NCBI GenBank assembly: GCA_018350325.1
Contig: JAEVLN010000031.1
Location: 541,472-605,471 of the forward strand
Source: Globodera rostochiensis
Lineage: Eukaryota > Nematoda > Chromadorea > Rhabditida > Heteroderidae
Length of the DNA: 64,000 nucleotides
Direction: 5' to 3'
In this document: one piece after another, positions 1 through 64,000 of the stretch
Position numbering within the stretch: the stretch's first letter is position 1
Layout: each line of letters begins with the position of its first letter
Position numbers and translations under genes: made by a program
Notes under the pieces: model-generated
The model's database searches: none
Told to the model about the DNA's origin: nothing
What the model saw: only the letters and a program-made list of their open reading frames with translations

Positions 1-452
1 ACTAAAAAAAAGTGAATTGGGCAGAAATTAAATCGAATTGTTTGATAAAATAAAAATGAATTACTTTTTAAAATATGCAACAGCCTGGCCAAAAAATAAA
101 ATTATGTATAAAACAGACCAGAAATTGTCTCCAATGCAACAATAAAAATGGAACCAGCAGAAGAACAACAAAATGATGCCCCATTTGAAACATTTTCTTC
201 ACCGATTACCAACCAACTTGTGCTGGCCAAACTTTATAAAACAGATTATTTGGAACAAATTATGCGTTCGTTTACTTGAGTCGTTGAAAGATGGATGCAA
301 ATCAAACGATTCTCCACTTAAATCTACCATAATATTTGAAAATAAATCAGCGTGAATTGGGGGTTGAGTGTTTTGTTGATGAAGAATAATAAAAATTCCC
401 TGAAGATAAAATGTAAAAAATCATGTTTAGAACTATTTTTGAAACGATAATA
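1..452. other. AT-rich stretch, no gene seen
   Basis: I see no exon-like signal, recognisable repeat or RNA gene here. A 60-codon open frame at 173-355 has no acceptor/donor context and no family resemblance. Confidence 0.4.
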
Positions 453-1590
453 TTAGTGATGCTCGAGAGTCGCGATTTCGACTCAAGAAAAATCTCAAGT
501 TTTTTAGGGTCTCGTCTCGGGCTTCTAGCTCCGTTTTTACATTTATAATGACGGCATTTTATGGTGAGTATTCGTTACAGTTTAGCATTTATTTAGCCCT
601 TTTTTTGTGTCAAAATCAAATAAAATTAAATTAAATGCTTGAAATTGAACGAAGTTTAAATTACTTATTAGGCGATTTTGCCTTGTAAGTGCCTTCTTTT
701 GACTTTTAATATTAATAAATAAAAATAAACCCCGCGTTTGGTTTCTATTTTGGCATATTTAGCATTTTTCTAATGATTTTTCGCGTTTTTAGTGCCTAAA
801 AATCAAGCATGCTAAATAAAAATAATTTTAGAAAGAATTTATATGCACTGATATGTGTCAGAGTTAAGACTTTTGGTGTCAACCCGAACCGAGACCAAAA
901 ACTGGCATTTTTGGGTCGGTTAACCAAAATTTTTTGAAACCAGAAACCGACAGCCCTACTCAGAGTTGTACTCTCTTGAGATTTGGTGATAAGAAATATA
1001 GAAAATAAATAATTAAAGAAAGCGTAACTTTTGATATTTGGATTTTTTGGTCAAAAAATTATGCAATATTAATAGGTTATTTAAATTATTTTTGAAAGCA
1101 ATAAGATTGGTTGAAAGAGTTTTATGAAAGGGATTGAATGTCATAATGATGACTCAATAAAAATCAAAAAGTTCTCAAACTTTTGTGATAAATTTTTGCG
1201 AGTATTAAATGCTTTTAAATTATAATTTTAATATAATAATTGCGAGTATTTAAAATAATTTTAAATATAGTTTTAATTGATTTTAAATATTTCGTTTTGG
1301 TTTCACATTTGTCTGATTTGATGTGTTTTTATCTTTTGCAAATTTGCTCGATAAAGACATTTACTTTTCGGTAAAAGTGAACAATATCATAATTCCTCGA
1401 AGTTGACAAAAAGTGCAATTTTTTTGGCAAAATGTTTTTTTTTAATTTCAAATTCACAATAAAATCTAGTCACGGGAATTGGGTGTCGAAGACCGGGATA
1501 TGGAGCCGAGATTAAATAAACCCCGGTCGACGCGAGAACCGATACCGAGACTCTCGAACAGCCCTAGGGGCCGGGATCTCTAAAAATCCC
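453..1590. repeat. Dispersed repeat ends rich in CTCGAG/GAGACC motifs
   Basis: Three partial copies of dispersed repeats can be seen at about 453-545, 870-960 and 1485-1570. The last ends in TCTCGAACAGCCCTA, which closely resembles the end of the complete element at 55827-56773. No matching opposite end or target duplication was found for these pieces, so they are taken as truncated or decayed MITEs. The rest of the interval is AT-rich with no gene signal. Confidence 0.45.
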
Positions 1591-1644
1591 ACTCGGGATT
1601 GTTTGTTACCCCATATTATTTCAAATATAAAAAAAGGTTTAAAG

Positions 1645-2144
1645 CAGGGGTGCCATCGAAAATTTTGCAAAATAAGGACAGTGAAGGTCAAAAATAAGAT
1701 TTCACTTTACAAAATGTTCAAAAATGCAATAAATTTTATTTTTTTGCATGAAATGTGAGTGAAAATTTTTCTCAACAATTCGGGCTTGGAAATTGCTCCC
1801 ATGGATTTTTAAAAAAACAATTTTTTGCGAATTTTGCTTTAGTGGGGGGGGGGGGGGGGGGGGGGAGGGGTCGGCGGTGCCGATAGGCGCCGCCGAGAAA
1901 ATTTTTTTGGAATTTTGACTCAACTTGTAATGAAAATTGGTCTAATTCGCTTCGAAATTTTCTAATTTTGAAAATTGGATCAAAATATTATGAAAATCTT
2001 CACAAAAATCGAAAAATAAGAACAAAATAAGGACGAAGGCCTCAAATAAGGACAAATCTTATAAATAAGGACATTTAACATTTATAAGATTGGCACCCCT
2101 CAAATAAGGACAAATCTTATAAATAAGGACAAATGGCACCCCTG
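1645..2144. mobile_element. hAT-like MITE, CAGGGGTGCC ends
   Basis: The ends are inverted copies: CAGGGGTGCCAT on the left and ATGGCACCCCTG on the right. They are flanked by an exact 8-bp duplication, GTTTAAAG (1637-1644 and 2145-2152). Near the right end the phrase AAATAAGGACAAAT repeats several times. The interior holds a copy of the GC hairpin (1871-1897) next to a long G run. There is no transposase frame, so it is non-autonomous. Assignment to hAT rests on the 8-bp duplication and the CAG-type ends. Confidence 0.85.
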
Positions 2145-2544
2145 GTTTAAAGCGTGAAAAAACAGTTTAGGCATTTGAATTTCCATTCTCACAATTCTCT
2201 AGGTCAACATTTTGCTGGGAGCAAATAAACAATTCAAATTTACAATAAAAATAGATTAATTCCCAAAAGTAAATGAATGCCCATCCCCCCCCCCTTTCAG
2301 GTCAACATTTGCAACCGCAAAAATCAATTCCATTTATTAGAGAATCCCAACTTTTAGTCTATAAATATGTAAGTTCATTTAAAACGGTTAAACATTCATT
2401 TATTTAAAAAAACTCTCTCATTTTAGAAACTAAAAATTTGGAAATTTTCGCTAATTTAAGTTCTTTGTTTTGTATAGTAAAAGTTTTGTGATTTGGCTTA
2501 TGTCGTCCATTTGTTAATAAGATTTCCAATTTTGTGAAATTAGC

Positions 2545-5071
2545 ATGCCAATTTTGACCGAATACGAGAGACTGGAAGAGAAAATTGGCTGGTTAAATGA
2601 GGACCAGCAGAAGCTAGTGTCCATTGATCAGTTTTTGTTGATGCAAAGTGATCAGAAAGCATTGCTGGAGAAACTTAATCGACTTGAGCAAAAGCAAACG
2701 GTGAATTCTGATTAGCTTTAAAGGGTTTGGCTGATGTCAATGCCGCCGTGTTCAAATTTACACAACTCTTTAAGCAATTCAATGAACGTGAACAGCAACT
2801 GAACAACTTTTTGGAGCAGTTTGTTGAAGAACAGAACAACAAGTTTGAAAAGGTGGGAAATATGGACAAATATGTAAATTAAGACCGGAATTTTTAATTA
2901 AATTTTAATAAAAAGTGAATAAATCAGCTGAAGGGCAGACTGAGTGCAAAGATGGTGGAGGAGTATCCGAAACAACAGCAAGTGACAATTGGTGGCAAAA
3001 TTGGAAAGAATGAGAATTCGGCGGCATTTTCAACTTCGGGGGTATGGCGGCGATGCGGTAAGAAACTTTCCTTAAATTAGAGACCGGAAACTTGGACCCA
3101 AAACCAAAAAACTTTTGGTCTAACTTTTTGTACAAAAAACCCAAAAAAATTTTTGGTTTTGGTTTTGGGTCCGGACTCTACTTAAAATATTTGGTAGCCA
3201 ACCTTTTGGATTTTGTTTGTTAGATTCTTTCCGAATCGTGGGCTCCATTCTTCTATTTATGTTCATCATTTATACGGTCCATCAAATGAATGAACAAAAA
3301 GGATTTCGTCTCAAAATGAATGGTAAATGTATTAAATGGCAATAAATTTTATTTTCAATTTTTAAGCTTTTGTCGTTGCCGAATTCGATCAACAGAAACT
3401 GTCGAATGCTAATAAATTCGCTGAAATTGAACAGCACAATGCTCTGCAACAGGAAAAGGTCGTCAAACTGCAGAAGTATCTGAAAGAACAGCAGCTGGAC
3501 ATCGTCGACTTGCAGAAGATAGTTGACACGTTGAAAGAAATTGGTAATTTTTGTCGAAAATTTTGTTTAACGTTCGGAAATTCTCTGCCTTTTAGGCATC
3601 ACTTTTAGCTTTTATATTTAGAAAAAAAAGAAAATTAAATTTCTTTAGGGCAAGTCCCTGAAAATCGATGGGATTCCGCTGCATGTCACGACAAACTCGC
3701 GCTCTCTGAGCCCGATCGATTGATTGTCCAACTTAATGGAGAGGGTAAACATTATTTTCTGTTAAAATTAGGGTAGGACGGGACCGGGACGAGTACTGAA
3801 ATGGCCAATTTTTCCCATTTTGGTACTGAAATTTTGGTCTCGATTTTTCAAAATTCCTTTAAAATCCCCTTATAATGGTCCCGGTTTTTACCAAGCATTT
3901 TTTTTTCTTGTTTTTGTCCAGTAGTCTCGGTTTTTTTTGACCGGGACCAAATTTAGTCCCGGTCCCGTCCTACCCTAGTTAAAATGATTTGATTGTTTAT
4001 GTAAAGACTCAGACAATTTTTGAATTAACTCAATTTTCAGGGTGGGGCTCTGTCCGCGCTGAAAAGCCAATGTCTAATCCTTACGGCATTGCCTACATCG
4101 AAGTGAAAATCCTAGGGGAAACAGCGTAATTTATAAATTATATAAAACATTTGCTGTGCTTTTACATATTAAAAATATTATTAAAATTAAATTTAGCGGT
4201 GTTTTGATTGGACTTGCGACAACACAAATGCCATTGGGTGAATGGGTTGGGCATTACAAAGGCACTTTTGCATACGGAAGCCATGGCGATTTTTGGGGTC
4301 ACGAGATCGACGGGTGTTGCCACACCGCCGATGGGCGTCCTGTCATCGGAGGAAAGCCCAAATTTGAGAAAGGCGACATCATTGGCTGCGGCGTCAATTT
4401 GGCAACTCGCCAAATTATTTACACAAAAAATGGACAGCGTTTGGGTGAGAAAGAATGCAAATTTTGGGGGCAATTCATTTTTAAAAAACGGCGCAAATAT
4501 CCGATCCGATTTTGACTTGTGGCGCAAATGTCCGATTTTGACTTGTGGCGCAAATGTCCAATTTTGGCTTGTGGCGCATATGTCCAATTTTGACATGTGG
4601 CGCAAATGTCCAATTTTGACTTGTGGCGCAAATGTCCAATTTTGACTTGTGGCGCAAATGTCCGATTTTGACTTGTGGCGCAAATGTCCAATTTTGGCTT
4701 GTGGCGCAAATGTCCAATTTTGACATGTGGCGCAAATGTCCAATTTTGACTTGTGGCGCAAATGTCCAATTTTGACTTGTGGCGCAAATGTCCGATTTCG
4801 ACTTGTGGCGCAAATGTCAGGACACCGTTTCTTGGTTACGGATTATGGGCGAGCCTAAATCTCCCTTCCGTTCAACCAATTCGCAAGTCCAAATGCGAAT
4901 TCAAAAATTACCGACTCTAATATTTATGTACTTGTTTTTGCAGACAACGCCAATTTGTTTGTCGATTCCGCCGCCGATTCCATCGCTGTTTTGTTTCCAT
5001 GCGTTTCGTTGGGCAATCCTGGCACCAAAATTGAAGCCAACTTTGGACCGGACTTCAAATACAAATTCTGA
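2545..5071 (+). CDS. SPRY-domain protein, membrane-anchored (SPRYSEC/RanBPM-like)
   Basis: Nine exons give about 415 residues: 2545-2700, 2724-2852, 2928-3057, 3224-3322, 3367-3543, 3649-3744, 4041-4125, 4197-4444 and 4944-5071. All junctions keep frame. Residues ~1-95 and ~172-230 are charged, Gln/Glu/Lys-rich and coiled-coil-like. A hydrophobic segment ([15 protein letters not shown]) at ~142-156 could be a membrane anchor. Residues ~232-415 are the SPRY domain, with [24 protein letters not shown] and [14 protein letters not shown] as family landmarks. In cyst nematodes this family includes secreted effectors and RanBPM-like proteins. This copy has no N-terminal signal peptide, so membrane display or an intracellular role fits better than secretion. 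The odd point is a first intron of only 23 nt (2701-2723), which could instead be a frameshift. The start is the ATG at 2545, after an in-frame stop. The domain call is firm; the effector role is not shown. Confidence 0.85.
3078..3180. mobile_element. Short MITE, TAGAGACCGG/CCGGACTCTA ends (SPRY intron 3)
   Basis: This 103-bp unit has TAGAGACCGG... and ...CCGGACTCTA ends and an interior of ACCCAAAACCAAAA-type repeats. The flanks CCTTAAAT and CTTAAAAT are only approximately duplicated. The same family recurs at 40128-41002 and 44888-45249; the latter has an exact 8-bp duplication. Confidence 0.6.
3769..3977. mobile_element. hAT-like MITE, TAGGGTAGGACGGG ends (SPRY intron 6)
   Basis: It has inverted ends TAGGGTAGGACGGGACC and GGTCCCGTCCTACCCTA, flanked by an exact 8-bp duplication GTTAAAAT (3761-3768, 3978-3985). 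The 209-bp element lies wholly inside intron 6 of the SPRY gene, between donor 3745 and acceptor 4040, so it does not alter the coding exons. Confidence 0.85.
4513..4820. repeat. 26-bp minisatellite in SPRY intron 8
   Basis: About twelve tandem copies of a 26-bp unit (TTGTGGCGCAAATGTCC followed by AATTTTGAC, with C/G and T/C variants) lie between the SPRY donor at 4445 and the acceptor ending at 4943. Long open frames on both strands here are by-products of the repeat. Confidence 0.9.
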
Positions 5072-5420
5072 TCAGAAAGCCCTCTTTTTTCTTTGGAAAG
5101 ATATGTACGGTCGCTTGATTTTATTTAACATTTGCAGAATGTAGTGTTCGGCAAGAGGTTTTTCGGTATTTCGGTAAAATAACGATACCGAAAGCCGGTC
5201 AAATTCGGTAGTATAGCGACCGGTTTTTGGACTTTTTGAATTTCAATTTTAAAATTAACAATTTTATTCAATACTTATAATTGACATTTTTAAAAATTTT
5301 ATTTCATTTGAATATCTCAACTTTAAGCTGAGAATTGCATTCTTTAATTGGCAAGCAGTGTTTTGCTGTTCCAGCTTGGCCTCAAAATTTAAATAATTTA
5401 AGTTTTTCTTGGGTTTTCAG

Positions 5421-5515
5421 ACAGCGATTTTCTGTATGTTGAGGAGGTTGGCAATGGAACTAACACAAGCAGTTCCGCTTCACTTTATGGTCAACTGTTT
5501 TACACCCCGTTTTGA
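5421..5515 (+). CDS. Possible alternative last exon of the SPRY gene
   Basis: A good acceptor (TTTTCAG at 5414-5420) is followed by 31 codons (DSDFLYVEEVGNG... ending QLFYTPF) and a TGA at 5513-5515. An AATAAA signal overlaps just after, at 5517-5522. The exon starts in phase 1, the same phase as the SPRY exon 8 donor, so it could replace the exon at 4944-5071. The alternative protein would lose the final SPRY strands. It could also be the end of a separate lost gene. This is inference from splice and polyA signals only. Confidence 0.35.
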
Positions 5516-5522
5516 TAATAAA

Positions 5523-5886
5523 TTTACTTTCATTTTCAATTGTTGTAAATTTTTGTGGGTATTTAAAGGCTATCATATTATTCTTGTGCTAAAAATGGCG
5601 ACTACAACGATCAAAATGCAAGCCGAGCTTACGTAAGAATTGTAGCTGTTCTTATATCACAATTGTTGGCTTTTAGCCATGCCGGAGGCGTAATGTTTTT
5701 GAGATGTATAAACACGGTAATGTTTAGATGTTAGTTTTGGCGGTGGGTTTAAGAAGAAAGGGGAAGAACTTGTTTAAATTGTAGAATTTATTTAAGGAGA
5801 ACACACTCATCCGTTGATTTTGTTAGAGACTTCGGGGTTAGTAGGTTTAGGACTAAGCCACGCTGAGCTTGGGGTTCGTTAGGAGT
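5523..5886. other. Stretch without a recognised gene
   Basis: Mixed AT-rich sequence downstream of the SPRY locus. I see no exon signals, tandem repeat or inverted ends up to the transposon boundary. Confidence 0.35.
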
Positions 5887-5888
5887 TA

Positions 5889-6698
5889 CTTTAGTCTACC
5901 ACCCGCAAAAAAACCAACAAATAACGGTGTCATTGGATCTCTTTTTGCCTGTAATGCTTATAAAAAATATTCCCTGAGTGCGGAAACCGCAAAAAAACCG
6001 GTTTTTGAACAGATTAAAATCACGAAATAATTAACCAAAAATACATTTAAAAAATTATAATTAGGTCTCATCTGAAAGTTCTCATGCCACAAATGCTCGT
6101 GCTGGACCCTGACAACCTGAACATTCGTCTCTGTAGGCCTAAGCCTAAGCCTAAGCTCGCTTAGGCTTAGGCTTAGGCTTAATCCTAAATTCCTTACGCC
6201 GGCATCTGAAGCTTCCAATCCCTTGATCTGAGCGTAGAGTCATCGGGATGCGGCATCTTCGGCATTCTCACGTGGAAGCAGACCATTGTCTTTGCACCAT
6301 TCTATCGCTTGCTCAGGCCCTAATACCACTTGTTGTCCAAGTTGAATAAGGTTAAAGGAATTATTCAGAGCAGCCATCCGAGTTTGGGCACCACATTAAC
6401 AGAATGGTCACTATACCTATTTCCTTCTTTTTATGTACATAATTTTATCTCGCTGAATATCACCATTCCCGATGACCTTTTGATTGAGCAAACACTTGGG
6501 TTTTATGTACAGTTAAAACATTGAGAAATGATCCATTTTTAACCATCTTTTACGATTTTTTACTAAATATTTAACCTGTTCAAAAACCGGTTTTTTGCGG
6601 TTTCCGCACTCAGGGAATATTTTTTATAAGCATTACAGGCAAAAAGAGATCTAATGACACCGTTATTTGTTGGTTTTTTTGCGGGTGGTAGACTAAAG
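5889..6698. mobile_element. TIR element with ~124-bp inverted ends and TA flanks
   Basis: Left arm 5889-6012 and right arm 6575-6698 are near-perfect inverted copies beginning CTTTAGTCTACCACCCGC. TA lies immediately outside both ends, as in Tc1/mariner-type insertions, though TA could also be read as part of the inverted end. The interior has no transposase frame. It holds an inverted cluster of TTAGGC hexamers (6136-6182). Confidence 0.8.
6136..6182. repeat. Inverted TTAGGC (telomere-like) hexamers
   Basis: GCCTAA x3 is followed head-to-head, with a short spacer, by TTAGGC x3. TTAGGC is the usual nematode telomere hexamer. The cluster lies inside the TIR element at 5889-6698, so it probably moved with that element and need not mark an old chromosome end. 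Confidence 0.7.
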
Positions 6699-6794
6699 TA
6701 CAGCCGTCGGGGAGTAATATTGGTAAATTTTTTGAATATTAGATTACTTTTTTTTGAAAATTTTGATTAGCTTAAATTTTTTGAATATGTTGTA

Positions 6795-6973
6795 CTGTCG
6801 AAAGTCCGCTGGCGTTTTATTTATCCGTTTTTCACCACTTCCGACAGTGAGTACTTTCGACAACGGGTAATTTCGACAGTAAGCTATTCTTCCAACCTTG
6901 ACTGTCTTAATGGGTAATTTCGACAGTATTCATAAATTTTAAAATACAAAACCATGCCCGGTACTTTCGACAG
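6795..6973. mobile_element. Small MITE with CTGTCGAAAGT ends, TA flanks
   Basis: The ends CTGTCGAAAGT and ACTTTCGACAG are inverted and bordered by TA on each side. Inside, the motif TTTCGACA recurs several times, so the ends look as if they were expanded from short internal units. At 179 bp there is no coding capacity. Confidence 0.7.
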
Positions 6974-7295
6974 TACAAAAAATATATAGTGGCAAATTCA
7001 CATTGAGATGCTGCTGGTTGACATCCACTCGTTTGTTATCTCCACAATTTTGCATAAATGGGTTTTCCTTATCTGGTATTTGACCAAAAATGTGAAGAAT
7101 AAGTCCCGAACATAGTCATTTGCCTTTTTGCCTGAGTGAAATGATGAAACAAAGTCCAATCATGGACGAATTTTGCTTTCCTACCAACCTTCGAATACTG
7201 CTTTGAGAACGAATCCCGAACCCAGAAATGTGAAAAAGGAAATGCTATTTTTACTTCTATTAGGAAATCTTGCCCATTTTTGCTATATTTGAAAA

Positions 7296-7400
7296 AAATT
7301 TTCTCCATGTTTTGTCCATATTTCGTCCATATTTTGCAATTTTTGTCCATATTTTGCGATTTTTCATCCATATTTTATGGCCATATTTCAAGATTTGTTG
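7296..7400. repeat. Degenerate tandem TTTGTCCATATTTTGC units
   Basis: Five or six imperfect copies of a ~16-18-bp phrase follow one another. The open frames at 7069-7371 and 7280-7477 overlap this tract and are not credited as genes. Confidence 0.6.
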
Positions 7401-8130
7401 TCCATATAAATCGGAGCCATACATATAAAGTAAAGAAATTTTTCGTTTATTATGGATTTAGTTTTTGCCGCGAATAATTGACAAATTCAAAAACAAAAAT
7501 GAATCGATAAATGTTTTAATCAACAAAGAACAAAAAAATAAACGAAAAAACTACAGTAACCCTCAACAGCAAAAGCATAAATCCCCTCGTTTTCAGTTTT
7601 TAAATGCCATCGGTGGCCATTTTAATTTTGAAATTCGGGCAAAATTTGCTTCAATTTTGGTGCTAGAATTGTACAAGCATGGAGACAATTCGGCGGCAGA
7701 TTCACACACAAGCCGGCAGTTTCTTAAATGCCCTTAATAAGAGCGCCGCGCTCATGGACCAATTCCCCCTCCGAAATTTTTTTCTAGCTACGTCCCTGAA
7801 TGAGATAGCCTTAAAATTTCACTTCTTTCAATTGGCCCTTTCCGTATCATGAAATTGTGATTTATTTATCATACAATATATAACAATTCATAATAATTAC
7901 CTATTAGTATCGATTCGGAAATTTATTTTCAAAAAACGGAAAAACGGAAATATTTTTTTTAACGAAAAACGTAAAACGGAAAAAAAGGGCCAAAAACAAC
8001 GGAAAAACGGAAAACGGAAAAATTTTCAAATAAATTTTTTTTTTTTAAATAATTAATTTAATAAATATTTTTTGAAATATTAACAGTAATTATTTTTAAA
8101 AAATTATTTTAGGCTTTTGAGTGGGGGGGG
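7401..8130. other. No recognised gene; ACGGAAAAACGGAAA-rich tail
   Basis: A 90-codon plus-strand open frame at 7465-7737 is rich in Asn/Lys with no recognisable domain or splice context. Between 7930 and 8030 the phrase AACGGAAAA repeats irregularly. Nothing here supports a gene call. Confidence 0.35.
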
Positions 8131-8135
8131 GGGGG

Positions 8136-8160
8136 TCGGCGGTGCCGATAGGCGCCGCCG
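8136..8160 (+). repeat. GC-rich hairpin copy (dispersed cargo family)
   Basis: The arms CGGCGGTGCC and GGCGCCGCCG pair across a GATA loop, with one G-T pair. The hairpin is followed by the family's conserved tail (gagaaaatttt, then a GACTCGATTTG phrase, then TTTGCAACC). The same module occurs at least ten more times in the window. Confidence 0.8.
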
Positions 8161-8210
8161 GAGAAAATTTTGAAATTTTCGACTCGATTTGTTAAGGATT
8201 TGCAACCAAA

Positions 8211-9268
8211 ACAAAAGTCTACAAAAGAAGCGAGATTTTCTACGAGAACGGAAAACACGGTATTCCCGTACCGTTAAATTTGAAAAATTTAAATCAATTT
8301 TGTTAACAAATATAGGTTAATCTTAAAAATATTCTTGACCAGAGCTGATCAAAACTCTTTTTTTTCTCACAAAAACAAAGCGAAAGATGTTTGGTAAAAT
8401 TCCGGAATATGGGTACCTCGCCAAATTGGACGAATTATATATAAATCGATTCCACTCTAAGTCTAGCGCGCGAATCCGTTAAAATTTTTTGGCTGAAACC
8501 ACTTTGAAGCAAGTTATGAGTCCGGGACTGAAGTGTCTTTTTCAGTGGGGACTCCGTTGTCCACTGATTAAAAAATGGGCAAAATCATTCATATAGGCTT
8601 TTAAAATACGAGTCGAACTGAATGGTACCTAATGGACGCATGGGGAAGTCAAAAGGTGGGTGTGTGAAAAGCTCCCGGGAAGTCCCGGTCCCGGTTTTTC
8701 CCAAAAGTCCCGGTCCCGTCCAACCCTAGTTTACAGTTGCCTGCGGAGAAAGGGGTTTCATTTTTACTTTTGGTACTGAAGTGTATCTATTTTACAAATT
8801 TTTCCTTAATTTTAAACCGATTCATAAACTTATTTAAATTTGGAATTTTGATTTTCTATCAACTAATTCCTAATTTTGAAAGCCAATATGACTGATTTTG
8901 CCCGTTTTTTAATCAGTGGACAACTGAGTCCCCAGTCAAAAGACACTTCAGTCCCGGGCTTATAACTTGCTTCAAAGTGGTTTCCGCCAAAAAATTTTAA
9001 CGGATTCGCGCGCTAGACTTAGAGTGGAATCGATTTATATATAATTCGTCCAATTTGGCGAAGTACCCATATTCCGGAATTTTACCAAAAATCTTTCGCT
9101 TTGTTTTTGTGAGAAAAAAATGAGTTTTGATCAGCTCTGGTCAGGAATATTTTTAAGATTAACCTATATTTGTTAACAAAATTGATTTAAATTTTTCAAA
9201 TTTAACGGTACGGGAATACCGTGTTTTCCGTTCTCGTAGAAAATCTCGCTTCTTTTGTAGACTTTTGT
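8211..9268. mobile_element. Long-arm foldback repeat
   Basis: Left arm about 8211-8606 and right arm about 8886-9268 are inverted copies almost 400 bp long (for example ACAAAAGTCTACAAAAGAAG against its complement at the right end). They are separated by ~280 bp that contains a GTCCCGG-type MITE end. No coding capacity. Target duplications were not identified. Confidence 0.75.
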
Positions 9269-9389
9269 CGATTTTTTGCGTTTTGAAAATTAACAAAATT
9301 CAAAATCCTCAATTAATTTTTGAAAATTTGGCATAATGTTACTTAAAAATGGAGTTGGCCGGGATCGGGATTTTTGGTAAAACCCGGGA

Positions 9390-9750
9390 CTATTTCATAT
9401 TGTCCATGCAAATGTGTGAAGTTCTGAGAATGGATGATAGTGTGTAGACAAAACAAACAAAAACAGCAAAAAGATAGCAGGAAATTTGATCCCAACTAAT
9501 AAAATAAAAATGGAAGATTAAAATTGAGAGTGCGGCGCTCTGGTTGTCGGGGCAGGGGGCAGGCCGATCAGCAATTTTTAATTTCACCAAATTAGCCTAC
9601 GCCTATTAAAATTGTTCATATCAATTTGAAACAATTTTGCTTGAAAATTTTGATAAAAAATTTCATTTATCGACCCATTGACATCCCGCCGGGGGCTGCC
9701 CACAAGTATTTAGGCATTCATTCATAGAAAGAGAGGAGCAGAAACCTTGG
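9390..9750. other. No gene recognised
   Basis: A 66-codon minus-strand frame at 9390-9590 has no supporting features. The remainder is unique-looking AT-rich sequence before the tRNA-like segment. Confidence 0.3.
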
Positions 9751-9754
9751 GGGC

Positions 9755-9822
9755 GGGCCGGCATCGAACCGCGGCGTCTCTGGTTGACGGACCAGTGTTC
9801 TAACCAACTGAACTACCGGCCC
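9755..9822 (-). repeat. tRNA-like sequence (pseudogene or SINE head)
   Basis: Read on the minus strand it has a GGGCCGG acceptor matched by CCGGCCC, a D-arm GTTC...GAAC with AGTTGGTTA loop, and a GGTTCGAT box B. The anticodon stem closes on a 6-base loop, and the 3' half of the T-arm is missing, giving ~68 nt. It is therefore a tRNA relic or the head of a tRNA-derived SINE, not a working tRNA gene. Confidence 0.55.
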
Positions 9823-9904
9823 TACTCACGCCAGCTCCCCAGCTTTCTCATTTGTATGTGAACATTCTCTAATAAGCCCATGTCTGGTGATACATCTTTG
9901 CAGA

Positions 9905-9962
9905 TGACTTTTGCGGATTTATAGCGACTTTTGCGTATTTTAGGACGACTTTTGCGCGTTAA
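9905..9962. repeat. Three loose copies of GCGACTTTTGCG phrase
   Basis: GACTTTTGCG recurs three times at ~22-26-bp spacing. It is too short and degenerate to classify further. Confidence 0.45.
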
Positions 9963-10287
9963 TACCTAACTTTTTATTTACCAACGTAATCAAATAAAGA
10001 ACATAAAATGAGTATTTTCCATGCATAAAATGAGATGACAACTAGCTTCCTAAAATTTCAAGTCCACAGCAATGTCGCTAACGACACTCAAAAAGAATTA
10101 AATGATTCTTATTCAGTAGACTGTGATAAAGGAGAAGTCCGAGATCCTCCTCCTTCTTTCTAAGCTTGTGCGTAACCGCCGCTTTCCCGCGCGACAAAGC
10201 TAAAACAGACTTTTAGTTTTGGCCACGAATTTTTGAAAACCTTCGAAACAGATTGCTTCTCAAAATTAAGCATTTTGAGTAGGACTT

Positions 10288-10503
10288 TTGGAAAAATTTC
10301 AAAAATATTATTTACGTAAAAGTGAAGGATGCCCGCGGTGCCGACAGGCGCCGTCGGGGAAAAATTTTCAAAAATATGATTTACGTAAAAGTGAAGGATG
10401 CCCGCGGTGCCGACAGGCGCCGTCGGGGAAAAATTTTCAAAAATATGATTTACGTAAAAGTGAAGGATGCCCGCGGTGCCGACAGGCGCCGTCGGGGAAA
10501 TGT
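10288..10503. repeat. 69-bp tandem repeat x3, each with a GC-hairpin variant
   Basis: Three units at exactly 69-bp spacing (phrase AGGATGCCCGCGGTGCC at 10326, 10395 and 10464) each contain a variant of the GC hairpin (GCGGTGCC/GGCGCCG across GACA). Because 69 is a multiple of three, repetitive open frames appear on both strands. They are repeat by-products. Confidence 0.85.
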
Positions 10504-10649
10504 TTTCAAAAATTGGCAATAAAGGCAAGAACACGTGTCAGCTGTCAAGTGTCAGCTGTCAATTCTCCATTTTATTTGTTCTCGGGAAGTTGAAAAAAAC
10601 AAAAAAAATTTGTTGCCAAAAGCAAGAACACGTGTCAGCTGTCAATTCT

Positions 10650-12200
10650 CTATTTTGACTGATTTTTGCAGAATTTTATGTGTGATCCTTAAAGCTAAAA
10701 AGATTGGTTCATTACAGACCAGAAACTGGGGCCAAAGAACAATTTGGGTGTTTTGGGGTGTGCTCCAATTTGACCCACCCCCAAAATTTTTTGTTTTATT
10801 TGGTTAGTTCGCTTACTTGCGTTTCGCAAATTTTTGGATTTTCCGTTTTGACTTCGTTTCATAAATTTTACTTTTTTTGTTTCGTTTCGTAAAAATCAAA
10901 AAAAAAAAATTTTTCGTTTTGTTTTGTGAGAAAAAAAAAGTTCCGATCAACTCTGGTCAGCAATACAGTTTTTAAGAATTCTGCTTCATTCTGGAGGAGG
11001 AAATTTTTACAAAAATCGGCAATCTTAGCGCCGTTATTTTGTTAGATGTTTTCATTTTGCTCATTACTCTCAATAAAATGTATTATTTAAATGACAATTT
11101 TGGCTTAGTCGATGAAATGTCGCATTTGACTTAGTCGACGAAATATCGCGTTGATGAAATGTCATCGTGCTTTGTCCGCTTAGGTAACTTTGTTTACCAA
11201 TCTGCCTTATTATTTGCACTCCGAAAATTCGGTAATTTCTTCAACGAATTTTAGAATTTCCGTTCCCGTTTGAAGTAACTTATTGGTCTAGGAATTAACA
11301 TAATCCCAACTTTAAATAACATCCATTATAAGGAATTTTTTCCCAAGGTTTAAGAATTAATTAATTATTATTTTGGATTTTTTTATGACAGCCGAATTTC
11401 TGATTTATGGCAAACATCCTAAGATTTCTATAGTTGATCAATTTGGATTTTTGAAATATAAATTCACAAAACCTCCTAAATCCGCCATATGTATTTTATG
11501 AAGTAGTTTATACATCATAACTTTATTTACACCGCACTAAATCTTTATAGGAAAGCTCTAAATGAGTAGAAACTATTTGTAAAACTAAACTAAGCAGTAA
11601 ATCAAAGTTTTAAAAAGTTATGATCAGAAAACCTGAAAAAGCCCGATTTTTGGCAGTTTTAGCTTATAACTTTATTCAATGTTGGCTTCGTCGCTTGCGG
11701 GAATGGCTTAAACCATTGATCATTTAGGGCTCATTGCCGATTCCAACCAACTCGAGTTCTTATGTATATCGATTAAGTATGCCAAAATTTCTGATTAATT
11801 TTCGGTTTGAATCTGAGTACCCGAAGAATTCCTAGGAAACGACAACTCTATTATATTAGAGCCGAGATTGAATTTAAATATTAAAGCAATCTTTGTTAAA
11901 AAAATGAAGCAAAAATTCAAAAGATGCTTGCGCATTTTTTTAATTTAAAAATATTTGAAAATTTATTACAATGTTCCTTTAATGGGGAAGCGTATGTAAG
12001 CGGCAAAAGAAGGGTAAATAAATGCTTGCACTCAAAATGCCAATGAACAAATGCCAAAATCAACCAAATGATTAAATCTTTTTTTGCATTTATTTTTTTG
12101 AGCTTTGCCATATCGCAAAGCTTTAATCGTCGAGAAGCTTTAATTGGTATGCTATTCGACCAAATCGGTTAAGTTTAAAAAAGTTATAACAAATTCGACC
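10650..12200. other. 1.5 kb without recognised genes or elements
   Basis: AT-rich, with T-rich runs around 10800-10930. At 10535-10645 two nearly identical CACGTGTCAGCTGTCAA phrases occur just upstream. I could not support any exon on either strand. Confidence 0.35.
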
Positions 12201-12211
12201 CTCCATTTTCT

Positions 12212-12312
12212 CGGCGGCGATCGTTTCAGTGCCCACATTTCAGTGCCGGCACACTTCAGTGCCGGTACACTTCAGTGCCGGCACACTTCAGTGCCGGAAC
12301 ACTTCAATCCCA
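12212..12312. repeat. Tandem TTTCAGTGCC-type units (single arm)
   Basis: Five or so copies of CACTTCAGTGCCGG follow a CGGCGGCGATCG lead-in. The same unit builds the inverted arms of the element at 29278-30065 and the cluster at 44697-44765. No second arm is present nearby, so this may be a solo arm. Confidence 0.65.
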
Positions 12313-12475
12313 GCATTTTAAATGCAGGAATCGCGTACAATCAGATTCCGCTTTTTACCAATTTTTATTTTAACGAGAGTTTAACATAAATCAACAAATA
12401 AGGGAAACAAACAAATCGACAAAAACAGGCGTCCATCAGGTAATTACGAGAAATGCCGGTGAGGAAGGTGATAAT

Positions 12476-13131
12476 TAGAGCCAAGATTTATATTGACTAA
12501 AAACTGCGAAATATTGACTTAAAATATTGACCAAAAAACTCCAAAATATTGATCAAAAACCCCAAAAAGTGCCAAAATATTGATTAAAAAATGTGCAAAA
12601 ACTGACCAAATTTAGTCAAATTTTGCGTAAAAACCTTCAAAATTCGTCATTTTTTATTAATTTACTCTCAGAATAGAAATGTACTATTTTTCACATGTTT
12701 TTGAAATTTTTATAATTTTAGGGAAAATGTCGACCTTTGGGGGTAGATTTTTGGTCAAAGAAAAAGTCATTTTTTGGGGATGCATTTTTGGCTTGAAAAT
12801 TTTTTGATTTTTAAGGTCAAATTTTGTCGTTTTTATTGTTTTTTTCTTAAGAATTTCGGGAAAAAGTGCCTGAAATATTGAATTTCTTCAAAAATTTTCG
12901 TAAAAATGCCTAAAAATGCATTTTTCTCAAGAAAAATGCCTAAAATATTGATTTATTATGAAAAAATGGCGAAATATTGATTTATTCTCAAAAAAGCCAA
13001 TATATTGATTTATATTGACTAAAAAGTTGCTCTAATTGTAACATTTTTCAAAATGAATGCTATTTCCGGGCTTCTCACGTGATTCCCTATTCGCAAAAAA
13101 AATAGGTTAAAACCTGAAAATCTCGGCTCTA
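12476..13131. mobile_element. hAT-like MITE, TAGAGCC..GGCTCTA ends
   Basis: The ends TAGAGCCAAGAT and ATCTCGGCTCTA are inverted with one mismatch and flanked by an exact 8-bp duplication GTGATAAT (12468-12475, 13132-13139). The interior repeats phrases like AAATATTGACT and AAAATGCCTAAA. Related family members lie at 26145, 41874 and ~56958. Confidence 0.8.
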
Positions 13132-13484
13132 GTGATAATATTATAGTAAGGGTCGATATTTTGGAGGTTGGCATATGGAGAAGTTTCTTTTTGAAAATTT
13201 TGAATTTTTGACTCTTATTTGTTAAGAGATTGCAACCAAAAACTTCAATTGTACAAATCAAAGAGCACTTTTTTCGGGAATTCTCATTTTTCCATTAAAA
13301 AAGAGATTTTTCACAAGGTTCTAAAATATGGCAAAATTATTGCAAGTGTGGAAATATGGCAAAAAATATGGCAAATTTCCAAAATTATGTCATTTGCCAT
13401 AAAAATAGGGCATTCTGAGCTCCCTGGTGTGGACACTGAAATGATGCGTACCGCCATTTTCTCTATGCGTTCTTCTGTTCTTCG

Positions 13485-16400
13485 TTAAAATTTCAATTCG
13501 CCCTTCCAAAGTTTGGAAAAAGTGCCGTTGATCAGCGAAAAAATTGTGCCGGCGACAGAGGGTATTGGCAGCGCCAAGAGCAAGTCGAACTCGAACGAAA
13601 CGAAAAGAGCGTGCGGCATGGCCAGGAAGAAAAGCGGCAAGACGAAGAGAGCGTAGGCTAAAACATTTGCCAATTGTTTTCTTAAAATGCTGTCAATATT
13701 ATTATTATTACTGATGGGATTTTTAGGTTAACCTTTTCAATCCTAAAATATAGTAGAATTGAACCTATTTTAGGCGTTGTCGCCGAGAAAACATTTGAAT
13801 TTTTGACTCAATTTGTTAAGGATTTGCAACCAAAATTTAAAAAATACCGCCCTTTTTTGAGGTTTTTAAAAGAATGGGATGGGTCGGCGGCGCCGATAGG
13901 CGACGCCGAAAATTTTTTTTGAAAATTAACGAATTTATTAAGAAAATTGGTCAAAAAAATCGTAAAAGTGCCTAACAATTTAAAACAAACATTACGCCAA
14001 GTGAATTATTGTCGGAATTATTTAAAAAAAATTTATTTATTTCTCTCACATTTCAGTTAATTTGTTACTGGTTAAATTTTCACAAAAAATCTTACTTTTC
14101 ACGCTATATATATGCTTTACAAAAAGTTTTTTCACTTCAAATTGATAGCTTTGGTCAAAATACTTTGCAAGTACAACCAACATTCTCATAATTGAATTTT
14201 TTAAAGTTATTATTGTTATTTTTCCCCACATTTTTTTTTACTATTTTTGCGTTGAACCTGGTTTTGGTACTTATTTTGACTTTCACCTATTTAGGTGCAC
14301 ATTTTGAGATTTCTATCCTAAAAATCCCATGCCTATTTATTAGTGCTGCACAAGAATCTCGATATCGAGTATTGACTCGAGAAAATTTTCGAGTTTTTTG
14401 GGTCTCGGGCTCGAGTCTCGCGCAGGCCTGTGCACGGTTATGAATTTTCGTAACCGTAACCGCCCGTCCTCAAACACTCATAACCGTTAACCGACCGTAA
14501 CCGCCCGTCCTAAAAAGCTCATAACCGTTAACCGCCCGTAACCGCGGCCTTTTAAAATCCCATAACCGTTAACCGTCCGCGGTTATCCGCGGTTACCCGC
14601 ATTATTTAAAAATCAATAAAGTTTTCCAGATTTCGAAAAATTACAACGAATTTTTTCCGATCATGATATGGCGTCTTTCTAAAATTAAATCAAAATTGAT
14701 GTGTATTGAACTTAACATGTGATTTTTAGCAGAAAGTTTGTCAATGAATAAATTTTTAATCTCTTTCTAACACTTTCATGATTAAAATCTAACAAAGCGT
14801 GATCAGAGTAATTTTTTTTTGTTTTTTGCGCATTAGTTGCCTAAAATATTTTTAAGAAAGGGGGTGGGGGTTCGGCGGTGCCGATAGGCGCCGCCGAGGA
14901 AAAAAAAATCAAATATTTAACGCCTTATGCTGAGAAAAATCGTCCGAATTTTAGGTAATTGAGTACTAAAATGAACTAATTATTTATTTAAATACTTAGT
15001 TAATTTTTTATAGCTAAATTTTTTGCAAAAAATAGTAAGAAAACTAAAAAGGAGGGATATTAAAATATAAATAAAAAAATAAACAGCGGAAGGGGCTAGA
15101 ACCTAGACCAAATAAAATCAGTCTAAGAGTTTCACCAGTTAGCCATAGGACAGACCGTATCGGCTGGTGAAATGAGAATAAAAAGTGAAAGAAATTATAA
15201 AGGCAAATCGTTCAACCCTCAGCAATCAATAAAACAACGGATGCTACGGTTAACCGCGGTTTTAGTGGTCATAACCGTTAACCGACCGTAACCGCCCGTC
15301 CTCAAAATCTCATAACCGTTAACCGCGGTTAGCCGCGGGTATCCGCGGTTAGCCGCGGTTACGGTTAACCGTGCACAGGCCTGGTCTCGCGTATTTAGTC
15401 TCGATTTCGAGACTTTTTTACACCCCTAAAGATGGCCTTTTTGTTGAAAATTCATTACAGAATTCTAAAGATGGTGGCCCCCATTTTTCAAAAAAAAAAT
15501 AAAATACCGTGTTTTTAAAATTTTGGGTGAAAATCTCTTAACAAATCGAGTCAAAAATTCAAAATTTTCTCGGCGGCGCCTATCGGCACCGCCGACCCCC
15601 CCTGAAGTAAAGCAGAATTCTCAAAAAAAAAAAAAATTTGCATTTGGGGCTTTTATTGGCCATTCTGTGTTAACTTTGAAGTTATCTTTTTTTAACAAAG
15701 ATTATTAAAATCTTCAAAAAATTTCTCGATTCCTCCCATTCCTAAAAAGCTTCAAAACATACCACCAGAGGAGTTTCACTTTTTGAAAAGTTTTTGGGGA
15801 TTTTCTATTGTGAATCTGAGTTGTTCGGCCAAGTCGAACACGACGAGAAATGCACAAATTTTTTTTTTCGCAAATTACAAAATCGTCTTCGCTCTTGAGG
15901 TTGAGGATGATGATAATAGATTTTAAAAATTTATTTAAAATTTTTATGAAAAAAATTTTGATTAGGAGCAACACTAATTTTGAGCCAAAATTGATTTTTG
16001 AAGACTCAATCCTGCAAGCCTGCGCAGGATCCCGCAAATTCTAAATGCAGGATTAACAGGATTGCAGGATTTGCAGGATTAATCCTGCAGGATCCGGTCC
16101 TGCAAAAAATTTTGAATTCCAATCCTGCAACAGGATCCGCAAATTTGATTTTGCCGGTCTCTAAAAAATACAACCCCTAAAAACAAAAATTTTCGGGGAA
16201 AATTGCTTAAAATGCAATAAAACCCAAAAATACGCCCCTAAAAATCGACTTTTTTAATTCAGGTAAGGTCAAATCTTTAAAACCGATTATTTTTAGTCAA
16301 AATCAAGATAAAAATCATTAGATTTGGTCTAAAATTGAATCTTAGAAAATTATGACATTTTTGAAGTAATTAAAAATTTTACGAAAAAAAAGTCTCGATA

Positions 16401-17020
16401 TCGAGTATCGACTCGAGAAAAGTCTCGGGTTTTTTGGGTCTCGGGTTCGGGCCCGAGTCTCGAGGTAAAGTATCGGGCTCGGGCTCGAGTATCGAGAGAT
16501 TTTGAGTCTCGTGCAGCACTACTATTTATGTATTATATGAGAAAATGAAATAAATTAATAATAATCCATTCACTCATTTTATACAACCGACCTGAAAATG
16601 CAATCAGTCCATAAGGAAGCATTTTGTGCTCATTGATGAAGTCAATGTAAAACCAATAGGGCAAATAAACGGCTAAATTAAATGTTAAATCTTTTTTTTT
16701 GTTGTTATTTTTAAATACCGGATAAAACCAAAGAGGGCAAGTAAACGCTGTGGCTATGATAGCCCAATTGGACTTTAATGTCCCAACAAATGTCTAACAG
16801 ATCATTAAACATTAGCATGAAAAGGTAGAAAACCGACTGAACAAATTAATTATTTGTATTAAAAGTCGCGGCCTTTTTCCTTTTACAATAATTCCCGAAT
16901 CTATTGGAGCTGTTGGCGAGCACGGTTGCTGAATTGTTGTAATTTATTAATGAATTATTATTATTTTAATTTTGCTAAGTTTGAATTTTACCTTAGATGG
17001 AAAAAGATAAACCAGACAAA
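13485..17020 (-). CDS. Multi-membrane-span protein, 3' exons (unidentified)
   Basis: On the minus strand five exons splice with matching phases: 17020-16992, 16928-16887, 16836-16719, 16672-16592 and 13657-13485, ending at TAA 13487-13485. The product is at least ~145 residues and strongly hydrophobic, with segments such as SVFYLFMLMFNDLL, VYLPYWFYIDF, YALFVLPLFFLAMPHALFV and LLLALPIPSVAGTIF. This suggests four or more membrane spans. I do not recognise the family; the 5' end would lie under or beyond the satellite array. The last intron (16591-13658, ~2.9 kb) contains a MITE that itself carries another MITE. Phase agreement across every junction is the main evidence; no homolog was identified. 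Confidence 0.5.
14341..16521. mobile_element. hAT-like MITE, TAGTGCTGCAC ends, with nested insertion
   Basis: The ends TAGTGCTGCAC and GTGCAGCACTA are inverted and flanked by an exact 8-bp duplication CTATTTAT (14333-14340, 16522-16529). A second element (14423-15383) is inserted close to its left end. The interior holds a GC hairpin (15570-15595) and a GCAGGATT-rich segment (about 16010-16140). There is no transposase frame. Confidence 0.85.
14423..15383 (+). mobile_element. hAT-like element, CAGGCCTGTGCACGG ends (copy 1, nested)
   Basis: This 961-bp element starts CAGGCCTGTGCACGGTTA and ends with its inverted copy. The exact 8-bp duplication GTCTCGCG (14415-14422, 15384-15391) lies inside the older MITE at 14341-16521. 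The ends are built of repeated ATAACCGTTAACCG / CGTAACCGCCCGTCC phrases. Inside are a GC hairpin (14872-14897) and, on the minus strand, a tRNA-like module with A box TGGCTAACTGG and B box GGTTCTAGCCC (shown by comparison with copies 2-4). It has no coding capacity. Confidence 0.9.
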
Positions 17021-20000
17021 CTGCAATCAAAGACGAACCAATCAAAAATTATGAATTGGGTCTAAATTTTACCATTTTGTTCGCCGAATTTGAAATCTCT
17101 TGGCAGTATTTTATATATTCCTATTCATGGCCTGTTATTTTGGAAAATGTTAGAATCTAGTCGCTAAAAGATATACTGTTGAAAAGCTCTTGCAATTATC
17201 TCTTGAATTACACGGCATTTTCTAAAAATATTTCACCATTCTGAACATCATAAATTTATGTTTCCTTATTTTTAATTCCAGCAAAGCGCATTTATTTACG
17301 CTTAATCAGATGAGCTACCAAAATAGCTGACCATGAAATATAAAGAAATATTCTGATAATTCTTTGCTATGTTGAATATTTATCAATAACGTTTAATTTT
17401 ACAAAATTCTACGGCGCTTTGCTCGATTAATATGTGATTAAATCTTTGCATTTTTGGCCATAAATTTTTTATACTTTTCCCTACAGACTGCCGAATCTTT
17501 TACCATTTTGTGCGCCGAATTTGAAATCTCTTGGCAGTATTTTATATATTCCTATTCATGGCCTGTTATTTTGGAAAATGTTAGAATCTAGTCGCTAAAA
17601 GATATACTGTTGAAAAGCTCTTGCAATTATCTCTTGAATTTCACAGCATTTTCTAAAAATATTTCACCATTCTGAACATCATAAATTTATGTTTCCTTAT
17701 TTTTGATTCCAGCAAAGCGCATTTATTTACGCTTAATCAGATGAGCTACCAAAATAGCTGACCATGAAATATAAAGAAATATTCTGATATTTCTTTGCTA
17801 TGTTGAATATTTATCAATAATGTTTAATTTTATAAAATTCTACGGCGCTTTGCTCGATAAATATATGATTAAATCTTTGCATTTTTGGCGATAAATTTTT
17901 TATACTTTTCCCTACAGACTGCCGAATCTTTTACCATTTTGTTCGCCGAATTTGAAATCTTTTGGCAGTATTTTATATATTCCTATTCATGGCCTGTTAT
18001 TTTGGAAAATGTTAGAATCTAGTCGCTAAAAGATATACTGTTGAAAAGCTCTTGCAATTATCTCTTGAATTACACGGCATTTTCTAAAAATATTTCACCA
18101 TTCTGAACATCATAAATTTATGTTTCCTTATTTTTAATTCCAGCAAAGCGCATTTATTTACGCTTAATCAGATGAGCTACCAAAATAGCTGACCATGAAA
18201 TATAAAGAAATATTCTGATAATTCTTTGCTATGTTGAATATTTATCAATAATGTTTAATTTTATAAAATTCTACGGCGCTTTGCTCGATAAATATGTGAT
18301 TAAATCTTTGCATTTTTGGCCAAAACTTTTGTATACTTTTCCCTACAGACTTCCGAATCTTTTACCATTTTGTTCGCCGAATTTGAAATCTCTTGGCAGT
18401 ATTTTATATATTCCTATTCATGGCCTGTTATTTTGGAAAATGTTAGAATCTAGTCGCTAAAAGATATACTGTTGAAAAGCTCTTGCAATTATCTCTTGAA
18501 TTACACGGCATTTTCTAAAAATATTTCACCATTCTGAACATCATAAATTTATGTTTCCTTATTTTTGATTCCAGCAAAGCGCATTTATTTACGCTTAATC
18601 AGATGAGCTACCAAAATAGCTGACCATGAAATATAAAGAAATATTCTGATATTCTTTGCTATGTTGAATATTTATCAATAATGTTTAATTTTACAAAATT
18701 CTACGGCGCTTTGCTCGATTAATATGTGATTAAATCTTTGCATTTTTGGCCATAAATTTTGTATACTTTTCCCTACAGACTGCCGAATCTTTTACCATTT
18801 TGTGCGCCGAATTTGAAATCTCTTGGCAGTATTTTATATATTCCTATTCATGGCCTGTTATTTTGGAAAATGTTAGAATCTAGTCGCTAAAAGATATACT
18901 GTTGAAAAGCTCTTGCAATTATCTCTTGAATTACACAGCATTTTCTAAAAATATTTCACCATTCTGAACATCATAAATTTATGTTTCCTTATTTTTGATT
19001 CCAGCAAAGCGCATTTATTTACGCTTAATCAGATGAGCTACCAAAATAGCTGACCATGAAATATAAAGAAATATTCTGATAATTCTTTGCTATGTTGAAT
19101 ATTTAACAATAATGTTTAATTTTACAAAATTCGACGGCGCTTTGCTCGATTAATATGTGATTAAATCTTTGCATTTTTGGCCATAAATTTTTTATACATT
19201 TCCCTACAGACTGCCGAATCTTTTACCATTTTGTTCGCCGAATTTGAAATCTCTTGGCAGTATTTTATATATTCCTATTCATGGCCTGTTATTTTGGAAA
19301 ATGTTAGAATCTAGTCGCTAAAAGATATACTGTTGAAAAGCTCTTGCAATTATCTCTTGAATTACAAGGCATTTTCTAAAAATATTACACCATTCTGAAC
19401 ATCATAAATTTATGTTTCCTTATTTTTGATTCCAGCAAAGCGCATTTATTTACGCTTAATCAGATGAGCTACCAAAATAGCTGACCATGAAATATAAAGA
19501 AATATTCTGATATTTCTTTGCTATGTTGAATATTTATCAATAATGTTTAATTTTACAAAATTCTACGGCGCTTTGCTCGATAAATATGTGATTAAATCTT
19601 TGCATTTTTGGCCATAACTTTTGTATACTTTTCCCTACAGACTGCCGAATCTTTTACCATTTTGTTCGCCGAATTTGAAATCTCTTGGCAGTATTTTATA
19701 TATTCCTATTCATGGCCTGTTATTTTGGAAAATGTTAGAATCTAGTCGCTAAAATATATACTGTTGAAAAGCTCTTGCAATTATCTCTTGAATTACAAGG
19801 CATTTTCTAAAAATATTACACCATTCTGAACATCATAAATTTATGTTTCCTTATTTTTGATTCCAGCAAAGCGCATTTATTTACGCTTAATCAGATGAGC
19901 TACCAAAATAGCTGACCATGAAATATAAAGAAATATTCTGATATTTCTTTGCTATGTTGAATATTTAACAATAATGTTTAATTTTACAAAATTCGACGGC

Positions 20001-21316
20001 GCTTTGCTCGATTAATATGTGATTAAATCTTTGCATTTTTGGCCATAAATTTTTTATACATTTCCCTACAGACTGCCGAATCTTTTACCATTTTGTTCGC
20101 CGAATTTGAAATCTCTTGGCAGTATTTTATATATTCCTATTCATGGCCTGTTATTTTGGAAAATGTTAGAATCTAGTCGCTAAAAGATATACTGTTGAAA
20201 AGCTCTTGCAATTATCTCTTGAATTACAAGGCATTTTCTAAAAATATTACACCATTCTGAACATCATAAATTTATGTTTCCTTATTTTTGATTCCAGCAA
20301 AGCGCATTTATTTACGCTTAATCAGATGAGCTACCAAAATAGCTGACCATGAAATATAAAGAAATATTCTGATAATTCTTTGCTATGTTGAATATTTATC
20401 AATAATGTTTAATTTTACAAAATTCTACGGTGCTTTGCTCGATAAATATGTGATTAAATCTTTGCATTTTTGGCCATAACTTTTGTATACTTTTCCCTAC
20501 AGACTGCCGAATCTTTTACCATTTTGTTCGCCGAATTTGAAATCTCTTGGCAGTATTTTATATATTCCTATTCATGGCCGTTATTTTGGAAAATGTTAGA
20601 ATCTAGTCGCTAAAAGATATACTGTTGAAAAGCTCTTGCAATTATCTCTTGAATTACACAGCATTTTCTAAAAATATTTCACCATTCTGAACATCATAAA
20701 TTTATGTTTCCTTATTTTTGATTCCAGCAAAGCGCATTTATTTACGCTTAATCAGATGAGCTACCAAAATAGCTGACCATGAAATATAAAGAAATATTCT
20801 GATAATTCTTTGCTATGTTGAATATTTATCAATAATGTTTAATTTTACAAAATTCTACGGCGCTTTGCTCGATAAATATGTGATTAAATCTTTGCAGGCC
20901 ATAACTTTTGTATACTTTTCCCTACAGACTGCCGAATCTTTTACCATTTTGTTCGCCGAATTTGAAATCTCTTGGCAGTATTTTATATATTCCTATTCAT
21001 GGCCTGTTATTTTGGAAAATGTTAGAATCTAGTCGCTAAAAGATATACTGTTGAAAAGCTCTTGCAATTATCTCTTGAATTACACAGCATTTTCTAAAAA
21101 TATTTCACCATTCTGAACATCATAAATTTATGTTTCCTTATTTTTGATTCCAGCAAAGCGCATTTATTTACGCTTAATCAGATGAGCTACCAAAATAGCT
21201 GACCATGAAATATAAAGAAATATTCTGATAATTCTTTGCTATGTTGAATATTTATCAATAATGTTTAATTTTACAAAATTCGACTGCGCTTTGCTCGATT
21301 AATATGTGATTAAATC

Positions 21317-22278
21317 CAGGCCTGTGCACGGTTAACCGTAACCGCGGCTAACCGCGGATACCCGCGGTTACGCGCGGTTAACGGTTATGAGATTTTGAGG
21401 ACGGGCGGTTACGGTCGGTTAACGGTTATGACCACTAAAACCGCGGTTAACCGTAGCATCCGTTGTTTTATTGATTGCTGAGGGTTGAACGATTTGCCTT
21501 TATAATTTCTTTCACTTTTTGTTCTCATTTCACCAGCCTATAAGATCTGTCCTATGGCTAACTGGTGAAACTCTTAGACTGATTTTATTTGGTCTAGGTT
21601 CTAGCCCCTTCCGCTGTTTATTTTTTTATTTATATTTTCATATCCCTCCTTTTTAGTTTTCTTACTATTTTTTGCAAAAAATTTAGCTATAAAAAATTAA
21701 CTAAGTATTTAAATAAATAATTAGTTCATTTTAGTACTCAATTACCTAAAATTCGGACGATTTTTCTCAGCATAAGGCGTTAAATATTTGATTTTTTTTT
21801 TCCTCGGCGGCGCCTATCGGCACCGCCGAACCCCCACCTCCTTTCTTAAAAATATTTTAGGCAACTAATGCGCAAAAAACAAAAAAAAATTACTCTGATC
21901 ACGCTTTGTTAGATTTTAATCATGAAAGTGTTAGAAAGAGATTAAAAATTTATTCATTGACAAACTTTCTGCTAAAAATCACATGTTAAGTTCAATACAC
22001 ATCAATTTTGATTTAATTTTAGAAAGACGCCATATCATGATCGGAAAAAATTCGTTGTAATTTTTCGAAATCTGGAAAACTTTATTGATTTTTAAATAAT
22101 GCGGATAACCGCGGATAACCGCGGACGGTTAACGGTTATGGGATTTTAAAAGGCCGCGGTTACGGGCGGTTAACGGTTATGAGCTTTTTAGGACGGGCGG
22201 TTACGGTCGGTTAACGGTTATGAGTGTTTGAGGACGGGCGGTTACGGTTACGAAAATTCATAACCGTGCACAGGCCTG
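21317..22278 (-). mobile_element. hAT-like element, CAGGCCTG ends (copy 2, in satellite)
   Basis: A near-identical reverse-oriented copy of 14423-15383, flanked by ATTAAATC on both sides (21309-21316, 22279-22286). Removing the element plus one duplicate restores the exact 431-bp monomer spacing (20943 to 22344 is 431 + 970). Pol III-like boxes lie at 21555-21565 (TGGCTAACTGG) and 21597-21607 (GGTTCTAGCCC), and the hairpin at 21804-21829. Confidence 0.95.
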
Positions 22279-23140
22279 ATTAAATCTTTGCATTTTTGGC
22301 CATAAATTTTTTATACTTTTCCCTACAGACTGCCGAATCTTTTACCATTTTGTTCGCCGAATTTGAAATCTCTTGGCAGTATTTTATATATTCCTATTCA
22401 TGGCCTGTTATTTTGGAAAATGTTAGAATCTAGTCGCTAAAAGATATACTGTTGAAAAGCTCTTGCAATTATCTCTTGAATTACACGGCATTTTCTAAAA
22501 ATATTTCACCATTCTGAACATCATAAATTTATGTTTCCTTATTTTTGATTCCAGCAAAGCGCATTTATTTACGCTTAATCAGATGAGCTACCAAAATAGC
22601 TGACCATGAAATATAAAGAAATATTCTGATAATTCTTTGCTATGTTGAATATTTATCAATAATGTTTAATTTTACAAAATTCTACGGCGCTTTGCTCGAT
22701 AAATATGTGATTAAATCTTTGCAGGCCATAACTTTTGTATACTTTTCCCTACAGACTGCCGAATCTTTTACCATTTTGTTCGCCGAATTTGAAATCTCTT
22801 GGCAGTATTTTATATATTCCTATTCATGGCCTGTTATTTTGGAAAATGTTAGAATCTAGTCGCTAAAAGATATACTGTTGAAAAGCTCTTGCAATTATCT
22901 CTTGAACACGGCATTTTCTAAAAATATTTCACCATTCTGAACATCATAAATTTATGTTTCCTTATTTTTGATTCCAGCAAAGCGCATTTATTTACGCTTA
23001 ATCAGATGAGCTACCAAAATAGCTGACCATGAAATATAAAGAAATATTCTGATAATTCTTTGCTATGTTGAATATTTATCAATAATGTTTAATTTTACAA
23101 AATTCGACTGCGCTTTGCTCGATTAATATGTGATTAAATC

Positions 23141-24101
23141 CAGGCCTGTGCACGGTTAACCGTAACCGCGGCTAACCGCGGATACCCGCGGTTACGCGCG
23201 GTTAACGGTTATGAGATTTTGAGGACGGGCGGTTACGGTCGGTTAACGGTTATGACCACTAAAACCGCGGTTAACCGTAGCATCCGTTGTTTTATTGATT
23301 GCTGAGGGTTGAACGATTTGCCTTTATAATTTCTTTCACTTTTTGTTCTCATTTCACCAGCCTATAAGATCTGTCCTATGGCTAACTGGTGAAACTCTTA
23401 GACTGATTTTATTTGGTCTAGGTTCTAGCCCCTTCCGCTGTTTATTTTTTTATTTATACTTTAATATACCTCCTTTTTAGTTTTCTTACTATTTTTTGCA
23501 AAAAATTTAGCTATAAAAAATTAACTAAGTATTTAAATAAATAATTAGTTCATTTTAGTACTCAATTACCTAAAATTCGGACGATTTTTCTCAGCATAAG
23601 GCGTTAAATATTTGATTTTTTTTTCCTCGGCGGCGCCTATCGGCACCGCCGAACCCCCACCTCCTTTCTTAAAAATATTTTAGGCAACTAATGTGCAAAA
23701 AACAAAAAAAAATTACTCTGATCACGCTTTGTTAGATTTTAATCATGAAAGTGTTAGAAAGAGATTAAAAATTTATTCATTGACAAACTTTCTGCTAAAA
23801 ATCACATGTTAAGTTCAATACAAATCAATTTTGATTTAATTTTAGAAAGACGCCATATCATGATCGGAAAAAATTCGTTGTAATTTTTCGAAATCTGGAA
23901 AACTTTATTGATTTTTAAATAATGCGGGTAACCGCGGATAACCGCGGACGGTTAACGGTTATGGGATTTTAAAAGGCCGCGGTTACGGGCGGTTAACGGT
24001 TATGAGCTTTTTAGGACGGGCGGTTACGGTCGGTTAACGGTTATGAGTGTTTGAGGACGGGCGGTTACGGTTACGAAAATTCATAACCGTGCACAGGCCT
24101 G
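23141..24101 (-). mobile_element. hAT-like element, CAGGCCTG ends (copy 3, in satellite)
   Basis: Same element, same orientation and same target site ATTAAATC (23133-23140, 24102-24109) as copy 2, 1824 bp downstream. The shared insertion point shows that this is duplication of an already-occupied satellite unit and not a new insertion. Hairpin at 23627-23652. Confidence 0.95.
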
Positions 24102-24959
24102 ATTAAATCTTTGCATTTTTGGCCATAAATTTTTTATACTTTTCCCTACAGACTGCCGAATCTTTTACCATTTTGTTCGCCGAATTTGAAATCTCTTGGC
24201 AGTATTTTATATATTCCTATTCATGGCCTGTTATTTTGGAAAATGTTAGAATCTAGTCGCTAAAAGATATACTGTTGAAAAGCTCTTGCAATTATCTCTT
24301 GAATTACAAGGCATTTTCTAAAAATATTTCACCATTCTGAACATCATAAATTTATGTTTCCTTATTTTTGATTCCAGCAAAGCGCATTTATTTACGCTTA
24401 ATCAGATGAGCTACCAAAATAGCTGACCATGAAATATAAAGAAATATTCTGATAATTCTTTGCTATGTTGAATATTTATCAATAATGTTTAATTTTACAA
24501 AATTCTACGGCGCTTTGCTCGATAAATATGTGATTAAATCTTTGCAGGCCATAACTTTTGTATACTTTTCCCTACAGACTGCCGAATCTTTTACCATTTT
24601 GTTCGCCGAATTTGAAATCTCTTGGCAGTATTTTATATATTCCTATTCATGGCCTGTTATTTTGGAAAATGTTAGAATCTAGTCGCTAAAAGATATACTG
24701 TTGAAAAGCTCTTGCAATTATCTCTTGAACACGGCATTTTCTAAAAATATTTCACCATTCTGAACATCATAAATTTATGTTTCCTTATTTTTGATTCCAG
24801 CAAAGCGCATTTATTTACGCTTAATCAGATGAGCTACCAAAATAGCTGACCATGAAATATAAAGAAATATTCTGATAATTCTTTGCTATGTTGAATATTT
24901 ATCATGTTTAATTTTACAAAATTCGACTGCGCTTTGCTCGATTAATATGTGATTAAATC

Positions 24960-25267
24960 CAGGCCTGTGCACGGTTAACCGTAACCGCGGCTAACCGCGG
25001 ATACCCGCGGTTACGCGCGGTTAACGGTTATGAGATTTTGAGGACGGGCGGTTACGGTCGGTTAACGGTTATGACCACTAAAACCGCGGTTAACCGTAGC
25101 ATCCGTTGTTTTATTGATTGCTGAGGGTTGAACGATTTGCCTTTATAATTTCTTTCACTTTTTGTTCTCATTTCACCAGCCTATAAGATCTGTCCTATGG
25201 CTAACTGGTGAAACTCTTAGACTGATTTTATTTGGTCTAGGTTCTAGCCCCTTCCGCTGTTTATTTT
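24960..25267 (-). mobile_element. hAT-like element, truncated copy 4
   Basis: It begins CAGGCCTGTGCACGG at the same satellite position (after ATTAAATC at 24952-24959). It matches copies 2 and 3 for ~308 bp, then breaks off after CTGTTTATTTT, where unrelated sequence starts. The break marks the right edge of the amplified array. Confidence 0.9.
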
Positions 25268-25368
25268 ACCGCCCTACTGATCACGAATATGACATCAAGA
25301 ACCAAAACCCCCAAAGAATAATCGATTTTCTTGCCGGAATTTCCAAAAATTATCACATGAAGAATTGA
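25268..25368 (+). pseudogene. Possible 3' coding fragment at the array edge
   Basis: Directly after the truncated hAT-like copy there is a plus-strand frame of about 32 codons (PTDHEYDIKNQNPQRIIDF..., ending HMKN) closed by TGA. Its composition looks coding, but it has no acceptor of its own and the family is not recognised. It may be the tail of a gene cut by the array breakpoint, or chance. Confidence 0.2.
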
Positions 25369-25489
25369 ATTAACGATTGTTTTATTTAGTTATTGTTGTT
25401 GAATATGTTATGTTTTGTTGGCTTCAATTTGGTTTTAGAAAATTAAATTTTTTTTTAGCAAATGTTGCTTGGATTTTAATTTTAGGTTT

Positions 25490-25935
25490 AAAAACATTTT
25501 TTTCCTGCCAACCAGACTCAACCGGCCCAGAAAAACTGGCCACCAGACTCAACCGGCCAGACACAACTGGTCCAGACTCCCGACCAGACTCAAATGACCC
25601 CTATGAAAAGTCCCGGTTAAAAATCTTGGACCGGCCCCGGTTTTTCTGGTCCCAGTCCCAGTTTTTCCCAAAAATACCGGGCCCGTTGCAGCAGTCAGGG
25701 AGTATTTTAGAGTCCACCGCGTCTACGATACTCTGAATCATCCTTGGGCCGAAACCTATTCCAAATCAGTACCACACGGTCCCCAGTTCCACAACCTCTG
25801 GGGCCGTATCAAACGGCCGGCAAGAAAATTTGGAACCGTTTGGTGCCATCACAAAATCGCAAGAAAATTGGGGAAATTTTGGTCCAGATGGTCGAGACCG
25901 GTACAATGTCCCGGTTTTCAGGAAAAGGTCTAAGC
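25490..25935. repeat. Degenerate GTCCCGG / CCAGACTCAACCGG repeats
   Basis: Repeated phrases CCAGACTCAACCGGCC and GTCCCGGTTTTT indicate a decayed member of the GGGACCGGGAC MITE family seen intact at 3769, 27886 and 51492. No clean ends or target duplication were found. Confidence 0.5.
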
Positions 25936-26144
25936 CTCACTGATTTCAATTCATAACACCAATTATTAAGCCAAACATAATGAATATTTAAAATTCGTAT
26001 AAATCAAATGTTTACCTTTAAAATTTTAATTTGCCATTGGCCAATAATTTTTCAAAATGATCGTTTTGCTAATTCCAAAATTTGTGCCAGCAATCTTTGG
26101 GAATTTAATGCGCTGGGAGGGGGGGGGGGGGGGATAATGAGTAG

Positions 26145-26435
26145 AGCCGAGATTTTCAGGTTTTAACCTTTTTTTGGGAATAGGGAATCACGTGAGAAGC
26201 CCGGAAATAGCATTCATTTTGAAAAATTTTACAATTCGAGCGACTTTTTAGTCAATATAAATCAATATTTTGGCTTTTTTGAGAATAAATCAAGACGAAT
26301 TTTGAAGGTTTGACTGAATTTGGTCAGTTTTAGTATATTTTTTAATCAATATTTTGGCACTTTTTGGGGTTTTTGATCAATATTTTGGAGTTTTTTGGTC
26401 AATATTTTAAGTCAATATTTCGCAGTTTTTAAACA
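26145..26435. mobile_element. Left half of a TAGAGCCGAGATTTTC MITE
   Basis: It starts TAGAGCCGAGATTTTCAGG and follows the 12476-13131 element in reverse order (including CACGTGAGAAGCCCGGAAATAG), then stops near 26435 without the opposite end. A G run at 26117-26132 lies just before it. Confidence 0.6.
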
Positions 26436-26594
26436 TAGTTTATTCATTTCACCGTTACATCTCATCAAATGCACATAATCTTCTGTTATCGCAATACACT
26501 CCTAGTGGGTCGAAAGAAAGCCGAAAGAAAAAATTTTAATTTCAAAAAAATGTGATTTTGAACATTTTCTTTCGATCCACCCTGGTTCCAACTA

Positions 26595-27126
26595 CTACTG
26601 ATTAACAAGATTGTGACTTCTGCGGTGCCTAGCCGCCTGCATCGCATCTATTGCGGGGCTACGTTCGATTGGGAGCGGATGAAATGCCGGACGCGGAAGC
26701 GGGGGCCGGGGCGCACCTGGAGGCGGCGGCTGTGCCGGAGGTGTGACTAAAATGTTAGTTATTTAAGACAAACTTCCAGTACATTATTATAATTCAAGAT
26801 TACTTGTGCCGATGATGGCTCGGAGGGCTAAATACTCAATGAGATTCTTGATCTTCATACAAACAAAAGCAACTCCGGAAAACAGACTGAAAATGGAAAA
26901 GCATTGTGCTGATGAAAGTATGAAGAACCACTCACCCGGCCCCACCGAGAAACAGAACAATAAAAGTCCAGATGTCCGTATCAGCTCGCTATCGTTCATT
27001 GGAACCCGGCTTTGCATTTGCGAAATTGTCCATTTGATCAGCTTCCACTGGACAGCAGCGGCATATGAGCAGAAGCGCAGCGATAAAAAGAAATGACCGT
27101 GAAGGTTGACGAAGAGCGGATGCCAT
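26595..27126 (-). CDS. Small membrane protein with signal-like N-terminus and Pro-rich tail
   Basis: Three minus-strand exons, 27126-26936, 26886-26804 and 26746-26595, have good donors/acceptors and matching phases. They begin MASALRQPSRSFLFIAALLL (signal-like), pass through a membrane span (WTFIVLFLGGAGLFSGVAFV) and end in a proline-rich tail (TPPAQPPPPGAPRPPLPRP), closing with TAG at 26597-26595. An in-frame TAG interrupts codon 46 (26991-26989). A 60-nt GT-AG segment that includes it (phase 0 on both sides) could be an intron, giving ~121 residues; otherwise the gene is broken. The frame also runs straight on from the serpin remnant upstream. The family is not recognised. Confidence 0.4.
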
Positions 27127-27129
27127 CTG

Positions 27130-27755
27130 ACCTTTGGTGGTGAGCAAAATGGCATTGGCACGACGCGACACCGCGGCAGAGGGGGCAACATTTGTGACCA
27201 TGGATCCGTTTGAGTTGATGAAGGCGGTCAACATGCTCAGCTTGGCCATCAGGTCATGCGTGGACTCCAACTTGAACTTGGGCGACTCCACCTACAAAAA
27301 AAATATTTGAAAATTAACAGGTAATACATTGCTGAAAAGTTTGAGCTGAAATCCTTCCCAGACTGTTAACCAACCTCCTCCTTCTTGTGCTGCTCGTCAA
27401 TGTGGAAAGTCTTCTTCTTTCTGTTCGCCTTAACCAACTTGGCGAAGTATTCGTGCATCACGGACTCGGTGGCATCTTTAAAAAACATTACGCTCTCTAA
27501 TTAAAGTTGACAAATTTCCATTGCTCTGAAAAAACCCACTCTGCAAGCTTCGTCCAATTTTTTGGCTCGTCTTTTCCTTTGCGTCCACATAAACCATTGA
27601 ACGGGTGGTGGGCACCGAAAACGGGAAAGTTATGTAAGATTAAATTCTCTCGAATTTCAAAAAAAAAATACCGAAATGCACGAAAGTCCGTCCATTGACA
27701 CGCGCAGCAAATTCAGAGCAAAATCGCTCTGTGCCTTCGACGGAGGAGAGTCCAT
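27130..27755 (-). pseudogene. Serpin remnant
   Basis: Minus-strand pieces resemble a serpin in order. The start is MDSPPSKAQSDFALNLL (27755-27672). Next comes SMVYVDAKEKTSQKIGRSLQ, matching the family's MVYxGAKGxTxxxI region (~27610-27545). Then DATESVMHEYFAKLV (27478-27372), and finally PKFKLESTHDL...LTAF with an AAVSRRANAILLTTK stretch recalling the reactive-loop area (27290-27130). The middle ~180 residues of a serpin (usual length ~370-400) are missing, the first two blocks are in different frames, and phases do not join cleanly. I therefore call a decayed, internally deleted copy. Serpins are suicide protease inhibitors; no inhibitory function is expected here. Confidence 0.6.
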
Positions 27756-27885
27756 TATTTAATTTGAAGTTCGATACTTGAAAATGTGGTAATTTTAGAA
27801 GTATACATATTTTGTGCATGAAAAATATGGACCCAACGGAAATAATGAAAACATTATGAGCGGAAAAAACATTTGTGTCTAAAAC

Positions 27886-28798
27886 TAGGGTTGAGCGGGA
27901 CCGGTACCGGGACCGGGACGGGATTTCCCGGTTTTTTCAGGTCCCGGTCCCGGTCGGGACGGGACTTTTTAAAATCTGAAAGTCCCGGTCCCGGTTTTTT
28001 GGTCCCGCCGGGACCGGGACCAACCGGGACTAAATTTACACCCCTAATGATGGCATCATCGAGCGACAATTTCAATCTTTTTTACAAGTGCTCCCCAAAG
28101 AACTCGGTGTCTTAGTGGTTTGTCTTCCGCCAAGTCAAATGTTTCTGTCGGGTTAGAGTCCGCTTGAGTACAAACATTTATTTATTCTTTTTCCTCTACT
28201 CACATGATTTTCTTCCCCTAATAATAAAAATTTTTAATTTTAAATATATATATTTTTTTTAATTAAGCTAAAACAAGAACTTTTGAAATAAATTAATCAC
28301 ATCTTTCTGAATTTTTGCTTCAATTTCCTTAACAAAGATTGCCAATTTTTGTAAAAATTTCTCCGGCGGCGCCTGTCGGCACCGCCGGTTATCCTTCACT
28401 CTTACGTAAACCAGTTTTTTTCTCTAAATTTCGAAGCAAAATACATAATTTTGCTAAAATTTTGATGAAATTCTTTAACAAAATTGAGTCAAATTTCAAA
28501 AATTTTTCTCGGCGGCGCCTATCGGCACCGCCTACCCCCACCCTCCCTAAAAGTAAATCTCAAAAAATGATACGATAAAATTGAAGTTAAAGACAATGAG
28601 GAAGATATTTTGAATAACAAAAAATTTTTTTGTTTTACTATTGAACATTACAAAAAAAATTTTCCCTTGAAAAGTCCCGGTTAGTCCCGGTCCCGGTACC
28701 GGTCCCGGTTGAAAATGTTGGTCCCGGTCCCGGGTTTTCTGGTCCCGGGAAGTCCCGGTCCCGGTTTTTCCCAAAAGTCCCGGTCCCGCTCAACCCTA
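27886..28798. mobile_element. hAT-like MITE, TAGGGTTGAGCGGGACC ends
   Basis: The ends TAGGGTTGAGCGGGACC and GGTCCCGCTCAACCCTA are inverted, with an exact 8-bp duplication TCTAAAAC (27878-27885, 28799-28806). The interior carries a tRNA-like stretch (about 28105-28165) and two GC hairpins (28363-28388 and 28509-28533). A closely related interior recurs in the element at 40128-41002, which has different ends. Confidence 0.88.
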
Positions 28799-28806
28799 TC
28801 TAAAAC

Positions 28807-29277
28807 CACGTAACAAGTATTAGGAGGGCTCTCAAGTCTGAGTTTTAGCCGAATTGTGGCTTTTTGTCAGGCTAAGAGGCAAAAAGTGACAAATTCGGCG
28901 CCTAACGGTGAAAGTATGTGTACTCGAATGATCTCGAAGGGTTGAAGCTAACATTAGTTAAACCTTTGCGAGTGGACAAATTCAAAAAGTTATGATCAGA
29001 GAAGCCCCAAAATCGGGATTTTTAAATTTATCAAGTGTTAGGTCATAAACTTTTTGATAGCTTCAACTTTTGGACATCTTTCGCGTGGCTTTACAATTTT
29101 CTGAATAGGTTAGAGCAAGTTATTGCCTTGCTTGATGGTGGGACTCCTCTAAAGCAAGAATCTGAAAAATTCTTGCGCGGAAGCAACTACCTATGTATCG
29201 AAAAATATAAAAATAGGCGCTTAAATATTAGGTGAGAAAAAAAGTGCCAAAATTGGCTCTAAAATCAAGTTAAGATG
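28807..29277. other. No gene recognised
   Basis: A 66-codon plus-strand frame (29035-29235) and surrounding AT-rich sequence show no splice context or domain. Confidence 0.35.
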
Positions 29278-30065
29278 CCCCCGTTTCAGTGCCGCCATTT
29301 CAGTGCGGCGCCGTTTCAGTGCCCCCGTTTCAGTGCCGCCATTTCAGTGCCAGTTACAAATGCGACATTTCAGTGCCAAACAAAATTAAAGCTGTAAATG
29401 GCGAAATTCTTCGAATTTAATTCTTTTTCCTATTCAAATTCGCGCCGACAAATCTTAATTGAATTAACGCGAAAAACTGTAGATCTTTTCGACATTCTAA
29501 AAGTTTTTTTTTGCTTTATAACTTGCTGTTTTTTGTCCATTCCTAAAAAAAGTTTACAATTTCTAAATTCTTTCTGCGCATTTTAAGCTAGCTTAGGCCT
29601 AAGCCTAACAATCCCAAGCCAGGGTGGCATAGGCCTAAGCCTAACGAACCCCTAAATCTCTAACGTTTCCCCAGTTATTCTATCCGGCTTTAGAGTTAAC
29701 ACTTAAAACAAAAAAGTCGTTTTTCCTTATTTTCAAAAATTGTTCAAAACTGCGTTATACGCGTGATCGACTATTGTTGTTTAATATTCAAATTGTTGTA
29801 TTTGAGAAAAAGCTTGGCGCCGAACCAGTGCGCCGAACTGACCCCGACCGATTTGATTGTTATTCCGATATTCATCGAGATAAATCTCTACACCCCTTTC
29901 CCTTCCTGAGAATAAAATTGTTACAAAATTGGGAAATCCTTTCATTTCGAAGTTTTTTAAATGTTGGCACTGAAATGTCGCATTTGTAACTGGCACTGAA
30001 ATGGCGGCACTGAAACGGGCGGCACTGAAACGGCGCCGCACTGAAATGGCGGCACTGAAACGGGC
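29278..30065. mobile_element. Foldback-like element with TTTCAGTGCC tandem arms
   Basis: Left arm 29278-29377 and right arm ~29962-30065 are inverted copies built from short units (GTTTCAGTGCC, ATTTCAGTGCC), so the inverted ends are themselves tandem repeats. The interior contains several TTAGGC hexamers (29590-29645). No transposase frame and no clear target duplication. Confidence 0.75.
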
Positions 30066-30189
30066 ACTGAACGTACCGCACCGTGTTTTTGAATGTTTTT
30101 AGGCCAAAAGATGCCGAAAACATTTTGAAATTGAAAAACCTTCGAATTCGGGTCCGGGGTTCGAAATCGATTGAAATTTAAGTTTTTGA

Positions 30190-30305
30190 TAAGTTGGCAA
30201 AAGTACTATTTTTGCTGGGTTGGCAAAACGTAATATTTTCGCTGAGTTGGCAAAACGTACCATTTTTGCTGCGTTGGCAAAACGTATCGTTGGCAAAACG
30301 TTCGT
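30190..30305. repeat. ~27-bp minisatellite GTTGGCAAAACGTA
   Basis: Four to five copies of GTTGGCAAAACGTA followed by an ATTTTTGCTG-type spacer. Apart from this tract, 30066-30552 shows nothing else. Confidence 0.75.
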
Positions 30306-30552
30306 TAGCATATAAAAAAGTTCTAGAGAAATTGAGTTTTTTTTCGAAATATCAATAATGCTTGAAAAGTTGCTCTTTAAGGGTGAATTTAAAAAAACAA
30401 ATAAAACATTCAACTCGTTTTCGATCAATCGTTTTTACTCAACTTGCAAAAAACTAGCTTCAAGCAAATAAGATGCCATAAATGCGAAGTACATTTTTAA
30501 AAGAAAAGCCAAACAGTTCAATTCGTTTTTAAAAAGGTGAATAGGGAAAAAA

Positions 30553-31431
30553 TTATTCGTCCATCTTTTGCTCGAAGAGTTCTTCGCGTTTAGCGCTGCT
30601 CAAACTCTAAAAGTGGCACATTTTTTATAATTATTTGCTAAAATTTTAAAAAACAAAATTGTGCCTTATGGCTTTTCGCAAGACGTTGAAAGTTGTGCCA
30701 AATGTTGGTCAATGCCAAGGCGCTGGAAAATGCGTAATTATGATTTTTAAAAATGTAATAATTATAAATTTAAAATTTGTCCAAAAAATTCGTACATCCT
30801 CCGGCATCGCCTCCTCACTGTCGGCCTTTTTGGCCTCTATGTGTGCCTGAACCTCCTCCGTCATTGGCATTCCCCCGTGGTGCATTTCCATGTGACGACT
30901 TCGGTCAACCTAAAAATTAATGTTAAAAAATATTTCTATTTTTTAATTTATTTTTTACTTTCCTCTGAAATGTTCTGTCACAGTAATTGCAGGAGAACGG
31001 CTTGTAGCCGGTGTGCTTTCTGGTATGCGTCTGTAACAAATAAAAATTTTGGAAATTTTTTTTGACAAATGGCCGCCTCCGCTCGCTCACAATCAAATTG
31101 GACAATAGTGAGAATGCCTTGTCACAAACGACGCATTTGTGCGGTTTTTCCCCTAAATTTTGGAAGAAAAATTGAAATGTTTTTTTAGAATTTTTATATT
31201 TCTGACCGGTATGGATGTAGGTGTGCATTTGCATGTCCAACTTTTGGTGGAAGCGTTTGCCGCAATGTTCACAGGGGTAAGGGCGTCTGAATTTAAATAT
31301 TTAAAAAAATATATTTTTTTTATTTTACGGTTCGTTATGGATCAGAAGATGAGTGGACAATGTGCTGGATTGCTTGAAGCATTTCCCGCATTGGCCACAT
31401 TCAAAGTGGCACCCATTGGTCGGAGATGTGC
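30553..31431 (-). CDS. GFI-1/senseless/PAG-3-like C2H2 zinc-finger protein (3' exons)
   Basis: Six minus-strand exons splice in perfect phase: 31431-31329, 31286-31207, 31152-31091, 31030-30959, 30909-30796 and 30606-30553 (stop TAA 30555-30553), giving 161 residues. They encode four C2H2 fingers joined by TGEKPHK/TGYKPF-type linkers: [58 protein letters not shown] and [19 protein letters not shown], each with the Cys2-x12-His2 spacing. A Glu/Lys-rich acidic tail follows ([20 protein letters not shown]). The finger series matches the GFI-1/senseless family (PAG-3 in C. elegans), nuclear transcriptional repressors in neuronal differentiation. 5' exons are not resolved; a CT microsatellite and GC-rich DNA lie upstream. 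The family call is firm from remembered motifs; orthology is inferred. Confidence 0.85.
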
Positions 31432-32080
31432 CTGCCGAAATGTTTTTCCAAATTTTTGAAATTCAAAAATGTTTATATGTTACTAATTGGCCGATTATTG
31501 TTATTGGGCCCGTCCATTTATGGAAGTTTGACCTTTATGGCTGAGTTTTGCTTTGCTCACGATGTTGGCGGCCACTGATTTTTTTTTGGCTTAAAAAAAT
31601 AAGTTTTTGTCATTTTAAATGGACAAATGATGGCCTAAAAAATCGTTATTTGGCTTTAATTTGGTCAAAAATTCGGTTTAAGGTTCCGGTTAACCAAAGT
31701 ATTTTGAGATAATGACAATTTGTCTTTTTTCGAACCAATAAAAAAATTTCAGAAAATTTGATCAATAACGATAATTGATGGTGGGATTGAGGCTTTGAGT
31801 CTTCATGAGTTGGAGCAGCATTTCCACTCATCTTGGCGGGTTGACCGCAATTTCTCGGTGGAATATGCCGAATGTTGTGGGCATTCGTCCACACATTTAC
31901 CATTGATTGGGTAGACAAAAATGCTCTCTCTCTTTCTCTCTCTCTCTCTCTTTCTCACTCTCTTCCCCGCCGTTCAACCCCCTCTCCACCCGCCGGGACT
32001 GCTCGTTTCCCCCGAACGATTTTCGACGCCTTTCAAATACATAGGGTTGCTCTCCGACCCCTCGGGGGCGGGAAAGTCGG
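31284..32080. repeat. Segmental duplication, copy 1 (5' part of the zinc-finger gene)
   Basis: This segment, covering the first visible zinc-finger exon, its introns and upstream DNA including the CT tract, is closely matched by 36133-37620 in the same orientation. The matched upstream part includes the stretch TTCAACCCC...CCCGCCGGGACTGCTCG. Copy 2 has ~640 extra bases (about 36620-37260). Confidence 0.85.
31921..31960. repeat. CT microsatellite
   Basis: A CTCTCTTT-rich run (GA on the minus strand) upstream of the zinc-finger exons; the duplicate is at 37418-37475. GA tracts often sit in promoters, but no transcription start can be placed. Confidence 0.85.
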
Positions 32081-33337
32081 GGTCGGGAGTGGACAAAGCA
32101 ATCGTAGTGGCACTTTCACTCCATTCCGCTCCCTTCAGTGTTTGCCGACTCCGCCCCAAAGGTGGCGCCGATTGGGTGCGGCTTTTCGCTGGCAGCAATG
32201 ACGATATCACGGCACGCCTGTCCCACCCCCACCCTCCCCGATTGGCACATATTTGGGCAAAGGCCACACGCCCCCCTCTAAGCACAAAATTTATGGTTTT
32301 AGTGTTAATTTTACTTATAAAAATGTTTGTGTATGTGTGAAAAAAATATTAATTCCTTGTGCTTGTATGAGAAATCAGTTTAGATTTGTAATATGAAAGA
32401 CCAGTGGAATACTAAAATTCGTATTTATATGTCTGTTGAAAAAAACTCTAAAAATGATCAAATGCTCAATTTTTGATTTTATTCATTTTTATGTCGTCTC
32501 GTGAAGCACAGAATTGCATGATTTTGCTGTCGAATCGAAGGGGCAAAAGGTCTCGCCGAATTGTTGCCAATGGACCCATCGCGTCCCCCGAGGGGACAGC
32601 AGCGCAGAAGCAGTCTCAAATTTCATGAGTCTCCGCCAACATCAAAAATTTGTTTATCCTTGAGAAAGTCGGGGCTCAGAATTATGCCTTTAAGCTTCAC
32701 CACCGGCGGAAGGAAGTCGACCATTATTTTATGACCTTGCAAATTGTTCGATTTAAAAATTCTGAGTGATTACCAAAACGATCTTACAAATTAATGTGGA
32801 ATAAAGAGTCCAAAATGCCTCAACAACCCGAGAGAGTTAACTGTCTTGAGAATTTCTAAAAAATCAAGACTCTCGACCACCCGCCCGACCAACCTAACAC
32901 AGAGTAAGTGTCATCAAATTCTGTGCCAAGTCTTCCGCAATCGGTAGAAAATTGCCCCCACCCCCACCCCACCGCCCACCATCGTTGGCCAAGACGATTG
33001 GGTTTTTATGAGTGGGGAATGGCCCACGCCTATTCCTGGCCGCTTGTTCGCCCCGTGCCCCCAGGGAATGGGTGCCCTGGGGGAGGGGACCGTCGAGAAT
33101 TGGGTCGGGTGCTTGGGCGCTGGGGTTGCCCGTGTGATTCGCATTAATTTTCATTAATTGAGGTTGAAATTGGCAATAATTGATTCGAAATGCAGCAAAC
33201 AAAAGTCCAATGTAAAAAACAAAAAAATGTCAAAATTTCATTTTTCATATTTATTTTAATTAAAATGTAAATTTTTTGAGCCTTTTTTATTTTTCCATTG
33301 CCCCAAATCTAATGAGTTTCACAGTGTGTTCACCAAA
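32081..33337. other. GC-rich blocks without a resolved gene
   Basis: GC-rich segments (32120-32280 and 32880-33140) could hold 5' exons of the zinc-finger gene. Several open frames overlap on both strands, however, and none has both splice signals and family resemblance. 32300-32520 is AT-rich with nothing seen. Confidence 0.3.
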
Positions 33338-36142
33338 TCATTCTCGACCAAAAACAATTTTTGCCGAAACGGCCTTTTTGGCGGCCCTTGCTGCTTTGGC
33401 AGCTTTTTTTTTCTCTGCACAGCGTGCAAAGAAGCATCGCTTCTTCTGAAGATAAGAAGTCTTCTTCACGACGTCCTCGTTCTGCACCACCGCCAACTCT
33501 GCTTGAATCCGCATGGCCTTGGCCTTCCGTTCCTGGTACTTGCGGCCGCCTCGTGTCCGTGGCCGCCGTTGCGAATTGGCCGATGTTGACGGCCTTGCCT
33601 GTATTTTGGGGAGGTGTGAACCTGTCGATTTTAAATCTTTTTATTACCTCAAATGTTGTAAAGAATGCATAATATATGTTATTGAACAAACAAAAAGGTC
33701 AAAATTCTTAATTTCAAAAGCAATAATCGGCAAGCAAAAAAAATAAATTTGTGATGTTCAAAAAAAAAACCAATTGCTATACGTGTCAAAAGTTGTTGAG
33801 AATTTGTGGTCGGCCAGGTTTCGATCTTTGGGTGCTCACAAACACCAAATTCCCTATGTAAATTTTTTTCTCGAAATTATTGGGCGCTTTTTGTTATCTG
33901 GCGGTTATTATGCTTCTTAGTGGGGAGTTGAATTTTGGGTTTTTATCTTTTTTTTTTTTGAATAGGTGATCCATTAGTAAAGGCTCAAAAACCGCATTAA
34001 ATATTTATTAATTAATAGGGCTAGGATTTTAGGCTCGAAAAATGTTGTAGGCGTTCATCATTGCAGCCTGGTAATTTTTATATTTTATTGGCAGGGGAGT
34101 TAACTATTTTTTGATTAAAAACGAATCAAATTAATAAGCCCATTTTAATTGCTGCCCTCACAAATTGGCCCATTTGCAGTGAATATGAGGCGCCGAGTTT
34201 TGCGGGTTGTTGCAGCAATGGTTGGGTGCCACCGGTGGGCCCCGCTGATGCCGTCTTTTCCAGTTGAGAACCAATAAGGGCATCACGTCGTGCTCTGAAA
34301 AGTTTTCAAGTCTAATTTTTGGGTTTTAATTGAAAAATATGTTTGATTTTAGGGTTTAAATTAGATAAAACAATTTGTAACCTTAATATATTCAATGAAA
34401 AATTTGGAGATTAAAACCCGAACCCCGACAGTCCCCACCCTCGATAAACCCTGATCCCGCAATTCTCAACTCCTGACGACGTTGAGCATATACAGTAAAT
34501 GCATTTATTTATTTTAAAATGAAAACAATAATAATTTTATTGTTTTATGTCATAACTAACTCACTTTAGCATCGTTTGTTCAGCAAACAACAGATCCTGT
34601 TGCTTTTGAAGTTGTACAATAGCATTTGCCAGCACCGCTGCTACCTGTTGCTGGTTGGCTACAAGTGCGTCTGCAGACATGCCTGCAGCAGCAGCAGCAG
34701 TAACCACTGGTGCTGTCACAGCACCTGCGCCTGCGGCGTTGTGTTGCAGGTGTTGTTGTTGTGCCGCAGCGGCCAGCTGCACTTGGGCAGCAAACGCGGC
34801 GGCCATCGGATGTGCGACAAAGGCGGCATTTTGTTGTTGTTGTTGTTGCTGCTGCTGCGGGTGTTGCAGCATTGCAGCGTTCTGCTGGTGCTGTTGTTGT
34901 TGTTGCTGCTGCAGGTGTTGCAGCATTGCAGCGTTCTGCTGGCGCTGGTGTTGCTGCTGCTGCAGGTGTTTCAGCATTGCAGCGTTCTGCTGGTGCTGGT
35001 GTTGTTGCTGCTGCAGGTGTTGCAGCATTGCAGCGTTCTGCTGGTGCTGTTGTTGTTGTTGCTGCTGCGGGTGTTGCAGCATTGCAGCGTTCTGCTGGTG
35101 CTGTTGTTGTTGTTGCTGCTGCGGGTGTTGCAGCATTGCAGCGTTCTGCTGGTACTGTTGTTGTTGTTGCTGCTGCGGGTGTTGCAGCATTGCAGCGTTC
35201 TGCTGGTACTGTTGTTGTTGTTGCTGCTGCGGGTGTTGCAGCATTGCAGCGTTCTGCTGGTGCTGTTGTTGTTGTTGCTGCGGGTGTTGCAGTATTGCAG
35301 CGTTCTGCTGGTGCTGGTGTTGTTGCTGCCGCGGGTGTTGCAGCATTGCAGCGTTCTGCTGGTGCTGTTGTTGTTGTTGCTGCTGCGGGTGTTGCAACAT
35401 TCCGGTTGCCACACCACATCCTGCAGCGGCGGCATGCGAATGCTGGTGAGCTGCCATGAGGCCTGAAGGCAAAAAAAGATTGGCATCGGTGTGCCGGGAA
35501 TCCCTTTCGGGAATGGGTAATCTCTCTAAGGTGGTGATGTTGCCTTTTTTTACCGCCATTTTGGGTCATATGTCCATAAGCCATAAGCAAAAAAGAATTC
35601 TCAGGATCGATTTGCGTTAAAAATGGTAAAAAAATCATTATTTAAAAAATTCAGGCCAGATTGGGTTAAGAATATCAGGAATATTTCCAAAATGTTGAAT
35701 AAAATTAAAATTGGCCAATTTTTATGAAAATTCTCGGATTTTTTAAAATACATACTGTGTCTTATCGAACCAAACGGTAAAATGTGCCAAAAGAAGAAAA
35801 GTGTCAAATGTGAAAACCCCAGACAATTTTTGGCCTTGAAAAGTCCAAAAAGCCAAAAAAAAAAATTAATCATCGAATTCATTTTTTTGAAAATGTTTGT
35901 ATTTACCATTTTTATTTTGTGCCACCAAATCTAAACCGGCACTTGAGGAGGCTGGCAAATTCATCGCTTGTGAGCGTTCCAATTTGGCAATTCTGGCACG
36001 CAAAAAACGCAACTCTTCGGATGGGTCCAAATTAGTCAAAGTTGGCCACAAATATCCTGTAAACATTGACAATTTAAAAAGATTTGAATTAATATTAATA
36101 ACAGAATTCTTACCCTGGTCAGCTGTTATGCTCCAAGGGCGT
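33338..36142 (-). CDS. Glutamine-rich protein with 18-residue tandem repeats (unidentified)
   Basis: Minus-strand exons with good signals are 36142-36114, 36056-35907, 35462-34565, 34294-34162 and 33621-33338 (stop TGA 33340-33338). The first two share phase 1. The second encodes DPSEELRFLRARIAKLERSQ (coiled-coil-like). The third starts LMAAHQHSHAAAAGCG and contains about ten repeats of QQQQQQQHQQNAAMLQHP, then QLQKQQDLLFAEQTMLK, and joins in phase to ARRDALIGSQLEK. The last is Lys/Arg-rich (GGRKYQERKAKAMRIQAEL...EKKKAAKAARAAKKAV). The joins 35907-to-35462 and 34162-to-33621 are unresolved: phases do not match without an extra exon or another donor. The composition suggests a nuclear regulatory protein; the family is not recognised. 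Two other frames across the repeat are also open because the unit is 54 bp. Confidence 0.55.
34845..35400. repeat. 54-bp coding minisatellite (CAG/CAA-rich)
   Basis: About ten units of ~51-57 bp, each ending in a GCAGCGTTCTGCTGG phrase on the plus strand, lie within exon 35462-34565 of the glutamine-rich gene. Mixed CAG/CAA codons on the coding strand and unit lengths in multiples of three keep the frame open. Confidence 0.9.
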
Positions 36143-36184
36143 CTGAATTTAAATATTTAAAAAAATATATTTTTTTTATTTTAC

Positions 36185-36290
36185 GGTTCGTTATGGATCA
36201 GAAGATGAGTGGGCAATGTGCTGGATTGCCCGAAGCATTTCCCGCATTGGCCACATTCAAAGTGGCGCCCATTGGTCGGAGGTGTGGTGT
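36185..36290 (-). CDS. Duplicated zinc-finger exon, in phase with the Gln-rich gene
   Basis: It encodes about 34 residues with one complete C2H2 finger (C-x2-C-x12-H-x3-H). The acceptor is at 36291-36292 and the donor GTAAAA follows 36185. Its donor phase fits exon 36142-36114, so a transcript from this duplicated segment could read into the glutamine-rich gene as a chimera. Whether it is transcribed is unknown. Confidence 0.45.
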
Positions 36291-37417
36291 CTGGCGAATG
36301 TTTTTCCAAATTTTTGAAATTCAAAAATGTTTATATGTTACTAATTGGCCGATTATCGTTGTTGGGCCCGTCCATTTATGGAAGCTCGACCTTTATGGCC
36401 GAGTTTTGCTTTGCTCACGATGTTGGCGGCCACTGATTTTCTTTTTTGGCTTAAAAGAATGCGTTTTTGTCATTTTAAATGGGCAAATAATGGCCCTAAG
36501 AAAATCGATATTTGGCTTTAATTTGGTTCAAAAATTCGATTAACGATTCCGGTTGACCAAAGTATTGAATGACAATTTGTCTTTTTTCAAACCAATAAAA
36601 AAATGTCAGAAAATTTGATGCAATAAAATGGCGGGAAAATGAGGATTGAACAAATTCTTTGGGACTGGCCAAACTGCGATTTGAATTGGAATTGCCACTT
36701 TTGGCATTGCGCAATTTGGGCTTTTGAGCAAACAGAGACGAAGTGATGAGTGATGATCCGCAACAAATCATGAAGGATGGGATGACCTTTATTTGTTTAG
36801 GAGCAGAGAAATTGTAAAATGACAAATGGACCAATCATCCAAAATAAGAATTACGAGGATTTTTCTGTAAATCCCCCACAATTTTAAAACAAAACAAGCC
36901 GGACCACTGCTTAAACCCGATCGATTTGGGGGATGCCGAATCGTCACCAAAAACTTCGAGCTCTTCACCCCGTTAATGTCAGGTGCTCTCCAAATGGAAC
37001 AACAGTCTCCCCCCCCCCCCCAGCAAGGGCTCAATTTTCGACATTTCATGTCACAGACAACAGCAGCGCCAATATTGCGCTCCAATGGGAAGCGGGAACA
37101 GCAATTAGGGTAAACATTTTTTTAAAAAAAAATTCTAAAAAATATGCCAACCCTAAAAGAATAACGGAAGGGCGTGCCGGGGGCGCGGACCGCCAGAGGC
37201 GCGGGGGGGGGGAGTGCGCGGAAGAGCACTCCGTGGTGTTAATTGAAAAAAGTGGGGCAGGACAATAACGCTAATTGATGGTGGGATGAGGCTTTGAGTC
37301 ATCATGAGTTGTAGCAACATTTTCTCGATGGGTTTGTGGGCAATTCGTCCACTAATTTACCATTGATTGGGCAGACAAAAAAGACCTTTAATCAATTCCC
37401 AACGGCGGAGGTTATTC

Positions 37418-37475
37418 CTCTCTCTCTCTCTTTCTTTCTCTCTCTCTTTCTTCTCTCTCTCTCTCTTTCTCACTC
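37418..37475. repeat. CT microsatellite (duplicate)
   Basis: CTCTCTCTTTCTTTCTC-type run matching the tract at 31921-31960 within the segmental duplication. Confidence 0.85.
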
Positions 37476-37674
37476 TCTTCCCCGCCGTTCAACCCCTTCC
37501 CCACCCGCCGGGACTGCTCGTTTCCCCCCGAGCGATTTTCGATGCCTTTCAAATAGGGCTGCTCCCCGACCCCCCGGGGATGGGAAAGTCGTGTTTGGGG
37601 TTTGTCGGGGTTAAGTAAGTGTCGAATTAATGATTAAGCGGACTAAATGTTTTGTTAACGAGTTGTGACAGGTA

Positions 37675-37735
37675 AAATATCGATTCGTTCCCCACCTACG
37701 ATTCGTTCCCTTTGTAACGATTCGTTCCCCTCTAT
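37675..37735. repeat. Short tandem CGATTCGTTCCC x3
   Basis: Three copies of ACGATTCGTTCCC-like units, about 18-23 bp apart, just before an inverted repeat. Confidence 0.6.
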
Positions 37736-37749
37736 AAAAATGATAAAAA

Positions 37750-38130
37750 ACCTATAAAACTCGTACAAAAACATGCTTAAAACATGAATCCGGGTTCCCT
37801 TTTTGCGTATATCGAACCCCGGACCCAAAATTCGATCAATTAGTCGAAATAACCAAAAAAAATTCAAAAAAACAAAATTTTTCCAAAAATTTTTTGTTTT
37901 GTTTTTTAGTCGTTAAAAGCTTCAAAATGGATGTAAGGATGATCGGAAGAGCAAATGAATTGCAATTTTGTTACAAAAAATCGATTTTGAAAAAAAAAAT
38001 CTTTTAGAAATTTTTTTTGAAAAAAGTTTTTTTTCGACCTATTGTTCGAATTTTGGGTCCGGGGTTCGATATACGCAAAAAGGGAACCCGTATTCGTGTT
38101 CTACGCATGTTTTTGTACGAGTTTTAGGTT
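37750..38130. repeat. Inverted repeat with ~90-bp arms
   Basis: Arm 37750-37840 (AAAACTCGTACAAAAACATG ... CCGGACCCAAAATTCGA) is inverted at 38046-38130. The arms contain GGGTTCGATA-like box-B phrases. Spacer ~200 bp; likely a decayed foldback element. Confidence 0.7.
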
Positions 38131-38639
38131 TTCCTGATAAAAAATCGTAATTTTTTGGTTAAAAAAATTAGGAAAAAAAGTCGCTCTAAATCAAAAAGTG
38201 TTTGGAATAAATGCCATTTTTGGCCTTAACTCTTCAAAGTGTGTTCGCAACAAGAAAAAAAAGGCAAATGCCTGAAAATCCGGTATCTAGGCATTACCTT
38301 TTGAAAACGCACATCAAACGCGTCTCAATGTTATGCTGAAAATGGCGCTTTTTCTGAGTATGAGATTGAACGGCAAAAGAAGCACCATCTGGGCAACGGA
38401 ATGTGGACAAAAGCTGCCAAAAAGCATTTTCCAGCCGCCCTCTGTTCAAAAAATGCTCTCAAAATGATTTTAAGCAAAAAATAATAATCAACTTTTCTGA
38501 ATCGGTCCCCCCCCCCGCGAAAAAAAATCCTTCAAGTCAACAGCGGCTTCATGGAACGAATTAAGGTGGCCGAGGTCGGGGGACGGTGGAGGAGCCCCGG
38601 AACTGGGGCGGTGGCATGCCTAGATTTGATCAGATCAGC
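38131..38639. other. No gene resolved
   Basis: AT-rich, with a C run at 38508-38516. The minus-strand frame through 38532-38786 is discussed with the adenylyl cyclase remnant. Confidence 0.3.
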
Positions 38640-39575
38640 AGATCGGAACAAAGCATGATCGAAATTCCACCAAAAGTTTACTGCTGGTGATGAGCGAATG
38701 TTGCGCAACTTGGCTTTGTTTTTCGCTGATCCAGACGAAGCGGGCCAGTCCCGTCCCGGTGAATACGGCAGACGTAAAACGGTCAAACAAAACGAAAATT
38801 ATAAAATTAGTTAGTAAAAGAATTTATTTTAATAAAATAATCTGTTTTCAATACAAACAGAGCCTGGACGTGAGGGCCGACCGATCAATCAAAAAAATTT
38901 TTCAATTCTCCGTGTGGTTGGCCAGCGTCACCTCGTTGCTCATTATGTCGAATGGCCAGTTATTCAGGCTGATCACCTCGCAGTGCGCTTTGCTGCTGTG
39001 AATGCCCACGCGCATATTCACGTTGACGCCGTACAGCTCGCGGACCAACCTGCAAAAAAAGAAAAAAATATATAAATAAACCCCAAAAATTGGGAGAATG
39101 AAAGATTTTTTAAACAAAAAATTCGATAAACTTTTAATAAATTTGTTCAGTTAATAATTTAGATTATTAAGTTAAATAGTGAAAATTAAAATGCGATTTG
39201 AAAAATCGGGAAAAAATATTTGAATCTGCAAATTTTTTATGTTTGTTTAACAGATGGGGGCGATTCATTCACTTTATTGTGTGGATCATGTCCAACCCCA
39301 TGGCAACAGCGCAAATCGCGTGGTCCGGACGGGCTTCGGGAAAACCTGAAAAGTAATGGCACGCGAGTTTTTTCATATTTTTTGTCCACGTTTATTAAAA
39401 CTGCCAAAGAAATCAAAAAATTTTCATAACTTTTTGTCTACAAATATTAATTTTATTAACAAAAAAAAATTTGGGCCAACCGCTGACGCAATTGTAACAG
39501 TCGCCGAGGATTTTGATTCGCATGCAATCATTGCCGGTCAGTTGCAGCTCATTGTTCAACGCCGGAGGCGCTTTC
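38640..39575 (-). pseudogene. Adenylyl cyclase C1a catalytic-domain remnant
   Basis: Minus-strand pieces follow the class III cyclase C1a order. Exon ~39575-39481 has CMRIKILGDCYNCVSG, whose Asp corresponds to a metal-binding residue. Exon 39345-39273 has FPEARPDHAICAVAMGLDMI. Exon 39049-38902 has [17 protein letters not shown]... and [12 protein letters not shown], then a stop (TGA 38904-38902) where the family continues. A further degenerate block at ~38765-38640 (TGTGLARFVWISEK) matches the next segment but has no acceptor. The first half of C1a, including the FSDIVGFT metal-binding motif, is absent and replaced by the repeat at 39586-40118. The conserved TGxVxCGVLG stretch has changed to [10 protein letters not shown]. 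Membrane adenylyl cyclases make cAMP; this copy is broken and incomplete. Confidence 0.75.
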
Positions 39576-39585
39576 TTATTAAGTG

Positions 39586-40118
39586 GGCTGACCGTTGTGA
39601 CCAACATTAAATTTAATCTGATCATTTCCTGATCAAATCCGTCTTTGATCAAAATGGACGGATCGTTTCTTGATCAGGAATGGTAATTTTGAACACATTC
39701 AGTGGGCTGACCCCGGTGACCAAATTAAATTTAATCTGATCATTTCCTGATCGAATCCGTCTTTGATCAAAAAGGACGGATCGTTTCTTGATAAGGAATA
39801 ATCATTTTGAACCAACATTAAATTTAATCTGATCACTTTCTGATCAAATCCGTCTTTGATCAAAATGGACGGATCGTTTCTTGATCAGGAATGGTAATTT
39901 TGAACACATTCAGTGGGCTGACCCCGGTGACCAACATTAAATTTAATCTGATCATTTCCTGATCGAAGCCGTCTTTGATCAAAAAGGACGGATTGTTTCT
40001 TGATAAGGAATAATCATTTTGAACCAACATTAAATTTAATCTGATAATTTCCTGATCAAATCCGTCTTTGATGCAAAATGGACGGATCGTTTCTTGATCA
40101 GGAATGATCATTTTAACT
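39586..40118. repeat. ~209-bp higher-order tandem repeat with palindromic core
   Basis: Units alternate ~117 and ~92 bp, all containing AACATTAAATTTAATCTGAT and an imperfect palindrome (TTCCTGATCAAATCCGTC ... GGACGGATCGTTTCTTGATCAGGAA). The 209-bp period is seen between GGGCTGACCCCGGTGACC at 39703 and 39912. The tract abuts the broken end of the cyclase remnant. Confidence 0.85.
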
Positions 40119-40127
40119 AGAGTCCGG

Positions 40128-41002
40128 ACCAAAACCCAAAACCAAAACATTTTTGGGTTGTTTTGTACAAAATTTTCTACCAATATTATTGACCAAATTT
40201 TGTTTGGTCCAAGCCCATTTTTGTACAAAACTTTTGGGTGTCTTCCAGTTGAATTTACACCCCTAAAGATGACATCATTGAGTGACAATTTCAATCTTTT
40301 TAACAAGAATGCCCCAAGAAATTTATGGCTTAGTGGTTGTCTTTCGGTAGCTCTTATCTTATGTGTTGGGGTTCAAACCCGCTTGAGTGCAAGCAGCTAT
40401 TTATTGTTTTTCCTTATTCAAATGCGCTTCCCCGCATTAATACAAATTTTTAATTTTTGCTTCTATTTCCTTAACAAAGATTGCCAGTTTTTAAAAAATT
40501 CCCCCGGCGGCGCCTGTCGGCACCGCCCGACCTTTCACATTCCTAAAAAGTAGATACGGAATTTAATGACCGGATTCGGAAAAAAACTTATATTGTTTTT
40601 CTTGCCCACTGAAGACAATGCTGAAAGTTTTGAGAAAAAAATGTTTTATATCCCCACCCGACCCCTGACATGGTCAACCCCGGCCTCCACGACCCCGACT
40701 AGGGGACGGTTTGGTTTGTAGTTGGCGTGATTGACGTGACATTGGTCAGAAAAAGCATTGAATAAATTTTATTTAAAAAAATCGTAAATTTAGGCTTTTT
40801 GTTATGTTTTACTAAAAACTTTTGGGTTTTGTACAAATTTTGGGTTTTGCCAGACCAAAAGAAACCAAAACCAAAATAAACCCAATATTATTGACCAAAT
40901 TTTGTTTGGTCCAAATTGGAGCCCAACCCAAAAGAAACCAAAACCAAAATAAACCCAATATTATTGACCAAATTTTGTTTGGGTCCAACTTTCCGGTCTC
41001 TA
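40128..41002. mobile_element. Composite MITE, TAGAGTCCGG ends, tRNA-like and hairpin cargo
   Basis: It starts TAGAGTCCGGACC and ends GGTCTCTA with ACCAAAACC-type sub-terminal repeats, the same end type as 44888-45249. Flanks do not form a clear duplication. The interior (about 40250-40540) matches that of 27886-28798: an A-box-like TGGCTTAGTGG (40326-40336), a clean B box GGTTCAAACCC (40370-40380) and a GC hairpin (40504-40529). Confidence 0.7.
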
Positions 41003-41661
41003 ATTATAAATACATATTTTGGGGTTTCGAGCATATTTTGGCATTTTTCATCGATTTCTGACTGTTTTTAAAAAATAATTCATATTTAACGATAGCCTTT
41101 TAGTCATTTTCGGAAAAAATCCATAAAACTCGCATAAAAAATAAGGAAACAAATTCGGCGCTGAAAAGGCCGCGCCCAAATGGCGCTGGAGCCGAAATTG
41201 CCAGAGTGATGAGTTGACCTGGCGTTTAAAACTACCGGAATTGCCATTTTTCGGTATTTTTGGTGCATATTTTGGCCTTTTTTTTTTGGCATTTTAGCAG
41301 AATTATATAAAAAAAATTCAAAAACCTGAAAATAGGTAACAAAAAGGTCGAAATAGGTAGAAAAATAGGTACCTAGGTAATATGTAGAAAAAGCCGAAAT
41401 AGGTAAAAATAGTTATTATAAAGTCCATTCTAGGAGCCTCAAATTGAGCTAAAAATGTGTTTTTTGTGCTTAACTCAGCATGCCAAGTTCGCAGAAAAAA
41501 TAGGTATTTACCTAAAAGTGCCAGCCCTGCTCAAAAGTCTTTAACAAAATGCAATAAAAAACAAAATTTTGCGTATTTTGACTAAAAATTGTTAAACAAT
41601 GCACTATTTTGGCCATTTTTGGTGCATTTTAATCAGGATTAATCCAATCACAAAATTGTAG
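41003..41661. other. No gene recognised
   Basis: AT-rich. A stretch at 41330-41530 with repeated AAATAGGTA phrases looks like a decayed repeat. The 62-codon minus frame at 41104-41292 is not supported. Confidence 0.3.
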
Positions 41662-42599
41662 GCCACTCCAGTGTTCATCACAATTCAAGCAAATCGCAGC
41701 CGGCGGGTGTCTGATGTAAGTTCCAGATAATAAAGATAAGCAAAATGGTAATCCCGGCGGGTGGGACTCGAAAGCCATGACCTTAAACGGATTTCTTTTC
41801 GATACAAAATCCCCACGAATTTTGGGCTATTCCATTCTTCATTTGCCATTTATATTTCTCTACAATTAATTAGTAGAGCTGGGATTTTTAGGGACTAAAA
41901 AACGTGAAATAGGGGCATATAATAGGGACTAAAAACTCCAAAAATTGGCAAAATAGGGACTAAAAAATGTGCTAAAACTGACTAAATCCAGTCAATTTTT
42001 ATAAAAAATAACAAAAATAAACATTTTTAAACAAACAAATTTCAATCTTTGGAGTGGATTTGGGAAAAATGCCTAAAAAATTGCATTTTTTTTTCTTAAA
42101 ATTTTGGGGAAAAAGTGCCATAGGGAAAAAAAGGCAAAACGCCGAAATAGGGGGATTTATTCTCAAAAATGCCGAAATAGGGGAATTTATTCTCAAAAAT
42201 GCCGAAATAGGGGAATTTATTCTCAAAAATGCCGAAATAGGGGAATTTATTCTCAAAAATGCCGAAATAGGGGGATTTATTCTCAAAAATGCCGAAATAG
42301 GGGGATTTATTCTCAAAAATGCCGAAATAGGGAAATTTATTCTCAAAAATGCCGAAATAGGGGGATTTATTCTCAAAAATGCCGAAATAGGGATTTATAG
42401 GGACTAAAAAGTCGCCCTAATTCAAAATGAATGCTATTTCTGGGCTTCTCTCGTCAATTAAACCCGAAAAATCCCAGCTCTAATACTAAATCACATTTTG
42501 CAGCCAGCAAAGGCGAGGATAACACAAACGGAGCCCCCCACCAATACGATGAGTTCACCCGCAGAGTCTACGGGATCGAACTTCTCTTTAAAAAACTGA
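41662..42599 (+). CDS. Last two exons of an unidentified plus-strand gene
   Basis: Exon 41662-41715 (ATPVFITIQANRSRRVSD) follows a TTGTAG acceptor and ends in a strong GTAAGT donor. Exon 42504-42599 follows TTTTGCAG and encodes PAKARITQTEPPTNTMSSPA... ending NFSLKN and TGA (42597-42599). Both are phase 0. The tail is Ser/Thr/Pro-rich and basic, as in cytoplasmic C-termini, but no family is recognised. The 788-nt intron contains the MITE 41874-42482. Upstream exons were not found. Confidence 0.4.
41874..42482. mobile_element. MITE, TAGAGCTGGGATTTTT ends
   Basis: The ends TAGAGCTGGGATTTTT and AAAAATCCCAGCTCTA are inverted. Flanking octamers do not match, so the target duplication is unclear or decayed. 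The interior is mostly the 30-bp minisatellite. It lies within an intron of the preceding gene model. Confidence 0.75.
42141..42398. repeat. 30-bp minisatellite inside a MITE
   Basis: Eight full and one partial copies of GCCGAAATAGGGGGATTTAT + TCTCAAAAAT at exact 30-bp spacing. Open frames on both strands come from the unit length. Confidence 0.95.
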
Positions 42600-43127
42600 A
42601 GACTTGGCCCGGATTTTTTTAATCTAATGCTTTTTCGGGTTTGTCCAGTCATCATTGTGCAAATTTTGGAAAATTTGAATCTGTTAATTTCCTAAATTTT
42701 TTTTTCATTTTTTCTCTTTTTTATCGCTAAATTTCTTTTTTTCTTGACATTGGCATAAATTCGGGCAAAATATTGTGAAATCGTTTGGTGCTGTGGCAGA
42801 TGGCATTTTGGGCTGGGCAAGCCACACATGCCATTATTTTGCCATTTTCTCGGGTCGGGTTTGCCACGAGTGACCCGAGACCCGATGAGGCAAAACCCGG
42901 GATTTTTCAACCCGAAACTCAGTCCGAGATTTTTTGGTTCGACCCGGCATTTTTCTCCTCAACCCGCGGCAACCCTGATCGGCCGCCAACCCCCTCCCGC
43001 CCCCTGATTCATATGTCTTTTGTTTTATTAAATTAAAGTGGAATTATTACTTTTTCTTGAGAAAATAACATTTTAAATGTTGAAGCGCATGCGCATTACT
43101 TTGTAAGGTTTTTGGCTGACATTTCCC
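42600..43127. other. No gene; decayed GGGTCGGGTTT repeat
   Basis: 42850-42980 contains CCCGAGACCCGA and CAACCCG phrases typical of decayed MITE ends. The rest is T-rich with no exon signal. Confidence 0.35.
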
Positions 43128-43353
43128 CAGTGTTTTCCCGGAACCGCGAAAAATTCGGAACCGTTTTGGAACCGAAACCGCGAAGTTTTCCATAAATTCG
43201 TATACATAATTACACGCCTAGAAAAAATTTTTTTTAGATTATTTTGATTTTTAAATATTTTTGTTTTTGGAATTTGGAACTGGTTCCCGGAACCGCGAAA
43301 ATCCGGAACCGAACCGCGGAACCGTCAGAGAAAATGAAACCGGGAAAACACTG
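43128..43353. mobile_element. MITE, CAGTGTTTTCCCGG ends
   Basis: CAGTGTTTTCCCGG and CCGGGAAAACACTG are inverted ends around GGAACCGCGAAAA-type repeats. Flanks CATTTCCC and CATTTTGC match at 6 of 8 positions, consistent with an old hAT-like insertion. Confidence 0.65.
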
Positions 43354-43437
43354 CATTTTGCACATTTCATCCTCCTCTCAACTCCATCCGAACTGCAGAG
43401 AGCTGTTCATGGGCAATCTGAGCGGCTAGCCGAAACT

Positions 43438-43600
43438 TGCGGCCCGAATTTTGCGGCCCGAAAGTTCCAGCCCGAATTTTGCGGCCCGAAAGTTCCAGCC
43501 CGAATTTTGCGGCCCGAAAGTTCCAGCCCGAATTTTGCGGCCCGAAAGTTCCAGCCCGAATTTTGCGGCCCGAAAGTTCCAGCCCGAATTTTGCGGCCCT
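43438..43600. repeat. 28-bp minisatellite GCGGCCCGAAAGTTCC
   Basis: Five copies of a 28-bp unit (GCGGCCCGAAAGTTCCAGCC + CGAATTTT) at 43453, 43481, 43509, 43537 and 43565. Confidence 0.95.
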
Positions 43601-43894
43601 AATTGAGATAAAGCTCAGAAAAGAACTGATTATCACATGAAATCTTGAAAGTAAGGGTTTAACGGTAGTGAAACAGCTTCTAAGCGATTTTAAAAAGGGT
43701 TGATTACCGTCTGTGAAAAGTTGATTTGTCATCATTTTTGGGTCATTTTTGTCAAAATTTTAAAATTATTTAGAATTTCTTGAAAGTGTGTTCCTAGGGG
43801 TTTTGATTTTGGGGCCAACATTGATTTTTGGAAATTTTTGATTACCAATATTCAATTCGGGGTTTCGGCATTCGTCAATGGCACTTTTTGTCAG

Positions 43895-44119
43895 ATTTTG
43901 ATGAGGACGGTTTCCTGGGCCGTGACGATTTGCGCGCAATGATTGTGGCCATCATGAAGAAGGAGATGAACCACGAACCGGATGACCTGGAGTTCATTGT
44001 TGATCGGGTCATCGAGGAGGCCGACCTGGACGGGGACAGCAAAATTTCACAAGCCGAATTTAGAGCATGTCGTCTCCCGATCGCCCGACTTCATTCGGAC
44101 ATTTCATGTACGAATATGA
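43895..44119 (+). pseudogene. CIB-family EF-hand protein, last exon with 1-base frameshift
   Basis: After a TTTTTGTCAG acceptor the exon encodes two EF-hands. Loop 1 is DFDEDGFLGRDD (from the exon start) and loop 2 is DLDGDSKISQAE; DDLEFIVDRVIEEAD lies between them. This matches calcium-and-integrin-binding (CIB) proteins, small cytosolic Ca2+ sensors. After AEF an extra A (44062) shifts the frame. Reading on without it gives EHVVSRSPDFIRTFHVRI and a stop at 44117-44119, exactly the family's usual C-terminus. Either the copy is freshly broken or the base is a sequencing error. Upstream exons were not found; an ATGGGCAAT (MGN, possible myristoylation start) at 43409 is followed by a stop within four codons. 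Confidence 0.7.
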
Positions 44120-44235
44120 TCCTCAAAATGAGTACGTACATATATATATTTCATGTTTGAGAATGAAAAACCAGACTGATCAGTTAGAGTTGTCCAACGG
44201 GGTCGTTTCGGTTCGGCCCCCAATATATTCGTTAC

Positions 44236-44391
44236 TTAGAGACCGACACAACCGGAGTCCGGATCTTGGTCCGCAAAACGTACCAGGATCAGATATCCTG
44301 AAAACCAGGATTTTTAATCCTGTAAATCCTGATCCTGGCCATTTCCTAAATCCTGATCCTGATCAGGGGTTTTCAAAAATCCGGTCTCTAT
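44236..44391. mobile_element. MITE, TTAGAGACCG/CCGGTCTCTA ends
   Basis: The ends TTAGAGACCG and CGGTCTCTA flank ATCCTGATCCTG-type repeats. Flanks TTCGTTAC and TTCGGTAC match at 7 of 8 positions. Confidence 0.6.
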
Positions 44392-44696
44392 TCGGTACCA
44401 ATGTTTTGCAATGATTATGCCAATTCTCGTGGTTCTTTTCGCAACAAAATGCAAATTTGGTTGAAATCTCTCTGCGCGAGAATCCGTTTCGTGAGCGAAT
44501 ATGTCTGGTCAGACATTGAAACTGATCAGAGTAAAATGCCCACACTTTTTTAAGGTGTTCACGGTCGGACCGACCGAAACCGAGAACCAAAATCCCGATT
44601 TTGGGCGCGCCGGACACAGCGCGCCAAAATAGGCACAGAAATCGTGGGTATGAATTCATCCGGGCTCAAATTAACAAAATGGTGCTTATTTACGGC

Positions 44697-44765
44697 GGCG
44701 TTCATTTCAGTGCCGCACACTTCAGTGCCCACACTTCAGTGCCGGACACTTCAGTGCCAGCACTT
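44697..44765. repeat. TTTCAGTGCC tandem cluster
   Basis: Four to five CACTTCAGTGCC units after a GGCGGCGTTCAT lead-in, as at 12212. The paralogous segment near 63.04 kb lacks the cluster, so it is an insertion. Confidence 0.65.
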
Positions 44766-44887
44766 AAAAAGGCTATAACTTTGTTTAAACTCAACCAAAT
44801 CAAACAATCAAGATGTCATTGGAAAGTTTTAAGCTTTTAAAAGCTATTGTTAACTATGGCACGAAAAAGTGATTAACACCTTTTAAG

Positions 44888-45249
44888 TAGAGTCCGGACC
44901 CAGAACCAAAAAATTTTTTTGGATTTTTTTGTACAAAAAATTGGACCATACACCTAAAAAATATTCCTGATTTTTTTTTTGATTTTTCAGCCGGTATTCC
45001 TGATTTTTGGGTTTGACAGGTGGCTACCCTGATATAAATATTATTCATGGATTTATGATGACTGGTCAGAAAAATGCGTTGAATAAAACTTTTATTAAAA
45101 AATTTAAAAAAATCGGCAATTTGGGCATTTTATTATGTTTTCTAAAATTTTTTGGGTTTTGTACAAAATCTATGGTTTTGTCAACCCAAAAAACCAAAAA
45201 CCAATGACCAAAAAATTTTTGGGGTTTGAGTCCAAGTTTCCGGTCTCTA
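44888..45249. mobile_element. hAT-like MITE, TAGAGTCCGG/CCGGTCTCTA ends
   Basis: It has inverted ends and an exact 8-bp duplication CTTTTAAG (44880-44887, 45250-45257). A paralogous segment at 63115-63160 shows the uninterrupted site with a single CTTTTAAG, which directly confirms the insertion boundaries. Confidence 0.9.
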
Positions 45250-45389
45250 CTTTTAAGAGTTCATTTTTTTGAAAAAGCGAATCGACTAGCTTTCGCAGGC
45301 CTAAGATGAATCCGACTCAAAAATAAATGTGTACATATAATTGACAAAATTTGTTTATTTATTTTTATTTACATTGAAATCAAAATAAT

Positions 45390-46000
45390 AAAAGTCGTGG
45401 CAAAGATCGATCCTGGAGGAATACTCCTCTCCGATTTCCCTTTTCTTCACAAATTAAACCCGCTCAGAGAGCGTCGCCCCCGCGGCCGATCCCCAAAGGG
45501 ACCAGCCGACGGTCCTCAACGCCGGGCGATCACCAAAACTTGCGACGCCCCCGGCGAGCTTCACGCTCAGGGGACGACGCTTTTGCTCTTCATCGCGGGT
45601 GCTTTGGCGAGCAAGGTGGAACCCCCACCGGGAAACCGTACTACAGAAATGATCCTGAGAAGTACAGTCTCAACATTGGCTGTGTTTGGCTGCCTATGAA
45701 TGGGCAGGGCAATGCAAATGTTCGATGGGTTGCAAACAGAGGAAGGGAAGGATTGGAAAATGCGTAGTCTCTCGTCGTTTACTCTAACATCCTTTCTTCC
45801 ATTGTGTCTAACCATTGTTTTTCTGCACTCTTTTCTCCGTTCTCTCTCTCTCTACTGCTGCTGTCGTTGCATTGTGATGGCCTAATTAAGAGAATTTGTG
45901 TCTGCCCAAGCATTGACGTCGAGAGAAAGTGGCCAAAAGAGGCAAAACGAATGTTTTTTCGTTGGTTCACACAAATTCAGAACATTATCAAATAGCTCAT
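45390..46000. other. GC-rich block of unclear nature
   Basis: 45450-45620 is GC-rich and could be an exon or a fragment of something else. One plus frame (45540-45767) contains GKPYYRNDPEKYSLN, but two other frames are also open over parts and no splice pair stands out. A CT-rich run lies at 45830-45860. Confidence 0.25.
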
Positions 46001-46185
46001 TTTTAAGGATCAATTTTCTTATCGTAAATTGTTTAAATTCACTAAAAATTAACAAAATAAATTAAATAAAAAATGATAGTTTAGTGGCCTAAACCATAAC
46101 AAATGCATTGTTGGCGGTGGCTCAAATGAATAATAAATCCTTAAATACAAATAATGTCATTTATATGAAAATGTGAAAACATTTT

Positions 46186-46292
46186 TCATAATTGCTCTCG
46201 GGGCATGGTTGCATTTTTACCATGATCTGATACGAAAAAGAGATAAATTATTGTTCCTATAGATCTTCTTTGAGTGTCTTTTGTGCTGTTCA

Positions 46293-46339
<47 letters not shown>

Positions 46340-46479
46340 GTCGAGGTACTGACTCCGTTTGTGCTGTTCAACTGCTGCTGCAGCCAGTGCTGATACTGCT
46401 CATCCACGACACCGACACATTCAACGATGGCTTCCAAACTCTTGAAGTGCCGTGCCATGTTTTTGTACTCGCTCCTCAA
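46186..46479 (-). pseudogene. Open polyglutamine tail downstream of the GT14 stop codon
   Basis: Directly after the TAG at 46482-46480, the same frame stays open for 97 codons to a TAA. It has normal-looking composition (RSEYKNMARHFKSLEAIVEC, then DEQYQHWLQQQL) and a run of 15 Gln from (CAG)n at 46291-46338. This suggests that the stop arose recently or that the tail is reached by another splice form. It is listed separately because only a changed stop would translate it. Confidence 0.45.
46291..46338. repeat. CTG/CAG microsatellite
   Basis: About fifteen uninterrupted CTG triplets (CAG on the minus strand), with one further CTGCTGCTGCAG cluster at 46371-46382. Confidence 0.95.
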
Positions 46480-49400
46480 CTACTGGTACATCTTCACTCT
46501 GTCGATGAACTCATAGCCACAAGTGACGTTGTCAGCATTGAACGTGCCGTTGGGCTGCCTTTTCGCCACGTTGTAACGAACCTTCAAAAAACAAAAAAGG
46601 CATGTGATTTAAACTCCGAGAACCACTTGGGGAAGTTCGGTGTAGAATGTCTTGTTGAGTCGCTTCAATGTTGGGAACAAGTATGTTCTGTTGAACATGG
46701 CCTCGTGCCAGCACTGAACTGCCTCGGCATCTTGTTGCAGCATCATTTTGTTGGCGAACATAAACGGGTGACTTCCTGTTGGAAAAGTTTAAAACAAATA
46801 ATTTCAAACAAAAAAAAACCAACTTTTTACCGTTTAAATTTGGCACCAAATCCTTCAAGCCGAGAATGCAAATGGTATGTCGGTTAATTCCACTGCGGCA
46901 ATTTTCATTTCCCGGCATACCCATCCAAATTGTCATTCTTAACATTAAAACAAGCAATCACAACATATTCAAGACGTACTTGAAAAGTGCAATTAATTGA
47001 AAGGCAAATTTAAAGACTCAACAAAAAAAATAATAATTTAGGTAATAATTCAATTATTGGAAGCTATCGGCAAAGATCAAAGGCTGGCTATTAGCAGACC
47101 AATTAGGGAAACAAACATTTCCCGTTTAATTAGCACCTCGTGAATCCCGGGGCCAATTGCTCGTTACAACATTTTTGAGTAAAGCCTCCGGGCGCGTGCA
47201 AAAATTCATTAGAAGCCAACGTTTGCATGAAATACTCGTCATTAGCGTAATTGTAACTGAAAAACATATCCAAAAAATTTAGGGCATAATTTATAAATTA
47301 ATTTTAATACGAATTTAATTGGTCCAGCATAACGGAGGTGTCCAAATCGTTCAGCAGCCAATCCACAAATTTTCTGCTCAAACTCATCTCGGAGGTGCCT
47401 TTGCTCTTTTTCAGCTCCAAATTGTCACTATTTTTGCTCGCTTAAGAGAAAATAATGTAAAAATAATAAGCAAAAATTGAATGAATTTTTCAATTTCCTT
47501 TTTGAAATTTTCAAAAATGAAAATGGTCCAACCTAAAAAAAACACTTTTCCTAATTTGGCGGCTAACGGTCCGAAAGTCGAATTGTCCCCGATGGTCGAA
47601 TGCTTTATAACTTTCTGTTAGGTGATTTCGACAGTGCCACTGTTGAAATTATAATTTCCAAAAAATTGGTCGGGACCGGGATTTTTGGCAAAAATCGAGA
47701 CCGTAAAAACCGAGATCGGGACAAGCATTTTAAATTGGACCGGGAAAACCGGGACTGGCAATTGGCGAAATTTTTTTTTTGTAATGTTTTCGTAACCGTA
47801 TCCCCGTCCGTACTAAGATTGCTCCAAATTCGAAAAATTGATTTTTCAAATCGAATTTTTTCCGATCGTGTTGTATGTGTGTATTGAGCTTAACAAGTGA
47901 TTTTTTAATCAGATTTTGTCAATGAATAAATTTATAATCTCTTTCAAACATTTTAATGATTAAAAATGCGCTTAGGCGGTGTAAAAATTTTGAATTTTTG
48001 ATGAAATTTAAAAAAAATGGTCCAAAACGCAGAAAAATGGACGAAAAACTGCATCGCGCAAGCGCGTTAAAATGATCAAAAAAAATTACAAAATTTCATT
48101 TTGAGATTTCGAAATTTTCTAGGCATTACCGATTTTAAAGGAAACTTTCGGTATTTTGTGGCATGAAAAATTTTGCTAATTTTTCAACAAAGGCATTCAT
48201 TAATTATAATTTTATATTAAAAAAATAATAATTATGCGTGACGCGACTCGCCATTTCTGAACAGCTTCAGATGGCTCAACGTCCAACTGTGCTTGGCAAA
48301 ATCGACATGCTGAGAGCCGCTCAGTGTGTACTCGATGTCGTTGGTTCCGTTCATCCATTTGAATATTTGGACAAGCTCCTCGTTCGTCTTCATCTGTACA
48401 TCGTGATTCTGTGAATTTGGGATTTCCCAAATTATTAAAAATGTGTAAATTATATGTTTTTGTGCCTGCAGCAAGATGGCATAATGCCAATGCTTTTCCT
48501 GCAACATTTTCATGCATTCAATCGACGATTTCATCTAAAGGTGGTACGCTTTGTCGTCGTAAAAATTGTTCCAATGCCAAGCGCCAAAAAGTGCCTACAT
48601 AATTGTGCCCTTTGCTGTCCATGTCATACTCTTTCTCGATCGGAGTGATCAGCACATTGGGGAAACAGCTTGCCAAGGCGTATATTTGCATATGGAATGT
48701 CTGCGAGGATTTCTTGTCGATGGCATAGCAATACCAATTTTGGGGCGCGTAGCTGGAGGCGAACTCCATTTCGATGAACAAATAATCCTGAACGGGTGGA
48801 CAAACATTTCAATAACGCATACGGACCAGGAATGTAACGGGATGCCGGACATTTTTGGGTCCGGAATGCCGGTTCTGGATTCCGGACTTTTTTGGCATCC
48901 GGTTACATTCCTGATACGGACAAATTTCAACCCCGCCCAAATCGAATTTGTTAAGTAAAGCGGCCGCCGGGCCCATTGGTAACTGCTCTTCTCCCCTTTA
49001 TTAACTGCTTTTCAAGAGCCACATCCCCTCCGGCAAAGTCAGTTTCTATCCCAGCAATTTATTTTATCCATTTCTCCCTCCCCCAGAATTCTTTTGTGTC
49101 CGGCATTTTATTCTCTATTTACTTCCATCTACGTTTCACTAGTTTTAAAAACTTTGGGTGCGGGATTTGAGAAGTTTTGGATCGGATCGTCTAAGTCTCG
49201 GCACTTGTGCCGTGTTCATCAACTGCAGAACTGCCCTTCCACCCAAACTCTTCCATACGATCCAAATTCTGTGACCCCTCCCACATCTTTGCATGGACTC
49301 CTCCCAAGGGAATTTTGTACACAGCGTCCTCGGCTGACCGGAAAGAATAAAGTGCCAAAACCGCTACACCACGTCGCCTCCAATAGAGAGGTTGCGCAGT

Positions 49401-52143
49401 GATTGGAATTAATTTTAGAGAGAGAGGAAAAGCCCAAATTAGCGGAATGGATGACGGCACTCTATTCACCTACCGTATACACCAAGCGGATGAATGCCAG
49501 CGGATAGTCCGTGCCGCGGTCCTTCGGCTGCTGTGAGAAGTGAAAGTGACGGCCGCGGATGGACGCACAGTTCACCGGCAATGTAACGCCCGGATCGCTA
49601 AAGTTCAGCCGGGACTTGGCCCGTTGCTCGACGTACGCTTTGTCATCGGCCAACAGCACGCGGCCGCAGTCGATGTCCGACAATTTGATACGCTTTGAAT
49701 GCGCTTGTTCAGATGGCTGTGAAAACATTTTTGAATATTTTAATATATATAAAGTTCAAAAATTCTTTTTCAATTAATAAATTGCCCCAATTACCACGCC
49801 CCAAATTTGCGTTTGGCGCAGATTTCTGTCCGTTCGGCTCAAGTCCAACGGCGCCGAGAAAACAAATTCCAACGCACGGTTTTCGTAGTCCTCCGTGTGA
49901 ATGTTTTGCAGCGGAATCTCTCTTTGAATATATTCAAAATATAATTTTGCTCCCTGACGCCCCCTCCCCCGACATTTTTGGGCCTCACCCCCTACACCTC
50001 CGAAATGCCGCCCCTGAAGAACCCAGACCCGCGAAATGCCATCCCCAAAGAACCCCGGCCCCCTAAAGAACCCAAACCCCGAAATGCCGCCTCCAAAGAA
50101 CCCAGACCCGCGAAATGCCATCCCCAAAGAACCCCGGCCCTCTAAAGAACCCAGACTCACGGAATGCTGCTCGAAGAATCCCGACCCCCTGAATCCCGAC
50201 CCACTAAAGACCCCCCCCCCCCCCACAAAGAACTCCAATCCCCAGAAATGATGACGCCCCCGAAGACGCTGGCCACCGACATTCCCACCCTCGAAGGGTA
50301 GGAGGAGAGCAATCCAAGACCTACCGCATGTGTTTGTGGTTCGCACCACACCGAACATTCTCGACACTAATGAAGTGCGAATTGTATTGCAGCTGAATTT
50401 TGTCCGTGCGGAACAGTCCTTTGCAGCGGCGCTTCGCAAAAACGGCACCCATTATGAAAGAAATTGGTTGGGTGGTGCCAACTTTTGGACGAATTTTGAT
50501 GGATCTAAGGGGAAAGAGTGGCCAATCATTTGGACGGACGTTAAACGCTCCCAACAAATTGATCAAAATAGAGTAAATACCGCTTCAAGATCATGTCCAA
50601 ACATGAAAATGCTCCCCCAACAAATTGATCAAAATAGTGAAAGATCGCCCCAGATCATGTCCAATTCCCAACAAATTGATCAAAACAGTGAAAAGATCGC
50701 CCCTGATCATGTCCAATTTCCACCAAATTGATCAAAATAGTGAAAAGATGCCCCTGATCATGTCCAATTTCCACCAAATTGATCAAAATAGTGAAAAGAT
50801 CGCCCCTGATCATGTCCAATTTCCACCAAATTGATCAAAATAGTGAAAAGATCGCCCCTGATCATGTTCAAACATAAAAATGCTCCCCAATAAATTGATC
50901 AAAATAGAGAAAAGATCGCCCCAGATCATGTCCAAACATGAAAATGCTCTTTAGGCACATCAGTCACCTGACACTTTCCCATTCCTGATCGCACGAGGTG
51001 AACATTGAGCCTTCCGGATGGAATTGCATCAGTTTCATGGTCATTTCACTGTCACCAAAACCAACGGGGCACACGACGCAACCGCTGACCAACACGAGGA
51101 CCATGTCTGAACCAGCAGGGGTGCCATTTTGCCCTGGAGACCTGGCATTTTGGCCGGGTTTTAAGGGTCCATGCCGGTTAAAGTTACATGGATTTTGGCA
51201 CTTTCAAATTTTCAAGATTTTTGTTAAACATTTTGCAAAACAAAAAACAGACAAAAAACCCATTGAGATGCCGGCTTTCTGACTTTTCCAATGGCATTTC
51301 CCTGGTCAAACACTTTTGCTTTTGTGTACCCGTAGGGGTTTTTTGAAGGGTTTCTTGGGTGGCTCAAACGGACGGACGGACAGACCATTTCTGTGTTCTG
51401 CGTACAGCTGCCTACTCCGCTTCATGGCCTCAAGCCCCGCGGGTCCGTAGAACTGTGCCCGGGTACAAACTCTGACCTGAACACATTTTACTAGCGTAGT
51501 ACGGGACCGGGACTATTGGTGCAGAAAACCCGGGACCGGGACTTTCCGGGACCAGAAAAACCGGGATTCGGGACTTTCCGGGACCAGAAAAACCGGGATT
51601 CGGACTTTCCGGGACCAGAAAAACCGGGATTAGGGACTTTTCGGGACCAGAAAAACCGGGACCGGGACTTTCCGGGACCAGAAAAACCGGGATTCGGGAC
51701 TTTCCGGGACCAGAAAAACCGGGATTCGGACTTTCCGGGACCAGAAAAACCGGGATTAGGGACTTTTCGGGACCAGAAAAACCGGGACCGGGACTTTCCG
51801 GGACCAGAAAAACCGGGATTCGGGACTTTCCGGGACCAGAAAAACCGGGATTCGGGACTTTCAGTTTTCAAAAATCCCGACCCGACCGGGACCTGAAAAC
51901 CCGGGAAATCCCGTCCCGATCCCGTCCGACCCTACATTTTGCCCAAGGAACTTTCTCCGATAATTGTATGCCTTCCCAAATTCATACAGAGTTGAACTCG
52001 TCCGTATTCAACGACGAACACCCGTCGATGCCCTTCGAGAATTGTTCAATCCAACTCAGCCAATGAGGGTCATTCACATCGAAAAACAAACTCGGATCCA
52101 AAATGCCGTCGTCCACCTGTTTCCCAAGCTTCGTCTTCTCCCA
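46480..52143 (-). CDS. GT14 (Core-2/I-branching type) glycosyltransferase, nematode form
   Basis: Fourteen minus-strand exons all join in phase: 52143-51988, 51476-51386, 51106-50968, 50504-50325, 49921-49795, 49716-49474, 48787-48599, 48534-48466, 48408-48243, 47440-47311, 47256-47137, 46937-46831, 46775-46627 and 46581-46480. They give ~655 residues without a defined start. From ~232 on it matches nematode GT14 proteins in order: DIDCGRVL, NWYCYAIDKK, SCFPNVLI, HWHYAILLQNHDVQMKTNEE, WMNGTNDIEY, SLSRKFVDWLLNDLD, ANDEYFMQTLA, APGGFTQKC, INRHTICILGLKDL, FMFANKMM. Such enzymes add beta-1,6-GlcNAc or xylose in the Golgi. The first ~231 residues are unrecognised and may be a separate upstream gene, since the exon at 49921-49795 would reach its own stop if unspliced. 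Oddities: the 48466 junction uses a GC donor, and TAG 46482-46480 ends the protein before an open polyQ tail. Several introns hold MITEs or a minisatellite. Confidence 0.75.
47441..48242. other. GT14 intron with decayed GGGACCGGGA repeat
   Basis: This intron contains a degenerate GGTCGGGACCGGGATTTTTGG element (about 47665-47760). The part 47780-47960 resembles the interior of the CAGGCCTG hAT-like element. No exon is seen. Confidence 0.5.
48837..48913. mobile_element. 77-bp hAT-like MITE, CAGGAATGTAAC ends
   Basis: The ends CAGGAATGTAACGGGATGCC and GGCATCCGGTTACATTCCTG are almost the whole element. An exact 8-bp duplication ATACGGAC flanks it (48829-48836, 48914-48921). It lies in the GT14 intron between exons 49716-49474 and 48787-48599. 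A decayed relative lies at 54120-54185. Confidence 0.9.
50545..50945. repeat. ~50-bp minisatellite in GT14 intron
   Basis: About seven copies of CAACAAATTGATCAAAATAG + TGAAAAGATCGCCCCTGATC + ATGTCCAA. They sit between exons 51106-50968 and 50504-50325. Confidence 0.9.
51492..51934. mobile_element. hAT-like MITE filled with a ~30-bp minisatellite (GT14 intron)
   Basis: The ends TAGCGTAGTACGGGACC and GTCCGACCCTA are related to the 3769 and 27886 elements. Flanks CATTTTAC and CATTTTGC match at 7 of 8. The interior is ~12 copies of GGGACTTTCCGGGACCAGAA + AAACC..., arranged in a ~117-bp higher-order pattern. The 126-residue open frames on both strands come from this array. Confidence 0.8.
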
Positions 52144-52257
52144 CTTCAATTGTTGTTAATAAGGTCAATTATGGCGTTAAATGCTTTTACCTCTTGCGCA
52201 TTGGAAGATTGGCACAAAAAAATGACGTCAATGGCAACAACGATGAGGAGAAGAAGT

Positions 52258-52740
52258 TTAACGGAAAAAAATTGGGAAAAGGGTGGCAGCAGCAGCATCA
52301 ATTTGGACTGAAATCCAGAGTAGAGTTGGTTTGGGATTGAGACAGAAACGTCTGTTTTTGGGAATAAAGTTCCCCGTCATATGATGCCGGTTTTTTTCAA
52401 ATTTTATTTTTGCCATATATTCCCGGGTTTTTTTTGCCGAGATTGAATAGTATAAAATCCAGGCGCTTGTTTTTTGATCTACTGAAAGCCAAGTTAATGC
52501 CAAGACTGGCGGTTTAAAAGCGGCATTTTGGCTTATGATTTCGTTACATTTCGGTGTTTTAATTTTGTTTAGGGGAATGTGCGTGTTATTTGATAGCTGT
52601 TGGCAATGAAATAATCGAGTGAATGGAATGGACACGGACGGACGGATGTGCGCTGATTCATTGAAATTGACGGCTTTTGAGTACATTTTTGTGAATAGCG
52701 TTTTATTGATTGAACAATTCCAATCATCGGCAATTCCCAA
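52258..52740 (-). other. 160-codon open frame, uncertain
   Basis: A long uninterrupted minus-strand frame (starts MGIADDWNCSINKTLF, ends ATLFPIFFR) lies upstream of the GT14 model. I see no domain, signal peptide or clear splice link; its length is the only support. It could contain an upstream exon of the GT14 locus. Confidence 0.2.
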
Positions 52741-52799
52741 GTGATGCGTGTCGTAAAAAATTTTAATTAAAATACCAAAAATTTTTTGAAAAAAATCAC

Positions 52800-52905
52800 C
52801 ACATGCTTCAAAAAAAATACCGTATTTTTAAAATTTTGGTTGCAAATCTCGTAACGAATTGAGTCAAATTTTCAATATTTTCTCGGGACCGCCGACCCCC
52901 ACCTC
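52800..52905 (-). repeat. Degenerate copy of the hairpin-module tail
   Basis: The phrase GGTTGCAAATCTCGTAACGAATTGAGTC leads to a shortened hairpin (CTCGGGACCGCCGACCCCC). It is a decayed member of the dispersed module. Confidence 0.6.
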
Positions 52906-53129
52906 CCAGGAAATTTTTCCGAAATTACGATTACAAAATGCTTTTGATGAAATTCTCAACAAAAATCCCAACATTTTTATCGACGGCTCCTCCTTCCCAG
53001 AAGAATTAAATATTTCTTGAAAAAAAGAACACTTAATACCCGTACCCGCAATCTCGACAATAATGTTAAAGATAAAGATCAACAATGCTAAAAAAATGTA
53101 TTTTTTGGTCGCTCCCGAGCCGATCTCTA

Positions 53130-53930
53130 GCACCAATTGAGGAGACATTCAAAAATTGAGCAAATGCCATTGGCAAAATGCCAAAAACAAATTTTTGACC
53201 AAAACGAAGAGATTAGAAGAATTGATGGAAAGCATAATGGAAATTTCAAAACAAAGCAGTTACAACAACTTTGGAAATTCGGCGAAATATTGAATAACAC
53301 AATTAGTATCAAATTATGGCCGAACAATCGATCTGAGCAGACGACTTTTGCCAATTTGTGAACGGGCAAATTTGCTGGCAACGGCACCACATTTGTGGCC
53401 CGGCTTTTACAGTCAAAAATTGTGAAGAAAGAACATTCGAACATTTCATCCTTCAGCCAAATTTAAATTTTTTGCATTTAAATATCTTTTGAGGGCAAAT
53501 CTTTCCTTGAAATGGACTAAAATTTCACTGAAACTAATAAATTCAATTCAGCAATTACTCCCCCCCCTCCCTATTACCAAAAAATCCGGCGGTGGTCGTC
53601 ACATTAGTCCGAAAACCACGCCATCTCCCCGCCTATATTCCCGTTGTCCATTGCCTGTATTTAAATTAGTGATCTTTGGACTTTCCCAACGAATGTTTAC
53701 CCCCCTCCCAATCTCGACCCCAAATTGTTCTATAAATAATCCACTCTTGATAACGCCATTCCCGCAAATGAAGTCCCCTCCCCCTTTTTCGGCATTCCAC
53801 AACGCTCTTCTGATAAAATGCCTTAGTCGAGTAATGACCCTTCCGACTCGCCCCACTCCCACTCTTGACCCCTATTTAAAAGCCCCCCTGCACCCCCAGA
53901 CAACACACACTTCTTTCTCCCGACTCTAAG
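53130..53930. other. Open frames without family support; paralogous tract
   Basis: A 74-codon plus frame (53137-53361) and a 146-codon plus frame (53489-53929, Pro/Thr/Ser-rich) have no domain or splice support. The tract from ~53468 to 53540 is paralogous to ~62325-62390, just before the BTB remnant there, so this may be a decayed gene neighbourhood. Confidence 0.25.
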
Positions 53931-55065
53931 CCTAAGCCTAAAATTTTAGACGAAAAATCCCAAAATAGTTTTTAGAATAGGTCCAAATAACCTCGTCAAA
54001 ACGACGAATTTCCTGGCTAAAATATGTTTTCGTGCATGAATTTTAGTGTGTAGCAAATTTTGTTTTTTTGCTAAATTCATAAATTTTTTTGTTATTTACA
54101 TATAAATGAGCCCAATTGGCTTTGGTTGCACTCGGAAACCGCGGAATTCCGGACCCAAAATGCATAGGAAATCCGGTCACATCCCGAATACACAACATAC
54201 CTATAGACTAAAACAAATTAGTTACATTTTAAATGATTGTAAAATAAGGCTAAAACATAATTAAATTAATCGTTTCAAAATTCCTCCTTTCTAACTTGCA
54301 CCGATAGTAATAGCAGATGTTTGGGCCGGTTATTGTCTTGTGTTCAACAACTTTAATTAATTCTTTCAATTCCAACTTTGTACCCTTTTTGTTGATCCTT
54401 TTGATCCACATTATATTGGGTAGTAATAGCAGATGTTTGGATGGTTATGCTCACTATCGCCGCCGGACGGTTGTCGTCTTATGTTCAACAACTTTATTCG
54501 CTAATCGCCGGGGGGGGGGGGGAGCGGGGGATTCAACGCCGGCGGGGGGCATTGGCTTCCCCTACCAATCTTTGCTTTCCTCTATTTGCCCATTCATTCC
54601 AACATTTACCTATCTGCCTTCTCTTTAAATGTCGCTGGACCCCCCCCCCCCAATCGAAAAAGTGTCCTTGGCTTAGGCCGCTATTCTATTAACAAATTCA
54701 ATTCATTTTCTTCTTTAATTTATGTTCGCACCTATTGGGGGCGGCGATTGTGTTGTTATATGTAAATTTTATTTTTAGATAAAATTGAAATTTCATTGAT
54801 TAAACATCGTCTGATTTGATGGGATTTCTCGATGATGAAAGCAATAGGGCCAGCGGCTTCATCCGCAGTGGCCACATAATGTTCAGTGGTCGAGGAGGAG
54901 GTGGCACTTTGTCTTAAACTCGAAAAAACGAAGAATTTCAAGACGAATTGCCTATTTGAATTTTATGTCTATTGATTAACCAAAAACGTTCGATTTTTTA
55001 AAAGACATTTTTGGCCTGAAATTTTGAGTATCTAAGAGTAAAAAATGTTTCGGACAATAAGTGAC
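53931..55065. other. No gene resolved
   Basis: AT-rich. A duplicated phrase, TAGTAATAGCAGATGTTTGG, occurs at ~54306 and ~54421. G and C runs lie at 54509-54523 and 54640-54650. No exon can be supported. Confidence 0.35.
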
Positions 55066-55067
55066 AA

Positions 55068-55168
55068 GCCCCAAAATCAGATTCTTTGGTTGGTCGGATG
55101 AAGCATTTGCTGAGCACGGGCAACGGCGCGGATGTGCACTTTATGGTCGGGGATGGAGACAAAAAGGA
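55068..55168 (+). pseudogene. BTB/POZ N-terminal fragment
   Basis: The plus frame reads SDSLVGRMKHLLSTGNGADV, HFMVGDGDKKE and then loses the family pattern. This is the start of the BTB fold as seen in cyst-nematode BTB proteins (family continuation: PAHKxILxxASxVF). BTB proteins are Cullin-3 adaptors. Only ~33 residues remain. Confidence 0.6.
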
Positions 55169-55390
55169 GGCGAGTTGGGGGCGAATGAATAATTATGATT
55201 TCAATTTAATTTGAGTTTTTTTCATATTTAAATTTTAAATTAAAAAACAAATTTATGGAAGCTTAAACCCTGCCAATTGTGCGACCTGCTCCAAAATGGG
55301 GCCAGAATAGGCAGACATAGGATATCAAATTTACGGCAAATTCAAACAGGAAAAGTTCAGAAACCACCTACAGTAATCTAAATAAAGCTA

Positions 55391-55540
55391 GAGTTGAGCA
55401 GGGTCGGTATTGAAATTAATTCCCCTAAATTGGAACAGAACGGGATTGAGACTGAAATTAGAAATCGGACCGTGCCCGGGTTTTCCAGGGTCCGGTAGCC
55501 CGGTGCCGGGTTTTCAGAAAGCCCCAGGCAGAACTGAATG
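55391..55540. mobile_element. One-ended TAGAGTTGAGCAGGGTC MITE relic
   Basis: It starts like the TAGGGTTGAGCGGG family and contains CCGGGTTTTCC phrases. The right end and duplication are missing. Confidence 0.5.
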
Positions 55541-55826
55541 AGGAAGCATGTGCAGGCAGATAAAGCACCAACACTAGCCGAAACTGATCAAACCCGATAT
55601 GTCAAAAAAGGTCAGATTTAAAAAAACAATTTTTAATATTTGGGATGGTTTAATGAATAGGTATGTCACATCCCCTAGGAGGTATGACTTGTAACTTGTT
55701 TTGTTTCCAAACTTGTTTTTGGAGGTAGAAGAAAATTTGAAGGGTTTCCAAATCTGTTTTAACAATTTCAAAATCCCTTTTTTTCTCACGTCCGGGCTCT
55801 GTTTGTATCGAAAACAGCCTAATGAC

Positions 55827-56773
55827 TAGAGCTGTTCGAGACTTGGAATTTACCGAGACTCGAGAGTCGAGACCGAGACCGAGAAATAACACCGAGACTC
55901 GAGACCGAGACCGAGAAATGACCCCGAGACTCGAGACCGAGATCGAGACCCAAAAAAACCGAGAAATTTGTCGAAAATTTTTTATTTTAAGCTCCAAAAT
56001 TTTAAATAAATAGTTTTACACTTCGCGACATATTTAAATTCCCATTTTTATTTCTGGAACGCTTTTTGTCCGATGGTCCAGCCCATCGGAACCGCCGGGG
56101 AAAGAATTTTTAAAAAAAAGTTCAATTTAGGAGTGTATTTTCAAGGGGTTTTATTGCATTTTTTTTGTTTGAAATTTTCAAAAAAAAATTTTTTCGCGAA
56201 TTCTGCTTAACTTTTGGTGGGGGGTCGGCGGTGCCGATAGGCGCCGCCGAGAAAATTTTGAATTTTAGACTCTATTTGTGAAGAGATTTGCTACCAAATT
56301 TAGAATGCGGTAATTTTTTGAAGCTTTAGTGATTAATTAGGAAATATGCTTAGTTTGCAAAAAAATTTACCATTTTATAAGGGTTACTGGGTGATGTTTT
56401 TTGTTGTTCGACTAAGAATCAGTAAAAAGGAGTATATAATTATCAATTTAAATGCAGAAAAATTCATTTCACCAGCGGGACTAGAAACTTATAGAGTAAG
56501 GAACACAGAATTTAACCACTGCGCCATACGCTCAGTCTATGCCGAAAGTTGACAAAGTATTAAAGGATTTCTAAAATCATTGTGTATTTTCAAATCTTTC
56601 AAACACATACTTTTCTTTAATGACTCTCACCAAAAATGCCATCTTTACCAGTGCAAAAAAGTCTCGTTTTCCGAGACTAAAAACCCGAGAGTCGAGACCG
56701 AGACCGAGACCCAAAAAAAAACCGAGAAATTTCTCGGTTCGAGACTCGAGACCGAGACTCTCGAACAGCTCTA
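55827..56773. mobile_element. hAT-like MITE, TAGAGCTGTTCGAGA ends
   Basis: The ends TAGAGCTGTTCGAGA and TCTCGAACAGCTCTA flank GAGACCGAGACC-type sub-terminal repeats, with an exact 8-bp duplication CTAATGAC (55819-55826, 56774-56781). The cargo is a GC hairpin (56224-56251) and, on the minus strand, a tRNA-like module with A box TGGCGCAGTGG (56516-56526) and B box GTTTCTAGTCCC (56477-56488). This is the same order as in the other cargo-bearing elements. Confidence 0.9.
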
Positions 56774-56957
56774 CTAATGACACCTTTTTCTTTGCTTTTT
56801 AATAAGAAGTTTCAATCATTTTGTTTAGCTGCTTCTTCAAATTTAAAATAAACATTTCAAGCAATTAATTTGCCAAATTGGAAATTACCCAATTATATGC
56901 GAGAGGAAAATATAAATGAGTTACGGCAGCAAAACGTCAAAAGTGAGTGAGTGATGA

Positions 56958-57850
56958 GTATAGTCCGGATTTATATGGACTAAAAACCTCCAAAACATGA
57001 CTAATTTGTTAGACCCCAATAAAAAAATTTGGTAAATTCTCGGTCTTTGGTGATGCATTTTGGGGGGTAAGGACAACTCGGCAGTGGACAACTCGGCACT
57101 GGACAACTCGGCAGTGAGGACAACTCGGCACAGGACAACTCGGCAGTGGAAATAATAAAATCAACAATGCAATTCACCAAATTTTTGAACTTTTTAAAAT
57201 ATATTCAACAACATCAATTTCTTCAAAATTATGCAATTCACCAAATATTTTGAATTTTTATGAGTTCGAATAAGGCATTTGACACAATCCTAGTAGGGTG
57301 TTTAAAATAATGTGCAGATGGGTAAAGACCCCCCCCCCCCGCCCGCCCTCCCTTTCTCCCTTCAGAGAGGCGCCTCTAACAAAAGGTGATTTTTTGGGCA
57401 GCCGAAGACGAATATTTTCTTACAAAAGCACCAACTTCACTAGCTTTGCGAAAATCAAACAATGAATGCATTTAAGAAAATTGATGTTGTTGAATATATT
57501 TTAAAAATTCAAAAATTTGGTGAATTGCATTGTTGATTTTATTATTTCCACTGCCGAGTTGTCCTGTGCCGAGTTGTCCTCACTGCCGAGTTGTCCGGTG
57601 CCGAGTTGTCCCACTGCCGAGTTGTCCAGTGCCGAGTTGTCCACTGCCGAGTTGTACGCGCGCCGCATTTTGGTCCAAGAAAAATTTGAAAATTTTTGAA
57701 TTTAAGAGTGCATATTTATTTTTATTGCATTTTTCTTAAGGAATTTTCACAAAAACTCCGAATTTTTCTTGACAAACCAAAAAGGCCTGGATTTATTCTC
57801 AAAAAGCCAAAATATGGATTTATATGGACTAAAAAGTCGCTCTAATTCTA
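56958..57850. mobile_element. Decayed MITE of the 12476 family hosting a foldback insert
   Basis: The outer parts (56958-57055 and 57665-57850) match the interior phrases of the 12476-13131 family (GATTTATATGGACTAAAAA and its like). The foldback element 57062-57657 interrupts it. Confidence 0.5.
57062..57657. mobile_element. Foldback-like element with GGACAACTCGGCA tandem arms
   Basis: Left arm 57070-57230 and right arm 57478-57655 are inverted. Their outer parts are five to seven tandem units of GGACAACTCGGCAGT; their inner parts are unique (for example AATGCAATTCACCAAATTT). The 9-mer GCATTTTGG lies outside both ends (57053-57061 and 57663-57671), compatible with a 9-bp duplication. The core (57231-57477) has no gene. 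Confidence 0.75.
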
Positions 57851-57879
57851 ATAAAATGAAATGCTTTCATTTTCATTGT

Positions 57880-58435
57880 CCAACTGCACGCCAACATTCT
57901 ATGAAATTTTGAAAGTGGCGAAGAAATTTGGCGAATTTTGAACTTATTAAAGACGATGCCAAGAAATATGAAATATGGCTGCTATTGGAGCAAATGACGA
58001 CGGGGAACAAAATTCAAAAATTGAATCAATTGTAACTAATAATTTAACAACGTTTTCAGAAATATATATTTCAAAAAATATTTCTTAAACTTCTAATTTT
58101 GTCTAGAATGCAACAAATAAAAACCGCAAATGTTGGCATTAATGAAAAGCACGGTGCCAAATGATTGCCTAACTGCGGTTTTGGAAGTTGTCTGTTCTGA
58201 TGTAAAGATTTGTGGTCCCTTTGGAGCCGAAAAGACGGTCAATTATTTAGAGAAATTCGATGGGACTTTGATCTGATCGATGTGACTAAAGCAATTTTCA
58301 GGATTTATAACAGCGATTGTTGTCATTTTTAAATTCTCTAAACTAACCTTATCTAATGCGTTCAAATCCGATCACTTTGCTTGGAAGTGGTTTTAATGGA
58401 ATTGGCAGCCGACGCTCGAATTTAATGCATTTGAC
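57880..58435. other. No gene resolved; short coding-like stretch
   Basis: A plus frame around 58148-58276 (STVPNDCLTAVLEVVCSD..., ending FDGTLI) has gene-like composition but no splice pair or recognised family. Confidence 0.2.
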
Positions 58436-58606
58436 TAGGGTTGTTTCCCGACCCCTGGGGGCGGGAAGGTCGGGGACAAAATCCCCGACTAAAAATCGAG
58501 GGTTTTCCACGCAAAAATCCCGAAAAATTCAAAGGTCGGGATTGGGGCCGAAAACCCCGACCAAAAAAAGTCGGGGACGGGGAGCAAGACGGGGGGAACA
58601 ACCCTA
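58436..58606. mobile_element. hAT-like MITE, TAGGGTTGTTTCCCGACC ends
   Basis: The ends TAGGGTTGTTTCCCG and the partly matching GGGGGAACAACCCTA flank GGTCGGGGA repeats. Flanks CATTTGAC and CATTTGAG match at 7 of 8. Confidence 0.75.
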
Positions 58607-59775
58607 CATTTGAGCAATTTCTGTCAGTTGAACGATGATTTAACAATTGACCCAATATTCCTTCAATTTTCATAAATTTTTTCAATAACATTTTCAAAAA
58701 GTTAAATACTATTCAAGCAAATTTTTGCTCTACAAATAGTTTTTCCAGCGTCATACATAAATTCTTTGTTTAAGTCGAATCGGTTAGCTTTTGCTTTTGT
58801 AAGCTTCTACTCATTGAATGCTTTCGAATAAAAAAAAGTTTTGACACCTAAAATTTTGGAGAAAATTTTAAAAAACCCCAGACCCCGACCGATTTAAGTA
58901 ACCGCGACCCCGCAATTCTCAACCTCGACGTCTCGGGTGACCAACCCTAATTTCAATGTCTAGAAGAGACCAATTATGGACTCCAATCCATACCTTTTTG
59001 CACTTGGTTCATTTTTTAATTTTTAGAGAATCAAGTGGGATTTTTTTTCAGTAAAAGTCTCCGAAAAACACGGCGCTTCACTTTTTGTCAAAATGTGGAA
59101 AGCGAATTAAGCATCTTGCGCGTCTTCGTTCAACTTTTTTCGGCATCCATCCGGAATTGGTTTGTAGGCGTCAATGCATTCAACAGCTCCTCAAGTTCTA
59201 AAGGCCATTTGGCTACAAAAGTCCGAGATTGGCGCGTAAATTCTGGAAAATAAAAAATGCCATTTATATCGTTAGAAGTTAATTAATAGCACCTATATTT
59301 TCTCTGTGACTGTGTTGCCCCACTGAACTGGCTGAAAATTGCGTGACCAAAGAAGACTTGATTTGGTAGATGCCCAGTAGCAGCATCGAACCAGAATCGC
59401 CCTTAAATATGTTTGAAGTCCAGCCGAGAAGCCAAACAGATGGGTTCTGTCGAAATACCAGCTTCACTCTGGAAGGTATGGGTAATGAAATTTTGTTGCA
59501 ATTTTATATGGCCAATAAATCATGCCTTGATTAACCCAAAATCATAGGCAAATTGTTGGGCATCCCCACTGTTGGGATCGAAGGTTGAATGAACCCAAAA
59601 CTTTGTAACTGAGTAGCTCCAGCCAAGTCGATAAAGCTTCAATTTGTCGTATTCGTATTAGATGAACAACTCTTTTTTTTGGCCAGTTAGGTTGTCATGG
59701 TACAGAAAAAAAATGGTGTACAGACAGTGGCCGACGTCAGAAAAAAATCTGATCGTAAAACACAGAATTTAATAA
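58607..59775. other. Possible decayed coding segments, unresolved
   Basis: Two stretches look coding-like: plus 59050-59253 and minus 59467-59310 (QNPSVWLLGWTSNIFKGDSG...). They are on opposite strands, lack consistent splice partners and match no family I know. The rest is AT-rich. Confidence 0.2.
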
Positions 59776-60251
59776 CTGTAAGGATTTGTGTGTTCCGCTG
59801 GTTGGAAGTGAACGGTTAAAACGCCTAGGGCGGGGGCAAAAGATCATCCATAAAGAAGAAGGCTAATGGGACGCCCCGGTAGCTCAGTTGGAAGAGCTGC
59901 CCACGGATTGGGTGAAGGACGTGGGTTCGAGTCCCACCCGGGGCTAACATTTTGCCTATTCTTTACTGGTAGCACCGGATGGTTGCCCAACCGTCGCCAG
60001 CGAAGCGATCGATGTGAGATCGATCGATGGACCGAGGGACCGGTCCCGTTGAGGATGGAGCTGTAAGGATTTGTGTGTTTCGCTGGTTGGAAGTGAACGG
60101 TTACAACGCCTAGGGCGGGGCAAAAGATCATCCATAAAGAAGAAGGCTAATGGGACGCCCCGGTAGCTCAGTTGGAAGAGCTGCCCACGGATTGGGTGAA
60201 GGACGTGGGTTCGAGTCCCACCCGGGGCTAACATTTTGCCTATTCTTTACT
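59776..60251 (+). repeat. Tandem tRNA-derived SINE, two copies
   Basis: Two copies start CTGTAAGGATTTGTGTGTT at 59776 and 60061 (285-bp period). Each carries a 73-nt tRNA-like block (59873-59945 and 60157-60229): acceptor GCCCCGG/CCGGGGC, D-arm GCTC...GAGC and T-arm GTGGG-TTCGAGT-CCCAC are perfect. The anticodon arm does not pair and lacks U33, so it is not a functional tRNA. Each is followed by AACATTTTGCCTATTCTTTA. A third partial tail with GGGTTCGATTCC and the same AACATTTTGCCTAT lies at 60307-60350. Confidence 0.7.
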
Positions 60252-60342
60252 TAACTATTCAAACGTGTGCGAGGAGGAGATTCAAAATTTTATGATAACA
60301 GAACAACGGGTTCGATTCCTGCTCCCGGCGCAAACATTTTGC

Positions 60343-60546
60343 CTATCTTTTACCGGGGGGGGGGGGGTACCGGCTAAACTGTGTATAATAAAGCATTTGG
60401 TTTACCCGCTGATTATCATCAATTAGACGCCTTTCGCATTTCAGCGGATAGTTCTCACTTCTTGTGGCTTCATCTCGGTGGCAGCTGGTTTGATTAAATG
60501 TTAGGACCACCGAAATAAAACAGTACACAAAACAATTAGAACGCAT
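60343..60546 (-). CDS. Small secreted-peptide candidate
   Basis: This minus-strand frame of ~67 residues begins MRSNCFVYCFISVVLTFNQT, a plausible signal peptide, followed by a charged mature part (HRDEATRSENYPLKCERRL...). It has no recognised family. Its C-terminal codons overlap a G run and SINE tail, so the end is unreliable. Longer in-frame starts exist up to 60603. Confidence 0.2.
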   Translation of the reverse strand: MRSNCFVYCFISVVLTFNQTSCHRDEATRSENYPLKCERRLIDDNQRVNQMLYYTQFSRYPPPPGKR

Positions 60547-60624
60547 TAATTTAACCAACAGTTTCTCTGAAAAAATCCGAAAATTAAATTCCATGCAATT
60601 CAAGAATGCGCTTCAGGTCTGAAT

Positions 60625-61765
60625 CCCCCCCCCCCCCCGCCCGAATCCCCCTCGCCCGAATCCCCCGGTTCGAATCCCCCCACAGCAAAAAGTGTCTCGA
60701 ATCCCCCCCAAGCCAAAAATAGTCCGAATCCCCCTCGTTCGAATCCCCCCAAGCCAAAAGTGTCTCTAATCCCCCCCCCAAGTCAAAAATGGTCCAAATC
60801 CCCCTCGTTCGAATCCCCCCAAGCCAAAAGTGTCTCGAATCCCCCCCCAAGCCAAAAATGGTCCGAATCCCCCAAATTTTTTAAAAAGCTAATTTTTTTT
60901 TTGCTATCTTTTTCCAATGTTAACTAAGTAAATCAAACATTATCGAATCCCACCAAGCCAAAACTGTCTCAAATCCCACCACTATTAAAATCAACCAAAA
61001 AAACACATTATCCAAAAATGAAAACGATGCGGTGAATTTTTCTAGAGGTTTTTTCATCGATCAAGATTATTTGGCCACCCTCCGCAAGATCAAAACATTT
61101 AAGTTTGTTAAAATTATTAATTTCTCGAACTTTTTTCCTACACTATTTTCACAAAGCCAAACTAGCAAATATTTTTGATACGATTCAAAAGCTTACATTG
61201 GGTAGAAGTTATCATCAAGCAAAGGCTAAGCGTTCTGACAAACAACAAAAGAGTTGTGGCCCGAAAAGCTGGAATTTTTTTTAAATTCTTCTTGCCATAA
61301 CTTCTTTTGGGTGGTTTTCAATCGCTTAGCCTTTGCTTGTTGATAGCTTCTCCTCATTATAAGCTTTCGAATGGTATTAAAAAATGCTGGATTTAGTTGG
61401 TTTTGCAAAAAAGTTAGTCGAAGTGGGTCCTGCGTCCGTCTTCCACCAGCCTTGATGAAGTTCGATTCTACTCGCAAACTTTAATAGCAAATAACCACCA
61501 ATTTGGCAAAAAAAATTAGCTTTTTAAAAAATTTGGGGGATTCGTGACATTTTTTGCTGTGGGGGGATTCGAACCTGGGGGATTCGGGCGTGGGGGATTC
61601 GAACGAGGGGGATTCGAGACATTTTTGGCTTGGGGGAGACTCGAACCGGGTGGATTCGAACGATGGGGATTCGGGCTGTTTTTGGCTTGGGGGGGGGGGG
61701 ATTCGAGACACATTTTGCTGTGGGGGGATTCGGACCGGGGGGGGGGGGATTCGGTCCGGTAGCCC
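60625..61765. mobile_element. Foldback-like element with GGGGGATTCGA tandem arms
   Basis: Left arm 60625-60905 and right arm 61500-61765 are inverted. Each is built of ~25-40-bp units around GAATCCCCC and AAGCCAAAA(A/G)TG. They end inwards in the same unique stretch (TTTTTTAAAAAGCTAATTTT). The 600-bp core has no supported gene. Target duplication not identified. Confidence 0.75.
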
Positions 61766-61812
61766 AAGAATGAATGTTTTTTTTATAATTTATTTTTTTA
61801 AATTTGTATTGC

Positions 61813-61890
61813 GGTGCCTAAACTTCCCGGTGCCCAAACTTGTGGTGCCCAAACTTCCCGGTGCCCAAACTTCCCGGTGCCCAAACTTCA
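61813..61890. repeat. 17-bp tandem GGTGCCCAAACTTCCC
   Basis: Five copies of GGTGCC(C/T)AAACTTCCC, with one GTGG variant. Confidence 0.9.
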
Positions 61891-62395
61891 TGTCGCCAGT
61901 GATATCTGAGGCAACATTTTTTCACAAATATGTATATGTAGTACTGACGGTGACGAACTATGGCAATGGAAGGGAATGGGAGGGGGAGGGGGGATTGGTG
62001 GGAGAAGGTTAACGTCGTTACGATGAGCAATCAACGAGTGAACGAAGGTAGTAATGTTGAAGCAAAGAATTTTAACCTCTGCTGGCTGTCTTGGAAGTGA
62101 ATGCGGACGGACGGGGACGGGAGGAGATGGGGGAAAGGGGAAAAAAGTACGGGAAAAGCGTATAGAAGAATAGTGCCGAAAAAAAATTGGCACTATTAAA
62201 ACTTTTAGAAATTATCACTGGCTAATTAGAAAAAGACAGACTTTCTAATTGGCAAGTTGCTCGTTTGGCTTACAAATTAGGTTATCTCGAGAGGAAATGG
62301 AGAACCTCTTGAAATTTTAAAATTTTTGCATTTAAATATCTTTTGGAGACCAATCTTTCTTTGAAATGGGCTAAAATTTTACTGAACAATTTTTA
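61891..62395. other. No gene recognised
   Basis: Purine-rich on the plus strand around 61960-62150. No exon with splice signals on either strand. Confidence 0.3.
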
Positions 62396-62704
62396 ATGAT
62401 TATTCCCAAAATGATAGCTCCGAAATCAGATTCTTTGGTTGGTCGGATGAAGCTGAGCACGAGCAACGGCGCGGATGTGCACTTTTTGGTGTGGGATGGA
62501 GACAAAAAAAGGCGAGTTGAGGCAATTAATAATCATTTTTGGAATGCCTTAAAAACATTTTTTTATAAATTCAAATTCTTTTAATTAAAAATAAATTATA
62601 AGGCACTTCGCTGGGTAGAGGAAAAATGCCGTCAAAATGGAAAGAGCGTTCTGGAGAACAGACGTGAAATGCTCGGCCTGGCACTCTTCAATTTGTTTTC
62701 CTAA
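62396..62704 (+). pseudogene. BTB-BACK gene remnant
   Basis: The plus frame 62414-62521 reads SDSLVGRMKLSTSNGADVHF and LVWDGDKKRR (BTB start; paralog of 55068-55168). At 62600-62704, AAG GCA CTT CGC opens ALRWVEEKCRQNGKSV and ENRREMLGLALFN, matching the BACK-region ALxWADEKCRQNG...ENRRxxLGxALF of cyst-nematode BTB proteins, then TAA. The ~150 residues normally between the two blocks are missing, so the gene is deleted and dead. Confidence 0.7.
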
Positions 62705-63002
62705 CGTGCCACAAAAGGATTTTTCTGCTGTTATTGGTGCATAGATTTTGTAAAACTTTTAAATACAAAACTTTTTTATTTATTCTTTTTAAAATACCCA
62801 ATCCACCAAAATTTGGCACTATCAAAGTTTTGAACTCCGTCTCGTCGCTTTAGACAGTTCCGTCCGGAAAATTGTTTCATAGCCCCAACAACCCAAAAAC
62901 GATCCCTCTCGCCTTTTTCCTGTTGCTGTTAGCCCGTTAAAATTTAAATTAAAAAAAAATCCTCTTCACTTAATTTTTAATACTATTTTAAATAGTGATT
63001 AA

Positions 63003-63320
63003 CTCGTTTTAAATTCACCCGGGCTCAAATTAACAAAATGGTGCTTATTTTTATGCCTCGAGATGCTAAAACTGCTTTTATATCTTGCGCTTTATTTTTA
63101 CTCTGCGCTTTAACTATGGCACGAAAAGTGATTAACAGCTTTTAAGACTTCATTTTTTTGAAAAAGCAAACCGACTAGCTTTCGAGGCCTAAGAAGAATC
63201 CTGGCTCAAATTAATGTGCATATAATTGACAAATTGGTTTATTTTTTTAGAGGTATTTTAAGCGGTTTTTTAATCTACCTACATTGAAATCAAAGAATAA
63301 AAGTCCCCACCATTGAAACC
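63003..63320. repeat. Paralog of 44657-45400 (uninterrupted form)
   Basis: CCGGGCTCAAATTAACAAAA, CTATGGCACGAAAAG and CCGACTAGCTTTCG occur in the same order as at 44657-45400. This copy lacks both the TTTCAGTGCC cluster and the MITE 44888-45249. Confidence 0.75.
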
Positions 63321-63429
63321 ATGAACTTCGATGGTAAAAAGGAAACAATTTCTAAAAAATTTTAAAATATTTCACACAATTTTTTTCCCAAATAAAAATT
63401 TGTATCATTTTTTAAAAATGACAATTTTC

Positions 63430-63525
63430 TAAAGGATTATCCGCTGACGGTTTGTCCTTCACTGGCAGATTGTCCTTCACTGACGGATTGCCCTATGACG
63501 AATTGGGCACTGACAGATTGTCCGG
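63430..63525. repeat. Degenerate CACTGACGGATTGTCC tandem
   Basis: Five or six imperfect ~16-bp units (TTCACTGACGGATTGTCC and variants) resemble in style the arm units of the foldback elements; no second arm lies within the window. Confidence 0.6.
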
Positions 63526-64000
63526 AGGCACATTCGTGGGGGGGGGGGGATTATTTATTTAAATATGTACCATTTACATTATTCGGGCCGACCATCCCAC
63601 ACACTGCATTGTCGTTCACTTTTGACCATTTTCACCGTTCACTTTCATTCTCATTCATTCAGTTTGGGCACTCGCATTTGACTCTCTCTTGACTTTGCCC
63701 AACAAATTTTGACCATTGGGATACATTTTAGTGGTCCGGTTTTGGATTTTCTTTTAAAAACATTTCGAATTGGCAATGACATTATAACAATTTTATAAAG
63801 GACGCAAAAAATCCGTAAAAATGTTCACAGTAATCTGCAAATTAATATTCATATAATTCAAAAAAGCATTTAAATTTAGAACGTAAACTGGTACACAGAG
63901 CTCCCGTTAGAAATTAATTTCCTGGAATTTTCACACTTTCCAAGCTCAATACCCGTATAAAGCCAAAGGGATGATTGTGCTGAAAATCGAAAAAGTGTCT
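63526..64000. other. No gene recognised
   Basis: AT-rich sequence with a G run at 63540-63549. A 65-codon plus frame (63495-63692) is unsupported. Confidence 0.35.

Follow-up and report, generated by a model that had tools for sequence, protein, structure and literature searches.

Comparison of hAT-type MITEs that carry the same small, very stable GC-rich hairpin suggests that families with unmatched ends swap their inner parts. We put at about 0.5 the probability that interiors pass between these families by nested insertion followed by loss of the inner ends. The window, the whole stretch of 64,000 nucleotides analysed here, contains all 11 hairpins listed by an earlier note, two of them with corrected starts (13884 for 13882 and 56225 for 56224). 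Window hairpins consist of the stem TCGGCGGTGCC / GGCGCCGCCGA with one T·G pair and the loop GATA, replaced by GACA at 28363 and 40504. Those at 1871, 8136, 13884, 14872 and 56225 are on the plus strand and the other six on the minus strand. The weaker forms reported at 10331-10500 and 52881 were recovered as part of a 69-bp array with diverged hairpins and as roughly half a hairpin, respectively. The features are:

1645..2144, plus: hAT-type MITE, terminal family F8 (CAGGGGTGCC, TSD GTTTAAAG), contains hairpin 1871
1871..1896, plus: hairpin, 26-nt form, exact, in F8
8136..8161, plus: hairpin, exact core; left flank F23-like (L018), right side from +75 on displaced by a palindrome with 331-bp arms
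10290..10513, plus: 69-bp tandem array, 3.3 copies, three diverged hairpins (10332, 10401, 10470)
13884..13909, plus: hairpin, 2 mismatches; belongs as second unit to a decayed pair whose first unit (about 13787) is half deleted
14341..16521, no strand assigned: hAT-type element F3 (TAGTGCTGCAC, TSD CTATTTAT), nested F4 element inside
14423..15383, plus: hAT-type MITE F4 (CAGGCCTGTGCACGG, TSD GTCTCGCG), nested within 14341-16521
14872..14897, plus: hairpin, exact, in F4
15570..15595, minus: hairpin, exact, in F3
21317..22278, minus: hAT-type MITE F4 (TSD ATTAAATC), within a 431-bp satellite
21804..21829, minus: hairpin, exact, in F4
23141..24101, minus: hAT-type MITE F4, amplified copy of 21317-22278 with identical TSD
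23627..23652, minus: hairpin, exact, in F4
27886..28798, minus: hAT-type MITE F5 (TAGGGTTGAGCGGG, TSD TCTAAAAC), two hairpin units
28035..28055, plus: inner-boundary motif TTTACACCCCTAATGATGGCA, in the F5 element
28108..28161, plus: tRNA-like A box/B box block, antisense to the hairpins
28363..28388, minus: hairpin unit 2 (GACA loop, C-G closing pair), in F5
28509..28534, minus: hairpin unit 1, 1 mismatch, in F5
40118..41002, minus: decayed hAT-type element (TAGAGTCCGGA, TSD 6/8), boundary motif at 40254, tRNA-like block 40326-40380
40504..40529, minus: hairpin (GACA loop), 2 edits from the 24-nt consensus, in the 40118 element
52881..52903, minus: half-deleted hairpin, about half kept, tail recognisable
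55827..56773, plus: hAT-type MITE, F3 group (TAGAGCTGTTCGAG, TSD CTAATGAC), contains hairpin 56225
56225..56250, plus: hairpin, exact, in the F3-group MITE

The hairpin is abundant throughout the genome. Allowing up to 3 mismatches, 5161 copies were found, as opposed to none with a backwards-pattern control, and exact-arm matches numbered 1150+1173 against 0 for the reversed pattern, indicating that the window hairpins did not arise by chance. The first of these comparisons, together with the controls for TIRs and TSDs described below, ruled out chance similarity or a low-complexity artefact, which the AT-rich, poorly alignable tails and the simple G-runs might have suggested. The conserved core also includes a variable G-run directly upstream, and hairpin units are often paired, about 122 bp apart. 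The 11 window hairpins represent approximately 9 independent loci, since 21804 and 23627 belong to one amplified locus and 28363 and 28509 to one element. Searches of viral contigs returned 0 matches. Against Rfam, no gathering-level match to the module was obtained in the window, and lax thresholds gave weak matches only. The exact SL1 leader is present in the genome, marking it as that of a nematode. A literature search found no description of this hairpin, a result that does not prove its absence; in the accessible part of a TE survey of plant-parasitic nematodes, hAT is named and the word MITE is absent (PMC11118728).

Of the 11 window hairpins, 8 are enclosed by complete hAT-type MITEs whose 8-bp target duplications are exact, yet the 11 complete elements cover only 12.2% of the window. 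Six element starts had been proposed previously. Those at 1645, 14341, 14423, 27886 and 55827 are exact first bases, with TIRs and perfect 8-bp TSDs, and the sixth moves from 40128 to 40118, in an element with diverged TIRs and a TSD that agrees at 6/8 positions. The search for TIRs with 8-bp TSDs yielded 47 candidates versus 0, 0 and 1 in three order-1 Markov controls, which were used because sequence reversal preserves both TIRs and TSDs. In the 320,562 bases sampled, 42 elements were kept, all with an exact 8-bp TSD because the search required one; CA or TA starts were also demanded. These elements form 24 terminal families, 17 of which carry the hairpin, a share inflated by the choice of loci L001-L028 for their hairpins.

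The terminal 120 bp of the hairpin-bearing families could not be aligned with each other, and the copies do not reduce to one family with ends differing by point mutation. The earlier count of at least six unrelated ends was therefore an underestimate, given the 17 hairpin families. "Unrelated" was too strong, as the TIRs start with CAGGG or TAGNG in 21 of the 24 families (the exceptions being F4 with CAGGC, F12 with CAGGA and F13 with CATAG), all TSDs are 8 bp long, as the search required, and six kinds of end array have a boundary motif in common. Some F1 members start with CAAGG. TSD sequences were varied, unlike the constant TTAA of piggyBac-type elements. Between families, interiors are more alike than ends: the ends of the 24 families are unalignable, and 699 between-family alignments cross the hairpin.

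Inclusion of the module in autonomous hATs was also considered. The genome contains at least 100 matches to PF05699 (hAT transposase). Ten of these loci were sampled. Six belong to elements of 1.2-1.8 kb bounded by TIRs and 8-bp TSDs, and the hairpin was absent from all 6 of these recognised transposase-domain elements, so this reading was rejected. A good hairpin was found within about 1.1 kb at 2 of the 10 loci (L030 and L033), and two more had poor matches only. The hairpin at L033 belongs to a distinct MITE-like stretch that contains GGCAT words.

Nested elements were found in three combinations: F4 in F3 (window), F22 in F7 (L017) and F18 in F1 (L004). In the last, the TSD GTGCCGAT was cut out of the hairpin itself. 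Leftover inner ends were detected in four hairpin hosts, namely an F1 end in F3 (L027), in F14 (L040) and in F18 (L004), and an F3 end in F15 (L001); those at L027, L040 and L001 lie no more than about 200 bp from the hairpin where measured. The remaining hosts show no such end, which counts against exchange. Stretches resembling F1 beyond the core begin at F1 base 1 or 2 (L027, L040) or base 43 (L015) and are shorter elsewhere. The hAT MITEs here insert into one another, and we propose that the resulting composite can move by its outer ends and that composites may then have transposed. The inner ends would then decay or be deleted, leaving the interior and its hairpin under new ends, and many repeats of this process would place one interior in many terminal families. 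Nesting followed by inner-end loss would be the main route, perhaps aided by template switching in gap repair, and distinct hAT transposases would mobilise the different families.

Tails downstream of the hairpin were compared separately for the two unit types. The conserved tail described earlier exists only as a consensus, and the tail of F4 (at 14872 and the related 21804 and 23627) departs from it, with 21/49 mismatches to the profile consensus. Nearest tails were counted for units from families with at least one further member. For type-1 units the nearest tail belonged to another terminal family in 7/9 cases and to the same family in 2/9; the corresponding figures for type-2 units were 3/9 and 6/9. 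Type-1 tail identity was 0.82 within families (6 pairs) versus 0.735 between families (114 pairs), a difference reached in 81 of 2000 label permutations, and type-2 identity was 0.78 (22 pairs) versus 0.655 (83 pairs), reached in 3 of 2000. Tails thus carry a family signal and track the ends only in part. This partial mismatch, with the nests, leftover ends and F1-like stretches, points to the exchange of cargo between MITE families that the earlier note had suggested.

The type-2 tails are also what would be expected if all these elements descended from a single ancestral hAT MITE. Its interior (boundary motif, tRNA-like block and hairpin units) would have been inherited vertically, and its subterminal arrays of short family-specific words, along with the inner TIR segment, would have been replaced repeatedly, perhaps tracking changes in transposase binding. 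We regard this as possible but doubtful. The shared CAGGG or TAGNG starts are consistent with it, as are the tRNA-like blocks, which lie on the strand opposite the module in 6 kinds of element. The motif TTTACACCCCTAAAGATGGCA borders, on the inner side, six kinds of end array built of differing words, those of F5, F3, F20, the 40118 element, L016 and L040 (9 hits versus 0, 0 and 0 in controls); it fits end replacement around an old interior and exchange equally well. The explicit nests and leftover inner ends argue against a single ancestral interior, however, the type-1 tails mostly depart from the ends, and the tRNA-like block is missing from F1 and several other families.

The same blocks bear on the other proposal of the earlier note, a separate mobile unit inserting into MITEs, for example a tRNA-derived SINE with a 3' part ending in the hairpin and a C-run. 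A box/B box pairs with at most 1 mismatch in each box numbered 18, versus 0, 0 and 1 in controls; the 12 associated with the module are all antisense to it and come from 6 kinds of element only. The left edge of homology is fairly sharp, 562 of the 699 between-family alignments stopping at the variable G-run, no more than 20 bp upstream of the hairpin. By contrast, right edges are diffuse, from +15 to +230, and homology, judged by eye, continues upstream past the tRNA-like start toward the boundary motif. T runs follow the B boxes in those inspected, the Rfam tRNA model found no match in the tRNA-like blocks, and many module-bearing families lack such a block. Each of the 25 copies located outside complete elements has a match to the MITE set in some part of the searched stretch, for about 10 of them only in or near the core or at a distance, and this partial test revealed no copy with its own ends. 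We therefore consider an independent unit quite unlikely.

Exchange by nesting leaves the hairpin's own conservation, a paired double change and the retained T·G wobble still without explanation. Mismatches amounted to 22/408 in the hairpin versus 176/757 in the tail. The paired double change was present in 43 copies, with about 1 expected under independence, and the T·G wobble was retained in hairpin copies. A hairpin that is nearly unchanged suggests that something conserves it while the inner parts of MITEs swap, and constraint on amplifying elements probably keeps it. We tentatively envisage, as a somewhat unlikely reading, that the hairpin acts as a transferable functional part of hAT MITEs and boosts the success of any MITE carrying it; families with unlike ends would then arrive at one interior by capture. 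It may act as a structured nucleic acid, on whichever strand has the G·U/T·G pair, or as a sequence-specific site for a host factor. Should selection act on the hairpin, it would represent a cis element that promotes the success of non-autonomous transposons independently of transposase-specific ends.

MITE families are usually viewed as defined by their ends and as arising by internal deletion of one transposon. Collectively, the data presented indicate that in this one genome the interiors of MITEs evolve, at least in part, independently of their ends, and that they do so on a large scale. How MITEs arise and why they succeed thereby becomes a testable question, since hairpin copies number in the thousands, terminal families are many and intermediates can be seen.

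Known hAT MITEs, such as those of the Ac/Ds type, have 8-bp TSDs, YAGNG ends and repeated subterminal words and lack a transposase. The elements described here share these features and differ in having an interior common to families with different words. Helitrons carry a short GC-rich 3' palindrome near CTRR, without TIRs or TSDs. Both are non-autonomous elements with a short GC-rich palindrome in this comparison, but the hairpin here is internal, in elements with TIRs and 8-bp TSDs, and inspection of the flanks by eye showed no CTRR end beside it. MER6/MER6A, as far as the accessible text describes it, is a mariner MITE with the V highly conserved domain of SINEs (PMC6887750). There too a short conserved domain of foreign origin was spread by a MITE burst, in one MITE lineage and from a known SINE source, whereas here many terminal families are involved and no SINE source is proven.

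The earlier note knew of no named element with this organisation, but the coral CMITEs (Acropora) are the same in kind: in the portion of the report available, their interior (75 bases) is more conserved than their differing TIRs (PMC2872659). The hairpin MITEs are thus a variant of an already known pattern. In both systems MITE families with different TIRs share a conserved interior, tandem arrays occur and a new element is formed when one inserts into another, and the CMITE authors propose a role in transposition for the interior (PMC2872659). CMITEs differ in being piggyBac-like (TTAA) and about 100 bp long, in 6 families, whereas the elements here are hAT-type, with 8-bp TSDs and lengths from 285 bp to more than 1 kb. 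Relative to what that portion describes, 17 hairpin-bearing terminal families in the sample, a GC-rich hairpin that is conserved better than any other part, interiors that in some cases contain tRNA-like blocks, and nests caught mid-process are particular to the present elements.

All 11 hairpins named in the earlier note were found at their window sites (C25:541472-605471, in a genome of 92.6 Mb and 80 contigs). The unit consists of a variable-length G-run, the stem-loop TCGGCGGTGCC-GATA-GGCGCCGCCGA and a tail, GAAAATTTT..GAATTTTTGACTCAATTTGTTAAG.., reaching to about +75. Paired units are frequent, with a spacing of about 122 bp, and the second unit of a pair carries a separate tail type (..GATGACAATTTGTTAAGAAAATTGG..). 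Genome-wide, exact arms with a 2-8-nt loop gave 1150+1173 matches and the hairpin 24-mer with up to 3 mismatches gave 2555+2606, about one per 18 kb; the reversed versions of both patterns gave 0 matches. The exact nematode SL1 leader had 122 matches (63+59). Folded as RNA, the + strand stem paired completely (-24.0 kcal/mol); the opposite strand contained a C·A mismatch (-19.6).

The window, together with two loci chosen for their hAT domain (L039 and L040), was scanned with a unit profile built from other loci. Five of the 28 rows were dropped (two amplified copies of terminal family F4, two copies from the 69-bp tandem array at 10290..10513 and one wrong-strand match), and 17 of the 23 profiled units had a full-length hairpin. 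Mismatches in these 17 affected 22/408 hairpin sites (5.4%) versus 176/757 tail sites (23.2%), a contrast with some bias since the hairpin contributed to detection. Part of the tail divergence lies between unit types and between subfamilies; the contrast therefore means that lineages altered their tails and not the hairpin. A tail-only profile (E<=1e-3) detected 15 unique units in the same sequences, with hairpins full length in 10 (5 edits in 240), partly deleted in 3 and absent in 2. On contig C1, the exact 24-mer was in place at 8 of 20 exact 16-base tails, and two more had intact arms and a changed loop (by eye); conversely, only those 8 of about 99 exact hairpins among the matches listed had an exact tail (by eye). 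Hairpins are lost by arm deletion more than by many substitutions.

Across the genome, one stem pair was G-C in 2323 copies, A·C in 38, G·T in 74 and A-T in 43, the last against 1.2 expected under independence (38 x 74 / 2323). The loop was GACA in 27 of the 43 A-T copies (GATA in 8), so a small number of ancestral events, multiplied by later copying, may account for these copies. Among the 17 full hairpins, the closing pair was T-A (9), C-G (5), T·G (2) or T·T (1). The T·G pair was made perfect as C-G at 79 sites and as T-A at 51, versus 2323, a rarity about that of other single changes. This scarcity suggests, without proving it, that there is no preference for perfect palindromy in the DNA and that what is kept is the sequence itself or a G·U pair in the + strand RNA.

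Host elements were sought as exact 8-bp direct repeats (TSDs) around inverted ends (TIRs; 14 bases, up to 3 mismatches, CA or TA start) in 320,562 bases: the window, L001-L029, L031, L032 and L034-L040, minus the overlapping L005 and L008. This yielded 47 candidates, whereas three control sequences from an order-1 Markov model gave 0, 0 and 1. Five were removed: window 8295, 8408 and 57200, within palindromes; L014 7890, of low complexity; and the composite 21317-24101. The remaining 42 elements formed 24 terminal families (clustered on the terminal 120 bp), 17 of them with the hairpin, a share inflated because L001-L028 were chosen for it. In the window, which was not so selected, the hairpin occurred in 7/11 complete elements and 4/8 families; complete elements cover 12.2% of it yet contain 8/11 hairpins. 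Most families (21/24) start with CAGGG or TAGNG, and short family-specific words recur in both subterminal regions: CGGGACC (F5), CGAGAC (F3), CGGTTA (F4). The exact TIRs of two families, TAGGGTTGAGCGGGACCGG and CARGGVCGTAGCCAGG, had 74+74 and 170+171 matches. Six of ten hAT dimerisation-domain loci (L032, L034-L038) lie within TIR+8-bp-TSD elements of just 1.2-1.8 kb (TAGTGTTCGGC.., TAGAGCCCGGTCGAG..).

We give a probability of about one half to exchange of interiors between hAT MITE families; the earlier note named exchange of cargo between MITE families as one option. Nests and leftover inner ends speak for it. Elements are nested (F4 within F3, F22 within F7, F18 within F1), and in L004 an F18 element inserted into a hairpin (target duplication GTGCCGAT). 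Leftover F1 ends lie inside hosts of F3 (L027), F14 (L040) and F18 (L004), and in L001 the host, of F15, retains a leftover F3 end. F1-like sequence flanking the hairpin begins at F1 base 1 or 2 (L027, L040) or at base 43 (L015); in F4 and F19 it has shrunk to no more than the core.

Against exchange, tails partly follow ends. A first tail comparison, which pooled the two unit types and mostly single-element families, was superseded by one per type; four elements without a perfect TSD were added, with family assigned by flank, and 4 units fell outside both types. Type-1 tails (16 units, 11 families) had an identity of 0.82 within (6 pairs) versus 0.735 between families (114 pairs), a difference matched by 81/2000 label permutations; of the 9 units with another member of their family in the set, 2 had their nearest tail in the same family, and these came from a pair of almost identical F5 copies. 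For type 2 (15 units, 8 families), identity was 0.78 (22 pairs) versus 0.655 (83 pairs), matched by 3/2000 permutations, and the nearest tail was from the same family in 6/9 such units. These results indicate that tails track ends in part. Some tails were very similar across families, such as those of L010 (F1) and L026 (F24), 0.91 for both L010 units, and of L014 (F17) and L018 (F23), 0.91. The repeated comparison lowered our confidence in exchange from 0.58 to its present value and raised that in our second explanation, an old common interior around which end arrays turned over, from improbable to still rather unlikely. In its favour, TTTACACCCCTAAAGATGGCA, with as many as 4 substitutions allowed, had 9 matches, at the inner edge of six array kinds, versus 0, 0 and 0 in controls; sites at window 28035-28055, 40254 and 56637, L015 3381, L016 4269 and L040 5837 adjoin arrays of different words. 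End replacement may also have worked jointly with nesting.

The earlier note's other suggestion, a separate mobile unit inserted into MITEs, was not borne out: none of 25 copies outside complete elements showed ends of its own. All 25 matched the MITE set somewhere, core masking being imperfect, and the match extended well past the core in about 15 and not in about 10 (judged by reading). Right edges of 699 between-family alignments were scattered (+15 to +230); left edges were sharper, 562 lying no more than 20 bp upstream of the hairpin, in the stretch whose alignment is disturbed by the G-run. Derivation of part of the interior from a SINE would agree with tRNA-like A box/B box pairs (up to 1 mismatch each), of which there were 18 versus 0, 0 and 1 in controls. 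Thirteen lay within module-type elements:

F4 or kin with the module: five pairs
F4 without the module: one pair
F5: three pairs
The decayed hAT-type element at window 40118..41002: one pair
F15, F22 and F3: one pair each

Such blocks occur at window 15093-15145, 28108-28161 and 40326-40380, L001 1923, L017 5060 and L027 5172. The module stood beside 12 of the 18 pairs, on the opposite strand in 12/12. The other five pairs are tRNA genes or lookalikes: window 59880 and 60164 (ARAGORN tRNA-Ser) and candidates in L002, L015 and L022. The blocks within hAT MITEs may be internal Pol III promoters or remnants of SINEs; judging by the T runs 3' of the B boxes in the sequence, a Pol III transcript of such a block would be unlikely to reach the hairpin.

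Other window features are:

45459-45671: U3 snoRNA gene
59873-59945 and 60157-60229: two tRNA-Ser(GGA) genes
4078-4512: open frame, which we take to resemble a SPRY domain; a 26-bp tandem array (4505-4818) adjoins it
8211-9268: palindrome whose two arms of 331 bp are 98% complementary, beginning at the end (+75) of the module at 8136
17067-24959: 431-bp satellite, about 10 copies, 97%, with additional blocks at 22298-23140 and 24121-24959
29276-30071 (TTTCAGTGCC), 57067-57655 (CCACTGCCGAGTTGTC) and 60598-61775 (CGAATCCCCC): hairpin-less inverted-repeat elements with arms of tandem words

An F4 MITE inserted in the satellite (TSD ATTAAATC) and was afterwards amplified along with it; a second F4 copy has the identical TSD and a third begins at 24960.

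Elements of this kind are known. Across families of coral CMITEs the interior is better conserved than the TIRs (PMC2872659), the main point common to the Globodera elements, and MER6 is a case in which a MITE spread a conserved domain (PMC6887750). As far as the consulted portions of these accounts describe them, both lack the Globodera hairpin, hAT-type ends and as many families, so the Globodera case appears to be a variant of that known kind.
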